Shown here piece after piece: positions 1 to 64,000 of a stretch of 64,000 bases of DNA. Location: NCBI GenBank assembly GCA_963920575.1, contig OY986969.1, positions 6,755,076 through 6,819,075 on the forward strand. Direction: 5' to 3'. Below the pieces are notes generated by a model. The model ran no database searches. It saw only the letters and a list, made by a program, of their open reading frames with translations, and was not told the origin of the DNA. The position numbers and the translations under genes were made by a program. Source of the stretch: Narthecium ossifragum (taxonomy: Eukaryota > Streptophyta > Magnoliopsida > Dioscoreales > Nartheciaceae). How positions within the stretch are numbered: position 1 is the first letter of the stretch; each line of letters begins with the position of its first letter.

Positions 1-1106
1 ATGCATGCAATGCTTACACGCACATCAAGAGGAATTCAGATATGCAACAATATGACATCACAACATACAGGGCTAGACATAGCCTACAGCTTTTCAAAGG
101 GTAAACATAGCAAAGGGTCTAAAGCAGTTACAGATCTATCTACCACCATAATGGCAACGCAGGCTGTAACCAAACATCTCAATTTAAATTTCGGCATTAC
201 GACGGCATCCACAGCCGTCAACCGTAATTTATACAACGGGATACAACCCCGACCAAACAACACACAATAGTCACAAATACACATTGACTATGGCAAACTC
301 TCGGCCCAATCAATTATCTAAACATCTCAAGGGGCATAACTCCATTGGTTCAACCACAAGCCTCACGTAGCGCTTAGAGTATACAATACAATATAAATAG
401 GCATGACATGCAATTTATTGCTAATTGAACAAGGATAATTCATAACTAACTAATCATGTAAAAGGTCAACCAATAAGTCATCTAAAAACCACCAATTAGA
501 ACATGCTAACTTTTGAGATCACTAGGAACACTAATTGCATGTATCTCGAAGACTTACACAAAGTAAAAGATCGAAAATTCTCTTAAAAGCCAAATTTCGG
601 ATTTCTACATTAAACTCTAGTTAGAGGCGATGAAATCTTATCAATTCGACGTCCAAACGATGCCGAATCTTAAATTAAACTTGGGCAGATATTGGTTAAC
701 ATGCGAGGAACATTTCCACCAAGAATTGGAACTAATTGATGTCTAATTTCTACTTAATTAACTTACTAATTTCACAAATCCAGTTTCATAGCAGTTCCGT
801 AGAAAAATCAATAAAACTCTTATATAACTCCAAAAATTATGAAACAGGCGGTGATTGAAAGTAGATTCAAAGATCTACATCTTTCATCTTGAAAATGTCT
901 TGAGAATCCTTAGGGAATAGCACCAGCTTCGAGAAGAAGCTGGTTGGATGCTAAGGCTAGAGGCCGAAAACCAAAATCCGGGAAGAGCTTTGATCAAAGC
1001 TTGATCAAAGCATCCCAAGGTGTGCTTGAACCTTACTCAGATGAGATCTGAGCTCAGGGAAGCAAGATAGAACAGAAATCCCCAAAGAAATCCGATTGAA
1101 ACCCTC
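1..1106 (-). repeat. Probable 3' portion of a family X LTR, inverted (low confidence)
   Basis: I see no gene here. The stretch abuts the short LTR element at 1107 and would continue at 6100-7028, where the 5' end of a family X LTR is recognisable on the minus strand. Loose resemblance of the first 60 bases to the reverse complement of about 62875-62935, and a run of palindromes around 925-1015 (GCTTTGATCAAAGC and similar), fit such an LTR. This is inference from position and partial similarity. The left end lies outside the window. Confidence 0.35.
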
Positions 1107-2444
1107 TGTTAAAACAAAAATCATGCATATCATGTCGTTAATCGACGAAGGGCAAAAAGGTCAAAATAGTTTAACATCAAGAATCAGGAGATTGTGGTTT
1201 AGTACAACTTCTTCGAACTTTGCTCGAACAGAAGTGTCGAAGCTGTTGAGATTGGATGAGAAAAGAAATAAAATAGATAAAATAGAGGGAAATTGAAGAT
1301 GATAAACTATGGTTGAACTACTCCTATGAGTAATAGATCTACTCCTATGAATGGAATTATGATAGTACTACTATAAATGAAGAACTGGTTGCAGGAATTT
1401 AAAAGGAATAAAAGTTTCATTGCTGAATTTAAAAGGCTACATTGTAAATAGACCTAAGTCTACTGATACATACTAAAAGATAGATAAAGTGGCTTTTGCT
1501 CTTGATTTCGGGGGAGATTTTTCTTCATGCTCTAGGCCTTTTATAGAGTTTCTGGTAACCACTTTAGAACCACCCACTACGCTGCAACTGTTGCTTTGAA
1601 AATGGAAACCACCAGAACTGCTTCATAATTGATTGAAACTGCCACTAATTAACATCTCATGTCTTCCGCTATAATTTGGTCAATGATAACCTTAGAATCT
1701 GGAAACACTCTGAACATGAAAGTTGTAACTCTTCAACTTATCTTTCCAACGGTACTATAAACGTCTAATTTGGGCATTGAATGAGAAAGTTATGGCTGAA
1801 ACAATCAGACTACATAAATTACTAATCTGGTCGATTAGCCAAATATGGACGATGACATCGGCCATTTTGGACGATGACATTTAGATGTCGGCCATTATTT
1901 ACTATTTTACCACTGGGTATTTCGACTACCAGTTTGACACAGTAAGCGATGGAATTGGAAGATCTCGTCAACATGAAAGTTGTAGATATTTTCGTCCTCT
2001 TTCCAATGGTTCAAGAATCCACTCATTTGAATATCATATGAAAACGTTATAGCCAAAATACATCAGACCACGTCAATGACGATTATTAAATTAATCGGTC
2101 AAAATCTGGCCGATCGGAAATCTGGCCGATTGGATTCTTTGGACGATTGGAAATTCGGTCATTATTTACCATTTTACCACTGGGCACTTTGACCGTGAGT
2201 TTGATATAGTAAACGATGGTATCTGAAAATCTCGTCAACATAAAAGTTGTAGATATTTTTGTCCTCTTTCCAATCGTTAAAGAAACGCTCAATTTGGATA
2301 CATGACATAAAAGTTATGGCCAAAATACTTCAACTGTATCAAAACTGAAGTATTTATTGTTCGATTGGCAATATTTACTAAATTGCCATTGGTTTTGTTA
2401 ATCGCCCAAATGACTTTCGGACATGATTATTTTTATGGCTAAAA
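1107..2444 (-). repeat. Left (3') LTR of the short element
   Basis: About 1338 bp, TGTTAAAAC start and a mutated ...GGCTAAAA end. It is colinear with 3596-4550 plus 5732-6099. Its second half repeats short GGCCGAT / TCGGCC words. Confidence 0.7.
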
Positions 2445-3595
2445 TTTCCCCCCCCCGGTCTTTATGAAAATAGAAAAATTTTGTAAAGACCTTATTCTGT
2501 TGGCCATTTGGGTGATTCTATTGGTCAATTGGGCGATTTTGTCGGCCAATTTGACGATTTTATTGGCCAATTTGGCTATTCTGTTGGTCATATGGACGAT
2601 TTTCTCGACCAATTGAGTCATCCATAAAATATATTTTATTAGCCATTTGTCCAATATACTTGTTTTATGGCAAGTGATGATCAGCCAAGATGAGGATGAT
2701 CGGCCATAAAACATTTTTTAGCAAACATTGATCGGCCATGCATGGCCTGTCGTTCACTTTTCCACAACACCTTTTCACATGCACTTTTTCACATGCACAT
2801 TTCCATATGTCAGGCTAGGCATGTGAGGCCAATAAATGCATGTCAGGCCAATAAATGCATGTATGTTTGGCCAATAAATGCATGATGAGCACCACCTTGA
2901 ACCGGAAAGTGACCTTGTCTTTTGCCCCCTATGCTCGACCAGTCTTTTTCTCTAAGCCCTTTCCTCTGTCATAAATGAGCCTTTTAAATATACTAGGACA
3001 TTTTAGTTCTTTTGAATCGACCATCACTACGTCATGCTTTAGACTTTTTTGCTCCATTGTATCGTCCATCATAAGATCTAGACGTTTTTGCTCTTTCAAA
3101 TCATTCATCTTCAACTTGATCATTTCTATCTTGATATCACTTTCTACAAGACTCTGCTCTTTTTTATGATCGATCACCATATCATTGCTTGGACAATTTT
3201 GTCCAATTATACTGAACATCACCAGCTTATCACTTGACGAATCTTGCTCATCGTCCATTTCCATAATATTGTTTGGATCATTTGTCTCCACTAGATTGTT
3301 CCTTATTAAACAATGACAACTTGGATTTTGTTCTTTTGTAGATTAAGAGTTCCTTACCAATAGAGTGAAACCACCTTGATTTTGCAGGAAAGATGGCAGA
3401 ACTATTTTGGTCCTCTCACTTCTGAAACTTTCATCTGGAGACATACTCCATTTAAAAAAACTTCGTTGAAAATCATCATTCATATGGTCACTTTCCACGC
3501 CTTTGAAAATAGTAATTCTGAGAGTGTCATCTTTCATTTTGTCCCTTCTTCTTTGTACAGCTTCAACACATTGTCCCACTGGGCGTGCCAAAAAA
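2445..3595. other. Internal region of the short element, non-coding
   Basis: Holds a C-run (polypurine tract on the minus strand) at its left edge and a primer-binding-site-like sequence at its right edge. Between 2505 and 2620 there are imperfect repeats of TTGGCCAATTTGGxCGATTTT type. A 120-codon open frame at 2929-3291 (minus) is lysine/aspartate rich and matches no gag or pol motif that I recognise; I treat it as chance. Confidence 0.55.
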
Positions 3596-6099
3596 TGTTA
3601 CAACAAAAATCATGCATATCATGTCGTTGATCGGCGAAGGGCAAAAAGGTCAAAATAGTCTAACATCAAGAATCAGAAGATTGTGGTTCGAACTTTGTTC
3701 GAACAGAGGTGTCGAAGCTGTTGAGATTGGATGAGAAAAAAATAAAACAGATAAAATAGAGGGAAATTGAAGATGATAAACTATGGTTGAACTACTCCTA
3801 TGAGTAATAGATCTACTCCTATGAATGGAATTATGGTAGTACTACTCCTACAAATGAAGAACTTGTTGCAGGAATTTAAAATGAATAAAAGTTTCATTGC
3901 TGAATTTAAAAGGCTACATTGTAAATAAGCCTAAGTCTACTAATACATGCTAAAAGATAGATAAAGTGGCTTTTGCATTTGATTTCGGGAGAGATTTTTC
4001 TTCATCCTCTTGGCCTTTTATAGAGCTTCTGATAACCACCTTAGAACCACCCACTACGCTGCAACTGTTGTTTTGAAAGTAGAAACCACCAAAACTGCTT
4101 CATAACTGATTGAAACTGCCACTAATTAACATCTTCTATCTTCCGCTGTAATTTGGTCGACAATAACCGTGGAATCTGGAAACACTCTGAACATGAAAGT
4201 TGTAGCTCTTCAAATTATCTTTTCAACGGTACTATAAACATCCAATTTGGACATCCGATGAGAAAGTTATGGCTGAAACAATCAAACCACATTAATTATT
4301 AATATGTCCAATTAGCCAAATATGGACGATGACATCGGTCATTTTGGACAATGACATTTAAATGTCAGCCATTATTTACTATTTTACCACTAGGCACTTC
4401 GACTGCTAGTTTGACACAGTAAACGGTGGAATTGGAAGATCTCGTCAACATGAAAGTTGTAGATATTTTCGTCCTCTTTCCAATGGTTCAAGAATCAACT
4501 CATTTGGATATCGTATGAAAACGTTATGGTCGAAATAGATCAGACCACGTTGTTAGCATAGAAATCTAACCGTTGACCGGTCAAATAGTCAAGATTAAGA
4601 TCTACTCAACACTTAAGAATCAGGAGATTGCAGTTAATTTCTACTCCTTCAAACTACGTTCGAACAAAGGTGTCTAGTTGAATGGAAACCTATATTAGAC
4701 CTAATTTAATAATCTGATTAACAGCTAATTATGTAGATTAACTTAAAATAATTTAAAGTAATCTATTGAAAGCATAAATTATCTAATATAATGAAATTAA
4801 TTAAGGAAAATGGTAACGATTATCCTAAATTACTAAATCAAGAGAAAATATATTTAAATCTATTGATTAACTTAGGCTAATTTGGAAAATAAGAATTTCT
4901 AATGTTAAATTAACCTAAAGAAATGCAGTAAAGAAATATCTAAAAATAAAGAAGAAAACATAACTATCTACACCTAGATTAATCATCTAAAACAGTAATC
5001 TAAACTACATTAAGCAGAAAAGATAAACTAAGTATTGAAGAAACGAAACCATTCTATTGAATGAAATCAACTTACAGGAAAGGCAAACATCTTGAAAGAA
5101 CACTAAAGAAATCCAGGTGCGCAGGCTCTGTTTGAAGTTTGCGAGAGAGATTACATAGTGAAAGAGAAAGGTATTTATACTAGAGCAGTTTGACTGCTTC
5201 GCCCAGCACGTTCTCCATCATCCTCCATCTTTCACTCTTGATATGCCGCGTGTCCCATGTTCTCTGATATTTCCTCGTTTCTTCATTCTATGCTCTGGTC
5301 GATGACGGTTGCGTCTAGTCGATGAGCTTGTGGCCGATGACGGTTGCGTCTGGTCGGTGAGCTTATCTATGTTGTAATGTCATCCTTCTCGATTGGTGTT
5401 TTCTTCTCATCCATTTCTTTATCGTCCAAAGTTGATAACTTTTTATCTTTAAATGGTCATTATCCTTGGCCCATAACCTACGTGTATATAAAGAAGATCA
5501 TCGTTCTTAGTTAATAACTTTCTTGCTTTTTAGGTCATCATCGCTCTTGACTAATGGTTTCTTTATATAGAGATGATCATCATTCTTGATCGATGATTTC
5601 ATTCTTTGGGTGATGATCTTGTCTTTGATCGATATCGCTCAACTGGGTTTGAAAGTTTGTCGACCATATTTATAATGCTGACATGTTAATCATTGATTGG
5701 TTAGCCATTATATTGGCTAGTTAACTCACGTCGATGACGATTATTAAATTAATCGGTCAAAATCTGGCCGATGGAAATTGGCTGATTGGATTCTTTGGAC
5801 AATTGGAAATTCGGCCATTATTTACCATTTTACCACTGTGCACTTTGACTGCCAGTTTGGCATAGTAAACGATAGAATCTGAACATCTTATCAACATTAA
5901 AGTTGTAGATCTTTTCGTCCTCGTTCCAATCGTTCAAGAAGCACCCCATTTGGATACTTAGGATAAAAGTTATGGCCAAAATACTTCAGCTGTGTCAAAA
6001 CTGAAGTATTTATTGTCTGATTAGCATATTTACGAAATTGTCATTGATCTTGTTAATCGTCCAAATGACTTTTGGGCATGATTATTTTTATGGCTAACA
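3596..6099 (-). repeat. Right (5') LTR of the short element, interrupted
   Basis: TGTTACAAC start and GGCTAACA end. Removing the insert 4551-5726 and one CACGT copy leaves about 1323 bp, close to the 1338 bp of the left LTR. Confidence 0.7.
4551..5726 (+). mobile_element. Solo LTR, TSD CACGT
   Basis: A 1176-bp insert beginning TGTTAGCATAG and ending TTAACT (terminal CA apparently mutated). It is bounded by CACGT at 4546-4550 and 5727-5731, while the homologous left LTR has a single uninterrupted copy near 2071. It is the same family as the inverted solo LTR at 25673-26851: both share TCTAACCGTTGACCGGTCAA near the TG end. No internal region is present, so it is the product of LTR-LTR recombination. 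Confidence 0.82.
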
Positions 6100-7028
6100 C
6101 CCACTCAATCAAACTGAAATCAATGAAATCCAAAACCAACAACTAATCTAACATGAATAGCATTAAAACTATGAAGGTAACAACCCACAATCCTACCTCA
6201 CAACTCGGAGAAGAAGAGGGAAGGTCGGATCTAGGCTTCCCGACATCATTCCAGGTGTTGCAGCTCGGCGGCGGCGGAGAGACAACGCGAGGTGGTCGAC
6301 AGAGTTCATCAATCGGCGAGGACGAGGGCTTTCAGCGAGCTCAGGAGAAAGGGAAGGATGAGAGAGAGTCGGATTTGAGGGTAGAGGAGGCTAGGGAACT
6401 CGAGAGAGGTGAGGGGGAGCTCAGGGAGGAGCGGCGGTGGACGACGGCGGCAAAGAAGCTCCGGAGAAGGGAGATCGGCGGAGAGGATCTTGGATCTGGG
6501 GTTCTGGGAGAGCTCGCGGGAGAGAAGCTCTGGCCGGATCTAAGGAGAGGGGGCTCGAGGGAGAACGGCGGCCAGCGACGGTGGCAAAGAAGCCTCGACG
6601 GAGCGGGAGAAGCCGGCTGGATCGCGAGTGAGGGAGGAGAAGGGGGAGTTGCAGCGCGGGGAAGAAAGAAAGGGAGGGAGAGAGAAAAGGAAAAGGAAAA
6701 AGAAAAGGGGAGAGAGTGGTCTAGCTGAGTCAACTAATCGGACTAAATCCGATTTGACCCCAAATTACGATCTCGTCGAAATCTCGTGCGGATCTGACAA
6801 TCACGAACGCTCCTACTGGATCTATTCAATAGCATACATCAATCAAGGTTGTGTGTGCACTACATGGGTGTGAAACCGACCGCCAAGGCGTAATTTACCA
6901 AATTGCCATTGGGGTCCAGAACAGCGACGCGATCAACCGATCGCAAGATAACGCCAACCGAGCCAAACCACAAAACCAGACCCTCGACCTACTGTGATCA
7001 GACCAAGTTAGAGGGACGGGTCCTCACA
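6100..7028 (-). repeat. 5' part of a family X LTR, inverted
   Basis: Read on the minus strand from 7028, it starts TGTGAGGACCCGTCC, as do the family X LTR at 61556 and (nearly) that at 19396. It shares with them the conserved piece around 'TTTGGTAAATTACGCC...TTTCACACCC'. The open frames at 6153-6873 come from a GA-rich leader segment equivalent to the CT-rich segment at 19735-19850, and I do not regard them as genes. Confidence 0.6.
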
Positions 7029-7100
7029 CGTACTCTCCCGTAATTGATGCAATAACCTTTTGATTGTTGATTAGTTTAGGAGTCTTAGAAAGACTGGATG

Positions 7101-7935
7101 CATCTAATGGACATAGTCACAGAATACCTATATGGGTTACTAAATACTGATATTTATATAAAAGTCTCTGAGGGACTTAAATTGTCTGAAGCAAATAAAT
7201 CTCAGTATCTATATTCTATTAAACTTCAAATATCCTTATATGGGTTGAAACAATCTGGACGGATGTGATACAATCGGCTCAGTGAGTACCTTCTAAAAAA
7301 ATGATATGTGAATAACTCACTTTATCCCTATGTATTCATCAAGAAAGTAGCCTCTCGATTTGTTATTATTGCAATATATGTTAATGACTTGAATTTAATT
7401 GGAACTTCAGAAGAGCTCACAGAGGCATCTGCCCATCTAAAGAAAGAATTTGAAATGAAGGATATTGGAAAGATAATATTTTGTCTCGGCTCACAGATCA
7501 AGCACCTTCCAAGTGAAATATTGGTTCACCAAGCAACATATACAGAGAGGGTCTTGAGGCAATTTTATATAGACAAAACCCATCCATTGAGTTCACCAAT
7601 GGTTGTCCGATCCCTTGATATGAAGAAGGATTCATGTTACCCTCAAGAAGATGGTGAAGAGCTTCTTAGTCCTGACGTACCATATGTTAGTGCAAATAGA
7701 GCTCTCATGTATCTTGCAAATTGCACACGCCCCAATATAGCCTTTGCAATCAATTTATTAGCAACATTCAATTCTGTACCAACCCGAAGGCACTGGAATC
7801 GAATTAAGTACATATTACGCTATCTTCGGGAAACTACAGATCTGGGATTATTTTTCTCAAAAAAATCAAGAGTACAGTTGGTTGGCTATACATATGCTGG
7901 CTATCTTTCAGATCCACATAATGCCAAGACACAAA
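7101..7935 (+). pseudogene. Ty1-copia pol remnant: reverse transcriptase part
   Basis: Translation gives recognisable copia reverse transcriptase: 'EYLYGLLNTDIYIKV', 'YGLKQS' and, near 7376, 'YVNDLN', where the family has the catalytic YVDD. The second position is thus N instead of D. Two stops (near 7267 and 7303) break the frame before the long open stretch from 7308. The end of this piece, 'DPHNAKTQ', is the start of the RNase H region and is cut at 7935 by a solo LTR. The 5' two thirds of the element are missing; a family X LTR abuts at 7028. It is non-functional on several counts. Confidence 0.85.
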
Positions 7936-8333
7936 TGATGTCGCTCAAATGTGTCACGCACAGCGGTCGCGGTGCAGTACAGCATAAGAGAGGTCGAATC
8001 CCACAGAGAGACAAGCAAGAAAGATCCAGAAACACAGATAAAAATATATCGAAAACAATCAAGAGCGTAAAAGTTAAGAAAGTAGATCGAAGATGTAATG
8101 GTAAGATAAAGTTAACGAAAGAAATCAGGATTTTGATAAGGCTAGGCTTCAGGAATCACTTCACTCGGATTTATGTTCTTCTCTTCTCAATGGTTCATAT
8201 GATACTCAGTTAAGGGATTCACATCCCAATCACCTTAACCGGAAGATATGGAACTATAAACCTAACAAAATATATAAATGTCTCTTCCTACGATTGATTC
8301 TTCCTTTTTATAGTTCTAACTTCATCCAACCAA

Positions 8334-8570
8334 ACCTAAGAATACACGATACCGGCTGTCACTACAGGCAACGCGCAGCAAAAGTTCATCGGGACAAAGC
8401 CCTAACTCTATCTAACCGGATCTCTAAGAATACACAATACCAACTCTCACAATCGGCAATGCATAGCAAAGATTCCTCGGGATAGAGCCCCAACCTTGTC
8501 TAACCAGATCCCTAAGAATACACAATACCATCTGTCACTACGGGCAATGCATAGCAAAGGTCTCACGAGA
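8334..8570. repeat. Tandem repeat, about 88-bp period, 3 copies
   Basis: The phrase 'CTAAGAATACAC' followed by 'CACxxxCGGCAATGCATAGCAAAG' recurs at about 8336, 8425 and 8512. It lies inside the solo LTR 7936-9567. Confidence 0.75.
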
Positions 8571-8958
8571 CTCGGTAGGAGAATAAAAAGATATAACTAT
8601 GGGATTATAAGATCATGAAAGAAGCATGACTGGATTCATAATATTAATCATCCACATAGAAATCTATAATCTGAAAATAATATTTGAAGATCAAATAATA
8701 ATAAAGATTAAAACTATGAACCATTGTTGGAGAAGAAACCCTAGTCCTTGCTAGATCATCCGTCCGCCATGCCCGTGGATTACTCGGCCATGGATGGAGA
8801 TTCCTTCATCTTCTTCCTTTGGGAAACGTCCAGAAAAGAGCCTCCAAAAACGTCCAAGAAGTCCCCCTTGGCTTACCCTAACTTTCCTATTTATAGGGTC
8901 CAAAGATTAGTAAACTCGGGTTAAGTTTAAACCCGTTTTACGCCCCTGGCTGATCTGG

Positions 8959-9223
8959 CGGTCGACCGTGAGACCCTGACGGTCGACCGTGAGGTGCACA
9001 ATTTATTTTGACAAGCTGCGATCGATCTTCGCATCAACCCTGCGAAGTATTTTCCTTGACAGAGGCTGACGGTCGATGCCACGGTCGATGCGACGGTCGA
9101 CCGTGAGCATCTTACGGTCGACCGTGATGATTTTCGGGCTCCACGGTCGACCGTGAGGATTTGACGGTCGACCGTGAGGATTTTTGAGCGCGACGGTCGA
9201 CCGTGAGATCTGACGGTCGACCA
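8959..9223. repeat. GGTCGACC palindrome array 1 (in a solo LTR)
   Basis: About ten copies of GGTCGACCGT or its half-site ACGGTCGA in 265 bp, e.g. 8960-8969, with the linker 'CTTGACAGAGGCTGACGG' near 9055 that recurs in other arrays. Confidence 0.9.
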
Positions 9224-9567
9224 TCACTATTCACTCAGCACTGCGCACTGGTACGAAAAATATTGTAACTTCCTCTAGAAAACTCGGAATCACAAACCGT
9301 AAAATTCTCCAGAAACTAGACTTCAAGAGCTTTCCAACCATATATGGTACATTATCTGGTTCTTCATGAGCAGGTACAGTTTAATCTTTCAAGTTGACCC
9401 ATTTAATCTTTTCAACTTCTTTTAGCTCCAATTTCCTGCATTTTCCAAACAACTATGTGAAGCACATAAAAGTATAAAAGTAGTGCTAAAGAAGTTGATT
9501 AAGGGTGAAGATATAGCAATTGAGATGGTTTTAAGGTTGTTCAGAGTGCACTTTCATGCACTCATCA

Positions 9568-10051
9568 ACAAACCGAATATATCTTTATCTATGATGATGC
9601 TGCTATATCTTGGAAGTCTATGAAGCAAACATTAATCGCCACTTCTTCAAATCATGCCGAGATATTTGTTATTCATGAAGTAAGTCGAGAATGCGAAAGG
9701 CTGGTGCATGATATCGAAAATGATTTGAAGAACGATGATACTTGCATCATTCAACATATCCAAAATACTTGTGGATTATCTTCAATCATAAATGCCCCGA
9801 TGGTATTATATGAAGATAATGCAACTTACATCACTCAAATTAGAGACGATTATATCCAAAGTGATGAAGCCAAGCATATATCTCCAAAGTTCTACATGTA
9901 TGAGCTCCAGAAGAACGACGATATTGATGTCTAGCAGATACGCTCTAGTGACAACTTTGTCGATTTATTTACAAAGGCACAACCAACAACAACATTCGAA
10001 AGGCTAGTGCATGACAACGGAATACGTCGTCTCAAAGATCTGAGCACTTAA
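9568..10051 (+). pseudogene. Ty1-copia pol remnant: RNase H and C-terminus
   Basis: Continues the frame interrupted at 7935. After the ACAAA duplicate it reads 'ISWKSMKQTLIATSSNHAE', the copia RNase H motif (S-W-K-S-x-K-Q ... S-x-x-A-E), then 'LYEDNATYI', 'KHISPKFYMYELQ' and the typical C-terminal 'VDLFTKAQPTTTFERLVH'. A TAG at 9932 and lesions between 'SRECERL' and 'IENDL' break it. It is followed by the untranslated 3' end and polypurine tract of the same element. Confidence 0.85.
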
Positions 10052-10267
10052 TCTTATCTTACATCTTCATGAGGGGGAGTAATGAATTTAAAAGATATCC
10101 AGTTACTGTACTCTTTTTCCTTCGCTAAGGTTTTTTCCAACTGGGGTTTTCTTGGCAAGGTTTTAATGAGGCGGTCTTGACAACCTGATATCTCTCTAAA
10201 AGAATAGTGCAGTCTTTTCCTTCGCTAGGTTTTTATCCCATAAGGGTTTTTCTTCGCTAAAGGGGAG
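10052..10267 (+). other. 3' untranslated internal end of the copia remnant with polypurine tract
   Basis: Contains 'GAGGGGGAGTAATG' near 10072 and, immediately before the LTR, 'AAAGGGGAG' (10259-10267), a polypurine tract. Two related 'CCTTCGCTAaGGTTTTT' segments (about 10120 and 10218) are visible. Confidence 0.65.
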
Positions 10268-10626
10268 TGTTGTAAATATGTGGTATGAACACCATATAGG
10301 TATATGGTGTGAAACCATAAAAAGTATGCAATCAGATTTGATAAATGGATGACCATGTGCTTGGGTAACTACTGATATAGAATTAATGATGGTGGAAATC
10401 TTTTTCACCCATGTGATGAGTAGTTTTGTCCTCATATGTATTCACTTTCCTATAAATAGGCATATGGTTGATGAATGAAACATAGATTGGAAGATAAGCA
10501 TTGGTGCTTATCTTCTCTATTGCTCTCTGTCTCTTCTTTTTATGCTTTATGTTTAACATTCAGAGTGTGTGCTATCTAGCATATATTATAACAGACCCAT
10601 ATATGTGTGTAATATATACGTGATAT
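10268..10626 (+). repeat. 3' LTR (first part) of the copia remnant
   Basis: Starts TGTTGTAAATATG directly after the polypurine tract. A TATA-like CCTATAAATAGGC lies at about 10449-10461. It is interrupted at 10627 by a solo LTR and resumes after 13148; I could not place its true end. Confidence 0.6.
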
Positions 10627-11932
10627 TGTTAGAGCAGAAAATCGTCGAAGGGAAAAACGGTGTTAAAAATGAGCTAACATTCAAGAATTAGGAGATTGCG
10701 GTTAAGTTCTACTCCTTCGAAAACGAACAGAGGTGTTGAAGCTTGTTGAAATTGGATGACGAAATGGAAAATGAAATGGAAAATGGAAAATTGAAGTGGA
10801 AGATGGAAAATGATGAACTATGGTAAATCTACTCCTAGAAAATTATAGATCTACTCCTATGAATAGAGTTATGGTAGCACTACTCCTAGAAAATAAAGGA
10901 CTAGTTGCAGGAATTCAAAGGAAAGATAAGCTTCATTGCTGAATTTAAAAGGTTACATTGTAAATAAATCTAAGCCTATTGATACATCATAAAAGATAAA
11001 TAAAGTGGCATTTTGCTCTTGATTTTGAGAGAGTTTTTTCCTTCATCCTCTTGGCCTTTTATAGAGCTTCTGGTAACCACCTTGAAACCACCTGAACTGC
11101 CCGCTACAACTGTCAGAAACTGAATCTAAACATAACTAGGCGATATCTTCAGTTATTTACGAAATTGCCATCAAGTAGAGCTTCTTGTCTTCCACTACAA
11201 TTTGGTCGATGATAACCTTGGAATTTGATGCAACTCTGAACATGAAAGTTGTAGGTCTTCGAATTTTCTTTCCATTGGTCTAAAAATCAACTCATTTGGA
11301 CATCGTATGAGAAAGTTATCGCTAAAATGGTCGAAACACATCAATGTCTTATTAAAATAATCAGCCAAAATATGGTCGATGGGTTTTGGCCGATAGAGAA
11401 ATGGGCGATGACATCAGCCATCTTTGGGTGCGGCTATCCGCACCACGATTTAAACTCAACACACCACAAAAAATGTTTTTGGTAAAAATAAAAAACAAAA
11501 ATCCTAAACTACCCTCACCATCTACCTCCCCCACCCCACCACTCCGGCTGCCCTCCCTCCCTCTCGCGTTCTCTCTCTCCCATGGCCGACCGGCCTCCCT
11601 CTCCACCCGGCGGTGGCCCCTCCACCACCTCTTCACGCCGGCCGCCACCACCTCTCCACCATGGCAGCCGTCGCTAGCCGCGGGAGAGAGAGAAGGCAAG
11701 AGAGAGAGAGAGGGAAGAGGGAGGCCAGCCGGCCATGGGAGAGAGAGGGAAGAGGGAGGCCGACCATGAGAGAGAGAGGGAAGAGGGAGGCCGGCCGCGA
11801 GAGAGAGAGACAGAAAGCGAGAGAGAGAGAGAGCGGGGGGGGGGGCCGCGGGAGAGAGAGAAGCGAGAGAGAGGGAAGCCGGCCGGCCACGGGAGAGAGA
11901 GAACGCGAGAGGGAGGGAGGCCGGCCGGCCGC

Positions 11933-11965
<33 letters not shown>

Positions 11966-12044
11966 TCATGGGAGAGAGAGGGAGGCCAGCCGGCCATGGG
12001 AGAGAGAGAACGCGAGAGAGAGGGAGGGAGGCCGGCCGGCCACG

Positions 12045-12077
<33 letters not shown>

Positions 12078-13143
12078 CGCGGGAGAGAGAGAACGCGAGA
12101 GAGAGAACGTGAGAGGGAGGGAGGCCGCCCGGCCACGGGAGAGAGAGAACGTGAGAGGGAGGGAGGCCGGCCGGCCGCGAGAGAGAGAGAGAGAGAGAAA
12201 GCGAGAGAGAGAGGGGGCCGCCGGGAGAAAGAGACCGCGGGAGAGAGGGAGGCCGCCGGGAGAGAGAAAGCGAGAGAGAGAGAGAGGGGGAAGAGGGAGG
12301 CCGGGGGAGAGAAAGAGAGAGAGGGCGTGGGAGAGAGAGAGAGGGCGCCGGCGAGAGAGAGGCCGGAGGAGAGAGAGAGGCCGCCGGAGAGAGAGGCCGC
12401 CGGAGCCGGAGAGAGATCGCCGGGAGTGAGCATCGGGAGAGAGGGACAGGGGGTAGAGTGGGGATTTTGTTTTTTATTTTTATAAAAAATAATTTTCGTG
12501 GTGTGTTGAGTACAAACAGTGGTGTGGATAGCCACACCCGCCATCTTTTGGGCGATGACATTTGGATTATTGGCCATTATTTACTATTTTGTCAATGACA
12601 CTTCGACTATCGGTTTGACATAGTAAACGATGGAATCTGAAGATCTCTTCAACAGCAAAGTTGTAGATCTTTTCGTCCTCTTTCACATGATTCAAGAATC
12701 GCCCAATTTGGATATCATATGAAAAAGTTATGGTCAAAATAGTCAAACCATATTGACGACTTATTAAAATAATCGGCCAAAATATGGTCGATTGATTTTT
12801 GGCCGATGGAGACTATGGCCGATGGAGAATTTGGCCGATTGATCAGCCATTGATTGGATTTGGACATTTGATCTTATTTACCAATTTACCACTGAACACT
12901 TTGGTTGTCCGTTTGACACACTAAACGATGGAATCTGAAAATCTTGTCAACAACAAAGTTGTAGATCTTTTCGTCCTCTTTCCAATCATTCAAGAATCGT
13001 CCACTTTGGATGCTTTATGTGAAAGTTATCATCAAAATACTTCAACTGTGTCAACATTGAAGTATCTATTGACCGATTGACAATATTTACGAAATTGCCA
13101 TTGATCTTGTTAATTGTCCAAATGGTTATATTTATAGCTAACA
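10627..13143 (-). mobile_element. Solo LTR (same family as 1107-6099), TSD GATAT
   Basis: TGTTAGAGCAG...TTATAGCTAACA, 2517 bp, flanked by GATAT at 10622-10626 and 13144-13148. Without the Mutator-like insert it is about 1394 bp, comparable with the 1.33-kb LTRs of the element at 1107. It shares their phrases (the 'GTTGTAGATCTTTTCGTCCTC' type repeated twice, GGCCGAT words) and a minus-strand TATA box TATAAAAGGCC near 11053-11063, so transcription ran on the minus strand. Confidence 0.85.
11426..12539. mobile_element. Non-autonomous Mutator-like element, TSD GCCATCTTT
   Basis: 1114 bp with long terminal inverted repeats of roughly 90 bp beginning GGGTGYGGCTATCCRCACC, flanked by a perfect 9-bp duplication (11417-11425 and 12540-12548). 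A 9-bp duplication with long inverted repeats is the Mutator superfamily signature. The interior is strongly strand-asymmetric: pyrimidine-rich at 11520-11620, then about 750 bp of purine-rich GAGAGA tract with GGCCGGCC words (11690-12440). Overlapping open frames of 125-295 codons on both strands are low-complexity Arg/Glu or Ser/Leu/Pro translations and are not genes. There is no transposase. Confidence 0.88.
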
Positions 13144-13148
13144 GATAT

Positions 13149-13325
13149 CATTCCTTAAGATGTGAAGAGATAATAGATATGAAAGCATGTCCAGTGTTAG
13201 TACCTGTATTGGTTCGAGATTCTTATATTATTTTATGCAACTGCCCATAAATGTGGTACATATGAACGTTAATGAGAGAGATATATGTGGACCATCACAA
13301 TCTTTTAAGAATCTATGAATGGTGT
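13149..13325. other. Probable remainder of the copia 3' LTR and flank
   Basis: AT-rich, no open frame. It presumably continues the LTR interrupted at 10626; no TG..CA end could be assigned. Confidence 0.35.
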
Positions 13326-13334
13326 AATCTAAAA

Positions 13335-13758
13335 GGGTTTTTTACCTATTTATCCCTTAAAACTTCATAAATATCATATATACCCATACATTTTTGAGCT
13401 TATATATATGTCCATGAAAACCTGAAAAAATGATAAATATACCCCTTCGTCTACCTACCAAACCTAACGATGGTTTAAACATGACCAAGACAGGCAAAAT
13501 TACTTAGTTACCCATGCTACATACTTAGACTTACATGTTTAAACCCGCAACACAAAGTTAATCTAGGGGCAATAACATTTTTTTACATTGCACCGTTAAC
13601 TGCATTAGGAATATTCCCTACTTATTCGCTAGCAAGTAACTCGATGGGTATGTTTATCGTATTTTCATATTTTGAGGGGTATATATGTAAGTTCAAAGAA
13701 TGTAGTGGTATATATGATATTTACAAATTTTTGAACGATACATAGATAAAAAAAACCC
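13335..13758. mobile_element. Mutator-like MITE, TSD AATCTAAAA
   Basis: 424 bp. Terminal inverted repeats of about 110-120 bp begin GGGTTTTTT; both arms contain AAATATCATATATACC. A perfect 9-bp duplication AATCTAAAA lies at 13326-13334 and 13759-13767. There is no coding capacity. It is unrelated in sequence to the Mutator-like element at 11426. Confidence 0.88.
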
Positions 13759-13844
13759 AATCTAAAAATGATCTTCTTTGAAGTCCATGCATTTAGATAT
13801 TTCTATTCATGCAATTAATCCCCAAGGTGGACAATCTGAGGTGT

Positions 13845-14500
13845 AAAGAGTAAAAAGATAAAAGTGACGGAAAGATAAAATTGGATCGACGGTGAAATGA
13901 ACTCGTCAGAGGTCAAGATTGGCACAAGAGGATTCGTAGGGGATCTGGGGATTTGATCCCCAGTGTCTGATCGACGAGAACGGCGTCGGAGGTGGTGGAT
14001 CTTAGGTATAAAAGGTAAAAAGATAAAATTAGAGAAAATATAAAATTGATGAAAAGATAAAATTAAATTGATGGGAAAATGAACTTGACGGAGGTCAAGA
14101 TCGGCACAAGAGAGTTTGTAGGGGACATGGGGAATTGATCCCCAATGTTTAATGGGCGTGAATCGCGTCGGAGGCGGCGGATCTAAAGTGTAAAAATAAA
14201 ATTAAAGGAAAGATAAAATTGACGAAGAGATAAAATTGAAGGAAATATAAAACTGGCAAACATAGAAAATTGAAGGAAAAATAATATTGGGTTGACAGCC
14301 AAATGAGCTCGCCGATGGTCAAGACCGGCACATGAGGGTTCGTAGGGGAACTGGAAAGTTGATCCCCAGTGTCTGATCAGCAATCACGGCGTTGTATGCG
14401 ACGGATCTGAGGTGTAAAAAATAAAAAGATAAAATTAAAGAAAAGATAAAATTAGTGGAAAGATAAATATAAATCGACAGTGAAATGAGCTCGCTATATG
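13845..14500. repeat. Tandem repeat, 182-225-bp units, about 3.5 copies
   Basis: Units carry 'GAGGTCAAGATyGGCACAAGAG', 'TTGATCCCCAGTGTCTGAT' and 'GCGTCGGAGGyGGyGGATCT', then several 'AAAAGATAAAATT' words. The marker GGTCAAGA falls near 13911, 14094 and 14317. Open frames on either strand here are by-products. Confidence 0.75.
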
Positions 14501-16130
14501 TTGACATTATATGGAAAATCAAATTGATAGGACTATCCATAAGTGTGCAGCATAGTAGTCAATATCCAAAGTGGCACATGAAATGTATACGTTAACACAG
14601 TCCCAAAGAAGGGTTCGTCCAACACAATACCCAACAACAGTGATACCCAATACTTCGGCTATTACCACTATGAAGGGGTTTAGTCGAATTATAAACATAA
14701 TGATGCGTCTGAAGGTAAAAATCCTTTCTTACTTAATCTTGATTTCACAAAAAAAAAACTGTCTCAGCTCAAGCATCATCCTTGTCCTAGTCCTCAGCAG
14801 GCTCCTATCCAGAAGACGATGCCGATGAAGCACCTCACTTCGGAAGATCCAGTGAAGACAGAGCTCGACCAAAGTTCTAATTAGACTGAGACATCTTCCT
14901 CCTTGGCGACTCGGCCGACACATGTATGAATCAATCTCTTCATCGGAGACATTGAGGGTACGGCACTCCCTTCTGTGCCCAGCACAGCGCCCGAGGCTGC
15001 CGGGTATAATCTGACACCACCACCTCCAGATCCACCACCTCCGCCGAACCCCGGTGCGATCCTCTCCCGATCACCTCCTCCATTACCTTGCCGCAGCCCA
15101 CCTCGCCTCGTAGGAACCCTTTCTCCTCTCTCCCCGCCACTTCCTCTCTCCTCCATGTCATCGCCTAGTCAACAACCAGTTAGCACCACGCCACCACCTC
15201 CTTCTTCCGATCTCCTTCCCTCCTTCATTCTCCCTTCCCTCCTGACCGCCGGCCACAACCCCCACCTCCTCCGGCCACCTTCAGCCCATGCAAGGCCCTC
15301 CAACCTCGCCCACAAGCCCCCACGACCGCAGTCGGCCATTTTCCTGAAAATCCGTGACCTTCCGGCTTACCCCGTGGCGGCTCAAGCTTCACCACCGCCG
15401 ACTACACCGCGTCCTAGCCTACCACACCGCGTCCTAGCCTACCACTCGCTACTCCGGCCACCCCCATCACCGTCTGATCCCTCCATCACCTCCGGCTCGC
15501 TCCCACGACCCCAACCACCACTATCCCGACATCTTCCGTCACCTCAAGCGAACCCCGCGGCCTCCCAAACCTCCGTCGCGACCAACGGAGCCCCCACACC
15601 CCCGGTCCGACCTCCTGAAGACCCCCCGACAGCCACAGGACCTCCTCCCTTGAGGTTTCTCTGTCGATCTTCTCCTCCCAAGCATCGCCGCCGCCGAATA
15701 ACTTGCTGGATTCGTCGCCTCCGCCGCTCCTCTCCCAAATCAGCCTCTGCAGATCGCTTCCCCAGCCTCGGACGACCTCTCCCCCACCAATGCCGGCCTC
15801 CGGCGAGCCATCCTCGTCGGCGATCGGCGGTGGAGTCGCGGCGGGGGCGGGTCTTCGTACGAACGAATAAAATTGTGAAAAACAAGGAAAAAGGGCAATT
15901 TCATCCTTTCATAAACGGTTTGGGCTTAATGCCTTAAAGAAAGCAGTAGCATGAAATGGGCCTCTGGCCCAATCCCCCATTATGAAAACATGGTTTAAAC
16001 AAAATTTAAATTTGATTATGATACCATTATCCTCATTGGCATTTAAAATTACTCGTCAAGATCCAAATTTTTAAAGTTTCGGTCACGCGAAAAAGTAATG
16101 GTGTATGCAGATTGTTTATGCAGAGCATCT
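14501..16130. other. No gene supported; CT-rich block 14970-15850
   Basis: A C/T-rich, proline-coding block on the plus strand gives a 320-codon frame (14975-15937) with no recognisable domain. Short duplications such as 'CCGCGTCCTAGCCTACCAC' at about 15407 and 15425 explain its low complexity. It resembles leader or GC-rich tandem DNA seen elsewhere in the window. Confidence 0.5.
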
Positions 16131-16528
16131 TCTAATAGCATGGCTCTACTGATCTTAAAAGTTCATTTTCTTGTACTGACAAATCAAGGTGGAGAGGTTG
16201 AAGTCAATGTTCATAAGGGAACATATCAAGTTCATTTTGATGGACGTAATCCAATTTTTGAGGGAAGATAAGGCTCTTAGTTTTCCTCATCTCCTTGCTC
16301 TTTTTTTATTTTATTTTGAGATCACTATCAATGCTGCTACAAATATTTATCTTTGCCGTTGCCTCTCAATGCTACTGCTGTAGGATAGTTTCTTGAATCA
16401 GTGTTCTCGGCTTTATATCCGTGTCAACGCATTGTGCCCATTTTAAAGCAAACTAAATTTTCTTAGCATCTTATTTGCACCAGGATCTTGTAAAGGAAGT
16501 CTAGCGAACGTACGTTATATGTCACATT

Positions 16529-16742
16529 CTCAGCATTTGAGGGAAATTTGGAGGATGAGAGTGAACTAGAAGTTCTCATTGAAAAACAATTCATTACTCT
16601 CCAGAAAGCATTCAGGAAACCGCACAAGGTTTCTGATGAAGCTCGTTCTATGGTCTCCAAGAAATTGCTAACTTTATTTAGGATGGGGAAACTGGGCCCC
16701 TTCATTCTTGATGATCTTCCCTCAACTTCTGAGAGGAACTAA
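16529..16742 (+). pseudogene. Last-exon fragment resembling a mitochondrial/ribosome-associated GTPase (SIN2-like)
   Basis: From a plausible acceptor (TTCTCAG at about 16525-16531) the frame reads 'AFEGNLEDESELEVL', 'EKQF', 'LQKAFRKPHKVSDEARSMV', 'KKLLTLFRMGKLGPFILDDL' and ends at TAA near 16742. The terminal 'KKLLxLFRxGKLGPFILDD' pattern is what I recall at the C-terminus of plant SIN2/DAR-type GTPases (YlqF family). The GTP-binding part is not found upstream, so this is a lone exon, either a gene fragment or the edge of a gene scrambled by insertions. The identification is from memory of family sequence only. Confidence 0.45.
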
Positions 16743-17240
16743 ATTAATCCTTAGATTTCATAGACTACATATGTATTATTGATGCGTGAGCATGGCATAT
16801 TTGTTTGTTTGGTTATTTTTGTATTGGCTTTTGTCAAGAAATACCTGGGTGGACATATTATTTGTCATGTCTGCTAATTAAACTGTCCTAAGCAAGAACA
16901 CTGTACACCTCTTCTAGTTTTGATGGAGTGAAGCCTTGTGATCAGGGCATCGAGTCGATATCAAGCGAAGTGGGTCTAACTTATGATTGTCAAGTGTTGC
17001 ATGGGATCCATTGGCGCATGTGAGTGAGTCTTGGTGCTGTGCAAAGTACATCTTGAGTTTAGATGGATGGATCTGTGTTGATCAGGAACTTTTAACCCTT
17101 CCAATTCTCCATAAATGTATGCATAAACCTAACATCAGAATATCAAATCCCTTTTTAGTGTATGGCCTCGTAAAGTCCACTCTTATTTCTCCTGCATCTC
17201 ATCCGCTCAGAGGGATCATGCCCTCCCCTCCAGATTGGTC
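16743..17240. other. No feature recognised
   Basis: Possible 3' flank of the preceding fragment. No open frame with recognisable content, no repeat seen. Confidence 0.4.
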
Positions 17241-17408
17241 ACCTCAGCCCGGCTGAGATGCAGCATTGTCGCGAGAAGGGCATCTGCTTTCATTGTGAAA
17301 GCTCTACTCGCTAGAGGAGCTCTATCCTGATTGGGAAAACAACCCTGGAGCAGACGAGCTAGACTATGGTGGCCTAATGGACAAGGGCAATTTTCAACCG
17401 GGGAGGGA
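17241..17408 (+). pseudogene. Gypsy gag zinc-knuckle scrap joined to a polypurine tract
   Basis: Translation near 17250 reads 'SPAEMQHCREKGICFHCES', matching the gag/zinc-knuckle border of chromovirus-like gypsy elements (consensus like AExxxRRxKGLCFxC). It is followed within 100 bp by CCGGGGAGGGA (17398-17408), a polypurine tract. Protease, RT and integrase are absent, so this is a deletion derivative. Confidence 0.55.
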
Positions 17409-19066
17409 TGTTACGATTGCGTGTGGCTTACCTAACTGGACCCAATCCATCAACCGTGGAGGCCCAACAGGACTGGGTTAAGCCCAGCTGGGTCAATTAC
17501 ATTCATATTGAAGATTAGGATGTAGAACCATAAAATGAACTTATTTCGTTAAAAAAATACTAATCATAAGATTTGGGACCCTACATCATTTTAAAGTACA
17601 AAAGACACATATATCTTTTTCTGATTGCCTTCTCTCCAATATTATCACCAGATCCCCTTTAACCCACCCCTGTCAAGGGCAGGAGCCCATGACACGACCA
17701 TGGCACGAGGGATCTTGAAAGTGGCACGGCGCAGCATGGAAATATCATGATCGCACGAGCAAACACCCTTGAACGAGGCTAGACGACATTTCCCCAAAGA
17801 TGACGCGACAAATTCTGAGCATGGCACGACGGATCGGGCCAAGGAGGAAGACGGCGCGCCAGGACGCGGTGCGGCGCGAGCCCAGCAGAGCATGTCGCGC
17901 GCGGGAGCAAGTCAAGCGAGTGGGACACGTGCCAAGGCGACCCAGAAGGGTGCGCGGGTTGAGCGCACGTGCAGCACGCGAGAGAGCGCGCGCAGCGCGT
18001 GCGCAACGCGCTCAGGAAGCCCAGTCCTAGCTAGGACTTGGCTTGCCTAGGCTGATGTGATAAGTGCTAGAGAGTTAGTCACGCGGGCTAATCACCTAAT
18101 TCCACTTGGGATGGAAGCTCCAAGATGGATGACGCGGTCAGAAATGGTTTTGGCACGGAAGAATTTGAAGATGACACGCGACTCCGAGTTGGACTAGGGG
18201 ACGGCACGCCAGGCGGAGCGGATAGGCCTGGGAGGACAATCCAGCCGAGCAAATTCAAATGTCTCGCGTGCATTCGACTTGGAATAGGTGATGACACGGG
18301 GAATATCAAGTTTGGCACAGGAAAAGTTGCTGTTGGCGCGGACGAATAGGAAGGAGTCCTATTTTGAGTCAAGTTGTGATCATGGCTATCTTAAGCAAGT
18401 CAAACTCAAGGTAGAGTCCAGCTATGTTTGGAAACGTAGTTTTGTGCTTATCCATTGTCTAGATATGGATGAAAGCCAGGACTTTGAATAGGACTTCTTA
18501 TGAGTGGCTTGTTGGAGCAAGCCAAGGACTATTCCTCTATATAAGGAGTAGGTCGGCCAAGGTATTGGGGGGAAATCATCAAGAGGATGATCAAGGCTTT
18601 GACTAGACGTTAGGAACATCTAGGTTATAGGCCAGCTCACGGGTTGAGCAACCCAAGTGTTGGGTTTTGGAGTCGTCGTCTACATCGGATTGTGAGGCGA
18701 GATTCTAGGGTTTTGGGGTGAGAGCTTCTTGTATTGAGAGTGATTGTACTCCACCAGGTTGGGCGCGAGAGAAGAGTGCTCTTGTAATCATTGGTCAATA
18801 AAGGAGTTGGGATCTCATCCCTTACCCATATTTGTGTGAGTCTTGTGTGTGTACAAGGCGGAAAAGAGGGCTGGTCAAGAGGCGATCGGGTTGCCAGGCG
18901 GAGCGCACGAGAGGTGCACAGACGGCGTGCAGACGACGTGCGAGCGGAGCACAAGCGGCGTGTGGGCGCGCGGCGGCGGTGTGCAGGGCTCAACAAGGGG
19001 GTCTCTTGGCGCCATCATCGGACAAGTAAGCGAGAAAATTTTATTCCCTTATTTTGCCCGGTGACA
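17409..19066 (+). repeat. LTR of the deleted gypsy element (right end tentative)
   Basis: Begins TGTTACGATTGCG right after the polypurine tract and may end GGTGACA at 19066. It has a promoter-like CTATATAAGGAG at about 18536 and an AATAAA signal at 18795. GGCACG/GACACG words recur at 17690-17830 and 18150-18340. Open frames in this stretch (e.g. 17769-18050, 18125-18349) show no domain. Confidence 0.45.
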
Positions 19067-19096
19067 CCCCCCTCCCCACACACACACCTTCAGATC

Positions 19097-19190
19097 CACC
19101 CGGCTCCCACCTCCAGATCCGCCGCCGCCCCCACCCCCAAATCCATCGGCGGCCGCTCCCACCTCCAAATCCATCGGTGGCACCATTGGA
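19097..19190. repeat. Short tandem repeat, units of about 30 bp
   Basis: About three imperfect copies of a 'CCCACCTCCAGATCCGCC / CCCAAATCCATCGGCGGC' unit abut the left end of the IDD fragment. Confidence 0.6.
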
Positions 19191-19395
19191 TGTCGCTATC
19201 TTGAATGCTCTCGTGCTGCTGCCTAGACGTCGAGGAGCCAGCAAGGCTGAACCCGTCGAGGAGCGAGGCATTGGTGGCGCCCGCGCCCATCTGCGTGGCC
19301 TTCTGGAGCAATGCGGTTGCCGACATGTGAGCGGATGACTGAGCGGTAGCGTACTGGCGGCGCTCTACGGGCTGGGAGAAGGGCAAGCTAGGACC

Positions 19396-21917
19396 TGAGG
19401 ACCCGTACCTCCAACCCGGTCCGACCGCGTTAGGTCGAGGGTCTGGATTTGTGGTTTGGCTCGGTTGGCCCTGGGATGCGATCGGTTGATCGCATCGCTG
19501 TTTTTGACCCCAGTGGCATTTTGGTAAATATGCTCCCTGGTGGTCAGTTTCACACCCGCGTTGCACCCACGGCCTTGGATTGTTGTATGTGGTTGTTTAG
19601 AATGGTTAGGTGGGCCCGGGATCGGAAGATCCCAGCTCGGGCGGGCTAAAGCTCGTTTTCGGGCTCGTTAGCAGGCCGGTGGGCTTTAGGCCCGTTAGTG
19701 GCCTGGTGAGTGGAGGGTGGTTGGAGCAGTTGGCTCCAACCCCCCCTACCTTCTCTCCTCTTCTCTTTCTTTTCCCCGGTTCTTCTCTTCTCCTCCTACC
19801 AGCGTTTCTTCTCTTCTTCTCCCCTTCTTCCCTCTCCTTCGGCTGGGCTTGATCTTGGAGGACTGAGCTTGAGTAGCGGATCTTCACAGTGCGGCTGGCT
19901 GGACGTGTGGAGAAGCTTCATTGCTTGCTCAGGTAGGTGTTTCTACCCCGATCCTTGGATCGGGTTCTACTAGGTTAGGTTGCATATGTGGTTTGCTGTG
20001 GAATGCCATGCTAGGGTGTTGTGTAATCCGTTGTGTATGCAATGTGAATGGTTTGGAGTGTTTGTATGCCAAGATTTCCGTATTCTAACGGCTGGTTTCC
20101 GAAACCTCGCCGTTTCGTCGGTTTTTGGTTTTCCGACCTAAGATGGGATTTAACCATCAAAAACTGGATTTCTTTACATCATTGGATTCTCCACTTCAAA
20201 ATACACTTGTCTACCAAGTTTCATTGTCTTAAAACATGTTTTGATCCTTGAAAACCTAGAAATGGAATTTATGGCATTTTGCGTCGTGAGCTCGACGGTA
20301 GATCGGTGCATCGACCGTCAGGCTCGACGGTCGATCGAGGTATCGACCATCAAGCTTTAATATACTTACTCTGGGCCTGACGGTCAACCGTCGGATCGAC
20401 CGTCCCATCGACCGTCGGGCTCTGTCGAGGTTTTGGCTTCCCAGGGTCGATGCATGGATCGACCGCGGGATCTCCTTCTTTTCCCTTTTACCCGACGGTC
20501 GACCGTCGGATCGACCGTCGCATCGACCGTCAGGCTCTGTTCGATTTTGGGCTTCTCAGGGTCGATGGGTCGATCGACCGTCACCCTTGGTTTTTCTTCG
20601 CATGGGTCTCACGGTCGATCTCTGGATCGACCGTGGCATCGTCCGTGGCCTCACGGTCGATGCACGGATCGACCGTCGCATCGACCGTGAGCGCCTGAAT
20701 AGTGTTTTCTGGCTTTTCTTGGATGGATTTGGTTTGGGATTAGTACCTAAGCATGTAGGGGGATTTGATGGGGTTTTCAAGGGGTTTTCCCTCGGGTTTG
20801 AGAATCGATTCATGTGACTTCCTTTTTGATAAATATATGGCTTTACTTGCATTTAAATACCTGTATGATTGTAATTAAATTCTTAGTTGTTTGCTTAGCC
20901 ATTAACTAGCTATGAGTGCTATTTAATGAGAAATTGTGGAACCTTAGCCTCTTGCCGGCGAGTGCCGAGGGCTATTGTATACCTATTGAACTTATATTGA
21001 TGATGTGACATATAGAGACATCTAAGATAGATGCTTGCCTAGGATCATGCATTGTATGCATTAGAGGCATTTGAGGTTAGGCGGGCGATGTCTTGGGTCG
21101 CCGATTCGAGGCTCTCGGGTAGCTCGGATCTAGCCTTAGGACCGTGGCTGGGTAGTCAGGATTAGGGTGTGATTGTCGATCTGAATCTCTGATGATTGAG
21201 GATTGCGATAGTTGGCTTGAATCATTGTTTGAAGTCTAGAGGTCGTGTCGTCTTTCAAGGCCAAGTGCTAAGGATGCAACCGAGGAGTTCCCGACGTGGT
21301 CCCAATGCAGTGGTATCCCTGCTGGGTAAGGGTGAGTGATCCTGCATGGTTCCGTTCCCCTGTCAGTGCTTAGGGTGATCTTGGTAGAGAGACCAAGAGA
21401 GAGGTTCATGACATGAGCCCTTGGGACATCGGTGGGTTATGGGACCCGTGGCATCCGTTAGACTTGGGCTGGGAGACAACACTGTTGTTGTTTTCCTCCT
21501 TTCAGTGTGCCGTAAAGTAGAACCCTACTGGGCTTTTTGCTCATTCCTACCCGGGCTGCGTTTGCAGGTGCAGGCGGCGGTCCTTCTTCGGTGGAGCCGG
21601 CCGGTTCGGCTTTTGGCGGCGCGAGTACATCCAGAGGCGTCTGAGGTTTTGTTGGAGGATATGACTGTTGTACTTTTTGATATATATATGCATGTTGTAA
21701 CCTTTTTGGAGAACCTTTGGGATGTTGTATAAATTTGTATTTTGGAACTCAGACATTGTAAGACTTGATGCTATATTATGATTGGATCTGTTTAGCTTCT
21801 GGAATAATTTTGTTTAAATTGTTTATCCTTTCCGCTTGTACTGCGCCGGTTGATGATGAATAGTGTTAGGACCCTCACGCCCCGTCCTGGATGGGTTTTC
21901 TGGGTCGGGGTGTGACA
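19396..21917 (+). mobile_element. Family X solo LTR inside the IDD exon
   Basis: About 2.5 kb. Starts TGAGGACCCG (a TGTGAGGACCCG start with eroded first bases) and ends GGGTCGGGGTGTGACA. It is colinear in several blocks with 61556-63741: start, 'TTTCACACCCGCG', 'GGATCGGAAGATCC', 'TCTAGAGGTCGTGTCG', the end. No target duplication is visible (GGACC against ATTCA), so the copy may have recombined or the ends have decayed. A CT-rich leader (19735-19850) and a palindrome array (20293-20690) lie inside. Confidence 0.7.
20293..20690. repeat. GGTCGACC palindrome array 2 (in a family X LTR)
   Basis: About 400 bp of paired ACGGTCGA / TCGACCGT half-sites with spacers of 0 to about 10 bp (e.g. CGGTCGATCGAGGTATCGACC near 20328). 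In several pairs the spacer is itself nearly palindromic. Confidence 0.9.
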
Positions 21918-22261
21918 ATTCAAAGAGAGACACAAACGGAGGTTCAAGCGCAATGCCACCACGATCTTGTCGGTTCATGTTACCGATGAGATCCCAGAAC
22001 GACCCACTCTGGCTCGTCGGCGTCAAGGTAGTGGCAGACGCAAAGAGGCTTGCGAAGAGGCTGGTGGTGTTGCTACCAGTGTTGTTGTTGTTGCTGCTCA
22101 TGGTGCCATTGGATTTGCTATTGAGGGTGATTGAAGCTGGCTGGGGGATGTATTGGAGAACCCCATATGGGTTATCGGGCTCTGCAAACAACAACAAGAA
22201 ATTCGCACAAAAGTTAGCTCTTTTCGTAAAAATAATGAGACTAAAGATGTTGTCAAGTGGC

Positions 22262-22625
22262 GTCAACATACACAACATAGCAAAGAGAAAAGAGAAATAG
22301 AAAATAGAAAAGAGAAAATTGAATATTCGGTATTGAACTGAAACAATGAACAATATACAAAACATAGCAAAGAAGAAAGAAAAAAGAGAAACGCAAAAAG
22401 AGAAAAGAGAAAATTGGGTCAGTATTGAATTGAAACAATGAACAACATACAAAACATAGCAAAGAGAAAATAGAAAAGATAAAACTGAATGTTCAGTATT
22501 GAACTGAAACAATGAACAATATACAAAATATAGCAAAGATAAAAGATAAAAGATAAAAGATAAAATTGAATATTGGGTCAATATTGAACTGGACCAATGA
22601 ACAACATACAAAATATAGCAAACAA
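22262..22625. repeat. Minisatellite, 73-93-bp units
   Basis: About four copies of 'TATTGAACTGAAACAATGAACAA' followed by 'ATACAAAACATAGCAAAGAGAAAA' (marker near 22334, 22427, 22500, 22590). The minus-strand open frame across it (21823-22632) encodes a hydrophobic, periodic, spurious protein. Confidence 0.8.
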
Positions 22626-22904
22626 CTCCCAACTTCGCTTTTCACTTTTCACTTTTTCATTTTTCTCTTTTCTCTTTTCTCTCTAATCTTTTCTCATTCG
22701 ATCCCCCATCTCCGCCGCCATTCTCATTGATTAGCCACTATAATCATTCCCTGATCTCCCTATTATCCCTCATATACTAGTCTTAACCGACGACGAGGTC
22801 CCAACTTCACTTTTCTCTTTTTCATTTTTTTCTTTCCTCTTTTCTCTTTTCTTGGCATCACTCTTTATAAGTAGATGTTTGACCCCCCTGCGTTTGCTCT
22901 CCTC
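22626..22904. other. CT-rich spacer between two blocks of the minisatellite
   Basis: CTTTTCTC-rich stretches at 22640-22700 and 22800-22855 are complementary in composition to the GAGAAAAG runs of the flanking minisatellite, so fold-back is possible. No gene seen. Confidence 0.5.
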
Positions 22905-23165
22905 CATTGCAAAGAGAAAAGAGAAAACTTAATATTTGACCAATATTGAACTGAAATAATGAACAACATAAAAAATATATCAAAGAGAAAAGAAAAAAAG
23001 AGAAAAGAAAAAAGAGAAAAGAGAAAACTGAATATTGGACCAATATTGAACTGAAACAATGAAGATCATATAAAATATACCAAAGAGAAAAAAGAAAATT
23101 AAATATTGGGCCAATATTGAACTGAAACAATGAAGATTATACAAAAGATAGTAAAGAGAAAAGAG
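22905..23165. repeat. Minisatellite, second block of the same unit
   Basis: About three copies of the unit described at 22262 (marker near 22950, 23047, 23119), with expanded GAGAAAA runs. Confidence 0.8.
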
Positions 23166-23339
23166 AAAATTAAAGAAAGAAAATTAAAAACAAAAATTAA
23201 GAAACAGAAAACTAAAGATCAAGAACTACAACAGCCGCGTACATGAAGTACAACTAAATTGTGATACATCAAACGAAAGAATTCTCATTTTTTTCCATAT
23301 TTTCCCCCCCAATTTTTCTCGGGTTTTCCTTTGATTTTC

Positions 23340-23425
23340 TACTTTCTATTTTCTCTTTCTTCTTTTCTCTTTTCTCTTTTCTCTTTTCTCTTTTCTCTTT
23401 GCTCTTTTCTCTTTGGGTTAGCGAT
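23340..23425. repeat. (TTTTCTC)n-type microsatellite
   Basis: Near-continuous CTTTT/TTCTC repeats; a shorter relative lies at 23635-23680. Around it, 23235-23310 and 23520-23600 are two copies of a segment with 'ACTACAACAGCCGCGTACATGAAGTACAA' character, a further local duplication. Confidence 0.7.
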
Positions 23426-23699
23426 TTTTTGCATTCCCAAATTAAAGAGAAAATTAAAGAGAGAAATTTAAAAACTGAAAATTAACAAAGAGTAAATTGA
23501 AGATCAACAACTTCAAGAGCCGCATACATGAAGTACAATTGAATTGTGATACATCATACGAAAAAATTCTCACTTTTTTCATATTTTTCCCACTTTCCCC
23601 CCAAATTTTTCTCAGTATCCCCCATAATTTTCTCTATTCTCTATTTTCTTTGTGGAACCTTTCTCTTTTCTCTTTGTGGAACCTGATCAAAACTGGCTA

Positions 23700-24670
23700 C
23701 TTGGGCTAATCCAGATCTAGTTCAGGCTGGCTTGGAGAAGATGACAAATCAAATCCGGTGGCTGAAGCCTTGCTAGAGCTTGATCGCCGTCGAGGAAGGC
23801 CGATAGGACATCGGAGGTGATGGAGGAGAGGTCATAGAAGCATGGAGATTTCATCTACCGGAGCGGATCAAGGAGATCGGCGATGGAGAAGGTGGATCCG
23901 GAGAGGTCGGCGGCAGTGGTGCTTAGAGGTATAGGCCGCGGCTTCACTAGAGAAGGAGAGGGAGGATGGCGGTGACCGGTTGGAGAATTGATGGAGGGTC
24001 CGTCGGAGCTAAGGCTTTTTCGGAGTTGGAGTTAAGCTTCGACGGCGACAGAATGAAAAGCCAGTCGACCAAGGGCACGATCGGCGGTGACAAGGGCTAG
24101 CAGAGCTTGGCGTTGGCGGATAGCAGCACCGTTGGCAAGAGGGATGAGAGGAGATCGGAGACGTCGTCGACGGGGCTACACGAGGCGACGGGCAGCGAGG
24201 GAAAGAGCTCGGATGGGGTCGATGAGGCGAGGGATGAGAGGAGATCGAAGACATGGTCGACGGGGCTCCATGAGGCGATGGACAACGAGGGAAAGAGCTC
24301 GGATGGGGTCAACGAGGCGCGGGATGAGAGGAGATCGGAGACGTGGTCGACGGGGCTCCACGAGGCGACGGACAGTGAGGGAAAGAGCTCGGATGGGGTC
24401 GATGAGGCGCGGGGTGGAGAGGAGCGGCAGGGGTAGCTTCCGCAACGGAGGAGGCGACGGATCTCGACGATGGTCGGGCTCGGATGCGGTCACCAATGGG
24501 CGGAAGGACGGCGTCGGTGAAGGGGGACCTCAGAGAGGTCAGAAAGGAGATGGGGCGGAGGGGAGGAGTCGCGGATGATGCTAGAGGCAGAGAAGGTGGC
24601 GGGTTTCGACGAAGTCGGGGCTTGTGGTCGCGGTCACCGGTGGCAGGGGAGTGGGGGGAGCGTTGATCTT
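23700..24670. other. GC-rich block without a recognisable gene
   Basis: Purine-rich on the plus strand with many GGCGG/GATCGG words. Open frames in several phases (e.g. 24087-24578) overlap a 90-bp tandem repeat and share no domain with known families. It could be the leader of a degraded retroelement, like the GA/CT-rich leaders in the family X LTRs. Confidence 0.4.
24134..24425. repeat. 90-bp tandem repeat, 3.2 copies
   Basis: The word CGACGGGGCT starts at 24168, 24258 and 24348, exactly 90 bp apart. Units include 'GAGGGAAAGAGCTCGGATGG' and 'GATGAGAGGAGATCGGAGAC'. As 90 is a multiple of three, all frames stay open and translate periodically, which explains the several long open frames. Confidence 0.9.
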
Positions 24671-25667
24671 AGAGAGCATGCTCTCAATCCAGGTAGATAG
24701 GTCGGAGGGGTTGTAGTGGACGGTGTCGGTGACAAGGTGGACGATTATGGCAGCATACTGGTTATCATAGGGGTAAAAAGGTCATCAAAAATATATAACC
24801 AAACATAACTGATCATAACTGATGAAAAATAGTGTTTAGACCTTAAATCTAATGATGGTGGTGTACCCATCAACAAGGTTCACAAATTTGATGTAAACAC
24901 AAATTAACTATTAAATCAATTCAAGTGACTCGCAACCCAAAGTCTAAAACCAACCCGATGTTAATCATGCATAGGTATGAGGAACAAATAAAAAACTGTC
25001 ATTTATTTTTAACAAATTGTGATAGTAAAGATAGCGGTTGTGGTAATTTTTTTTTGCCAAAAAAATAAAGAAATTTGTAATGATAATGATAGGCAACAAC
25101 TTGGACACTCCTTCCTAATAATGACAAACCAAATCCCCAAAAGATTCAAACTAATAATGAATATACAGAATAGACCATAGGAAGACGTCAAGATGAGTAG
25201 TATCCATTCTTTCAAGATTCCCCGCTGGCCATCCGAGACTTGCTTGCCAACGCCGGTGGACCTCCCCCTCACGCAACTATTCCCAAAACTCCCCCTCACG
25301 CAACTGCTCCAAACCGTTGGATCGCAAGAGATCAACCAACCAACTCGCTCGTTGGAGATTCCGCATGCCATCGCCGAAAGCTACTTGTTTTAGAATAGAA
25401 GCTTGTAAAAGAACCCACGTCCCTATCTAAAGTATCAACTCTCCCCCCCGATAGAATATCTATCTATAGTGATATTGTCAGCAACCTTATCTTTTTCTAT
25501 GGTAGTAAAAGACAGCCGGATTGTTGATGGGTCCTTGTTCACATTTGATCCGGACTCGCACTGGATAGACTTAGAACCACATCTTCCGGTTATAAAAAAA
25601 ATAGGACCTTTCTTTTATAAAAATAGGATAATTTACATATTAGGCCTCTACCTGCTGTCTTTTTGAC
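24671..25667. other. Intergenic, nothing recognised
   Basis: AT-rich with short open frames only. A short direct repeat of CTCCCCCTCACGCAACT lies at about 25263-25310. No RNA gene or transposon end identified. Confidence 0.5.
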
Positions 25668-25672
25668 CATGT

Positions 25673-26851
25673 GTTTGCCAAAATAATGACTAAATTATTA
25701 ATGACGGACACGTAAGCAAAAAAACAGTGATTAAATGGACGATAACTATATAATCTTATCGTCCAGATAAAACCTATCGACCAAATGGACGATAGAATAT
25801 TCACAACAGAGGACGACATCGTCCATATGGCAAACATCATTTAAGGGACTAAGGACGATGATCGCCCAAAAGTCACAGTGGGACATGTTACTTAATATCA
25901 TCGTCCAAAAGCAATTAACACATGTGCCAAATATGGTTAAAAAACACATGCATGTATGACGTGGACAAGAAACGATAAGTAAGCCAGCGTAATCGTGACG
26001 TGTGCAACAAAAGAGCATCGACCACGTGTACTCTCCAAACCAGACATAAACGTGGGAGAAGCCGTTGTGGAGCAGTTTGCACACGATCTCCTTCTTTTAC
26101 GCTATCAACCCTCAAGGCGGGAGCAGTTAGTTAGTTTTTTAGAATAAATAGCTTCTCTTCACCACTGTAAACCCCCCCAACACTCTGTAACCTGCTCTGA
26201 AGCATGGCTTTCGTTTCATTTGTACCTGTAAGTTGATTAATAAAAAGCTTTCAGTTTGATTAATGGCTTCTTTTACTGTTTTCTTAGTAAAATCTAGATA
26301 ATGTAGTTGTTTTAATCGTTTTCTCCTTTTATTTCTTTCTTTTAGTTCTAGGTTAATGGGTTCTGTCCGTTTCTGCATCTTTAGCATAGCTTAATCTAAG
26401 ATTAATGTAGATGTAATTAAGTTAAATTAGTTCTAGACTAGATTAAACTAGTTTATTAATTACAGTTTCTTTTCTTCCTGATCATAGGAGTATTTTAGGA
26501 TTAATTTAGGTTTAATTTAGGTTTAATTACGGCTATAATGAGTAGATTTAGATGTTTTCTCTTGATTTAGTAACTTAGGTTGATCTTTAATATTTTCTTT
26601 ATTTAATTTCCCGATCTTAGGTAATTTAAGGCTTTTCAGTAGATTAATTTAGATTATTTTAGATTAATTTAGATAATTGATCTTAATTAGATTATTAAAT
26701 TATGTCTAATCTAGATTTCTATATTACTTGACATCTCTTGTTCGATTATTCAAAGGAGTAGAACTTAACTGCAATCATCTGATACTTAAGTGTGAAATAG
26801 GATTTGACCTTAACTATTTGACCGGTCAACGGTTAGATTTCCTCTCTAACA
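25673..26851 (-). mobile_element. Solo LTR (same family as 4551-5726), TSD CCATG
   Basis: 1179 bp. On the minus strand it runs TGTTAGAGAGG...TTTTGGCAAACA, flanked by CCATG at 25668-25672 and 26852-26856. Near its minus-strand start it carries TCTAACCGTTGACCGGTCAA, shared with the solo LTR at 4551. Length is within 3 bp of that copy. Confidence 0.88.
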
Positions 26852-26856
26852 CCATG

Positions 26857-27263
26857 TGTTGTGTTTTTTTATATTTATGATTGGTGCGGTGCGTTTATAA
26901 ACTAGTGATGAGATGTGATACGATAATAACTGAATAACTATTTAGCATATAATATTAATATTTATGATATAAAAGTGTGTTCATGGGATCTGTTACTTGG
27001 ATGTGTGGATAATTTCAACTGTGGTGTAATCAAAATAGTAGTTTTTCTATTCAAAAATCAATTAAGATTTTATTTTTATGTTTTTATGCTACAGCTGAGT
27101 TGCAGCTAAATAAAAACGCCTATAACAGTTTCGCTTATAACGCGGTTTGGGCATGGTCCCCACTAGTCTACATTACTTTCAAAACGGTGTTATTATGAAC
27201 GCAAATGTATTCGGTTCAAAAAAAAGTGTGTTTGGGTAGTACGAATGCACGCCCAAATGAACT
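26857..27263. other. Intergenic, nothing recognised
   Basis: AT-rich, no open frame of note, no repeat end identified. Confidence 0.5.
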
Positions 27264-27266
27264 CTT

Positions 27267-27909
27267 GGTGCGTTTGGTTGTAGGATAGTCTATCCCGGGA
27301 TTAGAGGGGATATGGATTAGTAACCTGGGATAAGTAGTAGGATATGTATGGTATTTTATTAAAAAGTAGTGATAAATTAGTAATGTTTGGTTGAAAAAGT
27401 AGAGATAAAGTTGATGTGATTGGTTGAAAAGTAGAGATAATGAAGTAATGATCGGTTGAAAAGTGAAAAAGTAAGGATAAAATTGATGTGATTGGTTGAA
27501 AAGAAGAGAAAATGCGGTAATGATTGGTTGAAAAGTAGGGATAAAATAGGGATAAAGTGGGGATAGGAATGTGGATAAAAAAATAGAGATCAGATGGTGT
27601 TTGGTTACAATGTAGGGATAAAGTGGGCTGAAAAGAAGAGAAAATATAGTAATGATTGGTTGAAAAGTAGGGATAAAGTGGGGATAGGAATGAGGATAAA
27701 AATGAGGATTAGATGGTGTTTGGTTGCAATGCAGAGATAAAGTGGGCTGAAAAGAAGAGAAAATATATTAATGATTGGTTGAAAAGTAGGGATAAAGTGG
27801 GGATAGGAATGAGGATAAAAATAGGGATTAGATGGTGTTTGGTTGCAATGCAGGGATAAAGTGGGCTTAACCCAGGATAGGGATTCCTTATCCCCAAATC
27901 AAACAAGCC
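27267..27909. mobile_element. PIF/Harbinger-type MITE with internal 119-bp repeats, TSD CTT
   Basis: 643 bp. The ends are inverted: GGTGCGTTTGGTT at left, and on the minus strand GGCTTGTTTGATT at right, both followed by GGGATA/GGGATT words. A 3-bp duplication CTT lies at 27264-27266 and 27910-27912. Inside, 'GATGGTGTTTGGTTrCAATGyAG' recurs near 27593, 27712 and 27831. TIR style and 3-bp duplication point to PIF/Harbinger. The GGGATAAG / TCCCAGGAT words also occur at 34125-34240, upstream of the big Harbinger element. Confidence 0.65.
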
Positions 27910-27927
27910 CTTGAGGTCACTTAGCCT

Positions 27928-28403
27928 TAGGGGCGAGCAAAACTGAACCGAAATCATAGAACCGAACCAAATCAAAAAATTCGATTCGATTTTTCGGTAT
28001 ATTCAGTTAGGTTTGGGTTTTTATACGTTAAAAATTCGATATTCGGTTTTTATTTTCAAATTCGGTAAATACCGAAATATTTTCGGTAAGAATGTAAGAT
28101 AATGTATCCTTTATATATATATATGATATATCACAGTCTAACCAATTTCGATTCGGTTCGGTTTTTTGGGTCATTCGGTACAGTTTGGTTCGGTATTGTA
28201 AAAAAAAGTTCAGTTCGGTTCATTTTTTAGGTAATTCAGTTCAATTCGATTTTAGAAATACTATACAGACAAAATTAAGTTTGGTTCAGTTCGATTTGAT
28301 TTTTTATAGAAATTCGATTCAGTTCGTATCTTCTGATACCGAATAAATTTCGATATTTGATTTTGTACCAAAAATCGAATCGAATACGGAATACTCACCC
28401 TTA
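27928..28403. mobile_element. hAT-type MITE, imperfect 8-bp TSD
   Basis: 476 bp, termini TAGGGGCGAGCAAAAC and (minus strand) TAAGGGTGAGTATTCC. Flanks are CTTAGCCT (27920-27927) and CTTACCCT (28404-28411), 7 of 8 matching. The interior is full of TTCGGTTCGGTTTT / AACCGAA words. An 8-bp duplication with a short TIR fits hAT. Confidence 0.7.
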
Positions 28404-28445
28404 CTTACCCTCATTTATGTTGACTCCGCAAAATGGCTCACACTT

Positions 28446-28585
28446 GGTATGCATTTATGATAACTTGATACTCATCTATTGTAACTTAATAGGACGCTAT
28501 CTTGATACTCACCCATGATAACTAGATATGCAATTATGATATCTTGATATTCAACTATGGGAACTTGATACGCAGACACTTATTA
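28446..28585. repeat. Imperfect tandem repeat, about 34 bp
   Basis: Four degenerate copies of a 'TATGATAACTTGATACTCA' unit. It lies about 0.4 kb upstream of the protease start. Confidence 0.6.
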
Positions 28586-28827
28586 CATAATAAGCAACAA
28601 ATCTCTCCCCCAAGTCATCACATGTGAGGGTATTCTAGTCATCTTAGGTAAGAAGTGGCCTTAATATACCAAAAGAAAAAACAAAATATAGGAGAAAAAA
28701 AAAGTGGTCTTATATTGCCACAAAAAAAAAAAAAAATGGGCCCTGATATGCAAAGGACGCTGTTCGGCTTTGCTTTGAGTGTCCACAAGTACCACTATCA
28801 CCCAGAAGATATTTCAGTGATACCTGA

Positions 28828-28902
28828 CACGTGACAGAGATGTGGTGGGCCACGTGTGCCGCATCCGGTGGTCCATATTTCACGCAATCCCCCATATATT
28901 GG
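28828..28902 (+). promoter_or_regulatory. Two G-boxes (ABRE-like) and TATA-like element of the RD19-like gene
   Basis: CACGTG occurs at 28828-28833 (in GACACGTGAC) and 28851-28856 (in CCACGTGTG), 23 bp apart and 126-154 bp before the ATG. A CATATATT element lies at about 28893-28900. CACGTG with ACGT core is the binding site for bZIP (ABF/AREB) and bHLH factors. Paired ABREs are a known arrangement in drought/ABA-responsive promoters, which suits an RD19 (responsive-to-dehydration) gene. Regulation is inferred, not shown. Confidence 0.6.
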
Positions 28903-28981
28903 GGCTATCGGCCGGTAGGTTTGGAGCTCATACCCACCCCCACCACGGAGAGGCGTAGGCGCAAAGGGTAAGAAGGAAAGC

Positions 28982-33022
<4,041 letters not shown>

Positions 33023-34120
33023 TATCAACATCGCTGCTGTATATATAGTGTGGTGGATGTACTACAGCCGCTTAGTGGCTTGCTCACACACTAGGGTCAT
33101 GAGACGTAAAATTAAGCTTGTATGGTAATTCCTTCAGAGCTAGAATGCTCTGCTGAACTTTCGTTTGCTTCATCATCTGTATATGGGTGCATTATCTTTC
33201 CTTGCTTTCAATTGGACCAGTTCTCTTTAGCTGGCAATGAAGTTTAATTGTCTGTTGACAGCGTCTAAACCCTGGTGGAATCAAGATTTTTGTGATGTTT
33301 ACCTGCGGCTGCAATGGTTTTTTGTTGATTGTTAAATAAGGCTTGGAATGTGTGTTTGCATATGGTATGTTACACAAATACTTTGTTACTACATTATTGC
33401 ATTGATCTTTAGTCAAGTTTACTATTTATGGTGATGGATATCTCATCATACTGTGGATGATATCATCAATCAGGAAGGGGATAAAGGGGATAGCACTTAT
33501 AATTTCCCATTCTGCGTTGATATGGAATTTGACTCGTTCTGCAAAATTTTGGTGCTGTACAAGGGCTGATCTAAAGATTTTTTCTTTCTTTTTTTCATTA
33601 GTTGTGTTTGAAGGCTAGGAAAGAGAAGAAAAATACAATAAGACTCGATAGCACTCGTAGATGCTCCACAGCTGTTGCGGTGCACCATTTATTGCATTGT
33701 AGCAGGTAATGCTGCAACAAAGAATTGATCTTATGTTTGATTACATGTATTATTTGATGCTCCATCAGCTGATCGGGTGTTTGGTTGGCAGCTGATTCTG
33801 ATGATCAGGCAATCTTTTGTTTGGTTTGCAGCAGCTGTAGGATTTGGTGGATTTTTTAATTATTTGAAACAACTTTGGCTATTGTTAAGTGATTTTTCTA
33901 TGCATAAGATCATATGACCACAACAGAAACGATGTAATTTACGTAATTGTCATGGACATGAGAATTTGTAAACATATGTTGACCAATTTGCAAGAGATGA
34001 TCGCTAGTTTTGAGTAATAAAAACTCTATCTCTTGTTATAACTGAAAAACGAGACCACCGTACAATTTTTTTTTTTAGGTGTTAAGCTGAAGGCTATAGA
34101 GGTTATTACCTGGTCACAAA
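33023..34120. other. 3' flank of the RD19-like gene
   Basis: Includes the 3' untranslated region; no canonical AATAAA within the first 300 bp, so I do not place the poly(A) site. The rest is T-rich with no gene. Confidence 0.5.
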
Positions 34121-34122
34121 GG

Positions 34123-34240
34123 CCCTGTTTGATACTGGGATAAGACCCAAACAACCATTTTATCATGGGATAGGATCCCAGGATAATATGGGATTCTGAT
34201 CCCGGGATCCATAGATCTATCCTGGGATTAAGTTCTCTTC
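34123..34240. repeat. Harbinger-like terminus (possible 5' end of the large element)
   Basis: GGCCCTGTTTGATACTGGG, then GGGATAAG, GGGATAGGATCCCAGGAT and TCCTGGGATTAAG. The style is that of PIF/Harbinger terminal and subterminal repeats and resembles the MITE at 27267. No matching inverted end was found downstream; it may have been lost where a family X LTR now abuts (61.42 kb). Confidence 0.4.
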
Positions 34241-34329
34241 TCAGCGCATATACCCAGGCCTGCTCGTGCCCCTTCTCCATCGTCAGCATCCCAACCTCCA
34301 ATCAGCCAGAAAACGCTCGCCGCCATCCA

Positions 34330-35250
34330 TCTGTGCCGACCCTCGTGGTTGCCGGCGTCCTCTCCGGCAACCACCAGCACCACCAGTCCCTCTACCTCTC
34401 TCCCACCATCTCTCACCTCCAACCATCCCCGATCCACCCTCCCAACCTCCAGCCAGTCGGATCCGGTGGAGATCCAGCCGCTGCAGCCGTCCTTCGCCGC
34501 TCGCCGTCCCCTCCGGCGTCCTCTCCGTCCACCACCAGCACCACCACCACTCTCTCTCTCCCTCCCACCATCTCTCACATCCAACACTCCACCAACCATC
34601 CCCGATCCACCCTCCCAACCTCCAGCCAGCCAGATCCGGTGTAGATCCAGCCGCTGCAACCGCCATTCGCCAGCCCCCGTCACCTCCGGCGTCCTCTCCG
34701 GCTACCACCACCACCACCACTCTCCCGGTCTCTCTCCCACCATCTCTCACATCCAACACTCCACCAACCATCCCCGATCCACCCTCCCAACCTCCAACCA
34801 CCCAAATCTGGTGTAGATCCAGCCGCTGCAGCCGCCCTTCGCCGACCCCCGTCACCTCCGACGAACCCTCCGCCTACCAACAACACCACCACTCTCTTTT
34901 GTCTCTCTCCCACCATCTCTCACATCCAAGACTCCACCAACCATCCCCGATCCACCTTCCCAACCTCCAGCCAGCCAGATCCGGTGTAGATCCAGCCGCT
35001 GCAGCCGCCCTTCGCCGGCCCCCGTCACCTCCGGCGTCCTCTCCGGCAACCACCAAGGCCACCACTTGCTCTCCCTGTCTCCCACCATCTCTCACATCCA
35101 ACACCCCACCAACCATCCCCGATCCACCTTCTCCATCATCACCAACCCGATCCACCCTCCCAACCCCCAGCCAACCAGATCTGGTGGAGATCCAGCCGCT
35201 GCAGCCACCCTTCGCCGTCCCCCGTCACCTCTCCGGCGTCATCTTCGGCT
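34330..35250. repeat. 173-bp tandem repeat, about five copies
   Basis: The phrase GATCCAGCCGCTGCAG lies near 34471, 34644, 34816, 34989 and 35189, giving steps of 173, 172, 173 and 200 bp. Units are C-rich on the plus strand ('CCACCATCTCTCACATCCAAC', 'CCCCGATCCACCCTCCCAAC'). Since 173 is not a multiple of three, a 386-codon frame across it reads successive units in different frames and is not a conserved protein. Confidence 0.88.
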
Positions 35251-35589
35251 ACCTCCAACACCAGCACTCTATCTCCCTCTCTCACATCCAATTTCCCACC
35301 AACCTAACCTCGATCCACCCTCTCCATCATCATCATCCCGATCCTGCCTCGCGACCTCCACCCAGCCAGATATACAGTTTTGGCACCAGCGGCTGCAGCC
35401 AAAACTTCGCCCATCGCCGACGCTGACCTCGCCGTCATCGCCCGCTCCTCCAACCTTCCTTGACAAACCCACCAACCTCGATCCATCCAGCCGACGGTTC
35501 CTCTCTACCTCGAGCCAGCAGAGCGTCTCTACCTCTAGCCGTTGCAGCCGGCCTTCGCAGGCCGCTTTCCATCTCCGGCGACACTCGTC

Positions 35590-35830
35590 ACCTCCGGCGT
35601 CCTCAAGCGCATCACCATCGCCGACGCTGATCTCCTAGTCATCGCCCGGTCCCTGCCCTCCTTCCGTGAGCTTTCTCCAAGTGTTGCTGCGACGGCTTCC
35701 GCACCTCTGGCGTCCACAGGCGCATCACCATCGCCGACGTTGTTGTCCTAGTCATAGCCCTCCCCTCCCCTCCTTCTGTGTGCTTCCTCCCGTGCTGTTG
35801 GGACGGCTTCGGCACCGCCGGTCTCACTGC
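35590..35830. repeat. Two-copy tandem repeat, about 115 bp
   Basis: 'GCGCATCACCATCGCCGAC', 'CCTAGTCATmGCCC' and 'GCTGxGACGGCTTCsGCACC' appear twice, at about 35606 and 35722. Confidence 0.7.
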
Positions 35831-36146
35831 CCTCGCTCTGAATGGTAAGAACTGATCCAGAGCCGGTTTGAAAGATTTGGTCATTCTCTAGAGATTTCTG
35901 AATCTTCTTGTTTCTTTCCAATCTCGCTTTGGTGGTGGGATATTGATGGATGAAATGGTTTCAGGAACCTCCGGGTACTCGATTTTGAACCTGCGCCATC
36001 CCCATCAACACCCCCGACGGCGCTCCTTCCCGGGCCGATCCGAGGTTTGAATTCCTCACTCGTCCTCCCCTAGCATGGTGTATCACGCGCATAATTCTAC
36101 TTTAAGTATCGTTCTTGTTGAATCTTTGGGATGAATGTTAGAAATG

Positions 36147-36398
36147 AATGTTTCATGGTTTAGTTTAGTGAAACTGTGTTAATGCATGTAGAAATGAAAT
36201 GTTGGAATGAATGTTCAAATGGTGAAATGAATGTTGAAATGTTGAAATGAATGTTTCATGGTTTAGTTTAGTGAAACTGTGTTAATGCATGTAGAAATGA
36301 AATGTTGAAATGAATGTTCAAATGTTGAAATAAATGTTCAAATGTTGAAATGAATGTTTCATGGTTTAGTGAAATTGTGTTAATGCATGTAGAAAATA
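36147..36398. repeat. 103-bp tandem repeat, three copies
   Basis: 'AATGTTTCATGGTTTAGT', then 'GTGTTAATGCATGTAGAAA' and several GAAATGAATGTTCAAATG words; copies start near 36147, 36250 and 36353. It lies just upstream of ORF1. Confidence 0.85.
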
Positions 36399-36483
36399 AC
36401 TATAGACGCGTGTGTGGGATGATTGCAGCATTTGCATTTTCACTTTCAATTTTTATGTCGTTTATGTAAATCGCGTCAGAAAT

Positions 36484-37648
36484 ATGTCGAGGAGGGGCAA
36501 CGAGAACGTCGATGCAATGTCGAGGAAAAGTAATTGGATTGAAGCTGAGGATGAGTATTTGTTGGAACTGCTTAGGACAGAACAATTGAACAGTAATATG
36601 TCGCAAGGGGTTTTTCTGAAAAATGCTTGGAGGGATGTTTTGCGGGAGTTCGACAAGACTATGGGCAAGGCTTTGGATTTGGATCACTTGAAGGGTAGAT
36701 GGAAAACATTGAAGAAAAGACATGCGGTCTACAAAGAGCTCCTGCTTATAACTGGATGGGGTTGGGATGTGCCAACGAATATGCCCACCGCACCAAATAA
36801 TGAGGCTTGGGATGAGATGATTATGGTATATGTTTTTAACCGAATGCTTCATAAATTAGTATGAAGTATCAGGATAGGACATCTATTGAATTCATTCTCA
36901 TTCATGTTTTTGATGTTGTCCAGACGAATAGGAAGTTCAAGGCCCTCAAAGGGAAGACTTACAAATTCAGGGAAATCATGGATTTCCTAACTTGCAAGAA
37001 TACCGCCAATGGTGAGTATGCTGAATCCTCTATCAATAATAGGAAAGATGTAGATTCAGAGAGGAAAGATGTAGATTCAGAGAGCACGGCATCCTTTGAT
37101 ACTCCGGCGGATGCCCAATCCCCTCCTCCTCGATATCATCCATCACGTGTGTCTCAGATGCAGAACAGTGATAATTTTGCATACTACACGATGAATTCCA
37201 TGTCGACGTCCTACGCAGACGCAACGTGTGAACCATACCCCGACGTCCCAACAAAGCAAGTCACGCCAAAAGCGCATCCTACACATGGGGGTAGTTCCAC
37301 CGGCGCCGATGCATCTGGTTCTTCCGGAAGCAAGCGTTGTCGGCAAGAGGTTGAGAGGAAAGGTAAGAAGAAGAGGGGTGATGGCAAACCTGATATTACA
37401 CATGTTATTGCGCACCAGTTGCAACGCAAGCTTGACATGAAACAAATGCTATTTGATAAAGTATCTTAATACTCCATTCAACGTTGCATGGAGGTGACGA
37501 AGGGCCTGTCTACGATGACAGATGACAAGTTTATTATACTGGATGTGGTCTTTAATAAACAGTCAGTTAGGGAGTTTTTCTTGTCTCTTACCCGTAATAA
37601 TTTACGATATATGTGGCTACAGAAGGAAGTCAATAAGCTTCTAAACTA
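36484..37648 (+). pseudogene. PIF/Harbinger ORF1: Myb/SANT-like DNA-binding protein with one in-frame stop
   Basis: Exon 1 (36484-36825) starts MSRRGNENV and contains the trihelix-like 'NWIEAEDEYLLELL ... LKGRWKTLKKRHAVYKELL ... GWGWD' region typical of plant Myb/SANT-like (Myb_DNA-bind_3) proteins. A 98-bp GT..AG intron (36826-36923, phase 0) is followed by exon 2 with 'FKALKGKTYKFREIMDFL', a Ser/Pro-rich linker and a basic stretch (RKGKKKRGD) that could be a nuclear signal. A TAA at 37467-37469 interrupts the frame, yet the same frame continues to 37648 with a typical C-terminus ('LSTMTDDKFIILDVVF', 'NNLRYMWLQKEV'). In Harbinger systems this protein partners the transposase for nuclear import and end binding. 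One nonsense change is the only lesion I see. Confidence 0.82.
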
Positions 37649-38771
37649 GTCTGAGTAGGTTGTTTTCTTATTTGTAACTTTGAACTCTTGTCTTGTTCTA
37701 TTTCTCTCTGTACTTGAATCCTATGTTGAATTGTAGTTGGTCTTTGTCGTGATATTCGAATGTGATGTATGTGTTCTTCAAGCATTCATGTAGATGTCCA
37801 GAATGTTTTCATTGTAGAAAGTAATCCTATGTTGAATTGTAGTTGGCATCGTCGATTGGTTAGTTTGTTCAATTATATCCTTGGTTGTGTTGCATTGTGT
37901 CCTTGATTTAATATTCCTGCTTGCATAATTATAGTCTTGATATGAAAATAGTGGTTATTGAGCTACTTATTCCCATCTATGGTGATGAAGGCAATCTGAT
38001 TCTTCACTCCCCGGTTTTTTGTTTTGTGATTGTTCAAATAGTTTTTCTTTTTGGATTACTGTCATCTACTGTCATCTTATAACTAAAAACTGCTTACTGT
38101 CATATTGACAGATTTCATTTCATCAATGCATTTGTTATGCATGTGATGCCATGAATGGAATTAATAGTGGCAGACATGTCAACATCAGATACAAAGTCCT
38201 TTGTAAGTGGAGGGCCCCTCTCCATGTCTCTATGCCGCCCATTATGGACACCATGTCAGCCATTATTGTCATCATGCCAGCAACCATTATTATCTTCACT
38301 GTCAAAGCAAAAGCTCTTGCTCAGGGATGGGACAACTCACAGATCAAAAGCTCCTCCTCTCTATATTAAGCTCAATGGGAGCCTTCTTCGAAGTGTATGT
38401 AGATGCATGTATTAGCGAAGGAAAATTGTAGAGGCTGCCATATCAGCGTGGGGGTCATTCAAACCAAGGTCCCCATTCTCCATATTCCTTCGAGATTGAA
38501 AGGTGTCCCTTCTAATCTAGTTTTTCATGTGGGGTTTTATTGATATTCTCAACCTGTGGATTTTATTTTGGTTTGTCCTCCTAATCTCGGCCTGTTGTAA
38601 ATAAAGTTGTATATGAAATCCTTGATGATATATAACAGTTGCATTCATGTTTTCAAGGTTTCATGCTCTCTATATTACAAGCATTCATCAATACCTGATA
38701 TCCCGGATGATATAACGTTCCCTGTTCTATACTACAAGCATTCATGTTTTCATTGTAGAAAGTAATATTTT
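37649..38771. other. Spacer between Harbinger ORF1 and transposase
   Basis: Contains a local duplication around 37720-37850 ('ATCCTATGTTGAATTGTAGTTGG' twice) and a third echo, 'CATTGTAGAAAGTAAT', at 38753. A few open frames at 38151-38431 show no domain I recognise. Confidence 0.5.
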
Positions 38772-39328
38772 ATGCTTTATCATGACGGTACAAAAATGAA
38801 TCCTCAACCCGTCGAAAGCTCAACCGGTTCATCAGATGAGGAGGATATGAATCCTCTATCCTTGGACACCTCATCAGCGTCATCGGATGAGGAGGATATG
38901 CTGATTTATCTTGCTCTAGCAAGTTCTTCGCGGCAAAGAACCCCCGTTCCTTGCCGCACTAGGCCTTTCACTGGACATCAACTAGTCGAAGATATATTGA
39001 CAGGCCATGAGGGTAGATGTCAAGAATGGTTTAGAGTGTCAAAATCGGTGTTTGAGGGCTTATGTCGTGCATTGGCGGATAGGGGTTTAATTGTTGACAC
39101 ACCGCGCACATTACGATGAGACAACAAGTTGCAATTTTTCTTCACGGGATTGGACATGGAGTATCCGACAGAGTGTTAGCTGATATATTTTAGCATTCTG
39201 GAGAAACAATAATCCATTATTTTAATCATGTGCTAAAGGGTATCGTCGAATTGAAACATGTTTACATGGAACTCCTTGATGAAAATGTCGCCATCGACCC
39301 CATATTCGAAGGGAACTCCTCTTGGGGC

Positions 39329-40759
39329 TGATCGCTCACAAACGTCGTCGTTAAAACGTATGCAAAATGCAATTTAGAAATTTATAAACCTTTCTTTCAA
39401 CACTAGATTAATAAGATAGAATAATGGTGAAATACGGGGTCGATCCTCAGGGAAAACTTTGAGTAACAAGAAAATCAGAATTAACTCTCAACACTATAAT
39501 CCTAAAGCAAAGAAGAATTGATTTGGGGTTTTGGAAATTGATTAATTAAAACTAATTAAGAAAGCGATTAATGAAATGGAAATAGATCGATGAGAGAAAA
39601 CCTAGGGATTACTCAATCCACTTTAGTTTCACTTCCCGTATTCTCTAGTTATCATCTTGTTTCTTATTTCGACATTATGGATTCATAGCTTCTTAAGCTT
39701 ACATGAATCCCTAAAATAATGCAATTGTTTCCCTAAGGCATAACCTATCCAAACTTAACATAGATTGTCTTTGAACTTAATCTGAGTACAACCTATCTTC
39801 ATCTAGCATAGAGTATCTCAAAGGCATCCACAAAAGCAACATGAAAACCATCCTACGAATCTCTACCATCAAGCACAGCAATCAAGTAGGTCTGAATGTA
39901 CGTCGAGGAACTCTGTTCCCTCAACTCTTTATAAAAAAATAACCATATTCATAGGATCATGTCTTTGAAAAGATAACAAGAATCAAACTAGAAAATACAA
40001 AGAAGCTACACTAAAGCTTCATGAGATCCCTAAGTAGAGAGTTTAGCCACTCATCTTTTGGATGAAATCCATGTATTCGATGAAGAAGGTTAGGGATCCA
40101 CGTCGCATCTCCGTCTTCTTCTCCAATTTGAGTTCCTCTGTTTCTCTCTATGGGGGCCTCCGGTTTTCCAGCCACAAAGCCCTTTTTATATCTTAATTCC
40201 CGGATTAGGGTTTAGGGTTAAGTTAGACCTCAAGTACAACTCGGAATTCCTGGTTCAACCCTGACAGCTTCTTCCAATCGCGACTAGGCTCAACCGGTCC
40301 GGAATTAGAGAATGAGTCCAACACAAAAAATGTAGATTTGGAAGTCTTTTGTCCTCTCCCGAAGAGTTTGCAATATTTGGACTTATCTAGAAGATTTGGC
40401 GAATATTCTCCAGGGTGTCGACGGACCAGTCTTCTAGCAGCTAAATATCTTCATCTTCTTCAAATCTGCTATCACACCATCAGGAATCTCTGAAAGTGTC
40501 CAACATGAAAGATGTACTTCTTGATGTCTACTAGATGTCACCCAAATTTCAGAATATTTGGACATAAGAAGAATATCTGGTGAATATTGTGCTAACAATC
40601 GACAGAGCAGTGTATTTCAGCATATTAACCGAATTTCTTGCATTTCTTCTCAAAACATGATTAAACCTGAAATCAACTAACAAGCTATCAAATACAAACA
40701 CTCTCGGGCTAACAAATGTAAATTATGGGGTTTAAGTATGAATATTTAGTGACTCATCA
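39329..40759 (-). repeat. Athila 3' LTR
   Basis: 1431 bp, TG..CA. A minus-strand TATA box TATAAAAAGG lies at 40191-40200. The inner edge abuts a polypurine tract (minus strand GTTGGGGGGTG, 40760-40770). Confidence 0.93.
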
Positions 40760-40770
40760 CACCCCCCAAC
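40760..40770 (-). other. Athila polypurine tract
   Basis: Plus strand CACCCCCCAAC directly next to the 3' LTR; on the element's strand this is the G-run that primes plus-strand DNA synthesis. Confidence 0.85.
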
Positions 40771-41631
40771 TTACACTTTGCTAGTCCTCGAGCAAAGAAA
40801 ATATAAAAAGAAAGCAATAAATCTAACTAGCCACTTTCGTAGGTCTCATGATTGCACTTAGCATGTGCAACAAGCCTTTAAACCCCTGGGTTACCCCAGT
40901 GGAGGAGTTATAGTCTCCTGAGGATTTTAAGCGATGACACCCACAAACATCTATACAATCCCTTGAATATATCACTAGAAATCAATCACAATATTCCTCA
41001 ACTCTAATGCATGAAATAGAAATAATATCCATAAATATACCCTTCAACTCATAGTCACATAAAAACATAGTAAATCAAAACATGTCATAACATATTTCCA
41101 ACACTTCAACATATTTAATCATGATTAAAAACAACTTTAACACTCCTGTGTGTGATTGGGGTTGCACATGCTTCAGAGCGTCAATTATATCTAAACACTT
41201 CAACTATTCAAGATCACAATCCTATCCAAACACATATTTTCCACTTATCACATAGCAATATCTGTTTTTTTTTCTTTTTTTTTCATAATTTTTTCTCAAC
41301 TATCAGACACTTTGCCTTTTTACGCGAGCACTCTCCGCTTCTGGAGGCGCAGAGACCCGGTTACTTAGCAAAACACTTAATAGTTTTGTTTAGGCACAGC
41401 TTTATCAAGCTCCAGAACTTTTTCTTAGGAAATTCAACCGTTTTACGCGAACACCACGCTGGCTAGGCACACTGCCCGGTTACTAAGTTGAAGATCTTTT
41501 TTTTTCGCATACTCAGATAATTGCATGTGTTCATGTATTTTCTGTGTCATGACATAAAATTATAAATCTCTCCTAATATCATGCTTAGAATCTAATATCA
41601 ACCCCTTAACATGTGGAAGTGAACATGTGCA
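40771..41631. other. Athila 3' untranslated region
   Basis: No recognisable gene. Two related 'TTTTACGCGAxCAC...CCGGTTACT' segments at about 41318-41368 and 41441-41485. Confidence 0.55.
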
Positions 41632-42123
41632 TTAGGATATTATCCTTAAATCATAATCAGTAGACATCGGCGTCAATGGACAGTCAGGATCATCCGATGC
41701 ATACGGTGAATCATGAGGTGTGAGAAGATCAGGATCAATGAGGGAACGTGGCGGTACGATGAGTTTTGAACCGCCAGGACTTTCGAAGGAGACCCAGGGA
41801 TCGTCCAGGTTTGGAGCATGCTGAATATCATAAACAATACGGGCAAACAGCTCTGCTGAAGGTAACGGCCCATAGAACTCAAAACCATTAGGATAGGCGT
41901 CAGAGGCATCACCAGGGGCATCGTCTTCAGAATGAACTCGAGGCAGAAAGCATAAGACTGTGGGTGGCGATGGTGGTGGTGAAGAATCGGCAGTGCTCAT
42001 CGAGTCCTCATTGGAGGAGAACCACGACGCTTGTGATAGTGGAGATCCAGGTGCGAAGTCGGACATTGGAGAGTGGGGCGGACTATCATTAGAATAGTAG
42101 GAGGATTGGCTCGATCGAGACAT
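41632..42123 (-). CDS. Small accessory ORF of the Athila element, function unknown
   Basis: 163 codons from a true ATG (MSRSSQSSYYSND). The N-terminal half is Ser/Pro-rich ('SPPHSPMSDFAPGSPLSQ'), the whole is acidic, and 'GFEFYGPLPSAELFARIVYDIQ' is the only region that looks folded. It sits where Athila elements often carry an extra (env-like) ORF between integrase and 3' LTR, but I see no signal peptide or membrane segment. A TATA-like TATTTAAAT (minus strand, about 42283-42291) lies about 160 bp upstream. No family recognised. The frame is open while gag-pol is broken. Confidence 0.5.
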   Translation of the reverse strand: MSRSSQSSYYSNDSPPHSPMSDFAPGSPLSQASWFSSNEDSMSTADSSPPPSPPTVLCFLPRVHSEDDAPGDASDAYPNGFEFYGPLPSAELFARIVYDIQHAPNLDDPWVSFESPGGSKLIVPPRSLIDPDLLTPHDSPYASDDPDCPLTPMSTDYDLRIIS

Positions 42124-42385
42124 CTCAGAAATTAGTTCTCTGGCTGCGTGGTAGAAGACCAGAGAAGCGATCGACGATGGCGCAAAGGAATAACAGGGGA
42201 AGAACAGAGCAGGGACGTGACGATGGAAGGAGGTTGATGATTAAAGAAGAAAAGATGTGCTAGGAAGTCAGGAACAGACGGATTTAAATAGAGGAGAAAC
42301 TCCAATTTAAATTAAAGTACGAGATCAAGTAGGAGTAGGATTGAAATCCGAGTAGAGTTCCGCTCGAGCAGAAAAACAAGGTTGG

Positions 42386-42708
42386 CGGTCGATCCCACGG
42401 TCGACCGTGGGATAGGGTGATCATGAACTACTATAGCGACGGTCGACCGTGAGAGGGTATCGTAAGCCGACGGTCGATCGACCGTGAGATGCCAACATAC
42501 TCCGATGGTCGATCCGTGCATCGACCCTGAGAGGCTGTTTTCGTGACAGAGACGGACGGTCGATGTACCGGTCGATGCGGCGGTCGACCGTGACTGATAG
42601 GATAGGTATTGACGCGCCGACGGTCGATCGATCCAGCGACCGTGAGAGACTGTTTTTTCGACAGAGCCGGACGATCGATGCACCGGTCGCTGTGGCGGTC
42701 GACCGTGA
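42386..42708. repeat. GGTCGACC palindrome array 3 (Athila 3' region)
   Basis: Half-sites ACGGTCGA/TCGACCGT as pairs, with the linker 'GGCTGTTTTCGTGACAGAGACGG' type at about 42533 and 42648, the same linker as in arrays 1, 4 and 5. Confidence 0.9.
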
Positions 42709-42884
42709 TCAAGAAATTCGATTTGCTAAACAAAATCACAAAAAATCATAGAAAAATCGGAAAAATCATGGAAAAATCCTAAAAATCAAAGAAAATTTTT
42801 CAAAGCTAAGGAAGACTCAAAAAACTGGGTTGCCTCCCAGGAAGCGCGTAATTTTACGTCTTTCGCTCGACGTCCATAAAAGGA

Positions 42885-44678
42885 TCACTTGAAGCATGGA
42901 TCCATCAGCTCGACGGACTCAATAACCTCACCATGAACGATGTCCTCCACATAATGTTTTAATATGTGCCCATTAACAGTGAAAATCTCATTCGTGTGTG
43001 GATTGTGGATTTCTACTGCACCATGCGTGAATACGTTATTTATGATAAAAGGCCCGGACCATCTAGACCGTAATTTACCAGGGAAAAGGCGCAATTTGGC
43101 ATTGAAAAGCCACACTTTTTGCCCAACAACAAAAGTCATTCTCGAAATGTGTTTATCATGAAAAGCTTTTGTTTTGTCTTTATAGATTTTGGAATTCAAG
43201 TATGCCTCATTGCGGATTTCCTCAAGCTCACATAAACTAAGCTTCCTATGTGTTGTGGCGGCATTGATATCAGTATTAAGCTTTTTAATGGCCCACATAG
43301 CCCGATGCTCTAATTCAACAAGTAAATGACAAGGCTTACCAAAAACTAATCGATATGGGGACATACCAATAGGCGTTTTATAAGCAGTCCTGTAAGCCCA
43401 CAGTGCATCGTCTACCCTTATGGCCCAATCTGTGCGGTCAATGCAAACGGTTTTATCTAAAATGCGCTTTATTTCCCTATTAGAAAGTTCTACTTGGCCA
43501 CTGGTCTGAGGATGATAAGGGGTGGTGACCTTATGAGTAATAGAATACTTTCTAAGAAGGGAAGCGAAATGTTGATTATTGAAATGAGAACCACCATCAC
43601 TAATAATCGCACGAGGACAACCAAATCGAGAAAAAATATTACTTTGAAAAAATTTAACCACAACTTTATGATCATTCGACTTGGTTGCTATAGCTTCTAC
43701 CCATTTAGACACGTAGTCAACAGCTACAAGGATATACTGAAAACCAAAGGAAGGTGGAAACGGACCTATGAAATCAATGCCCCAAATGTCAAAAATATCG
43801 GCAACTAAGATCGGAGTTTGAGGCATCTCATTCCTACGAGAGATATTTCCAGTCTTTTGACACCGCACACAGGATTGGCAAAAATTATGAGCATCCTTAA
43901 AAATCGTAGGCCAATAGAATCCACTCTGTAAAACTTTTGCAGCAGTTTTCTTTCCTGAGAAATGACCACCACATGCATGTGTATGACAGAAAGTGAGAAT
44001 ATCATGAACTTCAGACTCGGGCACACACCTACGGATAACTTGGTCAGAGCAGTGCTTAAATAACTCAGGGTCTTCCCATATATAATATTTAATCTGAGAA
44101 AAGAATCTATCTGTAGTATTTTTAGACCAAGAGTCAGGAAGCTTGCCGGAAACAAGATAGTTAACTATATGTGCATACCAGGGCAACGAAAGACGGGTCA
44201 CTCGAAAGAGATGTTCATCGGGAAAGGCCGTGTCAACAGGAGTGTCATCAAGAATATGTTCTAACGGTAGGCGAGACAAGTGATCAGCAACTACATTTTC
44301 TGAACCCTTCTTATCCCTAATCTCTAGATCAAATTCTTGTAAAAGCAAGATCCAGCGAATCAGTCTAGGTTTGGCATCCTTTTTAGCTAAAAGATATCGC
44401 AGAGCTGCATGATCTGTATAGATAAGGATGTTCGAACCTAGGAGGTAGGACCGGAACTTTTCCAATGCAAATATTACTGCTAATAATTCCTTCTCAGTAG
44501 TCGTATAATTTAATTGAGATTCAGAGAGGGTCTTACTAGCATAATAAATCACATGCAAAATTTTATTTACTCGCTGTCCTAACACAACTCCTATAGCCGA
44601 ATCAGAGGCATCACACATTAGCTCAAAAGGTAGGGAATAATCAGGTGACTGAACGATAGGTGCGGTAGCTAGTAAATC
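42885..44678 (-). pseudogene. Athila pol: RNase H and integrase domains
   Basis: Frame open from 44678 to the stop at 42885. RNase H: '[14 protein letters not shown]', '[21 protein letters not shown]', 'IYTDHAAL'. Integrase: zinc finger '[14 protein letters not shown]...CQSCVRCQ' (H-H-C-C), then the DDE core with D in 'WGIDFIGPF', D in 'IISDGGSHF' and E in '[11 protein letters not shown]'. The C-terminal part has '[25 protein letters not shown]', characteristic of Athila/Tat lineages. No chromodomain is seen. The region itself is uninterrupted, but a TGA at 44679-44681 separates it from the RT connection. Confidence 0.9.
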
Positions 44679-45870
44679 TCAAATAGTCTTGAAAGCAGTC
44701 AAACACGCATCATTGAAGACAAAAGGGACATCCTTTGCTAGTAATTCACATAAGGGTCGAGAAATTTTAGAAAAATCTTTGATGAAGCGGCGGTAGAATC
44801 CAGCATGACCCAGAAAAGAGCGGATTTGACGCACAGAAGTCGGTGGGGGTAATTTAGAAATCAACTCAACTTTAGCCCTATCGACCTCTATACCACGTTT
44901 TGAAACAATGTGCCCTAACACGATTCCATCTTGAACCATGAAGTGACTCTTTTCCCAACTAAGGACAAGATTAGTCTAAATGCATCGATCAAGAACTTTG
45001 GAGAGATTGTCTAAACAAGATTCAAATGAATTTCCAAACACCGAAAAATCATCCATAAAGACTTCGAGAAATTTATCAATCATGTCAGAGAAGATGGCCA
45101 TCATACACCTTTGAAATGTCGCAGGTGCATTACAAAGACCAAAAGGCATCCTACGATAAGCAAAAGTACCGAAAGGGCAAGTAAAAGTAGTGTTCTCTTG
45201 ATCTTGAGGATCAACTGCCACTTGGTTATACCCTGAATATTCATCTAGAAAACAATAATAGCTTTGGTCGGAAAGTCTTTCTAAGATTTGATCAATGAAA
45301 GGAAGAGGGAAGTGATCTTTTCTAGTCAAAGCATTAAGTTTCCTATAATCAATACAAACACGCCATCCTGTAGTTTGGCGCATCAGGATTTGCTCTCCTT
45401 TATCATTTTCTACTACGGTTAGACCAGATTTCTTAGGTACTACCTGCGTAGGGCTGACCCACTGGCTATCAGAAATTGGATATATAATACCCGCATCCAA
45501 CAGTTTCACCACTTCTTTCTTCACTACCTCTTTCATATTCGGATTTAGACGGCGTTGCATTTCCCTAACAGTTTTAGACTCATCCTCTAAGTGAATCTTA
45601 TGCATACAAATCGAGGGATCAATACCTTTCAAATCAGCGACTGTCCAACCTATAGCTTTCCTATGATCCTTAAGAACATTAATAAGTTGACTCTCCCGAT
45701 CAGAAGATAAGGATGAAGAAATGATAATGGAAAGAGTAGAGTTTAATCCAAGGAAAACATATTTTAGAGTTTTAGGTAGTGATTTAAGTTCAAGTTCAGG
45801 TGGTGACTCCAGTGAGGTAGGAGTAGGAGTTGATGCGAGTGATGGAAGGGGTTCAACAACCCAAGAGGTC
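44679..45870 (-). pseudogene. Athila pol: reverse transcriptase with in-frame stops
   Basis: Frame runs from about 45870 through 'LKDHRKAIGWTVADLKGIDP'; RT core 'GWRVCIDYRKLNALTRKDHFPLPFIDQ', 'FGLCNAPATFQRCM' and the catalytic 'FMDDFSVFG' (YxDD-type). TAG at 44976-44978 and TGA at 44679-44681 interrupt it; between them lies the 'RSFLGHAGFYRRFIKDFSKI' connection typical of gypsy RT. Relative to the protease the frame is shifted, with the change falling near 45860-45885. Confidence 0.9.
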
Positions 45871-46981
45871 GATCGGTCGGTCCAGAATCCATTTGTGTTC
45901 TACTATCATCTTTCGATTGTGCAATTTCTAAATTAACATCATCATCACTGTCAGAGTCATAATCATGCAGACCACCGGATAATTTATCAAAAATCATGGC
46001 ATGTGATCTATCATCAATACATTCAGTCAAAATGTCAACATTAAAGTATTCATCATCTTCAGGCTCAGGCAAGCATGCAGTTTTAAAAATATTCAATTTA
46101 ACATGCATGTGACCAAAAGAAACATATATCACACCAGTTCTACAGTTTATGCATGCATTAGCTGTGGCAAAAAAGGGACGTCCTAGGATAATAGGTACAG
46201 TCTTTTTGCAGTGGATAGCAGGTTCCATGTCTAAGACAACAAAGTCCACAGGAAAGAAGAAATTATCCACCTTGACTAAAACATCTTCTAAGATACCCCC
46301 AGGTGTCTTAATGGACCTATCAACTAATTGCAAAATCACAGATGTCTGTTTAAGTTCTCCCATCCCAAATTCTTTATAAAGGTAATAGGGCATAAGGTTC
46401 ACACTGGCACCTAAATCAAGAAGGGCACCATCAATATGATAGTCTCCTATATAACAAGGTATGGTAGGGGTACCATGATCTTTTAGTTTGGGAGGTGTAT
46501 CATGTTTCAAAATTGAACTAACCTGTTCAGTGAGGAAGATCTTTTTAGACACTTTGGATTTAGCCTGGCGTTTATGGGTGCACAGATCCTTAAGAAATTT
46601 GGCATAGGACGGAATCTGTCTAATGGCATCAAGCAGAGGAATGTTGATGTTGACTTGCTTAAAGGTTTCAAGGATTTCTTCGGCAGTTTTTCGGGCTTTT
46701 ATGGTTGAAGAAGGATCCTTAAGAGCTGCTGGGAAAGGAACTTTAGGGATATATTTATCTGGATCAGGCTCTCTAGAATCAGATGTGTCAATATTAGATG
46801 AAAAAGGAGAATCATCTCGGGCTGGACGCTTGGTTGTCGGATCGGGTGTTTGATCATCCAGATTGACAGGTTCACCTATTTGGTTATCGACTGTCTTGCC
46901 ACTTCTGAGGGTCACCACGACTTTGGCACTCTCAAAGTTTTGGCTTTCTACATAGTGCTGGCCTCTGGAGTTTGTCACAGG
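45764..46981 (-). pseudogene. Athila protease region
   Basis: Same frame as gag but after the stop at 46982-46984; no ATG at its start. 'VVVTLRSGK' and 'PFPAALK' are linker motifs seen in Athila-type polyproteins. The aspartic protease has 'ALLDLGASVNLMPYYLY' (D-x-G-A/S core) and 'ILGRPFFATANACIN'. The last 35 residues are out-of-frame sequence caused by the frameshift near 45880. Confidence 0.85.
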
Positions 46982-48514
46982 TTAACTGGGCAAGTGACCT
47001 TCCTCTCTCTTCGACATAGTGTTAGACAGGTGTCCTAGTTGTGTTTCTATTTTAGATATGGCTTGGGAATGGGAATTAACATCGTTCCTTATCAGAGTCA
47101 TTTCATTCTTAAGCTCAGTTTTCATGCTTGTAAGTGCACTGATGATGGTGTTCAAAGCCGGGTCAGAGGATGATTGTGAAAGTATTTGAGGTGCAGTTTG
47201 TTGATATGTAGCAGAGTACCCTGGGTTGGAATTTACAGAAGGTCTAGATGGGTACCGATTTATCGGAGCACTGGAAGAACTACTCTGTCCTTGGAAGGTA
47301 CTCGACTGTTGGGGTGGTCTCCAGCTAAAGTTGGGATGGTTTCGCCAACCTGGATTATACGTATTTGAATACGGATTATTTTCAGGTTTAGTAAAATCAT
47401 ACGCCGCGTTTGCTTGCTCCTGAACGAATTCAGGAAACGATGGAGCCAGTCGACAATCAGTAATGTGATGTTCAAGACTAGAGCATAGTGCACATGTTTG
47501 AGGTTGATCCTGAAATGGTGGAGGTGTAGGTGATTGACTCACTTCCAATTTATCGAACCTTTTGTTAAGGAGGGCTATTTGGGCAGTAATGGCCTCTAAT
47601 CCCGAAAGTTCAAAGGTTCCCTTAGTTGTAGGCCGACTTTTAGGGGTTGTGTATTGTTGTTGGGAATCAATGGAAATTTGTTCATCGAGGTTCCAAAGCT
47701 CATCATCATCCTTATCTAAAGGAATACCCCCACAACAAGCTTCAACCCTAGTTTTACATCTTTCATTATGGCCTCTATAAAACTTATGAGTTAATTCCCA
47801 TTTATCAATATCATGATGAGGACATTTTCGTAAAAGGTCTTTAAATCTATCCCAGGCATCATGAAAAGACTCATCGTCATATTGAACAAAGGTAAGGATT
47901 TCAGTCCGAAATTTCTCAGTTTTAATTATGGGGAAGAATTTCCTTAAAAACGCTTCTTGGAGTTGGTCCCAAGTTGTGATTGAGCGTGGAGGTAAACATT
48001 GAAGCCAGTGTTTAGCTTTATCTTTCAACGAGAAGGGGAAGAGTTTTAACTTAAAGGCATCATCATTAAAATTTTCCATTTTCAGTGTAGCGATGGTATC
48101 GATAAAATTGTGAATGTGGTCATATGGGTCCTCATTATTTAAACCATGAAAGTGGGGTAACATTTGAATCGTTTGGGGTCTAATCTCATAGTGTGAGGCT
48201 GTGATTGCAGGAGGGTCAATGGAAGGGGTGTAAGTGTAGGCAGTGGGCAAGAAGTGATTTCTCAAAGGAATAGGTTGTACCCCACCATTATTATTATTAT
48301 TACCTCCCCTCTCAAGATTAGCATTAGGGTTGACGACATGTCCCTCTTTTTCAGCCATTGTGACAACGGTCTCGTGAATAGATTGCAAGTTACTCAAGGC
48401 CTCCTGATAATTACTCAAAGATTGTTGACCTAAGGCTCTAGCTTTTCGGAGTGTAGTCTCTAATTCTAGATCCAAAGGTTCCAGAGGGGTATTTAAGGAC
48501 CGCCTACCTTGCAT
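46982..48514 (-). CDS. Athila gag
   Basis: 510 codons from ATG (MQGRRSLNTP). Residues about 150-215 are the retrotransposon gag domain ('KDKAKHWLQCLPPRSITTWDQLQEAFLRKFFP'-type; the W-L-x-LP-x-S-I-x-T-W pattern is diagnostic). A single zinc knuckle-like 'CALCSSLEHHITDC' follows at about 345. The C-terminus has a possible coiled coil ('LKNEMTLIRNDVNSHSQAISKIETQLGHL'). Ends in TAA, after which the same frame continues into protease, so the stop probably truncates a former gag-pol frame. Confidence 0.85.
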   Translation of the reverse strand: MQGRRSLNTPLEPLDLELETTLRKARALGQQSLSNYQEALSNLQSIHETVVTMAEKEGHVVNPNANLERGGNNNNNGGVQPIPLRNHFLPTAYTYTPSIDPPAITASHYEIRPQTIQMLPHFHGLNNEDPYDHIHNFIDTIATLKMENFNDDAFKLKLFPFSLKDKAKHWLQCLPPRSITTWDQLQEAFLRKFFPIIKTEKFRTEILTFVQYDDESFHDAWDRFKDLLRKCPHHDIDKWELTHKFYRGHNERCKTRVEACCGGIPLDKDDDELWNLDEQISIDSQQQYTTPKSRPTTKGTFELSGLEAITAQIALLNKRFDKLEVSQSPTPPPFQDQPQTCALCSSLEHHITDCRLAPSFPEFVQEQANAAYDFTKPENNPYSNTYNPGWRNHPNFSWRPPQQSSTFQGQSSSSSAPINRYPSRPSVNSNPGYSATYQQTAPQILSQSSSDPALNTIISALTSMKTELKNEMTLIRNDVNSHSQAISKIETQLGHLSNTMSKREEGHLPS

Positions 48515-48632
48515 GCAAGATCACACCAAAAAGAGAAAAAGAAAACAGAATCTTCGAAGGAGAGGAGAAAATCCGAAAAACAAAGATTGAAAGGAAAGAA
48601 ATTTAAAATAATAAAACTAACCTGACTGCGCT

Positions 48633-48843
48633 CACGGTCGATCTCGCGGTCGACCGTGGATGGCTCGCGGTCGACCGTGGAATTAGGCAACCTTACTTGA
48701 AGACGCGGCGGTCGATCCTCGTATCGACCGTGGGAGGCTGTTTTTGTGACAGAGAGCCACGGTCGATATCGCGGTCGACCGTGGCTATGGCTATCGTAGA
48801 GGGCGACGGTCGATCCGGCGGTCGATGTCGCGGTCGACCGTCA
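48633..48843. repeat. GGTCGACC palindrome array 4 (Athila 5' leader, between PBS and gag)
   Basis: Includes 'CACGGTCGATATCGCGGTCGACCGTGG'-like pairs (split in shorter words: CACGGTCGATATCGCGG, GGTCGACCGTGG) and the linker 'GGCTGTTTTTGTGACAGAG' near 48736. Its translation reads 'TVDREIDRE' and similar, a frequent source of false ORFs. Confidence 0.9.
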
Positions 48844-49010
48844 ATCGTCTTCAACGTAGAATCGTTCCAGCGCTGCAAAAATTCCAGAAAATTGTCAGAA
48901 AAATCCTTAAAAAATGTAAAATAACGTAAATAAAAATAAAAATCAAACTACGCTCAGAAAAACAGTTAAGAGAATATTAAATTGATACTCCGTTGTAAAT
49001 CAAAAGATTT

Positions 49011-49028
49011 TCCCCGGCAACGGCGCCA
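49011..49028 (-). other. Athila primer-binding site, tRNA-Asp
   Basis: Minus strand TGGCGCCGTTGCCGGGGA, complementary to the 3' end of plant tRNA-Asp(GUC), 5 nt from the LTR. Confidence 0.88.
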
Positions 49029-50053
49029 AAAATTGATCGCTCACAAACGTCGTCGTTAAAACGTATGCAAAACGCAATTTAGAAATTTATAAACCTTTCT
49101 TTCAACACTAGATTAATAAGATAGAATAATGGGGAAATACGGGGTCGATCCTCAGGGAAAACTTTGACTAACAAGAAAATCAGAATTAACTCTCAACACT
49201 CTAATCCTAAAACAAAGAAGAATTGATTTGGGGTTTTGGAAATTGATTAATTAAAATTAATTAAGAAAGCGATTAATGAAATGGAAATAGATCGATGAGA
49301 GAAAACCTAGGGATTGCTCAATCCACTTTAGTTTCACTTCCCGTATTCTCTAGTTATCATCTTGTTTCTTATCTCGACATTATGGATTCATAGCTTCTTA
49401 AGCTTACATGAATCCCTAAAATAATGCAATTGTTTCCCTAAGGCATAACCTATCCAAACTTAGCATAGATTGTCTTTGAACTTAATCTGAGTACAACCTA
49501 TCTTCATCTAGCATAGAGTATCTCAAAGGCATCCACAAAAGCAACATGAAAACCATCCTACGAATCTCTACCATCAAGCACAGCAATCAAGTAGGTCTGA
49601 ATGTACGTCGAGGAACTCTGTTCCCTCAACTCTTTATAAAAAAATAACCATATTCATAGGATCATGTCTTTGAAAAGATAACAAGAATCAAACTAGAAAA
49701 TACAAAGAAGCTACACTAAAGCTTCATGAGATCCCTAAGTAGAGAGTTTAGCCACTCATCTTTTGGATGAGATCCATGTATTCGATGAAGAAGGTTAGGG
49801 ATCCACGTCGCATCTCCGTCTTCTTCTCCAATCTGAGTTCCTCTATTTCTCTCTATTGGGGCCTCCCGTTTTCCAGCCACAAAGCCCTTTTTATATCTTA
49901 ATTCCCGGATTAGGGTTTAGGGTTAAGTTAGACCTCAAGTACAACTCGGAATTCCTGGTTCAAGCCTGACAGCTTCTTCCAATCGCGACTGGGCTCAACC
50001 AGTCCGGAATTAGAGAATGAGTACAACACAAAAGATGTAGATTTGGAAGTCTT

Positions 50054-51108
50054 TGTTGATCCTAATCTTGTTTTGATGATGCCAATATACACTAAATGAT
50101 AAAATATATGTTTAATATTTATTACCCCTTTAATTGGAGATATTAATTTCAATATTCAAGTGAGTTTGTACTGACGGTCGATGCAAGGATCGACCGTGGG
50201 AATGGGACGGTCGATCCATGGATCGACCGTGATGAATGGTTCATACATGGCTACATGCGTATTGACGCGACGATCGATCGGTGCATCGACCGTCGGAAGC
50301 GATTTTCTTGACAGAAGCTCACGGACGATGCGACGGTCGATGTGGCGGTCGACCGTGGCGCATATATGAAGAAAAGTCAAGGAGCGACGGTCGATCGGAG
50401 CATGGACCCTGGGAAGCGACCTTCTCAACAGAGGCTCACGGACGATGTAACGGTCGATGTCACGGTCGACCGTGAGAGCGACGGACGATGGGTGGATCGA
50501 CCGTCGAGCAAAAAGGCTGAGTTTTTTATACGTGACGGACGATGGACGGATCGACCGCCAGCAGCACGCAGAGTAAAAAACTAGCCGTTGGAGAGTTGCA
50601 GGGAGCCGTTGGGGCTCATTGTTGAGCTGGTTGAAGCCCATGTATAAGTAGCCTCTTCATGTAAACTTGCCACAACTTTAATCACTATTATTGAGATCAT
50701 TTGAGCAAGTTCTAGGAAAGATTTCTACTTATTCTCCTTGAGCTAAAACCTTTGTAAACCTTCTTCAAGTGTGAAGAAGTATCTTGAGAGTTGTTCAAAC
50801 AGCAAGTGGCTGTGATTGTAAGGTCACCAAGCACCAGGAAGCTTGGAGGAAAAGCTTGTAAGGGATTTGCAAGTAGTGGAACCTCAAGGGGAGCCTTGAG
50901 AGAAGTGGACGTAGACCAAGAGTTGGGTCGAACCACTATAAATCGGTGTCATCTCCCTTACCCTTCTTTCAGTTAATGCTTGCATGCTATTATAGTTAAG
51001 TTTCATTTTGTTTACAAACATTCTAGCTGTTAGATCCCTTTCTATCTGAATTTTCCATTAATCTAGTTTTTCGAAAAGAGTCCAATTCACCCCCCTCTTG
51101 GACCATCA
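50054..51108 (+). repeat. SIRE 5' LTR
   Basis: 1055 bp, TG..CA. TATA-like TGTATAAGTAG at about 50641. A palindrome array fills its first half. Confidence 0.93.
50173..50560. repeat. GGTCGACC palindrome array 5 (SIRE 5' LTR)
   Basis: Includes a perfect 24-bp palindrome at 50207-50230 (arms ACGGTCGATCCA) and two larger units of about 115 bp, each with 'TTGACAGA', 'GCTCACGGACGATG' and a closing GGTCGACCGTG. Confidence 0.92.
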
Positions 51109-51110
51109 AT

Positions 51111-51122
51111 TGGTATCAGAGC
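51111..51122 (+). other. SIRE primer-binding site, initiator tRNA-Met
   Basis: TGGTATCAGAGC, complementary to the 3' end of tRNA-iMet, 2 nt after the LTR. Confidence 0.95.
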
Positions 51123-51172
51123 TAGGTCTCTAATTTAGTGGTGTAACAACCCTTAGAGGATCCTAACTAGAG

Positions 51173-52918
51173 ATGGAAAACCTAGAGGGACAAGCTACCA
51201 ATAGGCCACCCTACTTCAATGGCTCAAATTACAATTATTGGAAAACAAAGATGGAAATCTTTGTGCAATCAATGGATTATGAGGCATGGCTAGTAATTGA
51301 GGATGGACCTTATGTCCCGACCAAAATTATTGATGCAAAAGATGTCCCAAAGACAAAGAGTGACTACACTCCAATTGACCTAAAAAACCTTCAGATTAAT
51401 GCCAAGGCCAAAAGCTTTCTATTTTGTGCCCTTAGCCCTTGTGAATTCAATAGGGTCTCCACATGCAAATCAGCAAAGGAGATATGGGATAAGCTTGAGG
51501 TTACATATGAGGGAACTAGCCGGGTTAAAGAGTCAAAGATAAGTATGCTAGTACATGAGTATGAATTATTTTGCATGAAGAATGATGAGACTATTAGTGA
51601 GATGTTTACACGCTTTAATAACATATTAAATATGCTTGAATCTCTTGGAAGAATTTATGCTAATGATGAGATTGTGAGGAAGATCCTTAGGTGTCTACCT
51701 AAGTCGTGGGATCCCAAAGTGACAGCGATAGAAGAAGCCAAGGATCTATCCAAATTGTCACTAGATGAGCTCATGGGTTCCCTCATGACCTATGAGATGA
51801 ACTTGAAGAGGAGCAACGAAGAGGGAGACAAAAAGAAGAAAACGGTTGGCTTCAAATCATCTAGCAAAGACTCATCCGATTCAAGCGATGGAGATGATGA
51901 TGAGGAGTTGGCGATGATATCAAGGAGAATACAAAAGATCTTCAAACGCCAAGGAGGAAAGAAATTCTTCAAGAAGAAATTCGTCAAAGGTGAAAGGTAT
52001 AATCCCACTTCTTCTAACTCAAATGAAATAATATGTTATGAGTGTAGGAAGCCCGGACACATCAAGTTCGATTGCCCTCAACTCAAGAAGCCTTCAAAGA
52101 AGGAGTTCAATAGAAGGAAGGCAATGGTGGCTACTTGGGGAGAAAGCGATGTTGAGACTTCATCCGATGAAGAAGAACAAGAGGTAGCCAACATATGCCT
52201 AATGGCACATGGAGATGAGGAAGAAGAAGAAAATGAGGTAGAGGATGAGCTTGCATTTGAAGAACTTTTTGATGCTTACCATGCGTTAGCTAATGATTTC
52301 AAATTACTGAAAAAGAAATACTATGCTAATTGTAAGGACTTGAAGAAAGTAGAAGAAGAAAAAGTAGATGCCATGCATAGGATTGGAACCTTAGAAAAAG
52401 AAAACAAATGCATGCTAGAGAACAAGTCTTGTGACACAAATGACACACTTGAGGATGAACTCAAGGACACTCAATATGAGCTCACCATATTGAAGAATAC
52501 AAATTATGATATGCAAAGAGAACTTTTCTTCTTGAGGAAATCCAAGAGAGATCTCACTCTAGAGGTTAATGACCTAAAAATCACTATAGCCAAATTTGTG
52601 AAGAGTAGAGATAAACTAGATGAGATCCTTGATAGCCAAAGGAACTCCTTAAACAAGGAAGGAATTGGCTACAACCCTAGGAAGGTGAACAACCAAAAGA
52701 AGACTAACTTTGTAAAAGCTTCTTCTCATCCTCCTAAGGTAACACAAGGACCTACATGTCATTATTGTTGCAAAGTAGGTCACATTGCACCTAGTTGCTA
52801 TCTCATGAAGAATGTTAATGCTAAGAAAATCTGGTCACCTAGATATTCATCTTCTCTTATGCATAGTACTATTGCAAATGGACCCAAAAAGATTTGGGTA
52901 CCAAAAATCAAGATTTGA
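51173..52918 (+). CDS. SIRE gag
   Basis: 581 codons from ATG. Residues about 10-50 carry the copia gag N-terminal block ('PPYFNGSNYNYWKTKMEIFVQSMDYEAW', DUF4219-like), then a UBN2 gag domain ('AKEIWDKLEVTYEGTSRVKESKISMLVHEYELF', about 100-200). Zinc knuckle CYECRKPGHIKFDC near residue 288 (CX2CX4HX4C), a long acidic/coiled-coil segment (about 325-490) and a second knuckle-like CHYCCKVGHIAPSC near 529. Two knuckles and the long coiled coil suit SIRE gag. Uninterrupted; forms the virus-like particle and packages element RNA. Ends TGA, with pol in another frame beginning about 15 nt later. Confidence 0.92.
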   Translation: MENLEGQATNRPPYFNGSNYNYWKTKMEIFVQSMDYEAWLVIEDGPYVPTKIIDAKDVPKTKSDYTPIDLKNLQINAKAKSFLFCALSPCEFNRVSTCKSAKEIWDKLEVTYEGTSRVKESKISMLVHEYELFCMKNDETISEMFTRFNNILNMLESLGRIYANDEIVRKILRCLPKSWDPKVTAIEEAKDLSKLSLDELMGSLMTYEMNLKRSNEEGDKKKKTVGFKSSSKDSSDSSDGDDDEELAMISRRIQKIFKRQGGKKFFKKKFVKGERYNPTSSNSNEIICYECRKPGHIKFDCPQLKKPSKKEFNRRKAMVATWGESDVETSSDEEEQEVANICLMAHGDEEEEENEVEDELAFEELFDAYHALANDFKLLKKKYYANCKDLKKVEEEKVDAMHRIGTLEKENKCMLENKSCDTNDTLEDELKDTQYELTILKNTNYDMQRELFFLRKSKRDLTLEVNDLKITIAKFVKSRDKLDEILDSQRNSLNKEGIGYNPRKVNNQKKTNFVKASSHPPKVTQGPTCHYCCKVGHIAPSCYLMKNVNAKKIWSPRYSSSLMHSTIANGPKKIWVPKIKI

Positions 52919-52932
52919 TCTTCTATTTGTAG

Positions 52933-54771
52933 GATTGCATGAGATCCAAGATCAAGACCAACTCAAAGGCTAAAAGATGGTACCTTGATAGTGGATGCTC
53001 AAGACATATGACGGGTGAAAGGAGCATGTTCTCAACCCTTCAATCTAAAGATGGAGGAATGGTGACTTTTGGAGATAATGGAAAAGAAAAAATTATTGGC
53101 ATTGGCAATATTGGTAAAACCTCTTCCATTATTATTTAAAATGTTCTCTTAGTTGAAGGTTTGAAACATAACTTACTTAGCATTAGTCAATTATGTGATA
53201 GAGGTAACAAAGTTATTTTTGAAGATTCAAAATGCTATGTTAAGAATGCTCTCAGTGATAAAATCTTGCTAGTAGGACATCGTGATGGTAATATATACAA
53301 ATTTTATCTTAATGATCTTGTTTGCCATGATGATCTATGTCTTAGTGCTTTAAATGAAAATTCTTGGTTATGGCATAGAAGGCTTGGGCATGCTCACATG
53401 GATTTAATATCCAAACTTTCTCGAAAAGACCTTGTTCTTGGACTTCCCAAGATCAAATTTGAGAAAGACACGATTTGTGATGCATGTCAAAGAGGAAAAC
53501 AAGTAAAATCCTTTTTCAAGTCTAAAGATGTAGTTTCTACCACAAGAGCACTAGAACTCATTCATATGGACCTTTTTGGCCCTACTAAACCAACTAGCTT
53601 AGGTGGTAGCTCATATGGATTTGTCTTAGTAGATGACTACACTAGATTCACATGGGTGATTTTCCTTGCACACAAAGATGAAGTCTTTGAGGAATTCACC
53701 AACTTTTGTAGAAGAGTCCAAAATGAGAAAGGTATTCTCATTACATGCATTAGAAGTGATAATGGAGGAGAATTCAAGAATTCCCTTCTAGAAAAGTTTT
53801 GTAATGACAACGGGATTTCCCATAACTTCTCTTCACCTAGAACCCCTCAACAAAATGGTGTTGTTGAAAGGAAAAATAGAACCCTACAAGACATGGCTAG
53901 AACTTTATTATGTGAAAATAATCTTCCTAAGTATTTTTGGGCCGAAGCAATCAATACCTCTTGTCATGTGATAAATAGAGTAACCTTGAGACCCATTTTG
54001 AAGAAAACCCCCTATGAGCTTTGGAAAGGAAGAATTCCAAATATTGGGTACTTTAGAGCTTTTGGTTGCAAATGTTTTATCTTGAACAATGGCAAGGATA
54101 ATCTTGGAAAATTTGATGCTAGATCCGATGAAGGAGTCTTTCTTGGATATTCGGGAAGAAGTAAAAGTTATAGAGTCTTCAATAAAAGGACTTTGGTGGT
54201 TGAAGAATCAATGCATGTGACATTTGATGAAATGATTTTAATTCCTAGTAGAATTGATAATGGTAATGATGAGGTAAACCCAAATGACAAATCAAAAGAC
54301 TTATTGGATGAAACCCAAAATGATGTTGAAGAATTGAATGTTAGATTTGAGGAATCCCTTGAGATTATACCTAGTGATCAACATCATGAGTTGCCAAAGG
54401 ATTGGAAGTATGTATCTTCGCACCCAAAGGAATTAATAATTGGTGAACCATCAAGAGGAATACAAACTAGATCTTCATTAAATACTTGTGCAAATCTAGC
54501 CTTCCTATCTCAAATTGAGCCTAAAACGATAGAGGAAGCACTAGAGGATGATCATTGGATCCTACCAATGCAAGAAGAGTTGAATCAATTTGAAAGAAAT
54601 GAAATTTGGAATTTGGTACCTAGACCTCATGATCATCCCGTTATTGGTACTAAATGGGTTTTTAGAAACAAAATGGATGAATCGGGAACAATTACAAGGA
54701 ATAAAGCTAGACTTGTTGCAAAAGGTTTCAATCAACAAGAAGGAATTGATTTTGATGAAACTTTGCACCGG
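52933..54771 (+). pseudogene. SIRE pol, first part: protease, integrase, start of RT
   Basis: The pol frame opens at 52933. Protease: 'WYLDSGCSRHMTG' near 52978. A TAA at 53137-53139 breaks the frame; the same frame continues at 53140. GAG-pre-integrase/zinc part: 'LWHRRLGHAHMDLI...CDACQRGK'. Integrase core: D in 'IHMDLFGP', D in 'IRSDNGGEF', E in 'NGVVERKNRTL'. RT opens with 'HWILPMQEELNQFERNEIW' and 'TKWVFRNKMDE'. A one-base loss near 54762-54766 shifts the frame in 'FDETxxP', so this part ends in a stop at 54772-54774. These two lesions are the only ones I see in pol. Confidence 0.9.
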
Positions 54772-56048
54772 TAGCTAGACTTGAGGCAATAAGACTACTT
54801 CTAGCTTTTGCATCTTACAAAGATTTCAAATTATATCAAATGGATGTTAAGAGTGCCTTCTTGAATGGTTTACTAAAAGAAGAAGTCTATGTTGAACAAC
54901 CCCCCGGTTTTGAAGACTATAAATTGAGGGATCATGTATTCAAACTCACTAAAGCCTTGTATGGATTAAAACAAGCTCCTAGAGCTTGGTATGAAAGGCT
55001 TAGCAAATTCTTGATGGATAATGATTTTTGTAGAGGAAATATTGATACTACATTGTTTACCAAATCAAAAGGCAAAGATTTGCTCTTGGTTCAAATTTAT
55101 GTTGATGACATTATTTTTTGTTCTACAAATGATAAACTATGTGAAGAATTTGCCACATGCATGCAAAGTGAGTTTGAGATGAGTTTAATGGGTGAACTCA
55201 ATTACTTTCTTGGTTTACAAATCATGCAAACTCGAGGAGGGATCTTTATTAATCAAGCTAAATACACTAGAGACTTACTCAAGAAGTATGATTTTGTAGA
55301 ATCCAAAATCTATAGAACCCCCATGTGTACAACACTAAAACTAGACAAGAATGAAGATGGGAAACCCGTTGAACAAACACTTTATAGAGGGATGATTGGT
55401 TCTCTACTCTATTTGACTGCTAGTAGACCGGACATCATGTTTAGTGTTTGCCTTTGTGCTAGATATCAATCTTGTCCTAAGGAATCTCATTTGGTTGCGG
55501 TCAAGAGGATCTTTAGATATCTAATAGGAACCCAAAATTATGGTTTGTGGTATCCTAGAAGATCATCTTTTGATCTAATTGGCTACTCCGATGCGGACTT
55601 TGCCGGATGTAGACTTGATAGAAAAAGCACAAGTGGTACATGTCACTTTCTTGGTTATGCACTTGTTTCTTGGTTCTCCAAGAAGCAAAATTCAGTTGCT
55701 TTATCCACCGCCGAAGCGGAATATATCGCGGCGGGTAGTTGTTGTGCACAATTGCTTTGGATGAAAATGCAATTGGAAAATTATGACATACATATAGGAA
55801 AAATGCCCATTAGATGTGACAACACTAGTGCCATAAACTTATCTAAAAATCCCATCTTGCATTCTAGAACAAAGCACATAGAAATTAGACATCATTTCCT
55901 TCGTGATCATGCACAAAAAGGAGATATTGCACTTGAGTTTGTTAGCACCGAATATCAAATTGCAGATATTCTAACTAAACCCTTGAGTGAAGACAGAATA
56001 CTCTATCTACTAAGGGAGCTTGGGATGTCCAATGGATGTCCAAAATAA
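54772..56048 (+). pseudogene. SIRE pol, second part: RT and RNase H
   Basis: Continues in the shifted frame: '[14 protein letters not shown]', '[24 protein letters not shown]', '[15 protein letters not shown]', catalytic '[13 protein letters not shown]' (YVDD intact), 'YFLGLQI'. RNase H: '[18 protein letters not shown]', '[10 protein letters not shown]', '[13 protein letters not shown]'; ends '[11 protein letters not shown]...LREL' and TAA. Open over 402 codons, but unlinked from the first part by the frameshift. Confidence 0.9.
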
Positions 56049-56721
56049 AGGAGCTAAAAGGAAAAGGTATGGTCACCTCTTTACCTGCTTTTCATACCAT
56101 ATTCTACTTGAATGCTAAATTTTGGTAAATTAAGTCAATATCATGATTAATGAGTGATTTTTGTCTCATAATATTTAGTTACACGTGCTTGCAAAGATTT
56201 GTGATGTTTTGATTTAAAAATGATTTTAAATTGAATTTCAAAACTCACTTTCTGGGGATGACGGTCGATCCAGCCTTCTTGACGGTCGACCGTGCGTACC
56301 TTCGCACTGGACGGTCGACCGCCAACCTCCTCGGATCGACCGTGGGATGTAACTTTTAAACCCATTGTGTGCCACGATCGACCGCCAACTTCGTTGGATC
56401 GACCGTGCGACAAAATATGTGCGACGGTCGACCGCCAAGTCTTCGGATCGACCGTGCGACGTTTTTTTTTTTTTTTAAACACAATGCTCGCGACGGTCGA
56501 CCGCCAAGTTCCTACGATCGACCGCCACGGCCCGTGTGACAACTTAAGTCGGGGCTTTTTCATCTTTTCCACTCAAATCTCCCCTTATAACTCCCGATCA
56601 AACCCTTCATTCCTCACTGGTTCGACCGTGCCCTAAGTCCTCAAAACGTCTGCAGCTCCTCCTCCTCTCTCTCTCTCAAGCCAATCTCTTCTTCACCACT
56701 CAAAACCCTAACAAGCTGGAG
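56049..56721. other. SIRE spacer between pol and third ORF
   Basis: Holds a palindrome array (56260-56527). The last 100 bp are CT-rich ('CTCCTCCTCCTCTCTCTCTCTC') ahead of ATG 56722, like a plant leader. No gene otherwise. Confidence 0.6.
56260..56527. repeat. GGTCGACC palindrome array 6 (SIRE internal, 3' of pol)
   Basis: Variant in which the closing half-site is often GGTCGACCGCCAA, followed after about 10-15 bp by GGATCGACCGTG; five such units. Confidence 0.9.
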
Positions 56722-57951
56722 ATGCCTCGTACCAAGAATGTTGGTCCTCCTTCACCTGAGGAACCAAGTGCACCTGGGAAACAGAAGAAGGCAGTCTCAA
56801 AGAAGCCATCCGGAGCAAAGAAAGCCAAAGGAGCTCAAGGAGGTTCTTCATCCAATCCTCAACCTACCCCCTCCTACGACGACTACTTCTTCCTGGATAT
56901 GGAGAGGTATAAAACCTGGCCTGATTTTAAGGATAAGTTCGTAGTCTTGGGTAGAGCTTTACAACTGCCTTTAAACAAAAAACAGGTAGTAGAGAAATTC
57001 TTCACTGATATGGGATGGGACAAATTCCTAGAAATGCCTCAATACATCTATCCTGAAATGATTAGGTATTTTTATTGCAATATGAGTGAGGATATAGATG
57101 ATGAGGGATATGTAGCCATTCTTAGCTATGTCTATGGTAATGAAATCAAAATTTCCATAGAATGGTTGAATGAGCTACTTAATGCACCTAATTCAGGAGA
57201 GTGCATTTACTTCACTTCCCATGAGGATCTAAATAGAGCTGATCATGATAAACTAGGGAGAAAGGCAATCCTCAAGCCTCTACTAGTTGAGAAAATACCT
57301 ATAGAACTAAATAGCCTCAACCAACAATTTAGGGAGCTTGCCCAGTTCCTAGGAACAAACCTATTTCCCAAGCTTGGCCATCATGATAATTTGAAACCTA
57401 TCCATGCCTATGTTCTTTCTTGCATGGTTAGGAGAAAACCTCTTAACCTAGGCTATCTAATTATCAAGGAAATGCTAAATCTAAATGCTAGGCAATCACT
57501 TCCTTTTGGGGGGCTCCTAACAAACATTTTCAAAGCCCTAACCCTAAACCTAGCCGATGATGAACGCAAACCCCTTTCTCAACCCTTCAACAAATCCACC
57601 TACAAGAGGATGAAGGCCGCCAAACGAGCTTTAGGCCTCGGTTGGCCTCAGCTCAGTGCCGATGAGGATGATGAGCCTCAAGAAGAGCATGGAGAAGAAA
57701 CTATAGGGGGAGAGCCTTTGCTTGAAGAGCATCAAGGAGAAGCATCTAGTAGCCGAGTTCGTCGTACCATGGCACAAAGGCTTGATGATCTCAAAGCTAG
57801 AATGGGAAGAATGGAACTAAGTCTAGATGACATCAAGTCTTCCCAAGCAACCATCACTGGAGATCAAGCCAAGATGTCTCAGCAACTTGATGATATTTTC
57901 ACCTACATCAAGAATGAATTTCCACCTGGCACTCCTTCAGAAAGCCTCTAG
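56722..57951 (+). CDS. SIRE third ORF ('putative plant transposon protein' domain), function unknown
   Basis: 409 codons from ATG, intact. Basic Lys/Pro/Ser-rich N-terminus (about 1-45, 'KQKKAVSKKPSGAKKAK', a possible nuclear signal), a helical central domain (about 55-300; 'FVVLGRALQLP', 'KFFTDMGWDKFLEMPQYIYPEMIRYFYCNM', 'IHAYVLSCMVRRKPLNLGYLI') and an acidic C-terminus ending in a coiled coil (about 350-395, 'MAQRLDDLKARMGRMELSLDDIKSS'). The central block is the plant-transposon-protein domain that accompanies SIRE and Athila elements. Env-like roles have been proposed for ORFs in this position, but I see no signal peptide or transmembrane helix. Its integrity beside a broken pol is notable. 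Confidence 0.75.
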   Translation: MPRTKNVGPPSPEEPSAPGKQKKAVSKKPSGAKKAKGAQGGSSSNPQPTPSYDDYFFLDMERYKTWPDFKDKFVVLGRALQLPLNKKQVVEKFFTDMGWDKFLEMPQYIYPEMIRYFYCNMSEDIDDEGYVAILSYVYGNEIKISIEWLNELLNAPNSGECIYFTSHEDLNRADHDKLGRKAILKPLLVEKIPIELNSLNQQFRELAQFLGTNLFPKLGHHDNLKPIHAYVLSCMVRRKPLNLGYLIIKEMLNLNARQSLPFGGLLTNIFKALTLNLADDERKPLSQPFNKSTYKRMKAAKRALGLGWPQLSADEDDEPQEEHGEETIGGEPLLEEHQGEASSSRVRRTMAQRLDDLKARMGRMELSLDDIKSSQATITGDQAKMSQQLDDIFTYIKNEFPPGTPSESL

Positions 57952-58480
57952 TGATTGATCCTAATTCTCCATCCTTCTTACCTCTTTTTGATAATGCCAA
58001 AGGGGGAGAAAAAGTGTGGTGTGATGAATGTCAAAGCCCTACATTTCTACATTTCTTACTTTTGTATTTTGAAAAACTTTGTTTTGAATTGAAAGTCCTG
58101 TAAGTTCAAAGTTTTCCAAATGATTTTGAATGAAAGTTGTATGGAAATGTTGGAACCTTTTGAATGAAATGAAGTTGTGTTTGGATAATTGCTTGATGTA
58201 TCAATACAATGTTACTATGTTATAATTCAATATGAAATCACTTCATGAAAGCATAAATGTCATTATTGAATAGAGGTGAACATGCTAAAATCCAAACTAT
58301 TATGTCAACATATCTTGAATGGAACTTTTAATATCATTTTAAAGATATATGACTTGTGTGCATCTTGAAAACTGACTTTAGAACATATTTTTTGAAAGAA
58401 AAGGATGCATTGATTAAGGGGGAGTCAAGATATTTTATCATCACATTTAAAAGGATTGTCATCATCAAAAAGGGGGAGAT
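57952..58480 (+). other. SIRE 3' untranslated region with polypurine tract
   Basis: GGGGGAG-type tracts at about 58000-58012, 58419-58427 and, next to the LTR, AAAAAGGGGGAGAT (58467-58480), the priming tract. T-rich otherwise. Confidence 0.75.
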
Positions 58481-59652
58481 TGTTGATCCTAATCTTGTTT
58501 TGATGATGCCAATATACACTAAATGATAAAATATATGTTTAATATTTATTACCCCTTTAATTGGAGATATTAATTTCAATATTCAAGTGAGTTTGTACTG
58601 ACGATCGATGCAAGGATCGACCGTGGGAATGGGACGGTCGATCCATGGATCGACCGTGATGAATGGTTCATACATGGCTATATGCGTATTGACGCGACGG
58701 TCGATCGGTGCATCGACCGTCGGAAGCGTTTTTCTTGACAGAGGCTCACGGACGATGCGACGGTCGATGTGGCGGTCGACCGTGGCGCATCAATGAAGAA
58801 TGTGAAGAAGCGACGGTCGATCGGTGCATCGACCCTGAGAAGCATTTTTCTTCACAGAGACGGACGGTCGATGCGATGGTCGATGTGGCGGTCGACCGTG
58901 GCGCATATATGAAGAAAAGTCAATGAGCGACGGTCGATCGGAGCATGGACCCTGGGAAGCGACCTTCTCAACAGAGGCTCACGGACGATGTAACGGTCGA
59001 TATCACGGTCGACCGTGAGAGCGACGGACGATGGGTGGATCGACCGTCGAGCAAAAAGGCTGAGTTTTTTATACGTGACGGACAATGGACGGATCGACCG
59101 CCAGCAGCACGCAGAGTAAAAAACTAGCCGTTGGAGAGTTGCAGGGAGCCGTTGGGGCTCATTGTTGAGCTGGTTGAAGCCCATGTATAAGTAGCCTCTT
59201 CATGTAAACTTGCCACAACTTTAATCACTATTATTGAGATCATTTGAGCAAGTTCTAGGAAAGATTTCTACTTATTCTCCTTGAGCTAAAACCTTTGTAA
59301 ACCTTCTTCAAGTGTGAAGAAGTATCTTGAGAGTTGTTCAAACAGCAAGTGGCTGTGATTGTAAGGTCACCAAGCACCAGGAAGCTTGGAGGAAAAGCTT
59401 GTAAGGGATTTGCAAGTAGTGGAACCTCAAGGGGAGCCTTGAGAGAAGTGGACGTAGACCAAGAGTTGGGTCGAACCATTATAAATCGGTGTCATCTCTC
59501 TTACCCTTCTTTCAGTTAATGCTTGCATGCTATTATAGTTAAGTTTCATTTTGTTTACAAGCATTCTAGTTGTTAGATCCCTTTCTATCTGAATTTTCCA
59601 TCAATCTAGTTTTTCGAAAAGAGTCCAATTCACCCCCCCTCTTGGACCATCA
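58481..59652 (+). repeat. SIRE 3' LTR
   Basis: 1172 bp, TG..CA. Longer than the 5' LTR by one 116-bp repeat unit (58791-58906) and one C in the C-run before GACCATCA. TATA-like element near 59184. Confidence 0.93.
58600..59103. repeat. GGTCGACC palindrome array 7 (SIRE 3' LTR), with an extra 116-bp unit
   Basis: Same organisation as array 5 but three instead of two long units; GGTCGACCGTGGCGCAT ends at 58790 and again at 58906. Confidence 0.92.
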
Positions 59653-61090
59653 GTCTTCTGTCTTCTCCCGAAGAGTTTGTAATATTTGGACTTATCTAGA
59701 ATATTTGGCGAATATTCTCCCGGGCGTCGATGGACCAGTCTTCCAGCAGCTAAATATCTTCATCTTCTTCAAATCTGCTATCACACCATCGGGAATCTCT
59801 GAAAGTGTCCAACATGAAAGATGTACGTCTTGATGTCTACTAGATATCACCCAAATTTCCGAATATTTGGACATAAGCAGAATATCTGGTGAATATTGTG
59901 CTAACAATCGACAGAGCAGTGTATTTCAGCATATTAACCGAATTTCTTGCATTTCATCTCAAAGCATGATTAAATCTGAAATCAACTAACAAGCTATCAA
60001 ATACAAACACTCTCGGACTAACAAATGTAAATTATGGGGTTTAAGTATGAATATTTAGTGACTCATCAGGGGCCCATTTAAGGTAACAATTTATATTATG
60101 CAACGTTCTACTCACTGTCATGTTCAAATACTTCCTAATGTGAACGTTAGAAAGTATTTGTGTAGAATGTTGTTGGGGTTATCGATGGGACACATATTTA
60201 TGCAATTGTACCCTTGGAAGAGCAGCCAAGGTTTAGAAATCGCAAGGGGACAACATCACAGAACGTAATGGGTGTCGTGTCCTTTGATCTCCAATTCGTC
60301 TACGTCGCCGTTAGATGGGAAGGTTCAGCAGCGGATATGCGGGTCCTAACTTGGGCGCTTGGCCCCCGTGGCCAGTTCACAGTACCAGAAGGTATTGAGC
60401 CTCGTTATCTATACATGTATATATATTTATTTGCTTTTGCAAGTGCTGATCTAATGTATTGATCCCATCACATTCAGGAAAATTTTATTTGGTCGATTCC
60501 GGTTATGCAAATACAAGGAAGTTTCTGGCGCCGTACAGAGGATTACGTTACCATATCAGCGAATTCCAAAACGTACGCACATGGCGCCGAGCTGAATATG
60601 CGAGAAAAGAGAGATGTACAACCATCGCCATGCACAACTGCGAAATCACGTTGAAAGGGCATTTGGCGTTCTCAAAATGCGGTTTAAGATATTGAGAATA
60701 ATGCAGCCATATCCTTTCGAAGTGCAACGAATAATAGCAACGGTGTGTTGTGTAATCCACAACTATGATATAAGGAATGGACAACATGATTCCTATTTAT
60801 CTCGAGGAAATCGGAGATCGGGAAGTCGAGTACCAAATGTAGATGGAGATCCACAGAATATGGCTAATTTAGATGAGTCTCATGCGGGGAAATTGCTGTG
60901 TAATCGTATTGCAACAGAACTGTGGGAGAACAGAGACTAGTGGAAGAATCAATTGGTTGTCTTCTTAAGTACTATTTTTAGGTGGTCTTCCAACTTGCGT
61001 AATATTTACTTTGTTTTTCAACTATGATTCATTTCTTTCATCTAGCTGTTATGATTATTGATTCTGATTCAAATGCAAACTCTTTTTTGG

Positions 61091-61414
61091 ATGCAGATGA
61101 GTTATTACGTCGTCTATCGCGGTCGTCGGCCGGGCATTTATGCAACATGGCATGAGTGTCATTCACAAGTTGACAAATATCCAAGTGCATGTTTTCGCAA
61201 GTTTCGCTCTATGGATGAAGCATCGCAGTCATATGAAGATTACATCAGATCTCGTTATGAGGAATCCAACGATACAACTCATTCAAAGGCTGACTTGGCG
61301 GCTTACGATGCGATCGATGGGGCACGTTTGAAGCAGTCTTCGAATTATTGTACTGTTGTCTACGAAGTTGCTGCTTGCTTTTTTGTCTTTCTGGCTTATT
61401 TTTTTTCCCACTGA
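61091..61414 (+). CDS. Short protein with RNase H1 N-terminal (caulimovirus-VI-like) domain, partial
   Basis: From ATG 61091 or 61097 (GCAG just before 61097 may instead be a splice acceptor) the frame reads 'MSYYVVYRGRRPGIYATW', 'ECHSQVDKYPSACFRKF', 'MDEASQSYEDYI'. This is the small domain (PF01693 type) found at the N-terminus of RNase H1, where it binds RNA/DNA hybrids, and in caulimovirus protein VI; key features Y-V-V-x-x-G-R-x-P-G-I-Y-x-x-W, F-K/R-x-F and E-A are present. No RNase H catalytic domain follows: the frame ends in a hydrophobic tail at TGA 61412-61414, next to a family X LTR edge, so the 3' part may be lost. It lies about 150 bp after the Harbinger transposase, same strand, and could be a third gene of that element or an unrelated fragment. 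Confidence 0.7.
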   Translation: MQMSYYVVYRGRRPGIYATWHECHSQVDKYPSACFRKFRSMDEASQSYEDYIRSRYEESNDTTHSKADLAAYDAIDGARLKQSSNYCTVVYEVAACFFVFLAYFFSH

Positions 61415-61555
61415 TGTATGCGGTTTAAAGCTCAGTAGGGTTCTACACTACGACACACAGAAAGGAGGGTACTCAACAATGTCACCTCCAAGTAAGGTCT
61501 GGGTGTATACATGGGTCTCATAACCCCACCGTGTGTCCCTAAGGTCCATGACCAT

Positions 61556-63741
61556 TGTGAGGACCCGTCCCTTTACTCCTGTGGCTCGTTGTGGACCGCA
61601 AGGGCAATTTGGTAAATTACGCCTTGTCGGCTTGTTTCACACCCGCGTGTGCACACACTGACCATGTCTGTGGTAATGTTTGGCTAGAATGGTTAGTTGG
61701 ACTCGGGATCGAAAGATCCGGGTTTGGGCTTGAGTTTTAGCCCAAGTCTAGCTTCCTGCACCTAAGGGATCGATCTTCCTAGCTAGAAGATTGATCCTTA
61801 GTGCCAGAAAGTCAAACCCGATTTGGCAAGGGAGATCGATCTCTTCTCAAAAGAGATCGATCTCTCTTGAGTCGGTTCGTTCGTCTATAAAACGAACGAA
61901 ACCTTTTCTTTTGATTTTTTTTGGAAATCCGAGATTTCAGTCATGTTCTTGCTGGATTTGACTTCGTTTGAGGAAGATCTAAGGCCTAGTAGCTTGGATT
62001 GAAGCTGCTATTGCATAAGTAGGGATCCTACCTATAATCTTTCGGGGTTTTGCAGTTTTTCGGGTTTGATTGTGATTTTTTGCTTAGATCTGTTAAAATA
62101 CATGTTTGTTTTCCATGATTTCACCGGTTTTGGACTCGTGGTTCCTTCATCTACCAGATACCAGAGTTTTGGGGGATTTGGTTGTATTTTCCGGCGGTGT
62201 TTGTCGCCGTCCGGTCGCCGGAGAACCCATTCGTTTCGATCACCCTTGAGGAAAGATCGATCCCTTGTGGGGCGTCATGCCCAGCCTGAGCAAGATCGAT
62301 CCCTCGGTTGGAGAGAGATCGATCCTTGCCTAGGCTGGTGGCGGGTTCCATGTCACGAAGAAAATCGATCCTTCAGGTGGAGAAGATCGATCTCCTTCGG
62401 TTGACAGTGACGCGTTTTCTCCCAAGTACTAAGAAGATCGATCCCCTTGGGAAGGGAGATCGATCTCTTAGTGGCTGAGGGGTGTTTTCAAGTGGCTTTT
62501 GCCCGCGGGGCTTTGTATGACGGTTTTATTTATTGTCTTATACATGGTACATATGTTTAAGCATGTTAGCCCTATAATATTGGCAGTGGTGAACCGGGGG
62601 AGTGATGACTCCCGGGATGTTTAGAATAAACGGGCAGGTAGCCCTACAACTTTCCTGAGCCTTGCATGCCGGCGTGCGCCGAGGGCTTTATCTGTGATAT
62701 CTGTGAGCTGTTGTTTGCGGAGCTGATTCCCGATGCAGGTGTTGTGGCGGACTACTGACAGTTGGTGGTGGTACCACTGTTGCAGCTCCTAGACCTTACT
62801 TACCTGTTCACCACCCCGGGGCAGGAAGGGTGCCGTGCCCAGACCTTGTTTGATATACAATCACATACTGATGCATAGTTATATGTATATTCCTGTGTGT
62901 GCTCATAACATGCATTGCTTTGTGCATTAGTTGCATCTGTGTAGGACGTGGGCGATGGGTTGATCGCCGATCCGGGGCTTTCGGGTAGTCCGGATCTAGC
63001 TCTCGGACCGTTGCGGGTAGCTTGGTCCAGGACTTGATTTGTAGTATTCAATAGATCTCGATGATAGGGTTAGATGACATGAATACATGTGGTTTGATGT
63101 TTAGAGGTCGTGTCGACTCCAAGTTGAATCTGAGGTGTAGCCGGTGTCCGGTGTTCTTGACTCTTGGGTCGAGGAGTGCCTACCCAGCGGTGTCCTTGCC
63201 CGCCAAACAGTGTTCAGTGTCCTATTGAGAGTCTGCAGTGTTTTGGGCCTGCGTTTACGGACTTCCGGTAGGGTTATGGGACCCTTGTATACACCCAGAG
63301 TAGACTTTGGGGCGGCACTGTTGTGGTCCCTCCCTTGTGAGTGTCGTAGTGTAGTGTCCCTGCTGAGCTTAGTGCTCACTCCTACCCGGGCTGCGCTTTG
63401 CAGGTGCTGACGCTAGCTCTTCTTCGGTCGCCCCTACCGGGCTGGTGTTTGGTGACGTGGCGGCGTCTGGCGGTGCTTGAGGTGCGGCGATCATGAGTTA
63501 TACCTTTTATTTAGTTAGCCTCCTACGGGAGAGATTTTGTATAACTTTTACCCTGTTGAGGATTTGTATATATTCAGTTTCAGTCTTTGGGATTTGTGAT
63601 TGATTGTATAATACATGATGATTATGAATTGCTAGGAGACCACTATGATTAGAGGGAAACCTCGTCAAAATTTCCGCAGTAGGTTAGGTTCCGGATCGCG
63701 TCGCCCTGCCCGGTTGGGCCTACGCGGGTCGGGGCGCGACA
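61556..63741 (+). mobile_element. Family X solo LTR, near-TSD ACCAT/ATCAT
   Basis: 2186 bp, TGTGAGGACCCGTCC...GGTCGGGGCGCGACA. Flanks 61551-61555 ACCAT and 63742-63746 ATCAT match 4 of 5. TATA-like CTATAAAACG at about 61884. Contains an AGATCGATCT array. Open frames 62066-62404, 62800-63051 and 63101-63410 lie wholly inside and show no domains. Confidence 0.75.
61767..62465. repeat. AGATCGATCT palindrome array (family X LTR)
   Basis: About a dozen copies of GATCGATC, mostly as pairs such as GGGAGATCGATCTCTT ... AGAGATCGATCTCTC (61831-61865) and AAGATCGATCCCCTT ... GGAGATCGATCTCTT (62431-62470). Similar in design to the GGTCGACC arrays. Confidence 0.85.
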
Positions 63742-64000
63742 ATCATGATCTTCCAGAAGAATTGGTCACATGATGGGTCACGCTCAGTAAGCAGGAAACC
63801 AACACTGCTGACTCACAAGCAGGAAACCCGCACTGCTGGAGGAAATGGCACCGCTGAGTAGGCACACCTTCTACTCAAGAGTCGTTATAACCGGACACCG
63901 GGTACACCTCAGAACCCAACTCGAGGCCGACACGACCTCTAAATCATCGATCAACATGTATTCAAGTCATCTAAACCTATCATCGATATCGATTGAATAC

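Follow-up and report, generated by a model that had tools for sequence, protein, structure and literature searches.

The window, the whole 64-kb stretch of DNA analysed here, raises the question of why copia and gypsy retroelements carry arrays of the same CpG-rich palindrome, and whether these arrays have a common origin. The palindrome is ACGGTCGA·TCGACCGT, and its arrays are referred to below as type 1. The sequence-only reading had placed seven such arrays in the window, and this was borne out, as clusters of half-sites lie at all seven of the coordinates given. We found 85 exact ACGGTCGA/TCGACCGT half-sites in the window, every one of them inside the seven clusters, against a chance level of 0.76 ± 0.89 (maximum 4) in 100 dinucleotide shuffles of the window. 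Genome-wide, ACGGTCGACCGTG occurs 5488/5587 times and the reversed pattern 6/4 times, an enrichment of about a thousand-fold over the reversed control. Chance as the source of the half-sites is ruled out by the shuffle counts together with the reversed-pattern control. The CpG o/e ratio is 1.53-1.81 in the arrays versus 0.78 in the whole window. One half-site, at 56622, lies slightly past the end first given for its array (56260-56527).

Arrays and their carriers

The elements and arrays of the window are as follows.

7936..9567, - strand: solo LTR of family 'X9' (not assigned to a superfamily), TG..CA ends, TSD ACAAA
8959..9223, - strand: type-1 array of the X9 LTR, ending 66 bp before the TATA box; one module, 9018-9106
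19396..21917, + strand: Tekay/Del-like gypsy LTR of 2.5 kb ('family X'), its ends common to L021, L025, L027 and others
20293..20690, + strand: type-1 array in the Tekay-like LTR; modules 20380-20466 and 20495-20582
39329..60068, - strand: Athila-like gypsy element, TSD GGGGC, split by the SIRE-like element
41632-42240, - strand: Athila-like env-position ORF, 202 aa, no Pfam match
42386..42708, - strand: type-1 array of the Athila-like element, two modules, between the integrase frame and the env-position ORF
48633..48843, - strand: type-1 array of the Athila-like element, lying in its 5' UTR from LTR to gag
50054..59652, + strand: SIRE-like copia element, TSD GTCTT, inside the Athila-like LTR
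50173..50560, + strand: type-1 array of the SIRE 5' LTR; its two modules lie antisense to transcription
56260..56630, + strand: type-1 array before the SIRE env-position ORF (pre-env), half-sites common, linker mostly not
56548..57951, + strand: SIRE env-position ORF, stop to stop, Pfam Transposase_32
58600..59103, + strand: type-1 array in the SIRE 3' LTR (58481-59652), three modules, the 5' LTR having one fewer
61556..63741, + strand: second Tekay-like LTR; two clusters centred on GATCGATC (61768-61862, 62255-62465), zero type-1 half-sites

The X9 solo LTR sits in a copia pol remnant, with copia RT and RNase H frames on either side. The element at 39329-60068, which we take to be an Athila, has its genes in the Ty3/gypsy order and a further ORF downstream of pol; its gag, RNase H and integrase were identified by Pfam and its RT by likeness to the Tekay-like RT. 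The SIRE-like element shows the copia order of gag, integrase and RT, plus the env-position ORF, in Pfam, and at its 3' end AAAAAGGGGGAGAT precedes TGTTG (the polypurine tract and the attachment site of the 3' LTR); its assignment to the Sirevirus lineage is partly our assumption. For its env-position ORF, no homologues were found at E 0.001 among 7572 candidates. The LTR at 19396-21917 presumably belongs to the Tekay/Del lineage, a name that we assume because the Pfam scan of the internal region L049 gave no chromodomain match; L049, which lies between the related LTRs L031 and L032 (99.2% alike), does contain Retrotrans_gag, RVT_1, RT_RNaseH, Integrase_H2C2 and SH3_Tf2-1. Of the locations first proposed, the placing of 42386-42708 in an Athila 3' UTR did not stand.

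Outside the window, loci were chosen by an exact array 13-mer, that is, from arrays to elements; the first 100 places listed (C1:1.40-10.10 Mb) form 44 groups, 30 of which were analysed (10 + 20). The 34 arrays classified comprise 24 Tekay-like, 7 SIRE-like, 2 Tork-like and 1 unassigned, the family assignments being the analyst's reading and that of L017/L018 coming from the upstream LTR start match alone. All except the unassigned one, L038, which has no pol match in the 4 kb behind its array, lie within LTR-retrotransposon sequence (33/34).

A composite module common to copia and gypsy

The half-sites had been described as pairs with variable spacers. They vary less than that, and spacing falls mostly on a 12-bp lattice. 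The start offsets of convergent pairs are mainly 4, 16 or 28 (118, 175 and 63 times, versus 2 counts in total for offsets 5-15), and direct repeats lie at 12 (140 counts) or 24. The X9, Tork-like and SIRE pre-env arrays show another, simpler spacing, of 21 for direct repeats and 25 for convergent pairs. The linker noticed between units is also real and belongs to a 91-bp composite module, in which three 12-bp cells are followed by a fixed linker containing CTCTGT and then by two further 12-bp cells. Once extended to the 91-position model, 54 of 59 module matches are 91 bases long, and 50 of the 56 linkers found have identical spacing to the half-sites on both sides. The module alignment was built from 32 of these 59, selected to be free of indels and weak ends and not including the Athila 5' UTR module. 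This module is common to the SIRE-like and Tork-like copia elements, the Athila-like and Tekay-like gypsy elements and the X9 solo LTR, that is, to at least two copia and at least two gypsy lineages of one genome, and is also present in the L038 array, which has no family assignment.

Common origin had been argued from the linker, and masking the half-sites upheld this: 11 of 17 cross-family array pairs exceed all 200 shuffles, nearly always in one orientation (SIRE 3' LTR versus the Tekay array in both). Linker z-scores after masking are 15.0 for SIRE 3' LTR versus Athila, 16.3 for SIRE 3' LTR versus X9, 14.3 for X9 versus Tork-like and 28.6 for the Athila 5' UTR versus L038; against the Tekay array of the window, the Athila 5' UTR, X9 and L038 were all not significant. 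The best similarity of an Athila module is 0.86 to SIRE and 0.85 to Tork-like, compared to 0.84 to its own neighbouring module. Since the linker is homologous after half-site masking in most pairs, the 91-bp module probably arose once and was exchanged among families. The SIRE pre-env array has half-sites in common with most other arrays and, save for one match to X9, no common linker, so that part of the likeness between arrays may be due to convergence. Independent amplification of one short half-site in each family would also agree with the near-identical boxes reported, in the source text available, for Osr10, Osr8, Vitis and Inga despite very low homology. As a general explanation it is nonetheless highly improbable given the linker homology and the fixed spacing across families: convergence on half-sites alone is ruled out for the 91-bp module by the linker and is possible for the pre-env array.

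The sharing could also be an artefact, a single nested insertion taken for several families, and the window does contain a nest, of the SIRE-like within the Athila-like element. This had been named as what would overturn a shared module, and it fails for the Athila-like pol-ORF array, as each nested element has its separate TSD and the flank-array-flank arrangement recurs. All 646 query bases are matched at no fewer than 28 places, the window's own included, hence at least 27 besides it (44 matches from the best 40 of 3663 candidates scored). Likewise, when the SIRE LTR was searched (best 40 of 4088 candidates), each of the 40 main matches extended into the array. Nesting or misassignment is thus ruled out for the SIRE LTR and Athila pol-ORF arrays, and the probability left to such an artefact is negligible.

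The module varies in position and is found both sense and antisense to transcription, as would be expected if it were a small parasitic repeat in its own right, inserting into LTRs, a role that the sequence-only reading had offered. It is less supported now, and we consider it very unlikely, as all classified arrays except L038 lie in LTR-retrotransposon sequence, L038 itself has a TATA box behind it, and the two versions of the X9 LTR described below differ by replacement of one segment with a similarly sized one that runs up to the TATA box. In summary, the earlier interpretation as a whole is partly supported.

Array position, exchange and a possible role

The distance from array end to TATA box is 66 bp in X9, 107 bp in the Tork-like LTR, 124 bp in L038 and 85 bp in a SIRE-like LTR; in the window, the SIRE 5' LTR array ends ~83 bp upstream of TATAAGTAG (TATA; counted by eye). 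In Tekay-like LTRs, which carry arrays most often, no TATA box was found near the array, and the same holds for the Athila-like and SIRE pre-env stretches. Among 13 copies of the Tekay-like LTR, half-site CpGs are retained in 3686/3939 comparisons and flank CpGs in 7977/12835; such counts may overstate conservation inside arrays, as repeat units can be aligned with one another and the loci were selected by an exact array 13-mer.

What is conserved looks like sequence rather than pairing. The palindromes could act as RNA hairpins, for packaging, as had been suggested, for regulation, or as small-RNA precursors used by the host against the elements; the folds of four single modules are better than those of most shuffles (z -3.7, -2.7, -1.6 and -4.0), and palindrome clusters in maize Sirevirus LTRs are described as small-RNA hotspots in the available text of PMC10760457 and PMC5311732. 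Against this, compensatory changes in 323 convergent pairs number 7, where 7.0 are expected, double changes in the module alignment occur in 0 of 14 predicted pairs, and 169 of 837 half-sites are without a convergent partner at offsets 4, 16 or 28. Selected RNA pairing is thus not supported by these compensatory and double-change counts, whose power is low because the sites vary little, and the hairpin role, now less supported, appears distinctly unlikely.

The X9 LTR comes in two versions, a feature that the sequence-only reading had not noticed. They are 86-94% alike apart from the array segment, which extends to the TATA box and consists of either ACGGTCGA·TCGACCGT or GTCCGATCGATCGGAC. Among the best 40 of 7530 candidates scored, at least 18 matches carry the whole LTR, its own copy included, and at least 20 match only from query position 632-700 on. 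Nine of these 20 had both flanks; in the eight middles inspected, chosen since both flanks were among the matches listed, the other palindrome was present and type-1 half-sites numbered zero (8/8). Both palindromes have thousands of copies genome-wide. Palindrome types rarely co-occur: two or more GATCGATC are found in 1 of 44 type-1 arrays, and two or more type-1 half-sites in 0 of 18 GATCGATC arrays (an array split by a locus border being counted twice). Hence, with somewhat less than even confidence, we propose that there are a few regulatory codes in palindrome form (ACGGTCGA·TCGACCGT, GTCCGATCGATCGGAC and, probably, other types centred on GATCGATC), each with its own factor, and that unrelated LTR families swap arrays near their promoters. 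If so, an element's code would matter to it more than its lineage, and a swap would let an element change its regulator or escape silencing.

More generally, we favour, with moderate confidence, the prediction from sequence that the arrays are exchangeable cis-regulatory cassettes of palindromic DNA-binding sites, placed upstream of the TATA box in LTRs or before a gag or env-position ORF inside elements. The reader of each palindrome would be a protein acting as a dimer or multimer. A host factor is the first candidate, given that carriers of differing coding content have one code in common; the second is a factor encoded by one element and acting on others. Modules may have moved between families by recombination, for example by template switching between co-packaged RNAs or by ectopic gene conversion, and arrays would then have grown or shrunk by whole units of ~116 bp. 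A changed palindrome type could change the factor, or the silencing small RNAs, that the element meets.

An element-encoded protein serving several families, like VANC on the motif arrays of VANDAL, seems a rather unlikely reader. Non-coding motif arrays that differ in type between related elements do resemble that system (available text of PMC5735166), and one SIRE and one Athila array adjoin env-position ORFs. Yet these two ORFs have no detectable similarity to each other, which speaks against an env-position protein common to both, and the one Tekay-like internal region examined is gag-pol in all four frames scanned. With regard to the predicted cassettes, the LTR family with two arrays and the 91-bp copia/gypsy module of fixed geometry offer a natural experiment, in which the X9 backbone with code A or code B can be compared for binding, methylation, small RNAs and expression. 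This bears on how LTR retrotransposons gain or change regulation, and on how far unrelated families share host factors.

Comparison with known systems

Literature comparisons refer to the portions of the cited sources that were available. As in X9, related Tnt1 elements differ mainly in their U3 regulatory region (modular evolution, PMC1838419); Tnt1 is one copia superfamily of Solanaceae, and palindrome arrays common with gypsy are not mentioned in that text. The VANC target arrays of VANDAL are likewise dense, short, non-coding motifs whose type varies among relatives, but there the element-encoded binding protein is known and VANC21 motifs have the same orientation (PMC5735166, PMC10398659), whereas here they are palindromes of LTR retrotransposons, for which a binding factor is predicted.

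Maize Sirevirus palindromes (Bousios et al. 2016, via PMC10760457, PMC5311732) also form clusters in the LTR cis-region, and are read there as RNA structure and small-RNA target; CACCGGACNNNGTCCGGTG is reported as the most frequent motif in the structured regions of maize Copia, and in those of Helitrons as well. A composite module or a swap within one LTR family is not mentioned in these texts. The literature searched for arrays shared between families gave no report of a copia-gypsy common module, and searching it for the motif as letter strings gave no retrotransposon title among the matches listed.

The arrays belong to a known kind, the RM boxes of Sireviruses (Bousios et al. 2010, PMC2829016), which are CpG-rich palindromes with a CGG-CCG core, found in many copies before the TATA box of the LTR and a second time before env. 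The Vitis version is CGGTCGACCG, which is also the core here. RM boxes are defined by a minimum of eight per element, located in the LTR and, with env, upstream of env; the SIRE-like arrays have the same positions (LTR and upstream of the env-position ORF), with 12 exact half-sites in the 5' LTR, 15 in the 3' LTR and 10 pre-env, counted as half-sites and not as boxes in the sense of PMC2829016. With CpG o/e of 1.71-1.81 and GC of 0.556-0.564, they correspond to the CpG island near the TATA box (judged from these two values), the TATA box following ~83 bp after the array here versus a mean of 37 bp after the island. A composite module common to several elements finds no mention in the available text of PMC2829016, and the 12-bp lattice, the module and the array swap in one LTR family all differ from RM boxes as described there. 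RM boxes were called Sirevirus-specific among Ty1/copia, whereas the module here is also carried by Athila-like and Tekay-like gypsy elements, Tork-like copia elements and the X9 LTR, so that a feature described as specific to Sireviruses now extends to gypsy elements.

Palindrome arrays and their carriers

The 85 exact half-sites ACGGTCGA/TCGACCGT in the window, compared to 0.76 expected by dinucleotide shuffles, are grouped in seven clusters, and the seven arrays located by the sequence-only reading are borne out in number and position. These arrays, here called type 1, have a CpG observed/expected ratio of 1.53-1.81 (0.78 for the window). Genome-wide (379 Mb, 150 contigs), ACGGTCGACCGTG was counted 5488/5587 times and the reversed pattern 6/4 times. 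The carriers in the window are as follows:

39329-60068, minus strand: Athila-like gypsy element, TSD GGGGC, one LTR interrupted by the SIRE-like element
After pol, beyond an array: 202-aa ORF of the Athila-like element
50054-59652: SIRE-like copia element, nested within that Athila-like LTR with its own TSD, GTCTT
7936-9567, minus strand: solo LTR (family X9), TSD ACAAA
19396-21917: 2.5-kb LTR (Tekay-like family)

The names SIRE, Athila, Tekay and Tork are presumed from domain order, not from a tree. As had been proposed, the SIRE-like element has arrays in both LTRs and internally, upstream of the env-position Transposase_32 ORF (the pre-env array). In this ORF (56548-57951), Transposase_32 is the sole Pfam family at E 0.001. 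Arrays had also been placed in both Athila UTRs; one does lie in the 5′-UTR, but the other is located between pol and the 202-aa ORF. The 9-kb array is indeed in a solo LTR, that of X9, which splits a copia pol remnant. The 20-kb array is housed in the Tekay-like LTR, and one LTR pair of this family elsewhere in the genome (L031, L032) brackets a gypsy gag-pol. In a self-comparison of the window, matches among the families carrying type-1 arrays were confined to the arrays.

Elsewhere in the window, the reading frame at 28919-29479, flanked by retroelements, contains a cathepsin propeptide domain (Inhibitor_I29) and probably belongs to a host protease gene. A long GA-rich tandem repeat (11674-12485) has several frames open on both strands, which are mechanical ORFs without gene evidence, and several frames are open in a tandem array of about four ~173-bp units (34352-35371).

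On contig C1, exact 13-mer matches in the first 10 Mb formed 44 groups, 30 of which were examined, yielding 34 arrays. Tekay-like LTRs carry 24 of these, SIRE-like elements seven (six LTR, one pre-env) and a Tork-like copia LTR pair (L033, L034) two, while one, at locus L038, is without family assignment. RT and integrase of the Tork-like element were found in L033 and L050. When references with the arrays cut out were used, no locus among L029-L048 showed flanks of two families. The Athila-like pol-ORF array is an integral part of its family: a query of flank, array and flank matches over its full 646 bases in at least 28 places, the window's included (40 of 3663 candidates scored).

Spacing, the 91-bp module and its probable common origin

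In the pooled arrays, the starts of convergent half-sites are offset by 4 (118 times), 16 (175 times) or 28 (63 times), with two counts altogether at offsets 5-15, and direct repeats are offset by 12 (140 times) or 24 (52 times). A second spacing class, 21 direct (41 times) and 25 convergent (23 times), is contributed for the most part by the SIRE pre-env, Tork-like and X9 arrays. At the next level up, the most frequent unit is a 91-bp module consisting of three 12-bp cells, a linker containing CTCTGT and two further 12-bp cells. Once extended to the model ends, 54 of the 59 module matches (score ≥39, ≥66 model positions) are 91 bases long, and 32 chosen from the 59, leaving out modules with indels or weak ends and that of the Athila 5′-UTR, align without internal gaps. 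The spacing on both sides of the linker is identical in 50 of the 56 linkers found. Relative to transcription, the module runs antisense in SIRE. It runs in the sense direction in the remaining families, where orientation was read from the coding frames or, in the case of X9 and L038, from the TATA box alone.

The SIRE-like LTRs fall into length classes of about 1055 and 1170 bp (best 40 of 4088 candidates in a DNA search), and the window's own two differ in length by about one module. These two (50054-51108 and 58481-59652) are identical at 1042/1055 aligned bases, and the 118 gap positions between them amount to roughly one complete array unit.

A common origin of the arrays had been argued from the shared linker. 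In a first comparison with the half-sites masked, 11 of the 17 cross-family array pairs exceeded all 200 shuffles, which supports the claim for these pairs. Over this and a second comparison, the pre-env array had no significant match to the other tested families' arrays except X9, and the window's Tekay array had none to the Athila 5′-UTR, X9 and L038 arrays. The SIRE 3′ LTR array matched Athila (z 15.0) and X9 (z 16.3), X9 matched the Tork-like arrays (z 14.3), and the Athila 5′-UTR array matched L038 (z 28.6). Match orientation was consistent, except for the SIRE 3′ LTR and Tekay arrays, which matched significantly both ways. The Athila-like module is as similar to those of SIRE (0.86) and the Tork-like element (0.85) as to its neighbour in its own array (0.84). 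Two-state module sites (CATCGACCGT/CATCGTCCGT; ACGG/AGGG) differ not only between families but also among the SIRE-like modules and among the Tekay-like ones.

Half-site conservation and alternative arrays

Across 13 Tekay-like LTR copies, half-sites as defined in a given copy are intact in 1561/2071 comparisons with the rest, whereas CpG-containing flank 8-mers are intact in 21352/73259; CpGs are retained in 3686/3939 cases in half-sites and 7977/12835 in flanks. This contrast may be inflated, since an array 13-mer was used to select the loci and array repeats are able to align to one another. Selected RNA pairing is the alternative to recognition of the DNA sequence, and modules folded singly do score better than most shuffled versions. 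However, compensatory changes were not above chance among 323 convergent pairs (7, compared to 7.0 expected), and none of 14 predicted module pairs in the module alignment had a double change. Together with the high half-site conservation, this favours DNA-sequence recognition over RNA pairing under selection.

The search with the X9 LTR gave at least 18 full-length matches, including the window's own, and at least 20 that cover only query position 632-700 to the end (40 of 7530 candidates scored). The commonest start of the partial matches, position 672, is CTATAAATAGG, the TATA box. Nine of these 20 had a further listed match upstream, within query 1-336. The middle was read in eight of the nine, and in every case it contains a GTCCGATCGATCGGAC-type array followed by the TATA box, with no type-1 half-sites. 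One LTR family thus has two alternative arrays. Genome-wide, GTCCGATCGATCSGAC, its fully palindromic form counted on both strands, occurs 5919/5838 times (control 0/0).

Tekay-like LTRs also occur with GATCGATC-centred arrays bearing other outer letters; besides the type-1 one, nine of the ten tabulated stretches have at least three GATCGATC, and L052 has none. The evidence for a swap here is weaker than for X9, because the backbones are more diverged. Type-1 and GATCGATC arrays are nearly exclusive of each other: two or more GATCGATC occur in one of 44 type-1 arrays (L038), and two or more type-1 half-sites in none of 18 GATCGATC arrays. The window holds two palindrome types, as a second Tekay-like LTR (61556-63741), itself among those with GATCGATC-centred arrays, bears clusters of a different, AGATCGATCT-like palindrome. 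Further GATCGATC-centred arrays (L015:2661-2795, L018:7037-7108, L041:2818-2886, L038:715-861) have outer letters of their own, some GAGCGATCGATCGCTC-like and some TTGGATCGATCCAA-like, which points to more than two types.

Proposed role and known systems

Array position, spacing grammar, linker homology and conservation within one family have been shown, as has the existence of one LTR family with either of two arrays. The arrays are most likely clusters of candidate sites, positioned near promoters or ORF starts, at which a sequence-specific protein, probably a dimer and presumably host-derived, would bind. They could be exchanged as one block, transferred between families by recombination, and may affect transcription or silencing. 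The U3 region of Tnt1 is known to change inside a copia superfamily (PMC1838419), as are VANDAL motif arrays (PMC5735166, PMC10398659), and one palindrome is reported to be common to Copia and Helitron structured regions in maize (PMC10760457), a hint at wider sharing.

The nearest known counterpart is the Sirevirus RM box. RM boxes are palindromes with a CGG-CCG core (CGGTCGACCG in Vitis) that make CpG islands; they precede the TATA box in LTRs and are found again ahead of env, and they are termed Sirevirus-specific among the copia elements studied (PMC2829016). The SIRE-like arrays here match this description, but the feature extends more widely than the Sireviruses to which that study assigns it among copia elements (PMC2829016).
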